A stretch of DNA of 46,427 nt, from the IMG/VR virus record IMGVR_UViG_3300022921_001532, positions 1-46,427 of that record. The stretch is one strand, 5' to 3'. Shown piece by piece: positions 1 to 46,427 of the stretch. This DNA comes from a virus. The stretch's first letter is position 1. Every line of letters starts with the position of its first letter. The translations under genes were made by a program, and so were the position numbers. The notes beneath the pieces were generated by a model. The model did no database searches. It was not told the origin of the DNA and was given only the letters and a program-made list of their open reading frames with translations.

Positions 1-143
1 TAGAACGTCAAACACGTGACTTACCTAAGTTAAAAATGCCCAACTTTAGCACATTAGAAGAACTAATAAATACACATACAAGCGATTACAAATTAATCGG
101 ATACAATCCAATGGATAGTATCAAGGCACCAATGGCGGTGTAA
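1..143 (+). CDS. thyA: Thymidylate synthase (ThyA-like), 3' end only
   Basis: Only the last 46 codons lie in the window, in the frame starting at base 3, with the stop TAA at 141-143. The C-terminus reads GYNPMDSIKAPMAV, close to the ThyA C-terminal signature (E. coli ends GYDPHPGIKAPVAI), and is preceded by a LPKL segment placed as in ThyA. ThyA converts dUMP to dTMP with methylene-tetrahydrofolate; the flexible C-terminal residues close over the active site. Catalytic Cys and nucleotide-binding residues are outside the window, so a hydroxymethylase relative of the same fold cannot be excluded, though the tail is of normal synthase type. The desaturase gene follows 22 bases later on the same strand. 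Confidence 0.7.
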   Translation, partial: ERQTRDLPKLKMPNFSTLEELINTHTSDYKLIGYNPMDSIKAPMAV

Positions 144-165
144 ATATTCTTATTAGGAAGTGTAT

Positions 166-882
166 ATGGAAAATACAACAAAATTACTTATAAATCACAC
201 ATTTTGTCACTTAATGTTGATCCCAGCATTTTTATATGGCGAATTGTGGATGTTTGTTATATCTTTCTTTTGGTGGTATATTGTTGCAATTGTAGCAATT
301 AGTGGTGGTTATCACCGATACTACTCACATAATAGTTTTAAAACAGGTAAATGGTATCCGTGGGCAGTAAACATATTAGGTATGTTTGCTGGTGCTGGTC
401 CTGCAATGACTTGGGCTGCTACACACCGACAACATCACGCTCATAGTGATACAGAACTAGATCCGCACAGTCACAGTGTTAAAGGTATCTGGGCAGTATA
501 TGTAAACACATGGGGATATGGTTTTAAAATTAAACGTAAGTTCATTAAACGTTTATTGCAAGACAAAATTCTAAGATGGTTCCACAAATATTACTTTCAT
601 TTAAATATTGCCATTATTATATTGTTTACAGCAATTGACCCATTGTTTATGATATTTGGATATGCAATGCCAGTTGTACTAGCATTTCATGGATATGGAA
701 TACTCAATATACTAGGACACAGAGGTGCTCAACCTAATAACAGTTGGATAGCAAATATATTAACGGCAGGTGAAGGTTGGCACAAAAATCATCACAGACG
801 TGCAGGAAGTTGGGCTATTGGACAAGAATGGTGGCAGTTTGATCCAACTAAATGGTTTATTAGATTAATCAAAACAAATTAA
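166..882 (+). CDS. Membrane fatty-acid desaturase (acyl-CoA/acyl-lipid delta-9 type)
   Basis: A di-iron, O2-dependent enzyme that introduces a double bond into acyl chains in the membrane. All three histidine boxes are present (numbering from ATG 166): HRYYSH at 50-55, HRQHH at 87-91 and WHKNHH at 205-210, plus the NILGH element (181-185) that supplies a further metal ligand in this family. Hydrophobic stretches around residues 15-47, 65-85 and 145-180 fit four membrane passes. At 238 aa it is shorter than bacterial and animal relatives (about 270-350 aa). An in-frame GTG at 160 is an alternative start, but ATG 166 sits 5 bases after AGGAAG (155-160) and is preferred. It leads a co-directional run with 2OG oxygenases. 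Its likely role is altering membrane lipids, or an acyl group of the island's product, during infection (inference). Confidence 0.88.
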   Translation: MENTTKLLINHTFCHLMLIPAFLYGELWMFVISFFWWYIVAIVAISGGYHRYYSHNSFKTGKWYPWAVNILGMFAGAGPAMTWAATHRQHHAHSDTELDPHSHSVKGIWAVYVNTWGYGFKIKRKFIKRLLQDKILRWFHKYYFHLNIAIIILFTAIDPLFMIFGYAMPVVLAFHGYGILNILGHRGAQPNNSWIANILTAGEGWHKNHHRRAGSWAIGQEWWQFDPTKWFIRLIKTN

Positions 883-890
883 GAGACAAC

Positions 891-1550
891 ATGAAATTTA
901 CTTTTGGTGCAGTTGACATAGGTATAACCAAAGAAGAAAAACAAGCGATGCTTAATGAAGTGCTTGCGCTTTCTGATGATGTACATCACTACAATGAATT
1001 CAGAGGTTGTAGAATGATTGCAATATGGAACGGTGGTGGTAGACTAGGTGGTAGAGACCCTAATCACAACACTGCAAAAGGTGAATTTACTTATACTCCA
1101 GCAGGCAATCAATGTCCTGTTATGCAACGTGTATTAGAAGAAAAAATATTTCCTTGGATGGATCCTCCAGGTAGAGTTACAATTTTACGAACTGCTCCTA
1201 ATACAGGATTACATACACATTTAGATAGTACCAAAGAAGAAATTGGTACATTACAGGACAAATATAGACTAGTGCTAAATGGTGCTATTGATAAACTATA
1301 TTTTTTAGATAAAAAACTAAACAAAATTTACATGCCAGGAAACTATGACAGTTACGTATTAGACGGAAGTCATGCTCATAGTATTGATCCTGATCCACAA
1401 GAAAAGATTACATTGTGCGTAGGTGCTCCATGGAAGGGGCAGTCAACTGATGCATATGATAAACTGAAAGCTAAAGCAGATTATATTGCAGTAGTATCTA
1501 GACCTGATACATTAGATGAATGGCTTGATCCAGCGTTTGTTAAAAAATGA
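891..1550 (+). CDS. Fe(II)/2OG oxygenase-like, aspartyl/asparaginyl beta-hydroxylase type
   Basis: The core reads TGLHTHLDS, giving the first two iron ligands as H110-x-D112. KYRLVLNG follows (typical strand after the HxD in Asp/Asn beta-hydroxylases), then LDGSHAHS with the distal ligand H161 or H163. The usual 2OG-anchoring Arg after the distal His is not obvious; K172 is the nearest basic residue, so catalysis is inferred from fold and motif. 219 aa, cytosolic, no signal or membrane segment. The stop overlaps the next ATG by 4 bases (ATGA), so the two are translationally coupled. Substrate unknown; such proteins hydroxylate protein side chains or small molecules. Confidence 0.65.
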   Translation: MKFTFGAVDIGITKEEKQAMLNEVLALSDDVHHYNEFRGCRMIAIWNGGGRLGGRDPNHNTAKGEFTYTPAGNQCPVMQRVLEEKIFPWMDPPGRVTILRTAPNTGLHTHLDSTKEEIGTLQDKYRLVLNGAIDKLYFLDKKLNKIYMPGNYDSYVLDGSHAHSIDPDPQEKITLCVGAPWKGQSTDAYDKLKAKADYIAVVSRPDTLDEWLDPAFVKK

Positions 1551-2134
1551 AAATACTTACATTAGAAAATTATGAGTCAGAATTCTTACAGTACTGTAAG
1601 AAATTCTATGCAAATGATGATAGAAATAAAGATTGGTTTAATCCAGATCTAGCCTGGAGTATACCAAATAGATATAAAAAATATCCATTATGGACTTTCC
1701 TAGTAGAAGATAATGATGAAATGATTGCCATGAGTTGTGTACAAACTCATATGTTTCCAGAAGGTTGTGCGAGGTTGTTAACTAGAACATATTACAATCC
1801 GCAATACAGACGCACAAATATGAATTATGAAAAAGATACTGAAACACCAGCAACACTAATGTTAGATCCACAATTAGAATGGGCAAAACAAAATAATATT
1901 GACAACTTATTCTTCAGTGTAGAGTTTCAACGTAGACGAGGAACGTTGGTACTGTTAGCCAAAAAACTAAACAATAAATATAAGAAACAGGATGAATGGA
2001 AAGTCTTAGAAGGACTGTATCAAACTTACCCCAAAGACGACGATCCTAAAAGTTGGCAAGTTATTTGTTCTAATAATTATAGCCTACCTTTAAAAAATAT
2101 AAGTATTCAAGAATGGAAGGAAAATTATGACTGA
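1547..2134 (+). CDS. Uncharacterised protein, possibly GNAT-fold N-acyltransferase
   Basis: 195 aa, not firmly recognised. The strand order resembles a GNAT fold: after an N-terminal helical part, residues 47-62 (LWTFLVEDNDEMIAMS) look like the first core strands, a strand with LLTRTYYNP follows, then a Tyr/Arg turn (QYRRTNMNY). The pyrophosphate-loop consensus Q/RxxGxG/A is not present, so acyl-CoA binding is not shown. A C-terminal half with LFFSVEFQRRRGTL could be the later strands of the fold. It lies between two 2OG oxygenases with overlaps at both ends, so it probably acts in the same pathway. Confidence 0.5.
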   Translation: MKILTLENYESEFLQYCKKFYANDDRNKDWFNPDLAWSIPNRYKKYPLWTFLVEDNDEMIAMSCVQTHMFPEGCARLLTRTYYNPQYRRTNMNYEKDTETPATLMLDPQLEWAKQNNIDNLFFSVEFQRRRGTLVLLAKKLNNKYKKQDEWKVLEGLYQTYPKDDDPKSWQVICSNNYSLPLKNISIQEWKENYD

Positions 2135-2786
2135 TAGTTGCCTTATACACGATACAAGAAGAAGCAGAGTAAATGGTAAAAATGGTCCACGTAGGCATCA
2201 AATGCAAACTCACGGACAAGTAACAGATAACGTTCCCCAAGCAGTATTAGATGAGATATTGGAAATTGCCAATAACTACACAGGTAATGATTTAGGCGGT
2301 GACAATTATCAGATATCACAACATTGTGATGTTAAAAGTGCATTTACTGCTAGCGAAACATACAGTCAAATACTCTTACAGCAACTAGACGACGGTGCTG
2401 ACAGTGAAATAGATGAAAAAAATTATAACAGTTGGAGAGATGATTTAAAAACAACTGCAATACAACAATACCTTAAAGATACATTTAAAGCACCCTATAG
2501 AGCACGTATAAGCGTCATGCATGGGGGTAATGAACTAAACTACCATATAGACACTGATACAAGTGTGTTGTGTAGAGTACAAATACCTGTTAAGACAGAG
2601 GGAAGTTTATTCCAATGGAAAACAAAAACCGAAGAAATTAGTTTGGATATGCAAAGAGGAAAAAGCTATTTTGTTAATACAGGTTGGTTACATAGAGTAA
2701 CAAACAATAGTGATAACACTAGAATCGTTTTAATATTTGGAGTGGATTATGATAACATTCCAAATAAAGAAACATTATTAATATGA
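2127..2786 (+). CDS. Fe(II)/2OG oxygenase-like, aspartyl/asparaginyl hydroxylase type
   Basis: The complete facial triad is visible: H140-x-D142 in LNYHIDTD and H189 in TGWLHRV, with R199 in the usual 2OG-binding position (NTRIVLIFG). The PVKTEGSLFQW stretch between them matches the central strands of the cupin barrel. The first 60 residues are polar and of unknown role. ATG 2127 overlaps the preceding gene by 8 bases. After its stop there is a 71-base gap before the TauD-like gene. Probably a cytosolic hydroxylase; substrate unknown. Confidence 0.72.
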   Translation: MTDSCLIHDTRRSRVNGKNGPRRHQMQTHGQVTDNVPQAVLDEILEIANNYTGNDLGGDNYQISQHCDVKSAFTASETYSQILLQQLDDGADSEIDEKNYNSWRDDLKTTAIQQYLKDTFKAPYRARISVMHGGNELNYHIDTDTSVLCRVQIPVKTEGSLFQWKTKTEEISLDMQRGKSYFVNTGWLHRVTNNSDNTRIVLIFGVDYDNIPNKETLLI

Positions 2787-2857
2787 ATTACTGTAGAGAG
2801 ACTATGTTGATAGTAAACAAGAAACTCTAAGTAAAATAGTATTAGGAGAAAAGGCTA

Positions 2858-3703
2858 ATGCAAATGGATGCAGTGCGGTATGAAGTAGACTTTAACACAA
2901 TGAGTGACTCAGAAATTAGAGAATGGGGTAAAAACATTGTAAAAGATAACGTTGTACTTGTTAGAAACCAAAACCTAGACGAAAAGGGTATACTAAGAGT
3001 ATGTGAGCTGATTGGTAATGTACTTAAACCAAATCAGTTTTTTATGCATCCAGATTACCCTGGATTGTTTAGAGTAACAAACGAACGCAAAGATGGTGAA
3101 AAGATTGGCATTTTTGCAGACAAAGAACTAGATTGGCACAGTAATGGTAATGGCAGGAAAAGCGGCAAAGAATGTTGTGTGGCACTGTATTGTGTACGTC
3201 CTGGCAAAAACAGTGTAACCAGTTTCTGTGACACAAGACAAGCATACAGAGATTTAAGTGAAGAAGATAAAGAATTTTATAAGCAAATAGATTGCACATT
3301 TAAATTTGAAAACGGAACATTTTACGACTTAGATGAAGACGATAAAGAACTCAAAATGTTTCAAGGTGGCGCAAGAGATTTTAAATATGGTGTAACAAAA
3401 CCATTGGTATATACGCATCCATATGACGGTGACGAAGGATTGTACTTTACATTTCATTATATTAGGGAGATGTGGCTTAGAGATAATCCAGAAGAGAAAT
3501 TGGATAAACAACCTATTTTTGATAAACTAATGGCACATATTTTTCAAGACAAATATATTTGGCATCATGATGATTGGCAACCTGGTGATTTTATTTTTAT
3601 GGATCAGTTTCATAGTATTCATAAACGTAATGCCGTAGAAGGTGATCGTTATTTGTATAGAATAAGTTTTGATTATGATTATAGTTATGGAGGCATTCAA
3701 TGA
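2858..3703 (+). CDS. TauD/TfdA-family dioxygenase with Asn in place of the iron-ligand Asp
   Basis: 281 aa, the usual length for TauD-like Fe(II)/2OG dioxygenases. Visible family features: VLVRNQNL near residues 33-40 (TauD starts with a similar strand), DWHSNGNG at 92-99, FCDTRQAYRDLSEEDKEF (substrate-lid helix and the D/T-x-x-AY element), FIFMDQFHSIHKR with distal His H252, and R264/R268 for the 2OG carboxylate. In the family the first motif is HxD; here it is H94-S-N96, so one carboxylate ligand is changed to an amide. ATG 2858 follows AGGAG (2844-2848) by 9 bases. The 3' end overlaps the next ATG (ATGA). Substrates in the family are sulfonates, herbicides, betaines and carrier-bound amino acids; the one here is unknown. 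Confidence 0.75.
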   Translation: MQMDAVRYEVDFNTMSDSEIREWGKNIVKDNVVLVRNQNLDEKGILRVCELIGNVLKPNQFFMHPDYPGLFRVTNERKDGEKIGIFADKELDWHSNGNGRKSGKECCVALYCVRPGKNSVTSFCDTRQAYRDLSEEDKEFYKQIDCTFKFENGTFYDLDEDDKELKMFQGGARDFKYGVTKPLVYTHPYDGDEGLYFTFHYIREMWLRDNPEEKLDKQPIFDKLMAHIFQDKYIWHHDDWQPGDFIFMDQFHSIHKRNAVEGDRYLYRISFDYDYSYGGIQ

Positions 3704-4374
3704 ACGAACTACGATATAGATACGAAGATAGGTTTGCTGAAACCAAAGGTTATGATGGGTTTTTAGCAGACAAAGACGAACTCAATAACTTCTTCGATCA
3801 AAAAATTAAAGACACATTTGGTGATCACGGTACAGTAGGAATGGATAGTACCAAGCAAAAAATTTACAATGTATGCTATGACTGTAACATTCCGATTTGG
3901 AATGAAATATTTCAAAGGGTTACAAACATTGCAAACAACTGCGGTGTAACATTAAATTGGGATGAAATTAAACACTGTATGCGTTTTACATTTATTTGGA
4001 TGCCTCCTGGCGGTAATTTAGAGCCCCACACTGCACATCACTTTAGAGCTTTAAGTGCATTTAATACACCGTTGCGTGGTAAGACAGAAATCAGCTTTTA
4101 TGAACATTTACCACAAGAAGATGGAACACACAAGGTGGGCGAAAAATTAGAAACACACGAATATTTTAATCCTAATTTTTTAAATGTAAATCGTTATCAC
4201 GGTGTTGTAAATGATACTGAAGAAGAACGTATGATTCTTAAATCTCACCTTTTAATTGTTCCATGGCAAAAACTTGTAGATGCGTATGAAGGAGAAGGTG
4301 TGCTTAATATGTGGGACTTTACTGTGCCCTGGCAAGAGCAAAAAAAGAAAACACATGAGAAAAAACACGGATAA
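3700..4374 (+). CDS. 2OG oxygenase-fold protein with an HxA motif
   Basis: 224 aa, resembling Asp/Asn beta-hydroxylase-like cupins. FIWMPPGGNLEPHTAHHFRALSA carries the first metal motif (the MPPGG..PH lead-in is typical), a cupin strand pair GKTEISFYEHL follows, then NRYHGVVNDTEEERMIL with distal H167 and R177 for 2OG. The acidic ligand of HxD is replaced: H110-T-A112. In Fe/2OG halogenases of the SyrB2 type the same substitution (HxA/HxG) makes room for chloride. That parallel is suggestive only, because H113/H114 follow directly and the fold branch differs. The C-terminus is basic (KKKTHEKKHG). Coupled to the TauD-like gene through an ATGA overlap, and last gene before the late promoter at 4408. 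Confidence 0.6.
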   Translation: MNELRYRYEDRFAETKGYDGFLADKDELNNFFDQKIKDTFGDHGTVGMDSTKQKIYNVCYDCNIPIWNEIFQRVTNIANNCGVTLNWDEIKHCMRFTFIWMPPGGNLEPHTAHHFRALSAFNTPLRGKTEISFYEHLPQEDGTHKVGEKLETHEYFNPNFLNVNRYHGVVNDTEEERMILKSHLLIVPWQKLVDAYEGEGVLNMWDFTVPWQEQKKKTHEKKHG

Positions 4375-4407
4375 TTAAAAGATTGCAGTTTTTATTTGTT
4401 ATTTTAA

Positions 4408-4415
4408 TATAAATA
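4408..4415 (+). promoter_or_regulatory. T4-type late promoter octamer
   Basis: TATAAATA lies in the 81-base gap 4375-4455. It is an exact match to the T4 late-promoter -10 element recognised by the gp55-type late sigma factor with sliding clamp; such promoters have no -35 box. The flanks are A/T only. The start codon it serves (4456) is 40 bases downstream. Confidence 0.7.
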
Positions 4416-4441
4416 GTAATAACACAATGTCAATCATTGAT

Positions 4442-4447
4442 AAGGAG
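4442..4447 (+). promoter_or_regulatory. Strong ribosome binding site for the 103-aa late gene
   Basis: AAGGAG is followed by 8 A/T-rich bases and ATG 4456. It is one of the best Shine-Dalgarno matches in the window and, with the late promoter, suggests high late expression of this small gene. Confidence 0.7.
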
Positions 4448-4455
4448 AAAAAAAT

Positions 4456-4767
4456 ATGGCGATTCAACAAACCATTACTTTAGAAAAACCAGCTGGTTCT
4501 TTTTCTGCTCAGGAAGAAGCTATTGCTTCAATACGTAGTTTAATAGATTCAAGTGTATTGGCAGCAATAGATAATGCAAGAACTTCTGGAGATTTTACAA
4601 CTGTTGCAAATTGGGATCCTGTTGCACAACAGATTACATTTGTCAGAACTTGGAATGAAGATGCTTACAATGCATATGCAGCCGCAATTGCAGGAAGCAA
4701 GGATACACAAATGGCTAGTTTAGAAGCAGGCGGTTGGACAGTTACGCAATCAATTGTATCTGTATAA
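4456..4767 (+). CDS. Small late protein of unknown function (103 aa)
   Basis: Not recognised. It is acidic, Ala/Thr/Ser-rich and soluble, without Cys, signal peptide or membrane segment. It begins MAIQQTITLEKPAGSF, then a helical stretch (SAQEEAIASIRSLIDSSVL), a central WDPVAQQITFVRTWNEDAYNAY and a C-terminal GGWTVTQSIVSV strand. It is the only gene in the window with its own exact TATAAATA promoter and an AAGGAG ribosome site, so it is probably made in quantity late in infection. A small virion or assembly protein is the most likely role. A substrate or carrier for the neighbouring modification enzymes is an alternative with no direct support. Confidence 0.75.
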   Translation: MAIQQTITLEKPAGSFSAQEEAIASIRSLIDSSVLAAIDNARTSGDFTTVANWDPVAQQITFVRTWNEDAYNAYAAAIAGSKDTQMASLEAGGWTVTQSIVSV

Positions 4768-4768
4768 T

Positions 4769-5353
4769 TTATCTATCACCTAGTAGCACTGCTACTAGGT
4801 GTATTCTATTTTCTTTACTTGCATTAAATGCAGTGTGTGGTTTAAGCGTGTTTGTTTTCCACCATGTATTTTCTGGTAAAAATTTAACTTCATCCTCAAT
4901 TACCATAAAACAACCGTCTTGTGTTTTTATAGGATAATGTACACGTGGACTTGAGTCTTGATGCCAACTTAAACATTTACTAGGTTGACTTTGCATTAGT
5001 CTTATACGGCCTAGCGTATAATGTTTATTTAATATATTATAAATTTCTTCAAATACTGTTCCTTTAAATTGACTATTTAGAACTGTAAAATCTTGTTCTC
5101 TTAATTGTATTTCACGCTTGGGCACAATGTTTTTAACTCCACCGTCGGGTTGCTCTTCTACAGTAGATTTATCCCAATCATATAGTAAACTACCACACCC
5201 ATAATGTATATTGTCTACAGCAAATGGTGTTGTATTAATGCAAATTTGATTTTGTTTTTTGTGAAACGATATCTTTGTATCAAGTAACTCTAATAATTCA
5301 CTATATGTATTATTGAAGCAAGGTAAATCAAGTTGTTCAAAGCGATAATTCAA
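4769..5353 (-). CDS. Fe(II)/2OG oxygenase-like, Asp/Asn beta-hydroxylase type
   Basis: 194 aa with a full triad near the C-terminus: LSWHQDSS gives H131-x-D133, LKPHTAFN gives H173, and R183 in ENRIHLVAV is the 2OG-binding Arg. QDGCFMVIEDEVKFLPENTWW supplies the intervening barrel strands, as in Asp/Asn hydroxylase-like cupins. This is the last gene of the minus-strand array. Its final codons overlap the 11-bp hairpin at 4777-4801, and it converges on the 103-aa late gene with one base between the stop codons. ATG 5353 overlaps the upstream sulfotransferase-like gene by 17 bases. Confidence 0.7.
   Translation of the reverse strand: MNYRFEQLDLPCFNNTYSELLELLDTKISFHKKQNQICINTTPFAVDNIHYGCGSLLYDWDKSTVEEQPDGGVKNIVPKREIQLREQDFTVLNSQFKGTVFEEIYNILNKHYTLGRIRLMQSQPSKCLSWHQDSSPRVHYPIKTQDGCFMVIEDEVKFLPENTWWKTNTLKPHTAFNASKENRIHLVAVLLGDR
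4777..4801. terminator. Hairpin at convergent gene ends, possible bidirectional terminator
   Basis: A perfect inverted repeat of 11 bp (CACCTAGTAGC / GCTACTAGGTG) with a 3-base loop ACT lies 9 bases after the stop of the plus-strand late gene and inside the last codons of the minus-strand oxygenase gene. A T-rich run (TATTCTATTTTCT) follows on the plus strand; the minus-strand side has only a weak U tract. Plus-strand termination is therefore better supported than minus. Confidence 0.55.
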
Positions 5354-6182
5354 TTTCAGATTCCTTTATATATTCTCTAATATGTGGTATAATTTCCTTG
5401 TAATTACTTATAATTTTTGAATAATCTTTATTAATTTTTAGTGGCACTTTATTTACAATATTTTCCGGTAAGTAATCTTTCCAGTTATCGGTGCCAAGTA
5501 TATTGGTAATAGTAGTATCAATATTTTCTTGGGTGTCTAAATCTTCGTAGTAAGTTACAGTATATGTCCAATTATTTGATTGGATATATTCTTGTAGATT
5601 CCATAATTCAATAGTTTGTGTCAATAGTTCTGGTACACGGTTCAAGAATTCTTGACTAACGTGTATACCAGCATCCATAATACTTGTGTAACGCTCTAGA
5701 TTGTTTGGTCGTGCGTGGAAGAATTTTGTAATGTATGCTACAAGAAAACTACACACGTAATCTTCAATATTGCGGCGCTTAGTTAATACAAAATGTCTAT
5801 CACTGTAAAAATTTAAAACATCTTTATATCCTTCAACGATGTTTATTGTACCTTTAATATTAAATTCATGACCTTGATTTTTAAGATCTTTTAAAATTTG
5901 TATTTTATACAAGTTACGTTCTTTACGTGTGTTAAACACATGTGGATATATGTAATGTACTCTTAGATTCCCCTTGTGTGCTATAGGATATAATTCAGCA
6001 GTATAATATTCATCAACTTTAACATCATGAAATTCAGCATTACGACTATACTCAAGAAATAATTCTGTGTGTCCACCTAAGGGTTTTAAATTATATACGT
6101 TTTCAACATAGAATTGTGCGGTTTCAAACAAAACACTACTACGTGTACGTGGTGCGCTGATAAAGAAAGGTGCTTTATTCAT
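5337..6182 (-). CDS. Sulfotransferase-like protein (PAPS-dependent family)
   Basis: The N-terminal segment FFISAPRTRSSVLFE (residues 6-20) has the form of the 5'-phosphosulfate-binding loop of sulfotransferases (hydrophobic strand, then PR(T/S)xSS). A later helix with FVLTKRRNIEDYVCSFLVAY matches the 3'-phosphate-binding region (R..(N/D)...S). 281 aa, near the usual 250-300. The reading frame is open 26 codons further upstream, but ATG 6182 is preferred because it starts directly before the PAPS loop and overlaps the preceding gene by only 8 bases. One of three such proteins in the window; sulfates a hydroxyl of a sugar, peptide or lipid in the family. The acceptor is unknown. Confidence 0.68.
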   Translation of the reverse strand: MNKAPFFISAPRTRSSVLFETAQFYVENVYNLKPLGGHTELFLEYSRNAEFHDVKVDEYYTAELYPIAHKGNLRVHYIYPHVFNTRKERNLYKIQILKDLKNQGHEFNIKGTINIVEGYKDVLNFYSDRHFVLTKRRNIEDYVCSFLVAYITKFFHARPNNLERYTSIMDAGIHVSQEFLNRVPELLTQTIELWNLQEYIQSNNWTYTVTYYEDLDTQENIDTTITNILGTDNWKDYLPENIVNKVPLKINKDYSKIISNYKEIIPHIREYIKESEIELSL

Positions 6183-7329
6183 AAGTCTTATCACCAGGCC
6201 ATAATGGTAACTTGGTGCCTGGCGCACGTTTGGGTATTTTACTGTCAGCACTACTAACACAACTAGGACTAGTACACTCTACTGGTCCATCAAATAACTT
6301 AAATCCAGTTTCAATATTACCTAATGGCTTGTCGTGACAACTGTAACTACGTTTAATACTTCCGTCTGGTTCACGGATAATAATACCGCGATAGCCACTG
6401 CTACATTCCCAACCGTTAAACTGGTTAAAGTTAAATGCATTAAATCTTTCAGCCTGATCCATGTACCAATACTTTCCTTCTTTGTCACGGAATTCAATCT
6501 GGAAGTGTTGTGGTACGTGACTGTGATCTTCCCAATAAAGCGGATCACTTGTTTTACGGAATGTTGGTTGTGGACGCTCTACGTATTTGTTTTTAACTTC
6601 AGTAAAGCCACGTTGCGGCATACCGTTATGTAATGTTTTTAGTTGTTCCGGCGTGTAACCATCGACCACACGACTCGCAGTAGGATCTGATTGCGGCTTA
6701 AGAGTAACATTGATTCCTTGTTCGTGGAAGAATAGGGCATTTTCCCAATCTCTTTCAAACCATTCTGGAACCATAACTTGATTGATTGTAATTTGTACAT
6801 CATGCTCCTGACAAAAGATGAGTTTGTCTGCAAACTCTTGCATCTTTTCTGGTGTATTAACGTGTTCGGTATGCAAACTCGCCGTAATACTGGCACGGTG
6901 GAATTTGCTTGCATGTTCTACATATGTTTCAAACCACTTCATATTACGACTACAGTTTGACGTCATATGTACGCTTGTGTAATTTGTATTGTCTACATCT
7001 TTTGCCAGATGCGCCATAATATCCAAATAACCAGGGTGAAAGGTAGGTTCACCGCCGCTAAGACTAAAATGAAACGAATTAAAGCCTCTTTCACGTGCTT
7101 GCCTTTTAATTTCATCTACTGTTAATAAACAGAGCTCAGTAGGACGGTGGTCTTTACGGTCGCTTCTTGCGTAGGGCCAACAGTAGGAACATTTGTAATT
7201 ACAAAAACGTCCCAGTAGCCAAGATACAGTAAACATGTCACGGTAGAGCATACTGCGCTGGCCAACACGCACAAGATCATCGTAAGGTATTTGTGTGAAA
7301 TCATATTCACTCCATTTTAAATCAGTCAT
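6175..7329 (-). CDS. Radical SAM protein, core followed by C-terminal SPASM-type cluster domain
   Basis: 384 aa. The SAM-radical [4Fe-4S] site is C43-x3-C47-x2-C50 (FCNYKCSYCW); the SAM-amino-binding motif is GGEP at 92-95. A C-terminal auxiliary cluster domain has C309, C331, C352 and C357, around the turn REPDGSIKRSYSC. This spacing (C-x21-C-x20-C-x4-C) is nearly the same as in the free-standing SPASM protein at 16266-16634, so the two share a subfamily. Unlike most neighbours it has no N-terminal twitch segment. It overlaps the sulfotransferase-like gene downstream and the SDR gene upstream by 8 bases each. Reaction unknown; SPASM enzymes commonly oxidise or crosslink peptides or modify sugars. 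Confidence 0.82.
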   Translation of the reverse strand: MTDLKWSEYDFTQIPYDDLVRVGQRSMLYRDMFTVSWLLGRFCNYKCSYCWPYARSDRKDHRPTELCLLTVDEIKRQARERGFNSFHFSLSGGEPTFHPGYLDIMAHLAKDVDNTNYTSVHMTSNCSRNMKWFETYVEHASKFHRASITASLHTEHVNTPEKMQEFADKLIFCQEHDVQITINQVMVPEWFERDWENALFFHEQGINVTLKPQSDPTASRVVDGYTPEQLKTLHNGMPQRGFTEVKNKYVERPQPTFRKTSDPLYWEDHSHVPQHFQIEFRDKEGKYWYMDQAERFNAFNFNQFNGWECSSGYRGIIIREPDGSIKRSYSCHDKPLGNIETGFKLFDGPVECTSPSCVSSADSKIPKRAPGTKLPLWPGDKTYE

Positions 7330-7888
7330 ACCAGCGGGTTCCTTGCATAGGATCTATGCTTATTTCATTTATACCTACATACTTAGGTTGATCAATTATC
7401 CATTTGATGTATTGTGCAGCCTCGTCAATAGGTAGACAACGTCGGTCAGGGTGTTTATCCTGATTGTTATCCAGTGTACCAAAACTAACAAGAGTTATTT
7501 TAGGGCTTTTAGATCCCCATACTCCGTTCATACCATGCGTATTGCAATAATCACGTAATGCCTTTTTTTCAGCATTATATAACCATGCGCCACCTTTTTT
7601 AACACGGTCTGTCGTACTACCTATACAAATTATGTGCGGTGTGTGACCATTATCGGTACATGTTTTGGTTACTATGTCTAATAAGATTGTTTGATTAAAT
7701 TTCCATAATGCAGCACAAATTACAATAATATCGTGTTCTAATGCTGATTGGGCAAATTTTCTTTGATCAGTTGCGTCTGTTAATTCAAAACCAGTACTAC
7801 GACTTGCAAAAGTCATTTGATCTGGAAATAGTTTTCCAATACTAGCACTTAGTCCAATTTTACTGTTGCCACTTATTAATATTTTCAT
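7322..7888 (-). CDS. Short-chain dehydrogenase/reductase-like NAD(P)-binding protein
   Basis: 188 aa, shorter than classical SDRs (about 250). The N-terminal strand MKILISGNSKIGLS contains a degenerate dinucleotide loop (GNSKIG at 7-12). The strand IICIGSTT gives S91, and WLYNAEKKAL supplies the YxxxK pair Y104/K108, so the Ser-Tyr-Lys catalytic set is complete. The short C-terminal part (residues 125-188) leaves little room for a substrate-binding lobe. Likely reduces or oxidises a carbonyl/hydroxyl on a small substrate such as a sugar nucleotide. It overlaps radical SAM genes on both sides. Confidence 0.65.
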   Translation of the reverse strand: MKILISGNSKIGLSASIGKLFPDQMTFASRSTGFELTDATDQRKFAQSALEHDIIVICAALWKFNQTILLDIVTKTCTDNGHTPHIICIGSTTDRVKKGGAWLYNAEKKALRDYCNTHGMNGVWGSKSPKITLVSFGTLDNNQDKHPDRRCLPIDEAAQYIKWIIDQPKYVGINEISIDPMQGTRWYD

Positions 7889-9077
7889 TTATTTTACCTT
7901 CTCTTATCCACTCTGAAACTAGTTCTGGGAAGAGTTCGTTTAAGTTTGTGTTTCTTATCTTGTCAAGTTGATTGTTAAACATCAAGAACTTGTTTATCAT
8001 ATGAGGATCACTTGAGTGATTTAATTCTGTTAATAAATCTGACAAATAAAAGTTGTTGGGATACTTCACTATAAGTCTATTTACCTGTTCTTGACATTGT
8101 TGTTTTATACTTTCTGGTGCATGCCTTGCTTGTAGATATTTTGGTCCCGTGAGCACACGATATTCAATCCAATCCGCATTTTTATTTTCTGTAATTTCGT
8201 TACACCATTCATAAAATCTTTCAACATTTAATATATTATACAGTTGAAATGCGCCATTAATAGTCAATAAAAATTTATTATTATTGCGGTTTATTTCCAT
8301 CAATTGCTTAAGGTTATAATTTAAATCAGAAAAAGTAAAATTATATCCTCGCATATATGTATAATAATCGTCAGTGCTATCAACACTTACATTAATGTGT
8401 AATTTTTTTAACTGATTTAGGTTTTGTATTTTTTCAATGTCTATTTTACTACCATTAGTATTAATAGTAACTATAATATTATCTAGACTACAGTAGTTTT
8501 TCAATTTTTTAAAAAAATCAAATATGCTGTTATCCATAAATGGTTCACCGCCAGTAATCCAAATTTGGCGTATATCACTTAGTTCAGGACCATATTCATA
8601 TAAAAATTTATCAACATCAACTTGTTGTTTTGCTGGAACCACGCTTTTCTGAAATTCTTTTTCAAGTTGCATATAATCTGGGATCCACGCATTACTAAAT
8701 CCTGGGCCACACATTCTACATTTAAAGTTACATATGTTATTAAAATTCATGTATAGATGATATATACGGTTTCTATCAATATTTTTATTTTTTTCATATA
8801 ATCCAGTTTCTCTGAGATATTTTTCTTCTCGAGCTAACCATTTAGTTCTCTGACTGTTTAATCCATGTTTTTCTTTAAAAAAACAACTTTCACATCCAAT
8901 TTCATCCCACACACCATTTAACATATTATTTCGCAGTGTTTTAAACTTTTCATTACTATATGTAAATTTTTCTATAGGCCCCATTGGAGTCATTGACATC
9001 ATACATCGACTTATGTAATTACCAGGATTAACAGTCAATGTAACAAAAGGCATTGGACAAAATGTATCTTTACTCAT
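7860..9077 (-). CDS. N-terminal-twitch radical SAM protein
   Basis: 405 aa. N-terminal auxiliary-cluster candidates are C7, C25, C62 and C65; this member has a single Cys (RCMM) where relatives have CC. The core site is C116-x3-C120-x2-C123 in NNICNFKCRMCG, followed by GFSNAW. GGEP is at 176-179. The YNI motif (LYNILNVERFYEW) and the C-terminal tail LDKIRNTNLNELFPEL are both present. The 3' end overlaps the SDR gene by 29 bases, one of the longer overlaps here. Substrate unknown. Confidence 0.8.
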   Translation of the reverse strand: MSKDTFCPMPFVTLTVNPGNYISRCMMSMTPMGPIEKFTYSNEKFKTLRNNMLNGVWDEIGCESCFFKEKHGLNSQRTKWLAREEKYLRETGLYEKNKNIDRNRIYHLYMNFNNICNFKCRMCGPGFSNAWIPDYMQLEKEFQKSVVPAKQQVDVDKFLYEYGPELSDIRQIWITGGEPFMDNSIFDFFKKLKNYCSLDNIIVTINTNGSKIDIEKIQNLNQLKKLHINVSVDSTDDYYTYMRGYNFTFSDLNYNLKQLMEINRNNNKFLLTINGAFQLYNILNVERFYEWCNEITENKNADWIEYRVLTGPKYLQARHAPESIKQQCQEQVNRLIVKYPNNFYLSDLLTELNHSSDPHMINKFLMFNNQLDKIRNTNLNELFPELVSEWIREGKINENINKWQQ

Positions 9078-10224
9078 TAACTAACTCCGGCACAATACTT
9101 GCTAGAGATTCGTTTCTGCTGTTATCTAATGCTGTTGTATAATTATAAAACTCTTGAATCTTATCATTCCAGTCTTCGCTATTCATATAATCAATGACAC
9201 CCTGTACTCTATCTAGATGAGTATAAGTGCTGAGTGTTTTTGTAACTTTTTCTTTAAGGGCCTTGGGCAACACTCTGATGTTGAGATACTCTGGATGATT
9301 TAATATATTGAAATAAATTTTATGTTTGTATGGTTCAGCCCAATCAATTAATTCATGTAGTCGTAAAATATTATACATTTGCACTGTGCAATGTATTTCT
9401 ATATTTGCATTGTCAAGAGTACGAATATTTTCAAAGTTTTCTTCAATTTTTTCCCAGTTACTTGGATACCGTATATATCTATCTAAAGCACCCACTGCAT
9501 CTATACTGCAATTTAATTGTACTCGTTTAAACTGCTTCCACTTTTCAATCAAGTGTTGTGGTACATTGGTTAGGTTTGTGTTATACTTTAGTCTAATTTT
9601 ATTGGCAGTGCCGCGGTTAATAAAATAATCCAGTAGTTTATGTTGTTCTTTAATAATAGTAGGCTCACCACCTGTTAGATATATTTCTTCTACAGTATTA
9701 GCAATGCTGAATAAATTTTCCCAAGTTTTTTCCATCTCAGGCCAAGTCATGTTACTTAACCGCTCATATTCAGCATCAGACAGAGCGTCTGACACTAGAT
9801 CCCATTCTTTAACCCACATATTACTTGCATAAGGGTTACACATACGACACTTTAGATTACAGAGATTCCCCAGACGTAAATCAACGTAACGTATATCAAA
9901 CTTAGGAGTTACAGTGTATTCCTGATCACGTGTCCATTTATCGTTCCAGGCAATCCTAGCACTTTTCAATCCAGCATCTTCTTCTCTAAAACATCGTTGA
10001 CACATTTCTGGACGTTCTCCAGACAACATTTGATTTCTGATAGTCGTGTAAACTTCACTATTCCATGCTTCTTGTAAATCATCCTTTTGTAACTTGTAGG
10101 GGGAACCATCAGGCTTTTTAATAAAGTTTTTTCCTGGTGTACTGTTACAGCATACCCGTAAGTTACCACTGGCATTAGTTGCCAGGTGCATCCAAGGTAA
10201 TACACAGAATGTGTTTGATGTCAT
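9070..10224 (-). CDS. N-terminal-twitch radical SAM protein
   Basis: 384 aa, a textbook member of the family. N-terminal cluster segment C7 (TFCVLPWMHLAT), C25-C26 (LRVCC), then W54/R63 and C75-x2-C78 (GERPEMCQRC). The core motif is C122-x3-C126-x2-C129 (LGNLCNLKCRMCNPYAS). GGEP is at 185-188. YIRYPSNW, YNILRLHELIDW and the tail LDNSRNESLASIVPEL follow the family pattern. The start overlaps the stop of the B12-type gene as ATGA, and the end overlaps the next radical SAM gene by 8 bases. Confidence 0.84.
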   Translation of the reverse strand: MTSNTFCVLPWMHLATNASGNLRVCCNSTPGKNFIKKPDGSPYKLQKDDLQEAWNSEVYTTIRNQMLSGERPEMCQRCFREEDAGLKSARIAWNDKWTRDQEYTVTPKFDIRYVDLRLGNLCNLKCRMCNPYASNMWVKEWDLVSDALSDAEYERLSNMTWPEMEKTWENLFSIANTVEEIYLTGGEPTIIKEQHKLLDYFINRGTANKIRLKYNTNLTNVPQHLIEKWKQFKRVQLNCSIDAVGALDRYIRYPSNWEKIEENFENIRTLDNANIEIHCTVQMYNILRLHELIDWAEPYKHKIYFNILNHPEYLNIRVLPKALKEKVTKTLSTYTHLDRVQGVIDYMNSEDWNDKIQEFYNYTTALDNSRNESLASIVPELVNE

Positions 10225-11702
10225 AAAGTTGGCCTTCCTATTTTATTCCAATTTGTTAGTTTTTTCTCTAGGAAGTGCATTTGTTTCTCATCCCAGCGAA
10301 CATCATAACCAAGTCTATTTGCAACTTCACTTAAACGTTTTCTTCTGCTAACACGTTCACCAAAATCTAAACCAGGTACTACTTTACTTACCCAGTATGA
10401 ATTTCCTTCGTATACATCCATTTCAGCCAGTGGGCTTCCGTCTAATACACCAAGTGTTTGGCCTAGATTGATATCTCTAATACATCCGTTTATGTCTGGT
10501 TCATGTGTAGTACTACTATTTCTGTCTGCATAGTATTCTAAAAACTTAATATTTTCCTGAAAATCTTCTTCTGTTTCGGTGGGGTAACCAACAATAAACA
10601 TAGCAGTGACCCGTACATCGTTTTTAATTAATTGATCTATACAGAAATACATGTCATTGTTGTTAAATTGTTTATCCATATGATTACGTACATTTTCACT
10701 AGCACTTTCAATACCAATACTTGCCCAACCCATACCTGCTTTACGCATTAGAACATAGTCTTCAGCTGAGCATTGTTCTTCACTTCTAACAATAAATTGT
10801 CCTCCCCATATTATTTTGTCTGATGGCTTGGGGTTTTTTTCATGATAATCAGCAAGAACTTCGCATAATTCTCTAAATGCTTTCATACTACCATTAATCA
10901 AACTGTCACTAAAAAAGTGTGTTTTACTCTTGTAAAGTTTTTTATTTCTTATCATTTCTTGTGCTATATTCGCACCACTGCGATATCTAAACTTTTTCCA
11001 AAAGGCACCAATATCACAAAAACTACACCGACGTACACACCCACGTGAACCAGTTAGAGTAATTTTCTTAATTTCACCATAATCAGTATAATAGTCAGTA
11101 TAGTCTGGAAAAGGTAAATTGTCAAGATCATTTATTTGATTGTATGAAACACTATTAATACCAGGATAATCCATATTTCCTTTAAGTAATTCAACCAATG
11201 ATAATTCTCCTTCACCGTCGATATAGTAGTCAATTAACTTTTCTTCTAACATATGCTGACCGAATTCTTTCTTATCACCTAATCCCAATCCAAGCCCAGT
11301 ACCGCCGATAACAATTTTACTGGCTGGCATCAACTTTCTAACTAGTTCACAAAAAATTTTACTGCTTTTTTGACTGTTTTGTGTAAACACGCTAACGCCA
11401 ACCCAAGTTGGATTAAGTGGCTTAATTTTTGATACAATATAATCTGTATAAAATTTTATAATTTGGTTGTATATTTCTTCATCATTGGGGGTGGCATACA
11501 TTCCACTGTGCCAATCTATCAACAGATAACTGTCAATTTTTTTGTTTACATCTTTGCCAAAATGTTCTTCACTGTCTCTAACCAAGTCAAAACATCTACT
11601 GGAAAACCCATGAGGATTTAATGCACCTTTGAGATAATAAATCGCAGGTGCTGGTACACGTGTTTCCATAACTGGAGTACTAACTAATGCTATATCAATC
11701 AT
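10221..11702 (-). CDS. B12-binding-domain type radical SAM protein
   Basis: 493 aa. The N-terminal ~190 residues look like a cobalamin-binding Rossmann domain: IALVSTPV strand, VGVSVFTQN, and IVIGGTGLGLG at 130-140. The DxHxxG motif of base-off corrinoid binding is absent, as in many members of this class. LPFPDYTDYY leads into the core, C222-x3-C226-x2-C229 (GSRGCVRRCSFCD). A long C-terminal TIM-barrel part has GIESASE and FIVGYPTET, characteristic of the class. Members methylate unactivated carbons or perform ring rearrangements. A 2OG oxygenase gene precedes it with an 8-base overlap. Confidence 0.8.
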   Translation of the reverse strand: MIDIALVSTPVMETRVPAPAIYYLKGALNPHGFSSRCFDLVRDSEEHFGKDVNKKIDSYLLIDWHSGMYATPNDEEIYNQIIKFYTDYIVSKIKPLNPTWVGVSVFTQNSQKSSKIFCELVRKLMPASKIVIGGTGLGLGLGDKKEFGQHMLEEKLIDYYIDGEGELSLVELLKGNMDYPGINSVSYNQINDLDNLPFPDYTDYYTDYGEIKKITLTGSRGCVRRCSFCDIGAFWKKFRYRSGANIAQEMIRNKKLYKSKTHFFSDSLINGSMKAFRELCEVLADYHEKNPKPSDKIIWGGQFIVRSEEQCSAEDYVLMRKAGMGWASIGIESASENVRNHMDKQFNNNDMYFCIDQLIKNDVRVTAMFIVGYPTETEEDFQENIKFLEYYADRNSSTTHEPDINGCIRDINLGQTLGVLDGSPLAEMDVYEGNSYWVSKVVPGLDFGERVSRRKRLSEVANRLGYDVRWDEKQMHFLEKKLTNWNKIGRPTL

Positions 11703-12432
11703 TGAATGTGTCTACTAAATTTTTGTAACTTTTTATCATACGGCTTTTAAATTTATCACCGTAATGTCCGTGTACAATCATATGTATACGTGGTTCTGTA
11801 CTTCTGTTAACTACTGTATGAATATTACTTATATCAAGTATACGTATTTCTCCAGGCTGCCATGGCACCATACCATGACCATCCATTACAAATATATGAC
11901 CTTCAGGATTGTTTAAACTAATGTTATACGCACATAGTCCAGGAATATCAGTATCTCGATGCGGAGTAATATAACCGCCTGGTTCTAATAACATAAATCT
12001 CACACGATTATACAAATCAAAATTTAATTCTTCTTTAAGCCACTGCGTTGTTATAGGACACAAGTCTGCTAATTCTGTCCAGTGATAATCAGGACAATTT
12101 TCCTGTGTGTATTTGCCTTCATTTATTAGTGCTTCACGTGGTGCAGTGTCTTCAACAGCCGTGCCGTGTATTGCCATACTAGCCCATCCAGGACTGGTAC
12201 TACCGCGGTGCTTTACAAATAAGTGTTTTTGTTTAATTGCTTCTTCAAACATTTCCTGATAAGGTATAGGCATATCTACACGTAAACTAGGAATTCTACT
12301 TTCTTTCATAATCCAATTGGATTGAGCATGTATGTTTTCATCTAGATCATTGGGGAATACCGGCACGGTTTTGTAGTGTGCAACGTCTATATTTCTATCT
12401 ATAATGTCTATAACATCTTGTGATTCTGTCAT
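11695..12432 (-). CDS. Aspartyl/asparaginyl beta-hydroxylase-family Fe(II)/2OG oxygenase
   Basis: 245 aa. The complete set of ligands is visible: PGGYITPHRDTD gives H158-x-D160, ISNIHTVVN gives H205, and R215 in TEPRIHMIVHG anchors 2OG. The lead-in MLLEPGGYITPH is diagnostic of the Asp/Asn hydroxylase family. The frame opens with TTG at 12435, but ATG 12432 is preferred because it overlaps the preceding TGA by one base (TGATG). The N-terminal half is divergent and presumably sets substrate choice. Encoded between a B12 radical SAM gene and a large unknown; a target shared with one of these is possible. Confidence 0.78.
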   Translation of the reverse strand: MTESQDVIDIIDRNIDVAHYKTVPVFPNDLDENIHAQSNWIMKESRIPSLRVDMPIPYQEMFEEAIKQKHLFVKHRGSTSPGWASMAIHGTAVEDTAPREALINEGKYTQENCPDYHWTELADLCPITTQWLKEELNFDLYNRVRFMLLEPGGYITPHRDTDIPGLCAYNISLNNPEGHIFVMDGHGMVPWQPGEIRILDISNIHTVVNRSTEPRIHMIVHGHYGDKFKSRMIKSYKNLVDTFND

Positions 12433-13817
12433 CAAACTCTCCAGGGCAATTTATTATACCATTCATCACCAAAGTCTATTTCTTCTAGTTTACCTTCAAG
12501 TCCACGAGTAGTAAATGGATTAGTGCCTTTATAGTATATATTTTCGGATGATATAACTTTATTTACCCTGTTGTGAAACTTAATAAAAGCTTCTTTCATT
12601 TCTCCTACACTAAACAATACACTTGTTTTATGATAGTGTAATATGTTGCTTAGATAAATTAGTGTTGTATCATCATCCAATTGCTTAAATACACCAGTTG
12701 CACTACTGGAGTCAAAAATATTTAAATATTGTACTACATATTGACTTTTGTTTTTATTCCACCATTCTACAAAATCTGGACCTAAATCATTAATAAGTTT
12801 GTCGTTGTAATCTAAAAATCGGCGGCCATGATGTGTTTCATTTAAAAATTTTAAATCATAATTACTGGTTACAAAATTCTTGTAGTTCTTGCCGTCCCAT
12901 TTATTGATAATATTTTGCGCAAAGTTTAATGCTGTATTACTATAATCGTATATTAATACTTTGTCTATACCCAACAGATAGGGATAATAATAAGGTAAAA
13001 TTCCGCCTGCTGGGATTGCTATTTGTTTAAAATTAATATTCTCTGTTACATAATTAAATTTTTCTATATCTATTGTTTCTGTATTAGCAACAAACGCCGT
13101 GTCTGGATTAATAAACCTGGCAATTTTAGATTTTGCAACACTTGTTTCTTCTTTAACTGTTGGATATAAATATTCTTTTTTTCGTCTCACGGGTTCCTGC
13201 CAAGGACTCATTATACTATTTGTTTTACATAACTTATCTAATATATTCCAGCCACGGCCTCGACCTATAAAGGTTGATTCAGCTAGGGTTGCATTAACAT
13301 GTTTAGGTGTGTAATGGTCATGAAAATTTTCGTTACTGCGTTCGATTACACCACCTTGCCACTCAATATTAGTATCTTCAGGCTCTATAGTAATTACATT
13401 ATTAGCCAATGCCCATACTGCATCTATTAGAAAAAACTGTGAATGTATATAAAAACTTCCGTTGCCGTAATCTAATATGTGTCCAATAAATCTGGTATCT
13501 TGTATTTCGTTTAATTGATCAATCATAGGATCAAATATTTCGTGACCAAACATCAAAAAATTACCCAACTCTACGTATAAAACATATCTACATTGTTTTA
13601 CAGCTGCAGACACTAGTGCTTGCTTTAAAGACGTAACGGCTGATACTTTTAAATTTTGTAGAGTTAAATTTAGGTAATAATAGTCTGCAATATTTTTACA
13701 TGCCATTTCCACAAACGGGTCTGCAAATTTCATATCTTTATTATATACTAAGCATATTAATATATTGTCAAGAGATTTGCTATAATATTCTATTTCTTTA
13801 TCATGACTGTATGTCAT
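12432..13817 (-). CDS. Large protein of unknown function, possible glycosyltransferase-like plus methyltransferase-like halves
   Basis: 461 aa, not assigned to a family with certainty. The first ~170 residues have alternating strands and helices (ILICLVYNK, CRYVLYVELGNFLMFG) reminiscent of a GT-A glycosyltransferase, but no clear DxD is seen. Residues ~250-400 look like a Rossmann fold: FKQIAIPAGGILPYYYPYL, then DKVLIYDYSNTALNFAQNII (a strand ending in an acidic residue, as for SAM ribose), and TTLIYLSNILHYHKT as a later strand. The C-terminus GDEWYNKLPWRV is polar-aromatic. It overlaps radical SAM and oxygenase genes at its two ends, so it belongs to the same transcription unit. Confidence 0.5.
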   Translation of the reverse strand: MTYSHDKEIEYYSKSLDNILICLVYNKDMKFADPFVEMACKNIADYYYLNLTLQNLKVSAVTSLKQALVSAAVKQCRYVLYVELGNFLMFGHEIFDPMIDQLNEIQDTRFIGHILDYGNGSFYIHSQFFLIDAVWALANNVITIEPEDTNIEWQGGVIERSNENFHDHYTPKHVNATLAESTFIGRGRGWNILDKLCKTNSIMSPWQEPVRRKKEYLYPTVKEETSVAKSKIARFINPDTAFVANTETIDIEKFNYVTENINFKQIAIPAGGILPYYYPYLLGIDKVLIYDYSNTALNFAQNIINKWDGKNYKNFVTSNYDLKFLNETHHGRRFLDYNDKLINDLGPDFVEWWNKNKSQYVVQYLNIFDSSSATGVFKQLDDDTTLIYLSNILHYHKTSVLFSVGEMKEAFIKFHNRVNKVISSENIYYKGTNPFTTRGLEGKLEEIDFGDEWYNKLPWRV

Positions 13818-15006
13818 TGAAAATCCACTCAGCTAATTCAGGATCCCAATCGATGAGTTTTTTATTTGATATGCTATCCCAATACGTTATAAAATTTTGT
13901 ATTTTTGTTTTATATTGGTGATTTGTTTTGCGTTCTAGTAGATTTATAATCTGTGTTGTATTTTGTAATTTATGTTTTGATATGTGTAAAAAATTCAAAA
14001 CATCTTGTATTAGGTAATCAGGCAACTCACTGATATTTTGTTCAACTCTGTTTAACACTGGCCTCATCATTAGCTTAACATCTGGATATCTATGTGATAA
14101 GAATTGAATAAGCGTAGGTAAACTTCTTATGGTCAGCAATGTAAGTGTAATATCAAAACTAGTTACATTAAAATTTTTTACATATTGGTCCATTACCTTT
14201 ACTTTTTCTTCCCAAACTGTGCCACATCTTTGATATTCTTCACTATCACCATATCCGTCAATACTAATACGTAAATTTACCTTGCCAGATAGACGATTGA
14301 GTTGACTTTTATTCAATAACCTGGTACCATTGGTATTAATATCAATAAAAGCATTTGGAGAATATTCCAACAACTTTGATACATATTCTGAAAACTTTTT
14401 AATGTAAAACGGTTCGCCACCTGCCAGGTATACACGACTCAATTCAGAATCAATACTATTAAATATATTTTCCCAACTACTGTCATGTTCTGCCCAATCT
14501 AGTAGATTAGGGCTAGTAGTTTTTAGTATACTATCAATCCATTTATTGCTAGTCTGCGAAACTGCTTTGCTAAAATCTCCATAAATGCTGTGCCACTTAC
14601 TGCTATCATTAGGATGACACATAGAACACACCAGATTACACGTACTACCAATTCTTAAATCTAATGCACGTATTTTCTGATCTTTAAACGGCTGTCTATT
14701 TTCATAAATTTTACTCTTGTTTTGCAAACCGTCTAAACTTTTCATTCTAAAACTTTCATCTGGATGTACATTTTTTTCATAATTGAAACAAATATCACAT
14801 CCAGCTGGCATTTTACCATCAGTGAGTATATCTCTTTGTTGTTGTATTTTTAAACTTGTCCACATTTCTCTAAGTGGTGTATTTTTAATATTGTATTCGT
14901 CAAATAAAACTTTGTTGTTTTTACAACACATTCCCAAATAGCCTTTGTTGTTAACAAATGGCCAATTATTCAAATATACACAATATTTTGTTTTGTCAAT
15001 GCTCAT
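13801..15006 (-). CDS. N-terminal-twitch radical SAM protein
   Basis: 401 aa from ATG 15006 (a TTG one codon earlier is an alternative). N-terminal segment C9 (KYCVYLNNWPFV), C27-C28 (LGMCC), C70-x2-C73 (AGCDIC). Core C123-x3-C127-x2-C130 (GSTCNLVCSMCHPNDSS). GGEP at 196-199 in VYLAGGEP. The family R/W element reads EEYQRCGTVW and the tail is WDSISNKKLIDWDPEL, both more divergent than in the siblings. N-terminus overlaps the upstream radical SAM gene by 11 bases, the end overlaps the unknown gene by 17. Confidence 0.82.
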   Translation of the reverse strand: MSIDKTKYCVYLNNWPFVNNKGYLGMCCKNNKVLFDEYNIKNTPLREMWTSLKIQQQRDILTDGKMPAGCDICFNYEKNVHPDESFRMKSLDGLQNKSKIYENRQPFKDQKIRALDLRIGSTCNLVCSMCHPNDSSKWHSIYGDFSKAVSQTSNKWIDSILKTTSPNLLDWAEHDSSWENIFNSIDSELSRVYLAGGEPFYIKKFSEYVSKLLEYSPNAFIDINTNGTRLLNKSQLNRLSGKVNLRISIDGYGDSEEYQRCGTVWEEKVKVMDQYVKNFNVTSFDITLTLLTIRSLPTLIQFLSHRYPDVKLMMRPVLNRVEQNISELPDYLIQDVLNFLHISKHKLQNTTQIINLLERKTNHQYKTKIQNFITYWDSISNKKLIDWDPELAEWIFNDIQS

Positions 15007-16276
15007 CAATATATGCCTTTAATTCTGGCAATAGTTCACGCCAAGTTTGTACTACTTGTTGTTTCTTATCCAATGTATCACTAAACTCTATAAATTGTGG
15101 TAAGTTATTGGACATATCACCACCCATAAGAGCATTAATATTATCTTGTGCATGTCGTTTTGCATTATCTTTTCTGAAATCTGTCCAATTTTGATGCGTT
15201 TTTCCATCAATACTGTCACGATAATCATTAAGTTTTTTTACTAGTAAATTTCTTAAATCTTGTGGTATTACTCGCATATCTAAAAAGGTTGGATAATTTA
15301 CTCGATGTGTATGAATATCGATATTTAAATCTTCAGTAAATCCATCAAATATTTCAGGCATACTAAAAATATTATAAACCTGAAATGTGCATGCGCCAGC
15401 TATTTTACGAACTTTTGGATGATCGACTACTTTTAAAATGTTTTGTTTTACATCTTCATAATCTCCAAGTTGTCTAATATAATTATAAACATCATCTACT
15501 CCGTCTATACTAATCATAACTTCAACAGTTTTAAAATGACTCCATAATTCTAACACGTCATCTTTCTTATAATTCAGTTTGGTTAAATTAGTACTGTACT
15601 TTAGTTCTATATTTTCTCCATATTGTTTTAATATATTAAGAATACGATAGTGTATAGGGTCAATTAAAGGTTCACCGCCTGCAAATTCGATTCGATCCAA
15701 ACCCGGTGCTAGTCGCTCAAATTCACTCCAAAAATTTTCGTTATTTTCCCAGCCGCTGATATATGGCTTACGTGTTAAACCAAATTCACGTACTTTTTCA
15801 AATGTACTACCGTTTGCCTCTTTCATTAAATGTTCAATACTTTCCCAATCTTGCCCCCAGCTAGTACTGTCAAGTGGATGACACATACGACACTTAAGAT
15901 TACAAAAATTACTCATTTTACTTTCAATAATAGGTATCTCAAAAGGCATAGTATAGTCATCTGCCATTTTTTCTACCTGTGGCATGTAACGTATAGTTCG
16001 TGTTTTATTATAACGTTCACGCATACTTCGTACACCAATATCTTCATGTCGCCAACATGCATGGCATTGCTCTGGACGCTCTCCGTTAAGTAATTTTTTT
16101 CTTACATCACGGTATACTTCACTATTCCATAGTTCTTCCATACTAGTATTATTAATATTTCCAACTGGCCAGCTACGACAGCATAGTTTAATATCACCAT
16201 CAGTTTTGGTTGCCATATGTATAAATGGAAGTAAACAAAACGTATTACTATCTTGTGCTAATTTTTTAATATCCAT
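14996..16276 (-). CDS. N-terminal-twitch radical SAM protein
   Basis: 426 aa. C14 (NTFCLLPFIHMAT), C32-C33 (IKLCC), C71-x2-C74 (RPEQCHAC) form the auxiliary-cluster set. The core is C125-x3-C129-x2-C132 (SNFCNLKCRMCHPLDST). GGEP is at 200-203. Family motifs YNYIRQLGDY, FQVYNIFSMPEIF and the tail WRELLPEL are present. An insertion of about 20 residues between the twitch segment and core (residues 93-120) is longer than in most siblings. Starts 11 bases inside the end of the free-standing SPASM gene, so coupled translation is expected. Confidence 0.83.
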   Translation of the reverse strand: MDIKKLAQDSNTFCLLPFIHMATKTDGDIKLCCRSWPVGNINNTSMEELWNSEVYRDVRKKLLNGERPEQCHACWRHEDIGVRSMRERYNKTRTIRYMPQVEKMADDYTMPFEIPIIESKMSNFCNLKCRMCHPLDSTSWGQDWESIEHLMKEANGSTFEKVREFGLTRKPYISGWENNENFWSEFERLAPGLDRIEFAGGEPLIDPIHYRILNILKQYGENIELKYSTNLTKLNYKKDDVLELWSHFKTVEVMISIDGVDDVYNYIRQLGDYEDVKQNILKVVDHPKVRKIAGACTFQVYNIFSMPEIFDGFTEDLNIDIHTHRVNYPTFLDMRVIPQDLRNLLVKKLNDYRDSIDGKTHQNWTDFRKDNAKRHAQDNINALMGGDMSNNLPQFIEFSDTLDKKQQVVQTWRELLPELKAYIDEH

Positions 16277-16634
16277 TGTTAATCCTCAACATTTCTGCGC
16301 TCTTCATATCTTTTGCTTTACTTGTATTTAAATCAGCAGCACAAGCACACCATTTTTTAGTACATATTACAGGTTCAGTAGGTATATCAAAATCCTCATA
16401 TATGTTTCCTAATTTATATTGTCGACACGTTGCATTAAAAACATCACCGTTATCTCGTATAAACAAACTTTCTTGTCCACTCCAACATAACCAACCTTCA
16501 TACATATTTTCCTTGCGAGCTAAAATGTCATTGACATTTTCTTCTACATAATCATATCCACTATCTGTTTGTTGTATTGTAGCAACATTACAAAAACTAC
16601 CTGCCTTATTTTGATTCTTTTTTACATTATACAC
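16266..16634 (-). CDS. Free-standing SPASM (auxiliary Fe-S cluster) domain protein, partner of the adjacent radical SAM core
   Basis: 122 aa with no radical SAM core. Cysteines C50, C70, C91 and C96 (plus C98) surround the turn IRDNGDVFNATCRQYKLGNI. The spacing C-x19-C-x20-C-x4-C is nearly that of the C-terminal domain of the 384-aa enzyme at 6175-7329 (C-x21-C-x20-C-x4-C). The gene immediately upstream (16627-17379) is a core that lacks this domain; added together they make about 372 aa, matching the fused relative. The start is GTG 16634 behind GGAG (16642-16645), and it overlaps the stop of the core gene. Either a true split enzyme working as a heterodimer or a fused gene broken by a frameshift. 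Confidence 0.75.
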   Translation of the reverse strand: MYNVKKNQNKAGSFCNVATIQQTDSGYDYVEENVNDILARKENMYEGWLCWSGQESLFIRDNGDVFNATCRQYKLGNIYEDFDIPTEPVICTKKWCACAADLNTSKAKDMKSAEMLRINNGY

Positions 16635-17379
16635 CGTTGTTCTCCAGGTATTCTATTTCTGGTTCACTGTAATATCCAGCATCACCATCATAATATGGTT
16701 GTCCATTTTTCATTAATTGTGTAGTCACCCCATCATAAAACGGTTGTGCAATTGGTCCACTTATTAAATGACCACGTTCATTGATTACACTAGTTGGATC
16801 ATCTTTGGCACGAGCTGGACGTATTCTACGCATAACTACTGGTACTTGATTTTCTTTAAAGTATTTAATTGCACTATCTGCTTCATCAAATGTAGTTGGA
16901 AGCATCATCATATGCACATGTAAATGTACATGTTTATCTAGTGTCTGTGAATATTTGTAAAGATCTACAATACTCTCTGGCAATACTTTACGTTTATGAT
17001 ATTCCATATGATAACTGAATATTATACTATCTAATTTATGCAAGTTACGTTTATAAAATTCAAAAGTACGACTGCCATTTGTAGTGACTCCAACATGTAC
17101 CCCATTCTCATACATATAATCAAGTATACGTTCAAATTCTGGATTTACAGTAGGCTCACCACCCGTTAAATTCATTTTAAATTTTTTGCCAGGTAGTTTG
17201 TCAATAATTTTATCAATTGTGCGCTTTGCAACTTCGAAACTCATATGTGGACTACTGTTGTCATGTGTCCACTCATCACAATAGCTGCAATTAAAGTTAC
17301 AACGCTTACCCATATTCCATTCGATTTTCACAACCTTGGCCTGGTTACGACTACTATGTTCTACTGCAACTGTTTTCAT
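16627..17379 (-). CDS. Radical SAM core protein lacking its auxiliary-cluster domain
   Basis: 250 aa. Core site C27-x3-C31-x2-C34 (GKRCNFNCSYCDEW) and GGEP at 73-76 (MNLTGGEPTVNP); VTTNGSRTFEFY and IIFSYHMEYH are later strands of the partial TIM barrel. No Cys cluster follows. The C-terminus (YYDGDAGYYSEPEIEYLENN) runs to the stop within the start of the SPASM-only gene. It is most like the enzyme at 6175-7329 in lacking an N-terminal twitch segment. Presumably works with the 122-aa protein encoded directly after it. Confidence 0.8.
   Translation of the reverse strand: MKTVAVEHSSRNQAKVVKIEWNMGKRCNFNCSYCDEWTHDNSSPHMSFEVAKRTIDKIIDKLPGKKFKMNLTGGEPTVNPEFERILDYMYENGVHVGVTTNGSRTFEFYKRNLHKLDSIIFSYHMEYHKRKVLPESIVDLYKYSQTLDKHVHLHVHMMMLPTTFDEADSAIKYFKENQVPVVMRRIRPARAKDDPTSVINERGHLISGPIAQPFYDGVTTQLMKNGQPYYDGDAGYYSEPEIEYLENNGV
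16642..16645 (-). promoter_or_regulatory. Ribosome binding site deciding the GTG start of the SPASM-only gene
   Basis: GGAG, 7 bases before GTG 16634, lies inside the last codons of the radical SAM core gene. The frame of the SPASM gene is closed by a TAG at 16653-16655 just upstream, so this site and GTG are the only good initiation signal. It argues that the two-gene arrangement is functional rather than a simple sequencing slip. Confidence 0.55.
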
Positions 17380-18542
17380 AAAAAATATTCCTTTAATTGC
17401 GGTACAACTGTAGTAACATCAGTTTTGCGCATTTTGTCTAACTCTTGTGTAAAATCAATAAACAATTTCCACTTTTCTGCATCATAGTTTGATCGTTGTA
17501 AAGTACTTTTTATAGTTTGTAAACTATGGTAATTTTTTTGATCAATAATGTCTATAGCATGTTGTTTTAACTTATCAGGCATGATATTGATATCTAAATA
17601 TCCTGGACTACTAACCAAACAATCAAACTTAAATGTATCAGGATCAGTGTGCCATTTTTTACTGGCGTTAACACGATCACGGAACCACTCTAATAAATTA
17701 TTTAGATCAAATATATTATAAATTTGTATAGCACTGTTAAAACTTCCACGTAAATTATCAAATTGATCAAACCAGTGTATATTTTCTACTAATTGGTCTA
17801 TTCCTTGAACATCTCCACTACGTATATAATTATAGAGTTTACCAGTACCTTCAACACTAATAATTAATTTTACACGCTTAAAATGTGGCCAGAGATCTTT
17901 TAAACGTTCAGGTGTTTTTGTACCATTAGTTGTATATGCAATTGTAATATGTGGTGCAATCCCCCACTCAACAAGATATTCAAGAAAGTCAAACATCCCT
18001 TCTTGCATCATGGGTTCTCCGCCTTTGAAATCAATACGCTCAAGATTTTCAAATAGTTCACGTTTATCACGCCAGTATTCCGCATCTATTACTGTGGGTT
18101 TTGGCATGTTTGGATTTCGATTAAAATTTGGATTTATCTCGTGTAACTTAACTTCTTCTTTAAACCAAGTTGTGCTGCCCCAACTACCACACATTCTGCA
18201 CTTTAAATTACAAGTATTACCAAAATTTAAATCCATATGTCGTAGTTGCATAGGAGGATTTAGTTCATATTTTTCTGGCCATTGTGATATTTTGTCATCA
18301 TACCAAGTTCTACGACTATGTCCTAAACTTGCTTCACGCTTCCAACACTGTATACACCTGTCAGGATGCTCTTGTTTTATAAAAGCATCACGTAAACTAT
18401 CAAGTTCTTTCCACACGCTGTCAAGTGTGTCTCCACGGTGTAGACTGTATTCTCCACCACGATAAACACAACATGGTTTTATATCACCATTACCACTTAA
18501 AGTAATACTAACCCATGGAACTTTACAGGTTGGTGTAGTCAC
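17376..18542 (-). CDS. N-terminal-twitch radical SAM protein
   Basis: 388 aa from GTG 18542. C6 (TCKVPWVSITLS), C24-C25 (IKPCC), C63-x2-C66 (PDRCIQC); core C111-x3-C115-x2-C118 (GNTCNLKCRMCGSWGST); GGEP at 174-177. Motifs YNYIRSGDV, IQIYNIFDLNNLLEW and the tail LDKMRKTDVTTVVPQL are present. An ATG at 18575 would add 11 residues but overlap the upstream gene by 53 bases; GTG 18542 has AGAGGG upstream, a 20-base overlap, and places the first Cys as in the siblings. It ends with a 4-base overlap to the next gene. Confidence 0.82.
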   Translation of the reverse strand: MTTPTCKVPWVSITLSGNGDIKPCCVYRGGEYSLHRGDTLDSVWKELDSLRDAFIKQEHPDRCIQCWKREASLGHSRRTWYDDKISQWPEKYELNPPMQLRHMDLNFGNTCNLKCRMCGSWGSTTWFKEEVKLHEINPNFNRNPNMPKPTVIDAEYWRDKRELFENLERIDFKGGEPMMQEGMFDFLEYLVEWGIAPHITIAYTTNGTKTPERLKDLWPHFKRVKLIISVEGTGKLYNYIRSGDVQGIDQLVENIHWFDQFDNLRGSFNSAIQIYNIFDLNNLLEWFRDRVNASKKWHTDPDTFKFDCLVSSPGYLDINIMPDKLKQHAIDIIDQKNYHSLQTIKSTLQRSNYDAEKWKLFIDFTQELDKMRKTDVTTVVPQLKEYFL

Positions 18543-19716
18543 GAATATCCCACCCTCTAACTTGTACCATTGCATTATGATCTTTTAAAAACTTTTCATA
18601 TTCAGAATCAGACACTTCAAAATCAAGACAGTTTATTAGATATTTTTTTAATGCAGTTAGTTTATCAAAATAGAATCTAGATTTACCTACAAAAATATTA
18701 GCCGGATCTTTTTCTATAATTTCAATTTGTCTGATTCCCTCTTCTATTCTATTTTTATTTGCATATTTTGGTTCTTGGTATTTGGGACTCGTAGCTATTT
18801 GTGTAAAGTTAAGTGTGCCAAAATAACCATATGTGTTATATGTTTCTTCAACAAATTCATACATACTTTGTATTTTATCAATATTATATACACTACTAGT
18901 AAAATTAATGTTAAGATTATGATTAATTTTTTGCATTGCATTGTGCCAGTTACTTAAAAAATCTTCCCATTTGCTACTACGTATCCATTCATAAAAAATA
19001 CCAGTACCATCAACACTTACGTCAACATTAATCTTTTTTATTCTGTTTAACATTTCAATATTTTTGTCTGTAAAATGCATGCCATTGGTATTAGTATTAA
19101 ACTTAACGTTTGGATTTTTGTCTAATACAAGATCAATAAAATACTCAAAACGTTTATCATACAACGGCTCACCGCCTTTAATCTCTACTGTACGTGTTTT
19201 TTCAGAAATAAGTTCTGCAATTTCTTTTAAATTTTCGTAACTGATACTCCAATTTTTCAATCTTATTTCATTCCATGGTCTTAAACTTGTGTTACCTGGA
19301 AAGGTTTGTTTTAACTGAACGTCATCCGACAACCACTTACTACTATAATTACTGTTACACATAATACATTGTTGACTACAAGTATTACCAAAACTTATGT
19401 CTAAGTGTATGATGTCATTTGGGTTGTTTTTAGTAAATTCAGAATCTACATCTGGATACCAAGTGTTTAGTTTCTGTTTACGATGTATAATACCTTGATT
19501 TTCTTTACGGGCGCAACCTGTACATTCTGGTTGCCATATTTTTTCTTCTGTTTTACGTGCTTGATTTAATCTTTCATTGTTATGCCAATAATTTACAATA
19601 TTGTTATCAACTGTTAAATGACTAAAATCTTCATTTGTTGCACAACAGGGCGTTAGACCTCCCCATGCAGTGACGCACAGTCCATGACTAATTGCATTAC
19701 AAACAGTTTTAGACAT
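18523..19716 (-). CDS. N-terminal-twitch radical SAM protein, divergent member
   Basis: 397 aa. The N-terminal segment has C6, C14, C24-C25 (LTPCC) and C65-x2-C68 (QPECTGC). The core is C113-x3-C117-x2-C120 (GNTCSQQCIMCNSNYSS), with Gln-Gln in place of the usual Leu-Lys between the first two Cys. GGEP is at 181-184. YEWIRSSKW and SVYNIDKIQSMYEF are recognisable, but the C-terminus (VRGWDIRDYTNL) lacks the FPEL tail shared by others. It overlaps the next upstream gene by 8 bases. Substrate unknown. Confidence 0.8.
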   Translation of the reverse strand: MSKTVCNAISHGLCVTAWGGLTPCCATNEDFSHLTVDNNIVNYWHNNERLNQARKTEEKIWQPECTGCARKENQGIIHRKQKLNTWYPDVDSEFTKNNPNDIIHLDISFGNTCSQQCIMCNSNYSSKWLSDDVQLKQTFPGNTSLRPWNEIRLKNWSISYENLKEIAELISEKTRTVEIKGGEPLYDKRFEYFIDLVLDKNPNVKFNTNTNGMHFTDKNIEMLNRIKKINVDVSVDGTGIFYEWIRSSKWEDFLSNWHNAMQKINHNLNINFTSSVYNIDKIQSMYEFVEETYNTYGYFGTLNFTQIATSPKYQEPKYANKNRIEEGIRQIEIIEKDPANIFVGKSRFYFDKLTALKKYLINCLDFEVSDSEYEKFLKDHNAMVQVRGWDIRDYTNL

Positions 19717-21109
19717 CTTTAAAAATATCCTTCATTTCAGGAAAAGTAGCACTAAAACTGTTGTTACGTTGACGGTCACATAAAGATAAAAACTCTTTCA
19801 TTTCCGGTAAACGCACACTCCAGTCTTCACTTTCCATAAAGCTCAACATACCTTCAAGTCTTTTAATTCCATAGTCTGCATTGCGCCAGGTATCATATTC
19901 GACTTTGCCTTTATGCCAGGCTGGAATACTCTTTTCCCAATTGGCTTCCCACCAAGGATAAAAATCTTCGTACTTTTTACGACACTCTGCCTTAAACCAT
20001 GCAGGTAATACTTTAACATTAAGATGCGGTGGATGATACACAAAATGATAGTTAATACCACCAGCACCAAATGGCCACATATTGATTTTGTTAAAGTTTT
20101 GTTCTAGTTTCCACTTGATAAAATCAGGCAGATAATACACGTTTAAGGCTTGTACAGCGCATGCTACAGTGACTTCTACATTATTACTAGTCTGTGTGTC
20201 AAGTATGTGGAAGACCTCTTGTGTGCGCTTCCATTCGCTTGGATAACGTATATAGTCATTCATTTCGTGTATACTATCTACCGAATAGTGAAAACGCACC
20301 AGCTTGAATTCTCGCCATAGATCAAATAAATCCTCTCGCCATTCAACTCCATTTGAGTTATAACGTAGTTCCAAATTCTTTGCATGCCCTTGACGAATGC
20401 ACTCTTCAAGTATCTCATAGTGTTCCTCAATAATTAAACTTTCACCTCCGGCGAAATATATCTGTTGCATATTGGGAATCTGCTCGTAAAACTGTTCCCA
20501 AAATACTGGATTGTGTTTGTGCCAGTTGTAACTGCTACCATTAACGCTACCTTTGTCACGCCACTGAGTATTACTTTTAAGACTTGGGTTTTGTATTTGA
20601 GGATGAATAGCACTCCAGTCTTTAATCCAACCACTGCTATCATGTGGTGAACACATCACACAAGCAAGTTGACATTTAGTACCAAAACGTAGATCAATAT
20701 AAGTTAACTTGGGAGGTACACTACCGTCTTCCTGTGTATCAAGTATAAGTTTGTCAACATCAGTACGCTGACTCCAGTATGCAGTTTCCCATTGACGTTT
20801 ACTGCGGTGTCCAGCATCTTCTTCTTTATAACACTTTAAACAACTTGCTGGTTTTTCACCATTTATCATTTGCTTACGCACATTACGCATGTACGCACTA
20901 TTCCAGCTACTCTGAAAATCTGTAATATTTAAGTTATTGGGTTTGCCTTCATCATCTTTAAGAACACCAACCATTCCGCCGTGTTCTTTATCATTAGTAG
21001 GCCCAACACTACTTGCATTCGCAGTACAACATACTCGCATACTCCCGTCTGGCCGTGTGCTTAAATGTACCCAGGGTAAGATACAAAATGTATCACTTAC
21101 TTTTGTCAT
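19709..21109 (-). CDS. N-terminal-twitch radical SAM protein, GGES variant
   Basis: 466 aa, one of the longest of its type here. C9 (DTFCILPWVHLST), C27-C28 (MRVCC), C90-x2-C93 (PASCLKC). Core C146-x3-C150-x2-C153 (GTKCQLACVMCSPHDSS). The SAM-binding motif is GGES at 221-224 rather than GGEP. NDYIRYPSEW and the tail CDRQRNNSFSATFPEM follow the family. An insert of about 45 residues near 320-370 (KINMWPFGAGGINYHF and a Trp-rich stretch) is unique to it. It is the first gene after a candidate late promoter (21134-21144) and has an AGGAT ribosome site at 21115-21119. Confidence 0.82.
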   Translation of the reverse strand: MTKVSDTFCILPWVHLSTRPDGSMRVCCTANASSVGPTNDKEHGGMVGVLKDDEGKPNNLNITDFQSSWNSAYMRNVRKQMINGEKPASCLKCYKEEDAGHRSKRQWETAYWSQRTDVDKLILDTQEDGSVPPKLTYIDLRFGTKCQLACVMCSPHDSSGWIKDWSAIHPQIQNPSLKSNTQWRDKGSVNGSSYNWHKHNPVFWEQFYEQIPNMQQIYFAGGESLIIEEHYEILEECIRQGHAKNLELRYNSNGVEWREDLFDLWREFKLVRFHYSVDSIHEMNDYIRYPSEWKRTQEVFHILDTQTSNNVEVTVACAVQALNVYYLPDFIKWKLEQNFNKINMWPFGAGGINYHFVYHPPHLNVKVLPAWFKAECRKKYEDFYPWWEANWEKSIPAWHKGKVEYDTWRNADYGIKRLEGMLSFMESEDWSVRLPEMKEFLSLCDRQRNNSFSATFPEMKDIFKDV

Positions 21110-21133
21110 TTTTTATCCTATGAATTATAATAG

Positions 21134-21144
21134 TATTTATTCAA
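21134..21144 (-). promoter_or_regulatory. Candidate late promoter (AATAAATA type)
   Basis: Read on the minus strand, TTGAATAAATA precedes ATG 21109 with 24 bases between. This 31-base gap is one of only two gaps longer than 5 bases in the whole minus-strand array. The same 11-mer at the same distance precedes 37256. AATAAATA differs from the T4 late octamer by one base and fits the NATAAATA form reported for marine T4-like phages. Confidence 0.55.
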
Positions 21145-22241
21145 ACAAATTGCGAGCCAAATGGGTCAAATTCACTACCACATTTCATAGCACAAACACC
21201 TAGTTTGCCTTCGCTAATACTAGGTTTATTCCAACTGTGTTGAATGTCGTTTAACAGATTACCATTAACTACACGACCCTTCATTACAGCTTCTATTCCA
21301 TGTTCAAGAACACTGATACCTTGTTTGCCTCCAGCACGGTCAACAAAATCCCAAATTTGTTCTACACGTGGATCAGCATGCCACCACTTGTACATACGGC
21401 CAGCAGTCCAACAACAAGGCATTAATAATCCCTCAGCAGTAATAAAGATATTTTTTTCCTCTGCTACTTTGCATTTAATACCACATGTGTCATAGTATTC
21501 TTTCATACTACCGTATGTTTTTTCTATCTCTTTAGTTTTAAGTAATGCCAAGTTTTTGTTTTCTGTTTTTACTGGCTGGGCAATAACCGCAGTTTTTTCC
21601 TGTTTACGATTTTGTGCCTGATGTTCTGTTTTGGTTTTCTCTCCAGTGGCAACAATAAATCTGCCACTTTTCTTTTTCTGAAAACGTTCTACTCCCCACT
21701 CAGCTGCAAGTGCTTCTGCTTGTTCAACCTGATGTTCATTGTGCTGGAAAATAATAAAATCCCAACGAGCTCGCCCGCCGGCATCTATAAATGCCTTCAT
21801 ATTTCGTTCTACATTTTCCCAAATTACATTTTGTCTATAAATGTGATTGGTGTCTTTAAGACCATCAACACTGAAAATAACAGTACCCTGACGACCAATA
21901 ATTTTAGCAAGTTCACGCCACCATGCTTCATCTTTTGCTCCTGCATTTGTGTTCATACTGAGCCACATTTTAGGATTATGTTCTCTAAAATAACGGAATA
22001 CTTCCAGTGTATCTTTGGCAACTATAGGGTCTCCCAAATTGCCGCACATATACATTGTTTTTAATTGTCTTATAAATGAGGCAGGAAATATGTTAACGCA
22101 CTGTTCATAAGACAATTCAGCATTAGTAATATGTCGATTATCTGGTCCACCATTTTCGTTACGATCACACATAGGGCATGCCGCTTGACAACGCTGTGTG
22201 ATTTCCAAGTGTACAGTTGTTATATCTTCGTAATTATACAT
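21141..22241 (-). CDS. Radical SAM protein with C-terminal SPASM domain
   Basis: 366 aa. Core C18-x3-C22-x2-C25 close to the N-terminus (ITQRCQAACPMCDRN). The SAM-binding loop reads CGNLGDP (66-72) in place of GGEP, which marks a subclass. A lysine-rich linker at 186-245 (KKKSGRF, EKTKTEHQAQNRKQEK) precedes a SPASM domain with C253, C257, C276-C277 (LLMPCCWTAGRMYKWW), C350 and C354. Conventional domain order, unlike the N-twitch siblings. The stop lies within the candidate late promoter of the following gene. The start overlaps the 73-aa small gene by 8 bases; that small protein could be its partner or substrate (inference). Confidence 0.82.
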   Translation of the reverse strand: MYNYEDITTVHLEITQRCQAACPMCDRNENGGPDNRHITNAELSYEQCVNIFPASFIRQLKTMYMCGNLGDPIVAKDTLEVFRYFREHNPKMWLSMNTNAGAKDEAWWRELAKIIGRQGTVIFSVDGLKDTNHIYRQNVIWENVERNMKAFIDAGGRARWDFIIFQHNEHQVEQAEALAAEWGVERFQKKKSGRFIVATGEKTKTEHQAQNRKQEKTAVIAQPVKTENKNLALLKTKEIEKTYGSMKEYYDTCGIKCKVAEEKNIFITAEGLLMPCCWTAGRMYKWWHADPRVEQIWDFVDRAGGKQGISVLEHGIEAVMKGRVVNGNLLNDIQHSWNKPSISEGKLGVCAMKCGSEFDPFGSQFV

Positions 22242-22455
22242 CGTGAATTAACTTTACATCCTTACCAGGGCCAACTCGGCTGGGAAAGTCGCCATACTCA
22301 TCAATATACCATTGAATAACAGTTTTATACCATTTTTGGCTATTGTGATGAGCGTCTCTATTAAATTTACTGATGTTGTTATTGGTGGCGCCCATAACAA
22401 CCAACGCACGTGCGCTTTCTGTTTGTAATTGTCGTAATGACAGATCTTCAATCAT
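22234..22455 (-). CDS. Small protein of unknown function (73 aa)
   Basis: Not recognised. It is polar with no Cys: an N-terminal helix (MIEDLSLRQLQTESARALVV), a central NNNISKFNRDAHHNSQKWY and a C-terminal part DEYGDFPSRVGPGKDVKLI. It is kept as a real gene because its ATG overlaps the upstream stop as ATGA and its stop overlaps the radical SAM gene by 8 bases, the usual coupling in this array. An overlapping 65-codon frame at 22254-22451 has a less natural composition and no such coupling. Its small size and place directly before a SPASM enzyme make it a candidate partner or substrate, untested. Confidence 0.6.
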   Translation of the reverse strand: MIEDLSLRQLQTESARALVVMGATNNNISKFNRDAHHNSQKWYKTVIQWYIDEYGDFPSRVGPGKDVKLIHDV

Positions 22456-23387
22456 GTTCTACCTATAATCATAAATCTTTTATACAATTGTGTATCTAGT
22501 TCTCCACTATAATACACACGTGTAAATTTATATTTCTCAAGAGCTTCATCTACATTGTTTACACAATTTATGTGTTGCTCGTTACTAAAATAGTCATTGG
22601 TTTGCAAGCATACTAGCATGTCCTTGGGTAAATTATAAAACCAGTCATCCGACATGTGTTCACAACTAGTGTTAATAATTAGTTGTGGTCCTATATTTAA
22701 CTCGACTAATTTTTCTTGCTTATTCTGTGCCCATGCACTAAATGTTCGATCATTCCACTTGACATCATTTACATCCATGCCGATGCCTTTAAAACGCCAA
22801 CTATCATTATAAAATTCTTCATTAAAATCATCACTGATTCCAACACATGTATAATCTACTTCTAAATTAAAATACTGTTTAATATCTGCAAATTCTTTTA
22901 AAATAAACCAGGCAACTGTTGCATACCAGCCACCATAATGCACCACAGTATTGACGTCATATCCTTGTTTTTTACGTTCTTGTAATACGGGTTTTAGATG
23001 ATCTAACATCCAAAATTTGCTTTGTATTTGTCCCCTACTCAAGTGATCATTTAAGTTAACCAAGTTGTGCCACTTAATACTCCAACGGCTTGCTGTGCGC
23101 AAAAACTCATCGTCGATACAATGACTGATATATTGTAGTGCTCTACGATCATTACCTGGCTCGTTATCCAAATAATGAGACATTATGGCTTTGGAAAACT
23201 CATCACTTAGTTCATGCGGCCCACGATAAATTTCATTCATTATTAAGTTACGGATTTTATAAGGATTACCATATAAGATACTGGCTTTGATATCTTTAAT
23301 TTTTTCTTTATCTGGATGATCAATTGTATAGAAATATTCTTCTAATCCATTTAACCAAAGATAGTCTTGATTAGTTTCATTTTGCAC
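22452..23387 (-). CDS. Class I SAM-dependent methyltransferase-like protein
   Basis: 311 aa from GTG 23387. Residues ~140-270 form a Rossmann pattern: VNTVVHYGGWYATVAWFIL (motif I, although the usual GxGxG is reduced to GG), VDYTCVGISDDF with an acidic end as motif II, GIGMDVNDVKW, LIINTSCEHM (motif IV position) and DMLVCLQTND. The N-terminal helical region (~120 residues) is of unknown role. ATG 23420 would lengthen the overlap with the preceding gene to 44 bases; GTG 23387 with GGGAG 10 bases upstream fits better. Target not known. It is followed by the 73-aa gene through ATGA. Confidence 0.58.
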   Translation of the reverse strand: MQNETNQDYLWLNGLEEYFYTIDHPDKEKIKDIKASILYGNPYKIRNLIMNEIYRGPHELSDEFSKAIMSHYLDNEPGNDRRALQYISHCIDDEFLRTASRWSIKWHNLVNLNDHLSRGQIQSKFWMLDHLKPVLQERKKQGYDVNTVVHYGGWYATVAWFILKEFADIKQYFNLEVDYTCVGISDDFNEEFYNDSWRFKGIGMDVNDVKWNDRTFSAWAQNKQEKLVELNIGPQLIINTSCEHMSDDWFYNLPKDMLVCLQTNDYFSNEQHINCVNNVDEALEKYKFTRVYYSGELDTQLYKRFMIIGRT

Positions 23388-24081
23388 TTTCAAATTGCTC
23401 CCGTAACCAGTCAAAATCATTGATTAATTTCAATGCATTGATATTATTTTTATAATGTCGACCAAAATCAGCACCTTGCTGTGCACCTAGCATTGAGTAT
23501 TCTCCGTATTCACGCTTTGCTCCACGTTCACACCACACTTTAAGTCGATATTCATTATCAGTGTTGTCAGCATTGGGGATGATACTTGATGCCAGTTTTG
23601 TGCATTCACGAAATGCACTCTTCCAGGTATTAAATGGATCTGTATTAAACGCTGTAATATTACTTATTTGAAATTTAGGTACAAACGGAGCCCCAATAGT
23701 TGTAGTCATATCTACATTCCAATCTTCTGCTTCCATAAGGTTTTTCTTAGGGAATAACTTAACAGCACCGTAACCATAAATTAAATCATTTACTGGATTA
23801 CGACTACGCCAAGTATAAACACAATCTGTTTCCGGTGTGTTTGGATAAGCAAAACGATCCTTGTCTGGTTTAAATTTAAAACTAAATTCTTCTTCAATTA
23901 AGCAGTCTGCATCGCAAACATAGAAGTGTCCAGTTTTTGCTAATCTGGCACACTCTTTGTGTGCATCAAAAATACCTTTAATGCCGTGTACACGTTTAGC
24001 GTGTGGTGCAAACAACTTTAATAACTCAAAGTTTTCATCTGCAAATGGTTCATCATAACTTAGAAAAAATACATCTAACAT
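23377..24081 (-). CDS. Glycosyltransferase-like protein (GT-A, SYDEP type)
   Basis: 234 aa. It starts with VFFLSYDEPFADENFELL (residues 4-21), then KRVHGIKGIFDAHKECA and a DxD-type metal/sugar-nucleotide site D57-A-D59 in FYVCDADCLIEEEF. AFRECTKLAS near residue 165 is shared with the paralogue at 42523-43509 (GFREGCKMSL), which has the same SYDEP and DAD motifs. Such proteins occur in T4-like marine phages and are thought to transfer sugars, but acceptor and donor are not known. No membrane segment. Confidence 0.62.
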   Translation of the reverse strand: MLDVFFLSYDEPFADENFELLKLFAPHAKRVHGIKGIFDAHKECARLAKTGHFYVCDADCLIEEEFSFKFKPDKDRFAYPNTPETDCVYTWRSRNPVNDLIYGYGAVKLFPKKNLMEAEDWNVDMTTTIGAPFVPKFQISNITAFNTDPFNTWKSAFRECTKLASSIIPNADNTDNEYRLKVWCERGAKREYGEYSMLGAQQGADFGRHYKNNINALKLINDFDWLREQFESAK

Positions 24082-24264
24082 TTATTCTACTTTTCTCCAG
24101 TGCTTTACTTTTTCGCCAGGTCCTGGATTAGTGCCAACATATACTTCACCTGTTTCTTGATCAAGTAATTTATATTTTCCAGGACACTTGGTAATAAGCT
24201 GTAATACTACTGGGTTTTCATATTCTTCAGCTTTTGTGCCATCTATTAATTTCCTATAGCTCAC
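24082..24264 (-). CDS. Small conserved-looking protein of unknown function (60 aa)
   Basis: Not recognised. It is compact and charged with a beta-rich centre: GKYKLLDQETGEVYVGTNP, then a C-terminal GEKVKHWRKVE. One Cys only (KCPGK), so no metal cluster. The start is GTG 24264, overlapping the nucleotidylyltransferase stop by 11 bases; there is no in-frame ATG. It abuts the next gene with no gap. Retained because it fits exactly in the chain of coupled genes and has no better frame on either strand. Confidence 0.55.
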   Translation of the reverse strand: MSYRKLIDGTKAEEYENPVVLQLITKCPGKYKLLDQETGEVYVGTNPGPGEKVKHWRKVE

Positions 24265-24667
24265 CGTTTTCTCTCATTTCTGCCCTTATCTTAGTAGCAC
24301 TTATATCATGTATTATAGCACCTAAATCGTGTTCTGTAAAGGTATATCCGACACCTCTACCATAACTAATATCCACAATATTAGGAACATGCATAATTTG
24401 ATAATGTTCATTATATGTATAACCAGCACGTGCTAGTCCTTCTATAATTTTAGTTTTTACATCCCCAAAATTAAAAGGATTATCGTCTTGTTTTATAGTA
24501 CGTCCTGCTCCAGCATCTTCTCCTACAATACCGCCAACATCACGAATCATAATAACTACTTGTCCTGTTTCTGCTAATGCTCTCTTAAACAGTTCTGTAT
24601 GCCCATCATGCCAGGGTTGCCATCGTCCTAACATTTGTGTGGTGGGTCTTTTCCAATCAAAACTCAT
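24254..24667 (-). CDS. Nucleotidylyltransferase (cytidylyltransferase/adenylyltransferase superfamily)
   Basis: 137 aa, the minimal length for this HxGH superfamily. GRWQPWHDGHTELF (14-27) holds the H20-D-G-H23 phosphate-binding motif and ISATKIR (122-128) is the second signature ((I/V)S(S/A)T.IR). DAGAGRTIKQDDNPF between them is unusual and may line the nucleotide site. Transfers AMP or CMP from ATP/CTP to a phosphorylated small molecule (for example glycerol-3-P, NMN, sugar phosphates). Placed next to the DUF2061 and APS-kinase-like genes with an ATGA overlap, so a role in making an activated donor is likely, though it is far too short to be a normal ATP sulfurylase (about 400 aa). Confidence 0.72.
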   Translation of the reverse strand: MSFDWKRPTTQMLGRWQPWHDGHTELFKRALAETGQVVIMIRDVGGIVGEDAGAGRTIKQDDNPFNFGDVKTKIIEGLARAGYTYNEHYQIMHVPNIVDISYGRGVGYTFTEHDLGAIIHDISATKIRAEMRENGEL

Positions 24668-24870
24668 TCTTTAATTCCAAACTTAATATAATTGTACCAC
24701 ACACGTTCATGAGCATAATACAAAGCAAACTTAATAATCAAGTCTGCTATGAATATTGCCCCTACTGCTTTGGCCGGTACGCCAAAAGTCAATGCAATAA
24801 GTGCTGTGGTTACGCTGGCAATAATTCGCCAGGTTACCGCTTTAACTAGATGCCTTGTTCTTGCTACCAT
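24664..24870 (-). CDS. DUF2061 small membrane protein
   Basis: 68 aa. The sequence follows the DUF2061 pattern closely: RHLVKAVTWRIIASVTTALI, a first membrane helix (~residues 14-31), a short loop FGVPAKAVG, a second helix (~35-52) and the ending KFALYYAHERVWYNYIKFG. Two membrane passes with basic ends, inner membrane. Function of the family is unknown. It lies between the nucleotidylyltransferase and the APS-kinase-like gene with overlaps on both sides, suggesting a shared function. Confidence 0.8.
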   Translation of the reverse strand: MVARTRHLVKAVTWRIIASVTTALIALTFGVPAKAVGAIFIADLIIKFALYYAHERVWYNYIKFGIKE

Positions 24871-25288
24871 TGTGTTCTATCCAACGTTTTACAACAGGCA
24901 TCAACTGTGCATGTGTATCACTAAACCATTCAGCAACATGATAGTTTACTTTGTCCAGTGGCACTTCAAACATCTTATTTGTATCTTCAAAACGACCCTC
25001 TTTAATAGTATCCATCCATACTGTAAAGTCTGGTGCAAATTCTAATCGGGCTTGTTCAGTTGGGCACACAAAGTCGGCAACTGCTATTTTGCCGGCCATG
25101 ACTACCCCATCTGCCAAGTAACGCATACGTGCTGCTTGGCGCATACGCCCTTCTGGTGTAAAGTCCCAGTCATCATAGTGCTTGCGTACTTCATCAGCAT
25201 TTAAGTGTACACCACCAATAAGCTCTGCTAATGGTTTTGCCAGCGTAGTTTTACCACTGCCTGGCAAACCAAAAATTAATATTTTCAT
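24842..25288 (-). CDS. Adenylylsulfate (APS) kinase-like P-loop kinase
   Basis: 148 aa. Walker A GLPGSGKTT at 7-15, then HLNADEVRKHYDDWDFTPEG, in the position of the APS-kinase LDGDNVRxGL...F segment. MRQAARMRYLADGVVMAGKIAVADFVCPTEQAR corresponds to the R..E.A.L...AG..V...FISP...R region. APS kinase phosphorylates adenylylsulfate to PAPS, the donor used by sulfotransferases, three of which are encoded in this window. Shorter than CysC (about 200 aa) because the C-terminal lid is reduced; a gluconate-kinase-like or other small-molecule kinase of the same fold remains possible. Confidence 0.62.
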   Translation of the reverse strand: MKILIFGLPGSGKTTLAKPLAELIGGVHLNADEVRKHYDDWDFTPEGRMRQAARMRYLADGVVMAGKIAVADFVCPTEQARLEFAPDFTVWMDTIKEGRFEDTNKMFEVPLDKVNYHVAEWFSDTHAQLMPVVKRWIEHNGSKNKASS

Positions 25289-26037
25289 AATAAGTTCCTA
25301 TTCAAAGTATTGCAATTTATTCTCCATAATTTCCCATCTCGGATACCAAAATTTTTAGTTCCTTTTCCTTGTAAGTAATTTATTCCAGCCTCATAAATTT
25401 CATTATAATTTTCTAAAATGTTTTCTTTATCAGGAGCCGGTTTTATTTTATCACTTTTTTTGTATAGGTTAATTTCTGGATAATACTCTCGCATTTTTTT
25501 ATAATCATATGTTTTACTTAACATTGTTAAATTAAAATCTTCATTATGATTAAACTTTAAGTTTTCATAATAAACAATTTCATCATATTTAAATCCATGT
25601 TTATTATTAATTATTTCTTTTGTGTTAACATATATTGTTTCTAAATATTTTAAAAATTCATCTACAGGTATTGTGATTTTAGTATCAGTATAACTAGTCC
25701 ATTCTCCCTTGTGTGTACTTATAGCTAAACTTATTGCAGTTTGCAATAAATCTTTTCTTATTAACACAATGTTATAAAAGTTTTTCATATTTTTTAATTT
25801 ATCAAGTTGGTATGGTTCCATAAAATTAAAAAAAGTACAGTGGTGTTTTAACACTATTTCAGTTCGCATGTTTGCTTCATGTAGGAGTTCATCTATATTT
25901 TTTCCGTGTGATTTTGTATTTAAGTTAAACGGTTCATTCCACATGTGAAAATGTTGATACGGAGAATAGAATAAAACCAACATATTATAAAAATATGTAC
26001 TGCCGCATCTTGGATTTGTTATAATATTAATTTTCAT
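25285..26037 (-). CDS. Sulfotransferase-like protein
   Basis: 250 aa. The N-terminal strand-loop INIITNPRCGSTYFYNML (3-20) is the PAPS-binding loop form (NPRCGST, equivalent to PRSGTS). VLIRKDLLQTAISLAIS (residues ~92-108) matches the 3'-phosphate-binding R...(D/N).... S helix. The middle is rich in Lys/Asn. The ATGA overlap at its 3' end joins it directly to the APS-kinase-like gene, so donor synthesis and transfer are probably co-expressed. Acceptor unknown. Confidence 0.68.
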   Translation of the reverse strand: MKINIITNPRCGSTYFYNMLVLFYSPYQHFHMWNEPFNLNTKSHGKNIDELLHEANMRTEIVLKHHCTFFNFMEPYQLDKLKNMKNFYNIVLIRKDLLQTAISLAISTHKGEWTSYTDTKITIPVDEFLKYLETIYVNTKEIINNKHGFKYDEIVYYENLKFNHNEDFNLTMLSKTYDYKKMREYYPEINLYKKSDKIKPAPDKENILENYNEIYEAGINYLQGKGTKNFGIRDGKLWRINCNTLNRNLL

Positions 26038-28105
26038 TTGTTAAAAACTCTTTTATGTTTTTTTCAATTATTACTGATTCATGATCCCAGTTTAAATTAT
26101 GATAATCTTCCCATTCTTTTGATTCAGTATAACTATGCAATAGTGTTAAACACATGTTACCATCAGTATCTATAATTATATTTACCTTGGCCGAATAATC
26201 ATGAGTCAATGATGGTCCAAATTCATCGAAATCTTTTTCTTTGTTGAACTCCATGGTTAAACTATATGCACCAAATATACTGTAAATGGCCCACGCAAAC
26301 GAAATATATTCATTAACTATACCAAATTTTAATTTTTCAATATCATTTTGAGGATTACTAAAATAGTCAAAGTTGGCATCTGTTTGCTCTACAAAATCAA
26401 GTGGAGTATTATTGTCTGTAAACTCTATAGTATAAAAATTGTTAATATTTTTGTATGCTTGTGTATTAACAATATAACTATTTTGATCCTTAATTAAATC
26501 CATAAAGATAGCCATAAATTTAATACGCAAACTTCTGTGTAAAATAGTATTTTTAAAATCTTCAGTATACCATTCATTTTCAAAATAAACGTCAGGAATA
26601 ATTTTATAGTTTTTATATCCATTTACTTCTATATCACTAAATTGTGCAATACCACAACCAAAACCTGGACTAATGGCATATAAATCATTACGTATATTCC
26701 ATAAAAACTGTAGACTGTGTGCTGCATCAACATTATGTTCAGACGGAAATCCTACAATCCAATTACCGTGACAATTTACATCAGCTAAACGTGAGTCACG
26801 TAAATTAGCCACCATTTCTTCAATCTTAACATTTTTTTTCATACTGTCAAGTACACGTTGACTGCCACTTTCTAAACCAAAACTAAGACTCATGCACCCA
26901 CTTTGTTTTAGTTTTTTAAAAAAGTCAAGATCCATACGACCGTCACATCTAGCATAACTGTTCCAGCGTATTTTCATACCGCTTTCAATTATACCTTCAA
27001 CTAGACTTTTAAACTCTTTAAAATTACCATTAACCAAACTGTCTACAAACCAAAATCTTCTAGTACCATAACGATCATACTGATACTTCATTTCTTCTAC
27101 AACACGATTAGTTTCTCTCCAGCGGTATTTCCAAAAATGTGTTTCACTACAAAACGTACACTTAGCAATACATCCACGGCTTGTTTCTAGACTAACACCA
27201 TCACTATAGTCATACCAACTTAAATCATAATCACTGTAATCTGGAAACGGTAAATTATTTAAATCTAGATTACTGTTGAATCCTCCTAGAATTGATCCCG
27301 ATTTCATTTCATCTGTTTTATAATTTTCCATTAGTGTAAGAAGTTCTTGTTCACCTTCACCAGTAATTGTATAGTCAAACAAATCAATATCTATTTTATT
27401 TTTCTTTTTATACCAGCGATGTTCACTATTCAATACATCAGTCTGAAAACATCCTGGTCCACCAATTACAATTCTAACATTTGGTAAATGTACTTTTAAT
27501 TGATGCATAAAGTATAAGCTAGGCTGTAAATTAGTAGTATATAAGGATAAACCAACAAGTGCAGGTTTTCTAGAAACAATAGACGAAATATATCTATCAA
27601 GAACTGGCTTTAAATCTTCGTGTATATAAGTCCAATAATTTTCTTCTACCCAGTAATGAGTTTTATTACTGTCCCACCAATTTATATCATATCCAGAGTG
27701 TGAATTAAAATACCTGTATGCATTAATATTGATATCTGAAACTTTAACTTCATAATCATAATAGCGCAATAATCCAGTCAATCTAGCTATATTATAAGGA
27801 GGAAATATTACTCCCCAACTTGGTAAAATTACTAGTTCAATACTTCCTTTGTATAATTTTTGATTTTTATTTGAAAAATCACTATAATATGCCGGTCGGC
27901 GAACATCATCTTGACTCTGATAAATTTCACTCCAATATGGAACCCGTGTACTTTGGGCATCAATTCCACCTAAGTGACTATTGTCATGCTGTATAACGTC
28001 ACGTGCCATCATACGTTTAAGTACTTGATCTCGATCAGCTGTAAAGTCATCATCATTATGAATAACAACTCCACCGGTAGATATTTTATTTTTATTGTCA
28101 GTCAT
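26027..28105 (-). CDS. B12-binding-domain type radical SAM protein, large
   Basis: 692 aa, the largest gene in the window. A cobalamin-domain-like region covers ~85-260: IELVILPSWGVIFPPYNIARL, ALVGLSLYTTN, VRIVIGGPGCF (208-220), ITGEGEQEL. As in the other B12-type gene no DxHxxG is seen. LPFPDYSDYDLSWYDY leads to core C312-x3-C316-x2-C319 (SRGCIAKCTFCSETHFW). FGLESGSQRVL and WIVGFPSEHNVD are characteristic of the class. The C-terminal ~180 residues (from ~510) are an extra domain not seen in the 493-aa paralogue; its function is unknown. It overlaps the radical SAM gene upstream by 8 bases. Confidence 0.8.
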   Translation of the reverse strand: MTDNKNKISTGGVVIHNDDDFTADRDQVLKRMMARDVIQHDNSHLGGIDAQSTRVPYWSEIYQSQDDVRRPAYYSDFSNKNQKLYKGSIELVILPSWGVIFPPYNIARLTGLLRYYDYEVKVSDININAYRYFNSHSGYDINWWDSNKTHYWVEENYWTYIHEDLKPVLDRYISSIVSRKPALVGLSLYTTNLQPSLYFMHQLKVHLPNVRIVIGGPGCFQTDVLNSEHRWYKKKNKIDIDLFDYTITGEGEQELLTLMENYKTDEMKSGSILGGFNSNLDLNNLPFPDYSDYDLSWYDYSDGVSLETSRGCIAKCTFCSETHFWKYRWRETNRVVEEMKYQYDRYGTRRFWFVDSLVNGNFKEFKSLVEGIIESGMKIRWNSYARCDGRMDLDFFKKLKQSGCMSLSFGLESGSQRVLDSMKKNVKIEEMVANLRDSRLADVNCHGNWIVGFPSEHNVDAAHSLQFLWNIRNDLYAISPGFGCGIAQFSDIEVNGYKNYKIIPDVYFENEWYTEDFKNTILHRSLRIKFMAIFMDLIKDQNSYIVNTQAYKNINNFYTIEFTDNNTPLDFVEQTDANFDYFSNPQNDIEKLKFGIVNEYISFAWAIYSIFGAYSLTMEFNKEKDFDEFGPSLTHDYSAKVNIIIDTDGNMCLTLLHSYTESKEWEDYHNLNWDHESVIIEKNIKEFLTNEN

Positions 28106-29498
28106 TTATATCAGACCACTCATCTATTAGTTGTACAATTTTAGGATTTAATGAATTACGAAACGAATCTTGTCTTATTTTATCAAAAGCAACAGTACGT
28201 TTTACAAATTTTTTACGCAGGACATTGATTTTATTATCTGGCAATAATGGCTTTCTCAATCTATTAATTAATAAATCCAATCTACTAGACTTTGTAAATA
28301 TTTCAATGTTGCCATATGCTTCATTGCATATGCTTACAAATTTTGGACGTTGCAAAAATAATTGTATTTGGTCTGCAATTTCCATTCTGTATTGTTCTGG
28401 CAATAATTCAATATTAAACTCTTCTGGATATTCAATTAAATTAATAATTAACTTACCATAATTATTTGTATCTTTCTTGTTTAGCATACCATATGTATAC
28501 CAATATTCCAATACGTTTACAATATTAAAAATATTGTATAATCCAGTTGCACATAAATAATTAACACTACAATTATCAATTGTATTAAACAACATGAAAT
28601 TTTCATGCATTACACTACTGATTGCATTTTTTCTTTGATATTCGTTTACCAATGGATCTAAAACTAAATTACTGTCTCCACTAAAGTCAATCCTTACTCC
28701 TTTAAATCGATCTAGTAAATTTAATATTTTACCTTTAGCAATACTGCCATTAGTAGTAATTGCTAAAGTAAAGTTAGTATTACCGCTGTCAACACACCAT
28801 TGGATTAATTTAACACACCCAGGAGTGGCCAACGGTTCTCCTCCAATAAGTTTCATAGTAACATAATGTTCACTTTCAATCCACTTGTGCAAACTGGCAC
28901 GTGTTACTGGATCGTCAATCCACTTACTCATTTCCTTAAATGTTAATCCAGTTACATGTTTGGGATCGTCTTCACTAACACCCTGGAGATATGCTCCAGT
29001 TTCTTTATAAACATCAGTATGCTCTAATTGTTCTTTGTCAATACTATCACTTACTCCAGGCGTACACATTCTACATTTATAATTACATGTGTGTCCAGGT
29101 CTAATATCTGTCCACAATGGAGTGTTATAAGTGTTTCCAGTTTCTACATTTATATCCCAATTATCGTCTATTTCGTTAGTCCAATGATTTAAAACCATAT
29201 GATTTGCAGTGGTTCGATCACTGCCAGGACCTTGCTTGTCTTGTTTCCAACATGTTCTACATTCTGGCAGTGCTTCACCATCAAGCATACGCTGTCGCCG
29301 TTCTTTATACCAGTCGCTGGTCCAATGTGCCTGTAAATCTTTTTCCTGTCTGACGTTAGGTCGATCCCCACAATCATATCTATAAGCCGCTAGACAACAG
29401 AGCGCAACTTCTCCTTCAGTGCTTACATGACTGTGAGCAAAGGGCATTATACAAAAATGTGGATTATTTTTGATTTGATCCTTATATAGCTTTTGCAA
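28098..29498 (-). CDS. N-terminal-twitch radical SAM protein
   Basis: 466 aa from a TTG start. C16 (HFCIMPFAHSHVS), C34-C35 (VALCC), C43, C80-x2-C83 (PECRTC). Core C138-x3-C142-x2-C145 (GHTCNYKCRMCTPGVS). GGEP is at 219-222. LYNIFNIVNVLEYW and the tail FDKIRQDSFRNSLNPKI are divergent family motifs. TTG 29498 has AAGGA 9 bases upstream and no Met codon lies between it and residue 18, which is past the first ligand Cys. It overlaps the degenerate paralogue upstream by 17 bases. Confidence 0.82.
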   Translation of the reverse strand: MQKLYKDQIKNNPHFCIMPFAHSHVSTEGEVALCCLAAYRYDCGDRPNVRQEKDLQAHWTSDWYKERRQRMLDGEALPECRTCWKQDKQGPGSDRTTANHMVLNHWTNEIDDNWDINVETGNTYNTPLWTDIRPGHTCNYKCRMCTPGVSDSIDKEQLEHTDVYKETGAYLQGVSEDDPKHVTGLTFKEMSKWIDDPVTRASLHKWIESEHYVTMKLIGGEPLATPGCVKLIQWCVDSGNTNFTLAITTNGSIAKGKILNLLDRFKGVRIDFSGDSNLVLDPLVNEYQRKNAISSVMHENFMLFNTIDNCSVNYLCATGLYNIFNIVNVLEYWYTYGMLNKKDTNNYGKLIINLIEYPEEFNIELLPEQYRMEIADQIQLFLQRPKFVSICNEAYGNIEIFTKSSRLDLLINRLRKPLLPDNKINVLRKKFVKRTVAFDKIRQDSFRNSLNPKIVQLIDEWSDIND

Positions 29499-30522
29499 TT
29501 ATAGTTTTCCTTTTCTTTTGAGTTGTCTGTAATTTCACAAGATCATTAGATTTAGAACGTTCTAGAAAATCTAAAATCTTTTTAAGTTCAGGAAAATAAT
29601 CATGCCAATATTGATTCTGTTGTTCACCTTTAAGTGTTAGCATTTTTTTAAAATTATATATCGCCATCATATCTGTATTTTGGTTTTTAGATAAAATATC
29701 AATTATTGAATCAAGTATATTTTTAATTTGATTATCTTGATCTTCCCAAAGTTTGCGATAGTCATTATAAAAATTCTTATAATTATTTTTTATATACTGG
29801 ACTAAGTTTTCATCTAACGCTATTAAATCAATATTACTGACGGTAAAATTAACATGACTGTCTATACGTTCTCTAAAGAACCAAATCATATCCAGTATGT
29901 GTAATATATTATACATATTTAAATTAACATCAATATTAACAGATGCAAAAGGTAATTCATTAGCAAAATGAATTATAGAAAATATATTATATTCTTTATT
30001 ACTGGACCATTGATTTGGATATTCTATAAAATTAAAATGTTCATAAAGAGCTGTTAGTCGTAGATTAAATTTTACTTCGTAAAAACTATTTAAAATTTCA
30101 TAAGGAAGTTCTGTAAGGACATAATTTAAATCTTGTGCATTATTAATATCAAAAACTAAAATAGTTCCGTATGATGTGTGTTTTTTAATAAGTTCATTTA
30201 ATTTTTCCAATAATATTTCTTTATCATTTAATATATCTCCACTGATTGTATATTTTTGATTGGACCAAAATTGATCCTTCTCATTACGTAATTGTGTTTT
30301 GTCTTTTCCTGTCAGTTTAGACATTTTGTCAACAAAGTAATCGCCAACTTCTTTGTTATAAAAGCAGGACAGTTTAACTTTGTTATCATTATCAAGTCTA
30401 AATGTACGTGCAATAATATTAGTTTTTTCTGATATTGTTAGTCCAACGCTATCGGGCCTAGACACTATAGCCATAACACGACTATGTGGGCCTCCACTAA
30501 GCATATCAGAAATTTTATTCAT
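29482..30522 (-). CDS. Degenerate radical SAM relative without Fe-S cysteines (pseudoenzyme candidate)
   Basis: 346 aa with one Cys in the whole protein (C53), no CxxxCxxC and no GGEP. The second half still aligns with the N-twitch radical SAM proteins around it: FIEYPNQWSSNKEYN corresponds to YIRYPSNWEKIEEN, VNLNMYNILHILDMIWFF to VQMYNILRLHELIDW, and YWHDYFPELKKILDF to the FPEL tail. The first half (residues 1-140) has lost the twitch and core motifs. The frame is intact and coupled to its neighbours, so it is maintained rather than decaying. A structural or regulatory partner of the radical SAM protein encoded next (28098-29498) is likely. Confidence 0.65.
   Translation of the reverse strand: MNKISDMLSGGPHSRVMAIVSRPDSVGLTISEKTNIIARTFRLDNDNKVKLSCFYNKEVGDYFVDKMSKLTGKDKTQLRNEKDQFWSNQKYTISGDILNDKEILLEKLNELIKKHTSYGTILVFDINNAQDLNYVLTELPYEILNSFYEVKFNLRLTALYEHFNFIEYPNQWSSNKEYNIFSIIHFANELPFASVNIDVNLNMYNILHILDMIWFFRERIDSHVNFTVSNIDLIALDENLVQYIKNNYKNFYNDYRKLWEDQDNQIKNILDSIIDILSKNQNTDMMAIYNFKKMLTLKGEQQNQYWHDYFPELKKILDFLERSKSNDLVKLQTTQKKRKTIIAKAI
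29508..29512 (-). promoter_or_regulatory. Ribosome binding site supporting a TTG start
   Basis: AAGGA, 9 bases before TTG 29498, within the 3' end of the pseudoenzyme gene. No other start lies before the first conserved Cys of the radical SAM protein, so this site decides the start. Confidence 0.5.
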
Positions 30523-30523
30523 T

Positions 30524-31720
30524 TTATCCTACTACCTCAAAATTTGGTGTACAGAAAATTAGTTTACCGCCGCCTGCAATCCAGTCTGCCATAATTTTGT
30601 TAACAAACAATTCTTTAAAATGAAAAGGGAATACTAAAAAGTAATCGGCTTTCTCTTTGGCTTCATCTTCATGTACAATGGGAATATTACTACCTACTAA
30701 GTATTTACCAATTTTATCAGGATGTATTTCAGCTGCTCCATCAATTGTATCGCCGTCTAATCCATAATACTGCATAATAGTATTACCTTTAGTACTTGCA
30801 CCCATAATATAGATACGTTTACCAGACGCTCTTTCAGAGCGTATAAAATGCATTGTATCATCGCGATTCTTATCTATATTTTTTGCCCAGTTATTAATAT
30901 GCTCTGGTGTAATATTTTCAGCATAGTTAATACTTCCAGAATTTTTATGACGAATAAACAACTGGTAACTTCCACCATTGATATCATTTTCACGCACATC
31001 AAATATTTCTAGCTCATGTCTTTCCATTAAGTTTACTAAACTTTTGTATGTATAATATTCAATATGTTCATGAATTACATTACCCAAATCATTTGAGTCC
31101 AGCATTGGTCGAGCAGTCATTAGCTGACATAACCAAACGCCATCATTATCTAATATGTCTTTTATATCTGATACAAAACTGTTTGGGTCATCTAAATCAT
31201 AAAACATGGCAACAGTTGTAATAATCTTTGCTTTACGCTTTCCTACAGCATTAGTCCAGTTCTCTTTATTAAAAAAGTCTCCAATCATTAAATCGCAGTT
31301 CTTTTCTAATTCACTGTGAATGTTTTTAGCAGGATCACATCCAACTCTAATAACATTATCACTATTATAAAAACTTAATAGTGTTCCGTCATTTGCTCCA
31401 ATGTCAAGTACTAGATCTCCTTGGTTAACATCTACTTCACAACATACATCTTGTACGATACTTTGTAAGTTGTCAACAATTTTTTTATTTAATCTTGACA
31501 AATACCAATAGTTTTCATATAACTCTTGTTCACGCACAGTGTGGCTTAATTGAATAAGATCACATTTATCACAATGCATAAGTGTAAGAGGCGCACTTCC
31601 AACATCTGTGTTGGGCTCTGGAGTAAATGCATTGATCTTTAGTTCACCAATATCAAAAACTTGTTTTTCTAAAGTTGCATTGCAACTTCTACAATTGTTT
31701 ACTAATTTTACTTGTCTCAT
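30524..31720 (-). CDS. SAM-dependent C-methyltransferase of NDP-sugar type, with N-terminal zinc-binding domain
   Basis: 398 aa. An N-terminal zinc site C-x2-C (CRSCNA) ... C-x2-C (CDKCDLIQLSH) is followed by YENYWYLS, then SAM motif I VLDIGANDGTLLSFY, IRVGCDPAKNI, VAMFYDLDDP, and the tail domain with VIHEHIEYYTYKSL and DINGGSYQLFIRH. This domain series (Methyltransf_13, central MTase, Methyltransf_14) is that of TylC3/NovU-type enzymes that methylate C-3 or C-5 of NDP-4-keto-6-deoxyhexoses. GASTKGNTIMQY in the C-terminal domain is also typical. ATG 31720 overlaps the upstream TGA (ATGA) and is preferred to a site four codons earlier. Confidence 0.85.
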   Translation of the reverse strand: MRQVKLVNNCRSCNATLEKQVFDIGELKINAFTPEPNTDVGSAPLTLMHCDKCDLIQLSHTVREQELYENYWYLSRLNKKIVDNLQSIVQDVCCEVDVNQGDLVLDIGANDGTLLSFYNSDNVIRVGCDPAKNIHSELEKNCDLMIGDFFNKENWTNAVGKRKAKIITTVAMFYDLDDPNSFVSDIKDILDNDGVWLCQLMTARPMLDSNDLGNVIHEHIEYYTYKSLVNLMERHELEIFDVRENDINGGSYQLFIRHKNSGSINYAENITPEHINNWAKNIDKNRDDTMHFIRSERASGKRIYIMGASTKGNTIMQYYGLDGDTIDGAAEIHPDKIGKYLVGSNIPIVHEDEAKEKADYFLVFPFHFKELFVNKIMADWIAGGGKLIFCTPNFEVVG

Positions 31721-32355
31721 AGTAAATCCCATTCTTTTAATTTTGATTCTGCTTTTTGCAACAAAGCAGTATTATATTTGTTTACTTTGACTGGCATGTT
31801 ATCAGTATGAGTTAATCCCCATGGGTTATTATCAAATATTTCTTTATATTCAATTTCATAATTAAACATATGTTTATACTTGTTGTACATCGTGTATTCG
31901 TGTATCAAAATAGTTTCATATGTATACATATGCTCGTCAGTAATATCTATGTCATCTGGAGTCTTATATACTTTGTCCTCAATATGAAATACTGAAGTCT
32001 CCCATGCAAGTAAATTACTTAAAAAATGCTCAACTTTATTTTTTCGATACAGCCAAATAAACTCTGTTCCATTTTTATAATAAAGTAATCTATTTAAGTC
32101 AATTGGATCATCGCAAAAAACTTTTGTAACAAAGGGCTGACAATCATGCATATACTCAATTCTCTCATCAACATTATAATCAGATATTGCTAAATCTTGC
32201 AATGCAGGACTAAGGCTGGAATTTTCGCTCATACTTAATGGGAACGAATTATATCCCTGTCTTTCAAACGCACTTACTAGCCAACTACTCCCACTTCTAG
32301 CAGGAGTAACAATGACTTTGTTTTTAAAGTTATTTTGATTGTATACTAAAGCCAT
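31717..32355 (-). CDS. Sulfotransferase-like protein
   Basis: 212 aa, somewhat short for the family. KVIVTPARSGSSWLVSAFERQGY (~residues 13-35) matches the phosphosulfate-binding loop ((T/P)xRSGSSW). FIWLYRKNKVEHFLSNLLAW (~94-113) is the R...(N/D)...S segment for the 3'-phosphate. The acidic C-terminal half has no assigned motif. ATGA overlap with the sugar methyltransferase and a 10-base overlap with the upstream unknown gene suggest that the methylated sugar may also be sulfated (inference). Confidence 0.68.
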   Translation of the reverse strand: MALVYNQNNFKNKVIVTPARSGSSWLVSAFERQGYNSFPLSMSENSSLSPALQDLAISDYNVDERIEYMHDCQPFVTKVFCDDPIDLNRLLYYKNGTEFIWLYRKNKVEHFLSNLLAWETSVFHIEDKVYKTPDDIDITDEHMYTYETILIHEYTMYNKYKHMFNYEIEYKEIFDNNPWGLTHTDNMPVKVNKYNTALLQKAESKLKEWDLL

Positions 32356-33329
32356 TCTACTTTAATTACCTGCTCTTGTAGGATGCGACTCCAATCTAAA
32401 TCTTTTTTATTAATGCAGTAACCAAGTGGAATTTTTCCAATACAAAAAGGGTTTGTAGGTACTAAATGATCAGTTAACCATTGTTGAAATTCTTTCTTTT
32501 GTAATACATCTACAGTAAAACTATTTGGTTGAAGTTCCCAACCAGGTGCATATGTTTTGTCAATATTAGTCATATCAAATTGACTTGGGTTATCCATATT
32601 AACCCAACATGTATAATATTCCTTGCCCAGCACTGCAAATGGTAGCCATAAGTCTGGTTCTGTATCATATGTACAAAACTTTCTATATTCGTTTGGTATT
32701 TCTAGAACATCAAATGCTTCCATTTTTCCACTAGTATATCTCTGAATAACATGATAGCCATCATTATAATTGTATCCCCAATCTAATAACTGTTGGACAC
32801 GTGGACTAGTGATAGTTTCTTCATACCAATGTATATCACAATTCATTTCAAAAAGAATACGAGTTACATCTTCTGCTATTTCGTCTGAGACTTCAAACTC
32901 TGGTTCATGGTCTTGTCTAAAATTATAATCTTTCCAATGATTCCACTTACTGTTGTTTATGTCAGTTATTTTTGCATTTGGTAATTCCCAATTACTACGT
33001 GTAAATGCTCCATGCGTAACCCATTTATGTAATAAATTAAGTCGTTCCTGACTTACTGTGCTAGAATCCATTTTTCCTGGAAAGGAAATGCCATATTTTT
33101 CTTTTAACTCGTCAACGTGCTTGTCAAACTTTTTGCTGTACTTTGATCTTATTTCTAATATTTCACTAGTATGCAGTTTCACTTCAGGAAATAGATTTTC
33201 ATTCCATGTGTTGATCATTTCCATTTTCATTAAGTTCTCACGCCAACCATTAACAAAATCATTATCAATTAAAGCTATATGAACTTTTCCACTTTTAAAA
33301 TGTATTAACATTTCATTTTTTGATTTCAT
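32346..33329 (-). CDS. Protein of unknown function, paralogue of 33923-34771
   Basis: 327 aa, not recognised. It shares a head and tail with the protein at 33923-34771: near the start LIHFKSGKVHIALIDNDFVNGW (compare LHLDTGKILTIKLVDHHLIREW), then LGKEYYTCWVNMDNPSQFDM (LGKDYREAYRDNDDPTYNEM), and at the end WLTDHLVPTNPFCIGKIPLGY (YLPVPPTPNNIGRIPIGN). The middle, with WYEETITSPRVQQLLDWGY, is its own. No signal or membrane helix and no metal motif. It lies between a sulfotransferase-like gene and the minimal aminotransferase gene, one base from the latter. Confidence 0.6.
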   Translation of the reverse strand: MKSKNEMLIHFKSGKVHIALIDNDFVNGWRENLMKMEMINTWNENLFPEVKLHTSEILEIRSKYSKKFDKHVDELKEKYGISFPGKMDSSTVSQERLNLLHKWVTHGAFTRSNWELPNAKITDINNSKWNHWKDYNFRQDHEPEFEVSDEIAEDVTRILFEMNCDIHWYEETITSPRVQQLLDWGYNYNDGYHVIQRYTSGKMEAFDVLEIPNEYRKFCTYDTEPDLWLPFAVLGKEYYTCWVNMDNPSQFDMTNIDKTYAPGWELQPNSFTVDVLQKKEFQQWLTDHLVPTNPFCIGKIPLGYCINKKDLDWSRILQEQVIKVEWL

Positions 33330-33330
33330 A

Positions 33331-33936
33331 TCAAAAATCCTTTATGTAACTTATATCTGGATATGTGTAGCTTCCAGCACAATCATTATTTGTGTCAGGT
33401 AATACCTGTAATCTAGCAAGTCCTAATTCAGCAGTTTCTGGTGTCATAAAATAATGCCAGCCAGCAAATGTAATAGTGTCCTGTTCATAGGGTACACTCA
33501 TATCGCGACCGTCATGCACAGCTCGTTGTGCCCAATCATAGAATTTTTTATCATCTGTGAGTATCATACCACCACGTATTGTGCTTAATATTTTTTTAAA
33601 TTGAAAACTAAGACATTGATATTTACCTGATTGATAACACCCCCGATACAGTCTTGCGGCACTATCTACAACCCGTGTATTTCCAATACTGTATGCGCCT
33701 TCCCACTCTATATCTTCTAGCTCAACTGTTAATCCAAGATGTTGAGCTTGCATTGCAACACTTACATATGTATTTTTTGGTATCGTTACATAATTGACAC
33801 CAGGGTGTTCTTTTTTATAATAATATAAACTTAGATAAATCGCATGTGTACAACAATCTGTTGCAACTGCGTAAGGAGCACCGGTGTATTCTGCAATCTG
33901 CTCTTCAAATTTATGAACTAGATCAAATGGATTCAT
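33331..33936 (-). CDS. Minimal DegT/DnrJ/EryC1/StrS-family aminotransferase-like protein
   Basis: 201 aa against about 370 for the family. The PLP-binding large domain is recognisable: FEEQIAEYTGAPYAVATDCCTHAI (start of the fold), TIPKNTYVSVAMQA, VVDSAARLYRG with D91 for the pyridine nitrogen, and SFQFKKILSTIRGGMILTDD with the Schiff-base Lys (K114 or K115). Most of the small C-terminal domain is absent. Such short versions are known from T4-like marine phages. Family enzymes aminate keto-sugar nucleotides; whether the short form is active is open. Overlaps the 33923-34771 gene by 14 bases or fewer. Confidence 0.75.
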   Translation of the reverse strand: MNPFDLVHKFEEQIAEYTGAPYAVATDCCTHAIYLSLYYYKKEHPGVNYVTIPKNTYVSVAMQAQHLGLTVELEDIEWEGAYSIGNTRVVDSAARLYRGCYQSGKYQCLSFQFKKILSTIRGGMILTDDKKFYDWAQRAVHDGRDMSVPYEQDTITFAGWHYFMTPETAELGLARLQVLPDTNNDCAGSYTYPDISYIKDF

Positions 33937-34771
33937 TTAATGTAGCCCTTATTATCTTACTATTATACAATACATCTTCAATATTGTCAACTTGACTTAC
34001 CATGTTACCAATTGGTATTCTTCCAATATTATTAGGTGTAGGAGGTACTGGCAAGTAATCTAAAAATTCTTGTAAATTAAATAAGTCTTGCCATTGATTC
34101 AATGGATCTACTTCCATTGCCAATGGTATTCTATCACCCAATGGTTGCATTTCATTATAAGTTGGATCATCATTGTCCCTGTAGGCTTCTCTGTAGTCTT
34201 TTCCTAAAATACGTTTGGCAAGATAAACATCATACTTTTCTGTTGTCATCAAATCAAGCCATTCATCTGTTAGTTTCATAGCACTGTTATTATAATACTC
34301 TCTACTTACCTGTTGGTCCCAATATATATGTCTGCATGATTCTGGTAATGGGTTAGTTCCGCCAGGCAACAATGTTTCGCATTGGTGACATAGACTATTA
34401 AGTTTTCCAATGGTTGTCACATCGTTATGATATTCTGGATAATCTTGATTTCGATGTTTATCCTGTACTAATTCAACACACCAATGGTGCATCTTATTAA
34501 GTAACTTTTGCATACTTGGAAAGTCACTATAATCGTTGATAATAAACTCAGGACCGCCGTATGCTTTAACTCCAGTAACTAAAACGTCAAATAATTCGTC
34601 AAATTTTTTCTTGTCAAAACTATCACTACGATTTTCTAGTCTAGATATTTCAGTTTCTTCAAGTGGTAGACTACAAAAAAGATTTGCCCATTCTCGTATT
34701 AAATGATGATCTACGAGTTTTATAGTCAATATTTTTCCAGTGTCAAGATGTAACTTCATGTCCATTGTCAT
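33923..34771 (-). CDS. Protein of unknown function, paralogue of 32346-33329
   Basis: 282 aa from ATG 34771; in-frame ATGs at 34765 and 34759 are also possible, the last giving the best match to the paralogue's start, while AAAGG lies 9 bases before 34765. Shared features with 32346-33329 are the N-terminal TGKILTIKLVDHH strand pair, ILGKDYREAYRDNDDP in the middle and PTPNNIGRIPIGN at the end. CHQCETLLPGG (a CxxC) and HIYWDQQVSREYY are not in the paralogue. No known catalytic motif. Confidence 0.6.
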   Translation of the reverse strand: MTMDMKLHLDTGKILTIKLVDHHLIREWANLFCSLPLEETEISRLENRSDSFDKKKFDELFDVLVTGVKAYGGPEFIINDYSDFPSMQKLLNKMHHWCVELVQDKHRNQDYPEYHNDVTTIGKLNSLCHQCETLLPGGTNPLPESCRHIYWDQQVSREYYNNSAMKLTDEWLDLMTTEKYDVYLAKRILGKDYREAYRDNDDPTYNEMQPLGDRIPLAMEVDPLNQWQDLFNLQEFLDYLPVPPTPNNIGRIPIGNMVSQVDNIEDVLYNSKIIRATLNESI

Positions 34772-35120
34772 CAACCTTTACTATTGGGGGGTCACTACTG
34801 TGCCATTTACGTGTAAGCATACTTACAAATTTCATATCTTCTAATGCTTCAAAACTATGAGCTGTACCAATTGGTATACGTATACTATCACCTTCATATA
34901 ATATTTTTTTAATAGGTTTATCCGTAAGTTCAGTAAACATACAACAGCCATGTACTACTAGCATATACTCATGGAAGTGAGGATGATAATGATACCCTCT
35001 GATTTCTCCCTTTTTAATAGTCATTAAGTTATATTCTACTACCGCTTCGTCAGGATAAAAACTTCTGATTACTCCCCTATGGTCTTCAAAAACTTCTGGT
35101 TCTAAATATTCACAATTCAT
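34743..35120 (-). CDS. Cupin sugar-isomerase-like protein (FdtA/WxcM or RmlC-like)
   Basis: 125 aa, a single cupin domain. FEDHRGVIRSF at the start and EIRGYHYHPHFHEYMLVVHG (~residues 38-57) resemble RmlC/FdtA, with His residues H43, H45, H47, H49 as possible base and metal ligands. KKILYEGDSIRIPIGTAHSFEAL is the second cupin motif. Family members isomerise or epimerise dTDP-4-keto-hexoses. The neighbourhood (DegT, dehydrogenase, epimerase) supports nucleotide-sugar work. The start overlaps the UDP-glucose dehydrogenase-like gene by 4 bases. Confidence 0.72.
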   Translation of the reverse strand: MNCEYLEPEVFEDHRGVIRSFYPDEAVVEYNLMTIKKGEIRGYHYHPHFHEYMLVVHGCCMFTELTDKPIKKILYEGDSIRIPIGTAHSFEALEDMKFVSMLTRKWHSSDPPIVKVDDNGHEVTS

Positions 35121-35911
35121 TTTCTCATACCCTCAAAAACTGTAGTTTCAAATTTATTATTTTCAGCATCTAATAATTTAAAAAATTCATATGGTAGTTC
35201 TAATGCTTCGCATAGTTTTTGCATTGCTAACACATCCTTGGGCAAGCATGCACCACCATAGCCACGTAAATCTTTACTTACATCTAAATACTCATCTGGC
35301 ATACTGTTATTGGTTAAAAATGCGTGTTTAACAACATCATAATCTGCATTTATTTTTTCGCATATCTCAAAAAGCACATTAGCAAAAACAATACGAGTAG
35401 CATTAAATGTATTATGATAATACTTCATTATTTCTGCTTCAGTTGGTGTTACACGCATTTGACTCTTGGGTAAATCTCCATGACTGCGTATAACAACATA
35501 ATAATGATTAATATTTTCAGTACCCACTAATAATAGTTTATGATCAAAAACAAAATCATATTCTGCACTGCGCTCTTTTAAAAATTCAGGAACAAATACA
35601 ATACGATCTGTATTGTATTTTTGGTTAAGTTTATTAGTATGTCCAGGCTTAATTGTACTTTTTATAGCACAAATACCAGTATAATTATTTTCAAATAGCT
35701 CGTGTACTACACTGTCTACAATTTCAGTATTACAACTACCATCTTGATTACTTGGCGTAGGAACACAAATATAACATATTTCTGTGTTTAGTACGTCAGA
35801 TATACTGGTGCCTAAAATTAAATCATGTACACTAACATTGTATCCACATTTTTCAAAACCTGACTTGCAAGCATTACCTACAACTCCTAAACCAACAACA
35901 CCTATTTCCAT
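35117..35911 (-). CDS. UDP-glucose/GDP-mannose 6-dehydrogenase-like protein, short form
   Basis: 264 aa against about 400-450. The NAD domain begins MEIGVVGLGVVGNACKSGF (GLGVVG 7-12), with YICVPTPSN and AIKSTIKPGHT (76-92). The central domain has KYYHNTFNATRIVFANVLFEIC with K163 and N167. The active-site Cys is C222 in RGYGGACLPKD, so the catalytic thiol and following Lys are intact. The C-terminal UDP-binding domain is missing. Normally oxidises UDP-glucose to UDP-glucuronate (or GDP-mannose) with two NAD+. In the short form the sugar-nucleotide specificity cannot be told. Confidence 0.8.
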   Translation of the reverse strand: MEIGVVGLGVVGNACKSGFEKCGYNVSVHDLILGTSISDVLNTEICYICVPTPSNQDGSCNTEIVDSVVHELFENNYTGICAIKSTIKPGHTNKLNQKYNTDRIVFVPEFLKERSAEYDFVFDHKLLLVGTENINHYYVVIRSHGDLPKSQMRVTPTEAEIMKYYHNTFNATRIVFANVLFEICEKINADYDVVKHAFLTNNSMPDEYLDVSKDLRGYGGACLPKDVLAMQKLCEALELPYEFFKLLDAENNKFETTVFEGMRK

Positions 35912-36420
35912 TTTACACTACATCCAAAACTAGGGTTGGGTTCCCAATTGATTGGTTTATTTACTAGTGTTAAATCCAATGCATGACGTAAACTACTGCC
36001 AGTGGGCATTAAGTCGTTACTAGTGTGACTTGGATCTAGTTCACCATGATATACAATAATACCATCAGTGTCTACTACATAAAACTCAGGTGTGCATACT
36101 GCACCATATGCTGTTGCAATACCTTGATCGCCATCAAAAATATATGGACATTGTAAATCCCACCGTTCCATAAAATCCTCCATGTATTCAGGAGCATCTT
36201 CTGGATGACTATCTTCAGTTGTTGGACTTGCATCATTACTGTTAATAGCAAATACTTTGACTCTATCTTTGTAATCTTTTACTAGTTGACTGATTGCTGG
36301 CATCCTGAATAGTACATATGGACAATGATTACAAATAATCATCACTAAGTTTACATGCCCACGCTCTGCAGGATAAAACGCCTGCTTTCCAATCATATTG
36401 TCGCTTGTTTCTAAAGACAT
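35902..36420 (-). CDS. Thioredoxin-fold (AhpC/TSA-redoxin) family protein
   Basis: 172 aa from ATG 36420, which overlaps the upstream stop by 10 bases; a start 10 codons earlier is possible but would overlap 40 bases. VNLVMIICNHCPYVLFRMPAI gives the redox pair C30-x2-C33 (CNHC) at the end of the first strand. VFAINSNDA, PYIFDGDQGIATAYGAVCTPEFYVVD (cis-Pro T-P after a Cys) and VVYHGELD-like strands complete the fold. Cytosolic, no signal. May supply reductant or protect the Fe-S enzymes; the context with sugar-nucleotide enzymes gives no direct partner. Confidence 0.75.
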   Translation of the reverse strand: MSLETSDNMIGKQAFYPAERGHVNLVMIICNHCPYVLFRMPAISQLVKDYKDRVKVFAINSNDASPTTEDSHPEDAPEYMEDFMERWDLQCPYIFDGDQGIATAYGAVCTPEFYVVDTDGIIVYHGELDPSHTSNDLMPTGSSLRHALDLTLVNKPINWEPNPSFGCSVKWK

Positions 36421-37256
36421 TTTTCTAATCCTGTTTTTAAATCTGTCCATATAAAGTCAGGGACTAAACTTTTTAATTTTGTTAAATCAGGTGCCCTTCT
36501 TGGAGTACTGCCAGGCGGGCTATCTACTAATTCAAAATAGTCGGGTAGCTGCAAGAGTTCTACAATAATATTTGCAACGTCTATAATTTTAGTTTCAGTT
36601 GGATTACCAATATTAATAATTTTGTTTTCTTCTTTCAATACAGATGTTGTTAATTTTACTGCATCCTCAACATAACAAAAACTGCGAGTGTCACTCCACC
36701 CAGGTAGTTTATAGTCTCCTGTTTTAACACGATCTATAAACTCTGGAATAAAATGATTTTGCTGTCCTGGACCATATACATTGTGGTACCGTAGTATTGT
36801 ATATGTGTTACCACGTTCTACACTATGACTAATAACTGCACTTTCCATTGCAATTTTTCCACTAGCATAACACCAACGTGGATTTGTAATATCTTCCACT
36901 GTCAGTGGAACGTCTTCCGGTGTAGGAATTGTCGCCCATCCCTGATTGACAGTTCCAGCATATTCTTCACTACTTCCAGCATATACAAAATGAGCATTAG
37001 GGTAGCGTTTAAGTAAATTCATTGTTGGTGTAACAATACTATCAATAACACTAAATGGAGTGCTATAGAAATTCTTTGTACTATTAAATGCTGCTAAGTG
37101 TACAACTGTATCAATATCATCAGGAAGTACATTTACAAATTTAGTATTACTGAGGTCTCCATTGTAATCACAATTTTGTTTGTCAACTGTGATACAGTTC
37201 ATGTATTTTTTTAAATGGCTACCTATAAATCCATTTGCTCCTGTTAATAATATCAT
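36411..37256 (-). CDS. NAD-dependent epimerase/dehydratase (extended SDR)
   Basis: 281 aa. GANGFIG at 6-12 binds NAD, VVHLAAFNSTKNFYSTP is the family's (L)AA element, VYAGSSEEYAG carries S95/S96 and WCYASGKIAMESAV gives Y130-x3-K134. HNVYGPGQQNHFIPEF and RSFCYVEDAV follow, as in UDP-glucose 4-epimerase-type enzymes. All catalytic residues are present. Probably interconverts a nucleotide sugar feeding the glycosyltransferases of this region. It is the first gene behind the candidate late promoter at 37281-37291 and has a TGGAGT ribosome site. Confidence 0.85.
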   Translation of the reverse strand: MILLTGANGFIGSHLKKYMNCITVDKQNCDYNGDLSNTKFVNVLPDDIDTVVHLAAFNSTKNFYSTPFSVIDSIVTPTMNLLKRYPNAHFVYAGSSEEYAGTVNQGWATIPTPEDVPLTVEDITNPRWCYASGKIAMESAVISHSVERGNTYTILRYHNVYGPGQQNHFIPEFIDRVKTGDYKLPGWSDTRSFCYVEDAVKLTTSVLKEENKIINIGNPTETKIIDVANIIVELLQLPDYFELVDSPPGSTPRRAPDLTKLKSLVPDFIWTDLKTGLEKCL

Positions 37257-37280
37257 GTATACTCCATTAACTACTATGTT

Positions 37281-37291
37281 TATTTATTCAA
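37281..37291 (-). promoter_or_regulatory. Candidate late promoter (AATAAATA type)
   Basis: On the minus strand TTGAATAAATA ends 24 bases before ATG 37256, an exact copy of the 11-mer at 21134-21144 at the same distance from its start codon. The 27-base gap 37257-37283 is the second of the two real gaps in the minus-strand array. It overlaps the stop codon of the gene upstream (37284-37286). Confidence 0.55.
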
Positions 37292-38513
37292 CAATACTTT
37301 TAAGAATTTGTATAAATCTTTCTTTTTGGTCTTGTTTAAAGGTTACCTTTAAATGATTCCAATTGTAAATGTTTTGTTCGTGAATTTTCTCTAGTAACTC
37401 TGGAGTCTTTTCAATTTCTATTATTTCCATTAGACTTGATCTACACTTTATTAGTCTGTCTATCATGTACGGCTCTTCGTCATAATCTTCACTAAACAGC
37501 CAATCCCAGGTTTTAAATCCCCAATCATTAAGCTGTTTTACTATGCCCTGTTGCCCAACCCATATTGTAGGTTGTTGATACACAAATGCTCTAAAGGTTG
37601 CTTCACTTATGAATAACCCACTGCTTTGAATGTCTGTTTCAGTTATAACACTAGCAAAGCTGGCGTTATACCAAGGTAAACTACTGACAGTTGTATCTGA
37701 ACCAGCGCACCAGTTACTGTCATGATCTGTAACATCTAAAACATAAGGAGTGTGTAATCCTACGTCTGCTAAATCGTGCCACATGTCAGATATTTCTTTG
37801 TCAGTCCATTTAAGACTGGCCATATGTTCTTGATAAGTTTGCATAATAGTAATAAACGCACGTGCCTTATCTAAAAAACCCCAGCCGTCTATTCTGTCAG
37901 CAATACTAATAAATCCATGAGGAGGGTGCATTAGATATGGTTTATTTTTTAATAACCAAGTCCAAAATACTCTGCCAGGTTTCATAAAACGCTGTAAGCA
38001 AATATATTGAGCAACAAAATTGCGTTCAGTGATTGGTTTTAATGTCCAGTCTTTGGGGTCAATTTCTGATTCTACATGTCTAAGAATATCATGTCCATAG
38101 CAAGTAAACCCAAACGTTCTAATTTTTTTACTTTTTTGTCGCTGTTGTACTCGTAGATCTCCGCTTACCCATACAACATTATTATAGGGTATATTTTCTT
38201 TATCACAAAACTGTTCAAGAGTTAAATCAAAGTCATGTGAGTGTTCTATCGGATAATCATTAGATGGATTTGTACTTTCTTGGAATGTACTAAAAACAAT
38301 ACGACATTTGCCTTGTTGTGCATCTATTAACACGTTCTTGGGAATGTATGGAGAAATGACGCCGTTAATCGCAGGATGACTATCTGGATCTTGGTTTAAC
38401 TCACACCAATGTATATAAGTGCCAGACTCTGATTCAGATAGTTTATAAGTTTTTAGAAGTTCTGGAATTAAGGGACATTGCCAATGCTTATTCCTGTCAA
38501 TCTTTGGAATCAT
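37284..38513 (-). CDS. Uncharacterised protein, possible glycosyltransferase relative
   Basis: 409 aa. No firm family. The C-terminal region has FISEATFRAFVYQQPTIWVGQQG, LNDWGFKTWDWLFSEDYDEE and later LIKCRSSLMEIIEIEK. This order (SE.TF...F..QP.I.VG..G....L...GF.T....F.E.YD) recurs in phage and marine bacterial proteins annotated loosely as glycosyl- or fucosyltransferase-like, in which the SEKTF part is thought to lie in the sugar-nucleotide site. N-terminal half is unassigned. The start overlaps the upstream radical SAM gene by 17 bases. Confidence 0.5.
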   Translation of the reverse strand: MIPKIDRNKHWQCPLIPELLKTYKLSESESGTYIHWCELNQDPDSHPAINGVISPYIPKNVLIDAQQGKCRIVFSTFQESTNPSNDYPIEHSHDFDLTLEQFCDKENIPYNNVVWVSGDLRVQQRQKSKKIRTFGFTCYGHDILRHVESEIDPKDWTLKPITERNFVAQYICLQRFMKPGRVFWTWLLKNKPYLMHPPHGFISIADRIDGWGFLDKARAFITIMQTYQEHMASLKWTDKEISDMWHDLADVGLHTPYVLDVTDHDSNWCAGSDTTVSSLPWYNASFASVITETDIQSSGLFISEATFRAFVYQQPTIWVGQQGIVKQLNDWGFKTWDWLFSEDYDEEPYMIDRLIKCRSSLMEIIEIEKTPELLEKIHEQNIYNWNHLKVTFKQDQKERFIQILKSIVE

Positions 38514-39807
38514 GCCAGTAGTTATCCCAAATATATTTTAGCTCTGGAAAAGTACTTCTAGTATCTTCATTACGCAATAAATCTAACCTGTGTGTATGCT
38601 TACACATTTCAATCAGTTCTTTTTCATTTGATTTTTCACTGTGCATCCATTTAATAGCAGTATGAATAGTACTATAAACTGGACTATGTGGTTTAACACG
38701 TAACCAGTCTAAATGGCTTAGCCATATATCTTCTACTTCCTTTTTCATATGATCAGGAAAATTTTGAATATTATAAAAACTTGGATTTTGTAGTATGTTC
38801 CAGAACATGCTCCACTTAGTTACCCATCCCTTTTCAACCCACTGTCTATTTAAATCACACACAGTATAAGCATTTAAAATCTGTATAGTAGGACTTATTC
38901 CTACTTTTACATGTGGGGTTTCTTTATGAATTAGTTGCATGTTTTGTTCTATTTCTGGCCATACAGTATCTTTACGTATGTTTTCTGCACGTTTACCGTA
39001 TGTGTCGATACTGCCAGCACAGTATACATTACTAAAATGTTTCCACATGTCAACAACATTTGTTTGTTTGTACTTCATAATACTTAAATTACTACTGTAT
39101 CTTATATGTACATCGGTAAGTTTAAGCTCTATTAATTTGTTTAGTATACGATAATGTTCTTCCATGAACAAAGGCTCACCACCCGCAAAATATATTTCTT
39201 GCATATGTGGTAGATACTCTTCCAATCTATCAAGTAACTTTTTACTGTCCTTTACGCCATGAATAATTGCAGTTGCGTTTGGATCCCCAGTACCGTAATT
39301 ATGAATTTCATGTTCTGTACTTAACTTTTTTGCGTCAGCAAACCATTTACTACTGCTAAAGTGGCCGCACATTTTGCAACGCATATTACAAATATTACTA
39401 AACCTGATATCTAAATATATTGGTTTTGCTTCAGTAGCATTGCCTTGGTCGTCTGTGCTTAGTACCATTGGTTTAGATGCTTCATGAAACTTTGTTATTG
39501 CGTCATGTCGTAAACTAAATCCACTCTGATCTTCTTTTTTATAACATGTACTACAATGTGGTACTTTTTTATCATTAACTAACGATTTGCGCAATGTACG
39601 CATATTATTGCCTTGCCAAATATCATCAAAATCTTCTTGATTAATATTACCAATCGGTCTTTTCCAGTCCCCAATACAACAAGGCAACACATCACCAGTT
39701 GCAGTTACATGAATATGACTCCATAATAAAGGACAATAACTTTTAGTTTGTTTAATCATTTCATCAGGAGTTAAATTATCCTGTATTAATTTTTTAATAT
39801 CTGTCAT
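38497..39807 (-). CDS. N-terminal-twitch radical SAM protein
   Basis: 436 aa. A helical N-terminus of about 20 residues precedes C25 (SYCPLLWSHIHVT), C43-C44 (VLPCC) and C85-x2-C88 (VPHCSTC). Core C140-x3-C144-x2-C147 (SNICNMRCKMCGHFSSS). GGEP is at 209-212 in IYFAGGEP. AENIRKDTVW, IQILNAYTVCDLN and the tail LDLLRNEDTRSTFPEL follow the family, and SIDTYG replaces the usual SIDG/SVDS strand end. One base separates it from the next upstream gene. Substrate unknown. Confidence 0.83.
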   Translation of the reverse strand: MTDIKKLIQDNLTPDEMIKQTKSYCPLLWSHIHVTATGDVLPCCIGDWKRPIGNINQEDFDDIWQGNNMRTLRKSLVNDKKVPHCSTCYKKEDQSGFSLRHDAITKFHEASKPMVLSTDDQGNATEAKPIYLDIRFSNICNMRCKMCGHFSSSKWFADAKKLSTEHEIHNYGTGDPNATAIIHGVKDSKKLLDRLEEYLPHMQEIYFAGGEPLFMEEHYRILNKLIELKLTDVHIRYSSNLSIMKYKQTNVVDMWKHFSNVYCAGSIDTYGKRAENIRKDTVWPEIEQNMQLIHKETPHVKVGISPTIQILNAYTVCDLNRQWVEKGWVTKWSMFWNILQNPSFYNIQNFPDHMKKEVEDIWLSHLDWLRVKPHSPVYSTIHTAIKWMHSEKSNEKELIEMCKHTHRLDLLRNEDTRSTFPELKYIWDNYWHDSKD

Positions 39808-39808
39808 A

Positions 39809-41323
39809 TTACTTCTTACTACTTAATTTTTTAAAATCTAAATTACAGTCATTTAAGAAATCTTCATATTCAGGAAACGTTTTGGAAAAGTTAGTATTTC
39901 TGCGCTTATCCATATCAGTGATAAAGATATGAAAGTTTGCTTTCCAAATTTGCATTAGCTCTTCACACCTTTCGTTTTCTCTATGAGCATAATAAGCATA
40001 GTCAACAACTCTACCCATTTTTTCTGCTTCAAAATCATAAAAGTTTTTATTGTCAGGACCCGCTGTTAGATTGTTCATCATAAAATTATATTGGTCCCAC
40101 AGCATAGGCATTGTTTGTTTTCTATCAGGAATTGGAACACCTAAATGAACTGGCCAAGTGATAGGACTAATATCTAAATGCACTGCACAAGGTTTTTCTC
40201 CCCTATCCCAATTGTCAATTAAATTGTTTTCTAGGAAAAAGTTTGCATAGTTTGAAAATCTGCCGTTATATTTGTTTTTAGATTGTTTAATTTTTAAGAT
40301 TTCTTCTAAAAATTTTCCGTAACTTGGAATACTCATCAGACTATACGCTGACATTATAGTATTGTCAACTGTTGGATGTTCTTCTATTAGTTGTGTGAGT
40401 CTTTCCCACAACATATTAAAATCTAATCCGGTACGAATATATTCAGCCTGCTCTCCCCAGCCATCAAGACTAGTAAAAAGTGTTAATTTTTTAACAATGT
40501 TGCTATCTTCATTTCGTTTAATAAAGTTTAGTAACTGTTGCCAATTTTTTTCAGGTGCATTTAGATTTGTATTAATATTTAATTCTAAATCAGGAATAGG
40601 ATTATTTTCTATTTCTGAAAGTAACTTAAAAGTATCCTTGGCCATTAATGGCTCGCCACCAGTAATACGCAAATTTTTAATACCAGTTCTTAGTTCAGGC
40701 CACCATGACCAAAAAGCATTTACATACGGATTATAATCTCTATTCTTATAAGGTAATTCTCCAGTATGCCTTGCCCATTCTAAACTGTGATATTCCCACT
40801 GTCTTTCTGACGTAGTATCATCAAACAACATAATAGGTGTTTCTGTTTCTTGTTCTTTAACCCAACTGCTACTAAATGTAGGACTGCAATAAGTACATTT
40901 CAAATTGCATACGTTGCTAAAACTAACTTCCAAGTAACTGGGTATGTGTTTTTCACCCAGTCCACTTTGTTTAATTTTTTCAAATCTATCTGCAAAAAGA
41001 TTGGCACTTTTTAAATATCGATCTGTTACTGCTTCTGAATTACTATCTTCCATTTTATAACAGTAATTACATGGACTAGGACGTTCACCGTCTAACATAG
41101 CCTTGCGCTGTTCTATTTTTTGTTTACTGTTATGTATAGCAGTTGGATTGTTTTCTAAATCTTCAAGATCTATCTTGTGTGGAGCAGGGTGGTGACAACT
41201 ATGAGTCATGCCAGTATGCAAGTGCATTGTTACCTGATCCCATTTTGCTAGACAAAATCCTGGACCAACAGTATTCAATTTTTCTCGCATCTGTATTGCT
41301 TTGTCGAGCTCTTGTTGATTCAT
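39809..41323 (-). CDS. N-terminal-twitch radical SAM protein, longest single-domain-pair member
   Basis: 504 aa. C24 (PGFCLAKWDQVTMHLHTG), C43 (HSCHHPAPH; one Cys where siblings have CC, with two His next to it) and C85-x2-C88 (SPCNYC). Core C139-x3-C143-x2-C146 (SNVCNLKCTYCSPTFSSSW). GGEP is at 222-225. AEYIRTGLDF is present; the tail is MDKRRNTNFSKTFPEY. Residues ~375-440 (PITWPVHLGVPIPDR, MMNNLTAGPDNKNF) form an insert not seen in siblings. Ends one base before the next gene and begins within the stop of the gene upstream (ATGA-type overlap). Confidence 0.82.
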   Translation of the reverse strand: MNQQELDKAIQMREKLNTVGPGFCLAKWDQVTMHLHTGMTHSCHHPAPHKIDLEDLENNPTAIHNSKQKIEQRKAMLDGERPSPCNYCYKMEDSNSEAVTDRYLKSANLFADRFEKIKQSGLGEKHIPSYLEVSFSNVCNLKCTYCSPTFSSSWVKEQETETPIMLFDDTTSERQWEYHSLEWARHTGELPYKNRDYNPYVNAFWSWWPELRTGIKNLRITGGEPLMAKDTFKLLSEIENNPIPDLELNINTNLNAPEKNWQQLLNFIKRNEDSNIVKKLTLFTSLDGWGEQAEYIRTGLDFNMLWERLTQLIEEHPTVDNTIMSAYSLMSIPSYGKFLEEILKIKQSKNKYNGRFSNYANFFLENNLIDNWDRGEKPCAVHLDISPITWPVHLGVPIPDRKQTMPMLWDQYNFMMNNLTAGPDNKNFYDFEAEKMGRVVDYAYYAHRENERCEELMQIWKANFHIFITDMDKRRNTNFSKTFPEYEDFLNDCNLDFKKLSSKK

Positions 41324-42519
41324 TTACTTAATGCCTTTTTTCTCATTGATGAAAGATTCCCTAATCTTATATCAGGTCTGTCAAATATTGGATCTCTTAA
41401 AAATTCTAAAAACTGTTGATGTTCTGGATGATCCTCTTTCCAAATACATTTATGATTATATACTTCTGGACTCCAAGTTCCCCAATCACTCACCATGCTA
41501 AAACAAATTTCATTATGGTTAGGAAAACTGCTGTCAATAAGTTCTATGTATTGTTTCATTTCATGATAGTTATCTTGTTGAACAACAAAGTCGTAAAAAA
41601 TTCTAAAATTAGGAAACTCAACATGCTTGCTATCTAAAAACTTACAATTGTTTTGCAATAAATCCCAGTCACCATTAAGCCTTGTTTTATTTTCATAAGT
41701 TTCTTTTGTAGCTGCATCAAAACTTATTCTACAATCTCCAAGATTTTTATGAATTTTGTGTATACGTTCCCATAGTTTAGGTGTATACATTACTCCATTA
41801 GTTTGCATATTAATGGTAAGATTGGGGAAATCACTACCATTAATATTATATAGCATGTCTCTATATATTTTACTTGCCCATGGATCTCCACTACCAGTAA
41901 CAAAAATACCAAAATTTCTATCTGTTGGTGTAGTCAAAAATGCTTCAACTAACTTATCATTGATTTGTTTACGTTTATCATATAATGGACCTTCAGTATA
42001 AAGTAGTTTTGTAGTTCTGCAACTAGGACACTTTAGGTTACAACTTTCATCATTACTAAAATTTATATAAGTAGGTAATTGTTCTGATATTAGACTTTTA
42101 GATATTAGAGCTTGCTTTTCATGTGGCAAGACATATTCTTTACCTTGTAAAATATCAGAAACATTATTAAGATGATCGCCTTGAATCATAGGACAAAAAG
42201 CAGTCTGACAGTAATCCCATTTTCCAGTAAAAACCTGTTTACGTAGCTCTTGTGCTTTTTCGCCATTCCATATTTCTTCTATAGAATTTTCTAAAATATT
42301 TCCAATTGGATAAGGAAGCCAACTTGGACAACACATCCAACACCGGCCGTGCATATCTACTTCCAACCAGGTATACAATTTGTTACAATATTTTCCATTT
42401 AAATCAGGCTGTTTAAAATCTAAACCTTTGGTATCTTTAATCCATACATTACCAAATAATGGATGTCGCATATGCCCAACCGCATTAGCAGCCCAGGGTT
42501 GGTGTAGTACTTTTGACAT
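41320..42519 (-). CDS. Radical SAM protein with N-terminal Cys segment, GSGDP variant
   Basis: 399 aa. N-terminal Cys set C45 (GKYCNKLYTWLEV), C60, C63-C64 (RCWMCCPSW), C104 and C109 (CQTAFC, spacing x4 instead of x2). PIGNILENSIEEIWNG is the SPASM-like turn. Core C160-x3-C164-x2-C167 (DESCNLKCPSCRTTKL). In place of GGEP it has GSGDP at 209-213, the form found in other SPASM-linked enzymes. ISFDAATKETYENK strand and no FPEL tail. It is therefore the most distant of the N-terminal-cluster group here, nearer to general SPASM radical SAM proteins. Confidence 0.78.
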   Translation of the reverse strand: MSKVLHQPWAANAVGHMRHPLFGNVWIKDTKGLDFKQPDLNGKYCNKLYTWLEVDMHGRCWMCCPSWLPYPIGNILENSIEEIWNGEKAQELRKQVFTGKWDYCQTAFCPMIQGDHLNNVSDILQGKEYVLPHEKQALISKSLISEQLPTYINFSNDESCNLKCPSCRTTKLLYTEGPLYDKRKQINDKLVEAFLTTPTDRNFGIFVTGSGDPWASKIYRDMLYNINGSDFPNLTINMQTNGVMYTPKLWERIHKIHKNLGDCRISFDAATKETYENKTRLNGDWDLLQNNCKFLDSKHVEFPNFRIFYDFVVQQDNYHEMKQYIELIDSSFPNHNEICFSMVSDWGTWSPEVYNHKCIWKEDHPEHQQFLEFLRDPIFDRPDIRLGNLSSMRKKALSK

Positions 42520-42522
42520 TGT

Positions 42523-43509
42523 TTACTCCAAACTGTCGTCTACTTGATCTTCACGCACTTGCGCTCCTAACCTACTAGGATTAACATAAACTTCTTTAAA
42601 AAATCTGCTGGCTTTTTCATCCATATCTGCAATTTCTAAATCTAATTCGTCCTGTAAAATGCGACCCAAACGTAACGTTTCTTCTTTAAGTTTCTGACTA
42701 TTATACTTATATCCAGTGGCAGGGCAGATCATATCACCATCGTCATCTGCAAATTGCGGCATAACAGTTTCCTGAAAAAACTTGGTGTGCCATTCAAAAT
42801 CACGTACATCACGCCAATCCCATCCATCACGATCGATATTAGTCATATAACAACCAAGACGTGATCCATAAATCGCCCAAAGTCCATTAGGAGTGTCTTC
42901 TCCAACACTCATCCACACTAGCATACGTTGATAATTTCTCTTGTGTATCTTTTTAAGTGCATATTTGTCTACAACGTCTCCGTTTTCCAAACTCATTTTA
43001 CAGCCTTCACGAAATCCTGCTCTATATGCTTGGTATGCACTGCCGTTATTGTGTACATCACAATAGATATTGTTCATTTGTACATAATGAATATTCCAAC
43101 AAAAATCAACCTGTGCCGCTTTGTCTCCTTCAGGTGCCGCTTCATGTGTACGCATTCCATTTACAACATGTACTGGCCAGCACTTAATACCACCATTACC
43201 ATAAACAAGTCCGTTTACCATATTTTTGCCCGCCCAACTAATAACATGGTTAGCGCCAACTTTGTCCATATCTAGTTCTATATTAAAAAAATCATCATGC
43301 ACAATATTGTCTGCATCAATAGTAATAAAACGTTCAGTGTCACTGAGGGCGGCGGCGGCCTTGTGTGCAGCATCACTACCCCATACTCCATGACTGCGTT
43401 TAGCCCATGGGCATTTATCTAATAAGTCTGCATAATTTTTATCTGCATTAGGTTCGTCATAACTAATAAAAATAACGTCAAATTCTGTAATTGGTACTAA
43501 GTTAGCCAT
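42523..43509 (-). CDS. Glycosyltransferase-like protein (GT-A, SYDEP type)
   Basis: 328 aa. VIFISYDEPNADKNYADLL (12-30), KRSHGVWGSDAAHKAAA and the D65-A-D67 site in FITIDADNIVHDDFF match the paralogue at 23377-24081. GLVYGNGGIKCWP and GFREGCKMSLE are also shared. The C-terminal ~90 residues (DDDGDMICPATGYKY to VREDQVDDSLE) are extra and acidic. AAGGATT lies before ATG 43509 with a 5-base gap upstream. Donor and acceptor unknown. Confidence 0.65.
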   Translation of the reverse strand: MANLVPITEFDVIFISYDEPNADKNYADLLDKCPWAKRSHGVWGSDAAHKAAAALSDTERFITIDADNIVHDDFFNIELDMDKVGANHVISWAGKNMVNGLVYGNGGIKCWPVHVVNGMRTHEAAPEGDKAAQVDFCWNIHYVQMNNIYCDVHNNGSAYQAYRAGFREGCKMSLENGDVVDKYALKKIHKRNYQRMLVWMSVGEDTPNGLWAIYGSRLGCYMTNIDRDGWDWRDVRDFEWHTKFFQETVMPQFADDDGDMICPATGYKYNSQKLKEETLRLGRILQDELDLEIADMDEKASRFFKEVYVNPSRLGAQVREDQVDDSLE

Positions 43510-43514
43510 ATGTA

Positions 43515-44495
43515 TTAATCCTTTATAGACAATATCAGTCTATGCTTGTTGTGTATTAAGTTGTAGTCGAAAATGTTATTTGCCTCTACTGGTAACTTGA
43601 TCGTATTATGCTTTTTGAGTTCTTCTACATCAACATATATCGTACCATAGTATTCATCTATCGAGTTTTTTCCAACTACGTGTAATTTTAAGATTTGTTC
43701 TAACAAACCTATTTCTTCTAATTCATGAGTGCTGACATTTTTTTCTACAAAAACACCATCTGCATTACTGTATATAGTAATATGGGGGAATGGAAAATTT
43801 TTAAATGCCCGGTCAATAATAAAATTGCGATTTTTAACAAGTGTGTTTTGTAAAATATTTAATTTTTCATTTAAAATTTCTACATGATAGTTCTTAAAAC
43901 AACGTCTAGTTAACAAACCAATATCTTTTACATTAGTATATTGTAATGTGTCACTAATGTCAAATAATAAATTTCCTTTGTCTAATAATTCGACAGCATC
44001 CACTTCTAACCTACCAATATAAAAATCAGGATTGTTGTGTTTAACCAAATAAATGGTTAAGTCACTTTCCTTACTAATATGTAATTCTTTTTTAAATGTT
44101 AATTTGGTTAATTTTTGAATACTTGTTGGATTTATTTCTATTAGAAGTTTGTTATTTCCAGTATATATCTTTGCACGTATATCCCAGTCTTTTTTAAATG
44201 TTCTGGATATTTGGTGTAATGTTTTTTCACTACTACGTAAACGCAATTTGTCATCACGTTTAATAATTCCAAGATTTTCATCATCAACAAATGCTACAAT
44301 ATAATCACGTTCATTGATATCGCCTTTTAATATTTTTTTGGCTAAAATATCGGAAGTTTCTAAAAAAACATCAGTATTATCTAATGGCTGTCTGGAGGTA
44401 ACAAAATTAATTTCTCCATTCCACTCATTATAAGAAACAAAGTATTTTTTTTCTTCTACAACTGTAGTTGGTACTAGATCAAATGCTAATTCCAT
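43515..44495 (-). CDS. Protein of unknown function with an internal duplicated beta module
   Basis: 326 aa, not recognised. Two segments resemble each other: residues ~146-180 (LTIYLVKHNNPDFYIGRLEV then DAVELLDKGNLLFDI) and ~269-303 (LKLHVVGKNSIDEYYGTIYV then DVEELKKHNTIKLPV), each a strand, a turn ending in Y(I/Y)G, a strand and V(D/E)...L. The N-terminal part (KKYFVSYNEWNGEINFV) may be a third, weaker copy. Lys/Asn/Ile-rich, one Cys, no membrane segment. It lies between glycosyltransferase-like genes and overlaps the one upstream by 17 bases; a virion or scaffold-like beta protein is possible. Confidence 0.55.
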   Translation of the reverse strand: MELAFDLVPTTVVEEKKYFVSYNEWNGEINFVTSRQPLDNTDVFLETSDILAKKILKGDINERDYIVAFVDDENLGIIKRDDKLRLRSSEKTLHQISRTFKKDWDIRAKIYTGNNKLLIEINPTSIQKLTKLTFKKELHISKESDLTIYLVKHNNPDFYIGRLEVDAVELLDKGNLLFDISDTLQYTNVKDIGLLTRRCFKNYHVEILNEKLNILQNTLVKNRNFIIDRAFKNFPFPHITIYSNADGVFVEKNVSTHELEEIGLLEQILKLHVVGKNSIDEYYGTIYVDVEELKKHNTIKLPVEANNIFDYNLIHNKHRLILSIKD

Positions 44496-45303
44496 AATCT
44501 TCCAATGTGTCCTGATCTATAAATGTCGAGCTATTGTAAAAACACAACCCCGATAAATTGTGATTGTTTATTTTTACCTTGTTGTCTTTAACCCAACAAC
44601 TTAAATATCTTGTCCAGTCTTCTGGCAAATCATGATCGTCTAATTGTACATTCTCCAAACTTAAAAATGTATACTTAAAATACTCATTGGATATATCAGT
44701 ATATCCAAATAGTTTTATTGTAATATTAATCAATAGATTTAAACTAAAATAATCTGGCTTGTTTTCTTTAACTAAGTTAACATATACACTTCTCCAGTTC
44801 TGCAATACTGGATCTAATAGTTTAAAAAATTCACTAGCATATTCTGATTTTTTAAAATAAAAAATGTCTGTAAAATATGTAGTAAAATTATTTTTTTCAT
44901 GACATTTAAAGTAATTTAAAAAATCACTGTGTTCGTTTTTAAAATTTGTAGTTTTATCTGGAAATAACAAATCATAATATGATAAATTATCCCAAATACC
45001 ATCAATATTATTCATCAGTAATGACTGCTTACGTAACCAAATATTTTGTTCGAATGGTGTACAATAATATATTTGCCACATATTAACTTCAAAGTCCTGA
45101 TCTATTATAGCACCATATGGTAACTCAACTACATAATCAAAATTTTGCTCTATATGTTTGGGCAATTTTTCATAATTATCAGTAACTAGACATGTTTCTC
45201 TAGTTTTATCATTTATTTTAATACTACGTGCTAATAGTGATGCTTCAGATAGTGTTTCCATATCTGATGATGAACTTAATGTAATGTATCCTTGATTAGA
45301 CAT
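44479..45303 (-). CDS. Glycosyltransferase-like protein without a clear DxD
   Basis: 274 aa. The N-terminal region (GYITLSSSSDMETLSEASLLARSIK, TCLVTDNYEKLP, YVVELPYG) has the strand order of GT-A transferases of the family-8 kind, and it aligns in outline with the start of 45296-46186 (VCFFAYNNKDIDYVKLALLAALYVK, TCLITEEGDF). The D-x-D present in that neighbour is not found, so activity is doubtful. FYFKKSEYASEFFKLLDPVLQNW matches the VYFDKSDVSEMFFDIW element of the neighbour. Probably a divergent paralogue by tandem duplication. Confidence 0.5.
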   Translation of the reverse strand: MSNQGYITLSSSSDMETLSEASLLARSIKINDKTRETCLVTDNYEKLPKHIEQNFDYVVELPYGAIIDQDFEVNMWQIYYCTPFEQNIWLRKQSLLMNNIDGIWDNLSYYDLLFPDKTTNFKNEHSDFLNYFKCHEKNNFTTYFTDIFYFKKSEYASEFFKLLDPVLQNWRSVYVNLVKENKPDYFSLNLLINITIKLFGYTDISNEYFKYTFLSLENVQLDDHDLPEDWTRYLSCWVKDNKVKINNHNLSGLCFYNSSTFIDQDTLEDYGISI

Positions 45304-46186
45304 CTAAAACCTCCAGCATTTCTTTCCAGTGGCGATCAATACTACGTTTATTCATCATGTGAATGTTATCATAATAGTTGCGAGTAGCAATATCTTTCCA
45401 TGGCTCGTTACGATCGTTTGCTAAAAATATCCAGTCAGTTGGGCTTTTAACTTCCCAAAGTTCATCTTTTTGATCCATATAAACCATTTTTTGATCTCGT
45501 ATTTCATGAATCATATCACCAGTGCCTACCATACCATTCATTAAATGAACAGCGATACTCACACAATAATCTGTTCTAAATAGTGCGCCTGGAAAATTAT
45601 ATAAAAATTTATAAAATTCATAATTATCAGCCACGTGTGCCCAAATGTCAAAAAACATCTCACTCACATCGCTCTTGTCAAAATAAACAACAGTTGACCA
45701 CCACATGGGAATTCCCACTGGATTTAGGTAACGCTCATATAAAAATGGTGGCTCATGTTTTAAATTTCTAGCCTGTTGATACATACCGACACTTACATCA
45801 CTATCAAATAGATAATCTAAACTGTCATTTCTTACAAAGTAATCGATATCCAATAATAATGTTTTATCAAACGGACTGTATTGTGAAATTAAATGCTTGT
45901 TGCTATTTTTAAATTCACTAGTAAATTTAGTCCATGGACTGTCAAAGTGAGTCCGCATATTTTGTTTATGTTTAACTTTTGTAAACACAACTTCATCAAA
46001 TGCCTTGTCAACTAAGTCTTGTCCACGACTGCTAACCAAGTATTTGAAATCACCTTCCTCAGTTATAAGGCAGGTGTTGTTATTTTTCATAAATTTCTTT
46101 ACATATAATGCCGCAAGCAATGCTAATTTAACATAGTCGATATCTTTATTATTATAAGCAAAGAAACAAACGCCGTTGTAACTCAT
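45296..46186 (-). CDS. Glycosyltransferase-like protein (GT-A, DID site)
   Basis: 296 aa. VCFFAYNNKDIDYVKLALLAA at the start, TCLITEEGDFKYLV, then KTLLLDIDYFVRNDSLDYLF with D113-I-D115 as the metal/sugar-nucleotide site. MWWSTVVYFDKSDVSEMFFD and FRTDYCVSIAVHLMNG are later elements typical of phage GT-A proteins that add sugars to an unknown acceptor. No membrane segment. The stop overlaps the next gene by 8 bases; the upstream partial gene ends 3 bases before ATG 46186. Confidence 0.62.
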   Translation of the reverse strand: MSYNGVCFFAYNNKDIDYVKLALLAALYVKKFMKNNNTCLITEEGDFKYLVSSRGQDLVDKAFDEVVFTKVKHKQNMRTHFDSPWTKFTSEFKNSNKHLISQYSPFDKTLLLDIDYFVRNDSLDYLFDSDVSVGMYQQARNLKHEPPFLYERYLNPVGIPMWWSTVVYFDKSDVSEMFFDIWAHVADNYEFYKFLYNFPGALFRTDYCVSIAVHLMNGMVGTGDMIHEIRDQKMVYMDQKDELWEVKSPTDWIFLANDRNEPWKDIATRNYYDNIHMMNKRSIDRHWKEMLEVLDV

Positions 46187-46189
46187 TGA

Positions 46190-46427
46190 TTACCAATCCA
46201 TAATTTTTTTAATACTTCTAGCCTTTGCTAGTTTTTTAGACTCTGCTAAAAATTCATTCATAGAACCATTATATGCTTCTACAAGTGTTGTTAAAAATTC
46301 CTTTGGATCTGAAACTTCAATAGGGTTATTTCTTTCGTCAACAACTACAATTTCAGTATTGTCCAAATTAATTAATGTATTGACAAAACTGATTGTTGAT
46401 TTATCGGCTTTAAAAGTTCCGTTATTA
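46190..46427 (-). CDS. C-terminal end of an unidentified protein (runs off the window)
   Basis: The frame is open from the right edge to TAA at 46190-46192, giving 78 codons. Residues such as STISFVNTLINLDNTEIVVV (beta-rich) are followed by DPKEFLTTLVEAYNGSMNEF and a basic helix ending SIKKIMDW. The fragment is short, and no family could be assigned. It continues the coupled array, so it belongs to the same transcription unit. Confidence 0.6.
   Translation of the reverse strand, partial: NNGTFKADKSTISFVNTLINLDNTEIVVVDERNNPIEVSDPKEFLTTLVEAYNGSMNEFLAESKKLAKARSIKKIMDW

Follow-up and report, generated by a model that had tools for sequence, protein, structure and literature searches.

We found sixteen distinct radical SAM (rSAM) genes at positions 6175-42519 of a 46,427-nt stretch of marine giant-phage DNA (IMG/VR record IMGVR_UViG_3300022921_001532; below, the window). 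This density is beyond chance when set against the counts in related cultured phages. In addition, the island has a conserved core, which consists of an N_Twi rSAM, a SPASM rSAM, a third rSAM, a GT-A-like glycosyltransferase, and a methyltransferase-like protein. Long rSAM pathways are not known from phages. The island recurs in related phages after the tail genes and its core recurs in Bdellovibrio-like chromosomes; the product of the island is thus probably some chemical decoration, which the phage tail may carry. Our best explanation, which we hold tentatively, is that the island is a variable locus for soluble tailoring in a group of uncultured marine jumbo phages, with tail proteins, or a glycan that they carry, as the most likely target.

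Radical SAM genes and their companions

The PF04055 search of the window gave 17 matching stretches, which fall in 16 different ORFs. Of these ORFs, 14 passed the Pfam cut-off, and the other two (28098-29498 and 41320-42519; E about 1e-4 and 4e-5) were significant below it and both match NF033640. Each of the 16 ORFs has exactly one CX3CX2C, which agrees with the earlier note on this DNA, where sixteen genes with an intact CxxxCxxC site were counted. However, that note let the rSAM island begin at 4769, whereas the first rSAM gene is at 6175; in 4769-6260 there are a gene for a 2OG oxygenase and an ORF of sulfotransferase-like type. The GGEP box that had been ascribed to most of the genes is at the expected place after CX3CX2C in 12 of the 16, with GGES in one; no GGEP-type box was found in the two B12-type genes, 21141, and 41320.

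The N_Twi_rSAM model NF033640 (cut-off, 170 bits) was passed by ten ORFs, namely 7860, 9070, 13801, 14996, 17376, 18523 (barely, with 172.7 bits), 19709, 28098, 38497, and 39809, and 6175, 10221, 16627, 21141, 26027, and 41320 scored below it. This subfamily has a BtrN-like twitch segment before, rather than after, the rSAM core, and the papers searched gave no function for it. The ten proteins share near-invariant cysteines (C7, C25/C26, C75, and C78), which are putative auxiliary-cluster ligands, in line with the claim that most of the genes have an auxiliary-cluster segment. Furthermore, their N-terminal Cys segment matches the BtrN twitch domain (E 2e-5), and the core N_Twi enzyme (19709) is nearest, among solved folds, to those of CteB, SkfB, and SuiB, which are peptide maturases. 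For the two B12-type genes, which score 95 and 113 bits against the B12 radical SAM/PhpK equivalog (cut-off, 600), a B12-binding fold is only implied. Two extra ORFs each cover only part of the fold: 16266-16634 is the SPASM-like tail of a split enzyme, whose split is also present in bacterial L141 and L153, and 29482-30522 is N_Twi-like without the motif. Viperin-like antiviral nucleotide synthesis was also considered and rejected, since no gene reaches the NF038283 cut-off of 180 bits (6175, 41 bits; 16627, 58 bits).

Table 1. Features of the window
Feature	Position	Strand	Evidence or remark
Other 2OG oxygenases, Asp/Asn-hydroxylase type	2127-2786, 4769-5353		PF05118
Other 2OG oxygenase, TauD type	2858-3703		PF02668
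Viperin/MoaA-like core-region rSAM, conserved core member	6175-7329	-	PF04055 E 6e-15
N_Twi rSAM	7860-9077	-	NF033640 234 bits
N_Twi rSAM	9070-10224	-	NF033640 405 bits; 78% to G003, 51% to Bdellovibrionia L135
B12-type rSAM (PhpK/BchE-like)	10221-11702	-	PF04055 4e-18; TIGR04479 E 2e-27, below cut-off
2OG oxygenase, Asp/Asn-hydroxylase type	11695-12435	-	PF05118 52.7 bits
N_Twi rSAM	13801-15009	-	NF033640 183 bits
N_Twi rSAM	14996-16276	-	NF033640 350 bits
Separate SPASM-like segment, split rSAM enzyme	16266-16634	-	STM4011 C-terminal match E 7e-7
Radical SAM core of split enzyme	16627-17379	-	PF04055 2e-17
N_Twi rSAM	17376-18575	-	NF033640 300 bits
N_Twi rSAM	18523-19716	-	NF033640 172.7 bits
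Core N_Twi rSAM	19709-21109	-	NF033640 423 bits
Core SPASM-type rSAM	21141-22241	-	PF04055 2e-12
Conserved 73-aa protein	22234-22455	-	Between and overlapping methyltransferase-like and SPASM rSAM genes; 31 invariant columns in 19 sequences
Core methyltransferase-like protein	22452-23420	-	Function from sequence by eye
Core GT-A-like glycosyltransferase	23377-24081	-	Aligned with 42523 family; in 33/45 long viral loci
Possible sulfate-activation genes	24254-25288	-	Nucleotidylyltransferase-like 24254-24667, DUF2061-like 24664-24870, APS-kinase-like 24842-25288
Sulfotransferase-like ORF	25285-26037	-	PRxGS motif by eye; Pfam gave no match
B12-type rSAM	26027-28105	-	PF04055 2.5e-17; TIGR04479 E 1e-32, below cut-off
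N_Twi rSAM	28098-29498	-	NF033640 241 bits
N_Twi-like protein without CX3CX2C	29482-30522	-	NF033640 37 bits, C-terminal half only
Sugar C-methyltransferase-like	30524-31732	-	PF08484 92 bits, PF13489, PF08421
Nucleotide-sugar block	33331-37256	-	Pfam: DegT 33331, cupin 34743, UDPG/GDP-Man dehydrogenase 35117, peroxiredoxin 35902, epimerase 36411
N_Twi rSAM	38497-39807	-	NF033640 361 bits
N_Twi rSAM	39809-41323	-	NF033640 275 bits
Divergent rSAM, N_Twi-like layout	41320-42519	-	NF033640 59 bits, below cut-off; PF04055 E 4e-5
GT-A-like glycosyltransferase	42523-43509	-	AlphaFold pLDDT 89
Two glycosyltransferase-like proteins, DxD-type motif	44479-46186 (44479-45303, 45296-46186)	-	Function by eye
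Small gene, 3' part, between tail genes and island in relatives	46190-46426	-	By eye, resembles G004:148387-148758

The rSAM genes had been described as interleaved with 2OG oxygenases, sulfo-, methyl-, and glycosyltransferases, and nucleotide-sugar enzymes. Pfam confirmed three Asp/Asn hydroxylases, TauD, DegT, UDPG/GDP-Man dehydrogenase, the epimerase, the C-methyltransferase, and the APS-kinase-like protein. However, the sulfo- and glycosyltransferases have no Pfam match; the former were assigned by eye from a motif, and the latter from one model and motifs. Foldseek matched the model of 42523 to TarP with a probability of 0.98, yet with a TM of just 0.32. The PDB search with the methyltransferase-like protein (22452) and with a glycosyltransferase-like profile gave nothing useful, and the PHROGs search of the window genes gave nothing informative. 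The APS-kinase-like protein scored 30.4 bits with PF01583, above the cut-off, and AAA_18 and AAA_33 scored alike. For its nucleotidylyltransferase-like neighbour, CTP_transf_like was below the cut-off, and the DUF2061 assignment was made by eye. Further sulfotransferase-like ORFs are found at 5337-6260 and 31717-32355. A desaturase, a nitroreductase, and a carbamoyltransferase also occur. A hydropathy scan of islands found membrane-like stretches in 0 of 22, 1 of 51, and 2 of 56 proteins; in the window, these were the desaturase and the DUF2061-like protein only.

Recurrence and origin of the island

The survey of viral contigs that the earlier note proposed recovered the same island from 80 viral loci related to it and from 12 large contigs, where 9-19 rSAM matches were counted per contig. 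In the long viral loci (n = 45), the core genes co-occur on one strand. For instance, 21141 is in all 45 on the same strand, 22452 in 38, and 6175 in 31. The most conserved island gene is 19709, with a median identity of 82% across the 80 viral loci and about 60% in Bdellovibrionota. Three jumbo-phage contigs that have a T4-type capsid gene (G001, G003, and G004) were examined along their whole length, and in each the island starts directly after the tail genes on the same strand. There, the tail module is followed first by the orthologs of 44479 and 45296, and those of 46190 directly precede those of 45296. Beside the G003 island, the PHROG matches are virion structural and tail collar fibre. 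The match to gp23 was strong in five of seven large relatives, so the phage-like character claimed for the array is supported through syntenic relatives, whereas the window itself has neither gp23 nor another hallmark gene. Genes that would help rSAM enzymes to work, for an A-type Fe-S carrier or a protein of the MTA/SAH nucleosidase family, are present in some relatives; flavodoxin as electron donor was not found in the relatives. In addition, G001, G003, and G004 have rSAM genes distant from the island.

Most core genes also lie close together, though in other orders, in eight contigs of Bdellovibrionota-type chromosomes, where the orthologs of 6175 are 55-66% identical and 22452 is also present. 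The genome scan with three query sequences found 11-37 clustered N_Twi genes in each Bdellovibrionota genome. This second co-localisation suggests a pathway rather than random cargo, and the clustering kept despite shuffled order argues for joint function, as the earlier note supposed in proposing a multi-step pathway of its own. However, there are no tail genes beside the bacterial core, so that the pathway may act on something other than a phage protein.

The phylogeny of the paralogues showed that the ten N_Twi genes of the window are polyphyletic, each at a separate place and no two of them sisters, and each of the 16 rSAM genes was nearest to a gene outside the window. Recent tandem duplication was therefore ruled out. 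A chimera was rejected as far as testable, since 29 of the 51 pairs of adjacent genes were seen again in other loci and three large contigs are colinear with the island. No adjacent pair from 25-35 kb was seen again, although the sugar block set of this stretch recurs at 162-169 kb of G004. Most of the island interior turns over between relatives. Because of this turnover and the polyphyly, some genes may be independent cargo. The suggestion of one step per enzyme on a shared scaffold stays a conjecture.

Other phages with several radical SAM genes

Among related cultured phages of 245-490 kb each, there were no rSAM matches in Vibrio phage 2.275.O, 1 weak match in GAP32, 4 each in Phosso and Atu_ph07, 6 in K566, and 5 in KVP40. 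Megablast with the first 25 kb and tblastn with three window proteins against cultured phages gave at best distant rSAM matches in Vibrio phages, some of which carry a few N_Twi-like genes, as do QD01 and CZ01 of Vibrio natriegens. Sinorhizobium phage Phosso and Agrobacterium phage Atu_ph07 are cultured jumbo phages with homologous tail genes (capsid too in Phosso), and 3-4 annotated rSAM genes follow their tail module. However, this cassette is unrelated and peptide-maturase-like, and has no BLAST match to the window's genes. In KVP40, the rSAM genes lie by nadV and topoisomerase instead of tail genes.

Phages with many rSAM genes are already in print. The marine T4-like environmental genome TARA_ERS488813_N000010 (2017; 183 kb) has 12 rSAM genes and an A-type Fe-S carrier; the passage on it takes these genes to belong to Fe-S metabolism and mentions neither an island or core nor a tail position or cellular counterpart (PMC5332604). 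Aeromonas phage vB_AerVM_332-Vera (2025), of phiKZ/Chimallivirus type, has eight inside a large structural cluster with five tail-fibre genes, which its authors termed highly unusual (PMC12390700); its likeness to the island is drawn from the published description. The conserved core, the N_Twi polyphyly, and the bacterial counterpart were not found in the papers searched. These prior phages, the tail-gene position, and the cellular counterpart go beyond the earlier note.

What the island may make

In our best explanation, the locus directly downstream of the tail genes in these uncultured marine jumbo phages, whose capsid gene is of T4 type, would encode a soluble multi-step pathway. The core (glycosyltransferases, methyltransferase-like protein, and three rSAM enzymes) would build or attach one common unit. 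Exchangeable N_Twi and B12-type rSAM enzymes, 2OG oxygenases, sulfation, and nucleotide-sugar enzymes would then change this unit by C-H functionalisation, methylation, hydroxylation, and sulfation, and each phage would get a different decoration. The most likely carrier would be a protein with which the virion adheres, in the tail or tail fibres, or its glycan, modified in the cytoplasm before assembly, and the selected trait may be adsorption and host range. From the sequences we infer that the enzymes act in one pathway and, more weakly, that the carrier is a tail protein. The rSAM cassettes by tail genes in Phosso, Atu_ph07, and 332-Vera suggest a recurring association and were counted for this explanation, as were the core kept together in phages and bacteria, the start of the island after tail genes, the lack of sister pairs among the window's N_Twi genes, the Fe-S carrier and nucleosidase genes of some relatives, the solubility of nearly all island proteins, the GT-A-like model of 42523, the peptide-maturase folds near 19709, and the Asp/Asn hydroxylases. 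The lack of tail genes beside the bacterial core, the rSAM position in KVP40, the distant rSAM genes in the three contigs, and the low Foldseek TM-scores of about 0.3 were counted against it. A wider proposal, which we consider somewhat doubtful, is an undescribed class of rSAM-based tailoring for adhesion structures, common to giant phages (tails) and Bdellovibrio-like predators (cell surface), in which modular enzymes are swapped to give phage-specific decoration.

The glycosyltransferase-like, nucleotide-sugar, C-methyl-, and APS-kinase-like genes would also fit a coherent pathway whose glycan or glycolipid product goes to the surface of the infected cell (for superinfection exclusion or receptor change), and not virion decoration. 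The bacterial core adjoins a GT2 gene and an outer-membrane-type gene, and BtrN, matched by the N-terminal auxiliary segment, acts on an aminocyclitol. We regard this as unlikely, given the position beside tail genes and the near lack of membrane proteins in the islands, where the hydropathy scan found no flippase-, polymerase-, or lipid-linked/initiating-transferase-like ones.

The interior turnover was also counted against our best explanation, since a hotspot of independently useful cargo genes, with no common product except a small core, would show it too. In the N_Twi tree, virus and bacterium labels alternate at least 19 times; this and the ten separate places, the 25-35 kb stretch, and the desaturase, nitroreductase, and carbamoyltransferase speak for such a hotspot. 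It is nevertheless quite unlikely, because the core is repeated in phages and bacteria, and the clustered N_Twi genes of Bdellovibrionota look like a system needing many.

Another reading is a RiPP-type pathway, in which a ribosomal peptide would be turned into a cofactor or a small bioactive molecule. RiPP maturases have the nearest folds, and the candidate precursor would be the 73-aa protein, which 35 of the 45 long viral loci contain and which G004 keeps at another place in its genome. However, this protein is conserved over its full length with no leader/core pattern and is absent from the core clusters of the chromosomal contigs, and no transporter or protease was seen, so we think this pathway improbable. 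Phage DNA hypermodification includes rSAM and glycosyltransferase steps, and a thymidylate-synthase-like ORF was seen by eye near six islands, but nucleic-acid (DNA or tRNA) hypermodification is very improbable, since gene content varies between close relatives and no dUMP/dCMP hydroxymethylase-like synthase or DNA kinase was found with Pfam in the window, where most companion ORFs were searched.

If the product decorates tails or glycans, as our best explanation holds, the chemistry by which phage and host recognise each other would gain a new layer, and many radical enzymes would be there to be explored, with about 9-20 per phage and the bacterial N_Twi genes besides. This is directly testable in Phosso and Atu_ph07, whose cassettes at this place are smaller and of another kind, and in the cultured Vibrio phages with N_Twi-like genes.

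Radical SAM enzymes and their cellular relatives

The earlier note had claimed sixteen radical SAM genes with CxxxCxxC in one phage island, and the HMM searches bore this out. Using PF04055, we found 16 distinct Radical_SAM ORFs in the window (6175-42519), 14 above the curated cut-off, each protein with exactly one CX3CX2C. Ten passed the cut-off of the NCBIfam subfamily N_Twi_rSAM (NF033640, hereafter N_Twi). In addition, two were most like B12-type enzymes (PhpK, BchE, and RiPP C-methyltransferases), below the cut-offs of those families, and the rest were SPASM-, MoaA-, or viperin-like without NCBIfam family membership. The N-terminal cysteines of the ten N_Twi proteins are nearly invariant (C7, C25/C26, C75, and C78, numbering of 9070-10224), and their segment resembles the BtrN twitch domain (4m7t, residues 183-256). 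However, the twitch segment of BtrN lies at the opposite end of the protein. Thus, the N_Twi auxiliary domain precedes the radical SAM core. The N_Twi-like protein that lost its motif is perhaps a partner or scaffold subunit. Splitting as in the split enzyme recurs in bacterial contigs L141 and L153, and a homolog of fused length occurs in phage-like L134.

Features of the window and of a compared phage
Feature	Coordinates	Remarks
Fatty-acid desaturase and several oxygenase-like genes	160-4374	Opposite strand
Split radical SAM enzyme	16266-17379	Core ORF and separate SPASM-like ORF, 8-base overlap
73-aa protein	22234-22455	31 invariant residues in 19 sequences
Possible sulfation cassette	24254-26037	Nucleotidylyltransferase-, DUF2061-, APS-kinase-, and sulfotransferase-like
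N_Twi-like protein, CX3CX2C lost	29482-30522	Adjoins intact N_Twi gene
Phosso radical SAM cassette (cultured rhizobial jumbo phages)	L212:22653-30802	Same tail position

When genomes were scanned, one for each species, the matches fell mainly in Bdellovibrionota contigs. Ten genomes of Bdellovibrionota or near kin held 11-37 N_Twi matches apiece, and none of 14 control genomes held one above the cut-off. Most of the five core genes, 19709 (N_Twi), 21141 (SPASM), 6175 (third radical SAM), 23377 (GT-A-like), and 22452 (methyltransferase-like), formed clusters of differing gene order in L137, L138, L139 (within a 936-kb contig), L140, L143, L150, L178, and L185. Inspected by eye, some arrays had chromosomal flanks, with nuo and atp genes around L171 and htpG- and maf-like genes beside L143. 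Furthermore, the window order 17376-16627-16266-14996, split enzyme included, is repeated in L141. Short MAG contigs L134, L159, and L174 are probably misbinned phages, since they bear the phage-only 73-aa gene. L165 and L172 also resemble phage fragments in bacterial bins, the case being clearest for the former three; bin labels across the five were Gammaproteobacteria, Neisseriaceae, Rickettsiales, Acidimicrobiaceae, and Chloroflexi.

Conserved core and variable interior

The window is an IMG/VR record that has linear ends and no hallmark gene inside its 46,427 bases. Related contigs include sizes of 137-383 kb, and five of seven tested had a strong T4 gp23 match; the G003 capsid protein shares 65-70% identity with its counterparts in Sinorhizobium Phosso, Vibrio 2.275.O, and the GAP32/CBB/121Q group. 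Colinearity ties the window to related contigs G003 (136-176 kb), G004 (148-207 kb), and G001 (215-237 kb). Orthologs of 45296, 44479, and 42523 (glycosyltransferase-like), 23377, 22452, 21141, 19709, and 6175 keep their order there, and most interior genes differ. About 18 kb of further radical SAM, sugar, and sulfation genes separate 42523 from 23377 in the window, whereas their orthologs are adjacent in G001.

The survey of viral contigs proposed in the earlier note showed that core companions recur. Of the 45 viral loci at least 20.5 kb long, all had 21141, 38 had 22452, 35 had the 73-aa gene, 33 had 23377, and 31 had 6175, always on the strand of 19709; these counts are lower bounds because contigs end. 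Comparison of the paralogues separated the window genes: the 16 are mutually at most about 30% identical (pairwise BLAST), each closer to a gene elsewhere, and the ten N_Twi genes took ten separate places in a 198-protein tree with at least 19 forced bacteria/virus switches. Single placements are unsure, since this fasttree phylogeny has many long branches.

The 73-aa protein was unmatched in PHROGs (G003 homolog searched) and in cultured phages; G004 keeps its gene, relocated about 185 kb from the island. An ATPase of the PP-loop type, recognised by eye from an SGGADS motif (L076:12867-13724 and similar), was one of the most frequent companions (55 of 80 loci), with a QueC-like one in bacterial arrays (L170) and none found in the window. 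G003 encodes a fusion of its 23377-type glycosyltransferase with about six degenerate GT-like repeats in tandem (L095:15720-18284, 854 aa), and L067 has a 1058-aa relative.

Comparison with other phages puts the number of radical SAM genes beyond chance. In four related cultured jumbo phages of 349-490 kb, Radical_SAM matches numbered 0 (Vibrio 2.275.O), 1 weak (GAP32), and 4 each (Phosso and Atu_ph07); there were 5 in KVP40, 6 in K566, and 9-19 apiece in twelve large viral contigs carrying a 19709 relative. At least five radical SAM genes occurred in 68 of 80 loci (up to about 21 kb). Phages with many such genes are already published: a 183-kb marine T4-like genome with 12 (PMC5332604) and 332-Vera with eight inside its structural cluster (PMC12390700). 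A search of openly available published papers found no description of the conserved core, modular turnover, polyphyly, or Bdellovibrionota counterpart. On both grounds, we place the island with phage-borne tailoring or decoration genes, a known kind; less probably, it forms a separate class.

Position beside tail genes

In G001, G003, and G004 alike, a tail module is followed directly by the island, both lying on one strand. This module, called by PHROG matches for G003 and by synteny for G001 and G004, comprises a giant virion structural protein (phrog_10938), a 206-aa protein, and tail collar/fibre proteins. In the relatives a 115-aa gene follows the tail proteins, and its apparent homolog is a truncated ORF at the window's right end. 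Vibrio 2.275.O and GAP32 have NUDIX and tail-sheath genes at the corresponding site. Phosso and Atu_ph07 also carry a radical SAM cassette there, but a different one: it had no BLAST match to window genes, and its members weakly resemble peptide maturases. Parts of it match Oligoflexia contig L163. Together with the unrelated jumbo phage 332-Vera, this makes it probable that radical SAM genes arrived next to tail genes repeatedly. KVP40 runs counter to the association.

Possible product

Since membrane proteins are nearly absent from the islands (hydropathy scan), the chemistry would be cytoplasmic. Turnover of the radical SAM enzymes would be supported by genes that some relatives carry, for A-type Fe-S carriers (G001, G002, and G005) and for an MTA/SAH nucleosidase-family protein (G004). 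AlphaFold models searched with Foldseek placed 42523 with GT-A glycosyltransferases (TarP, probability 0.98, TM 0.32) and 19709 nearest to peptide-modifying CteB, SkfB, and SuiB (probability 1.0, TM about 0.35); these model-based matches are weak by TM-score and leave the substrate undecided. Asp/Asn hydroxylases suggest a protein substrate, and sugar and APS-kinase-like genes suggest a glycan. We favour a glycan-like or side-chain decoration that would be placed on a virion adhesion protein, because it fits these genes and the tail position together. Bacterial core clusters stand without tail genes, showing that the core can work without them; thus a surface glycan is a possible, though less probable, product in place of the virion decoration. 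Most of the possible sulfation cassette was found elsewhere in viral L003 only, and the desaturase and oxygenase-like genes are mostly common to viral L017 and partly to bacterial L140.
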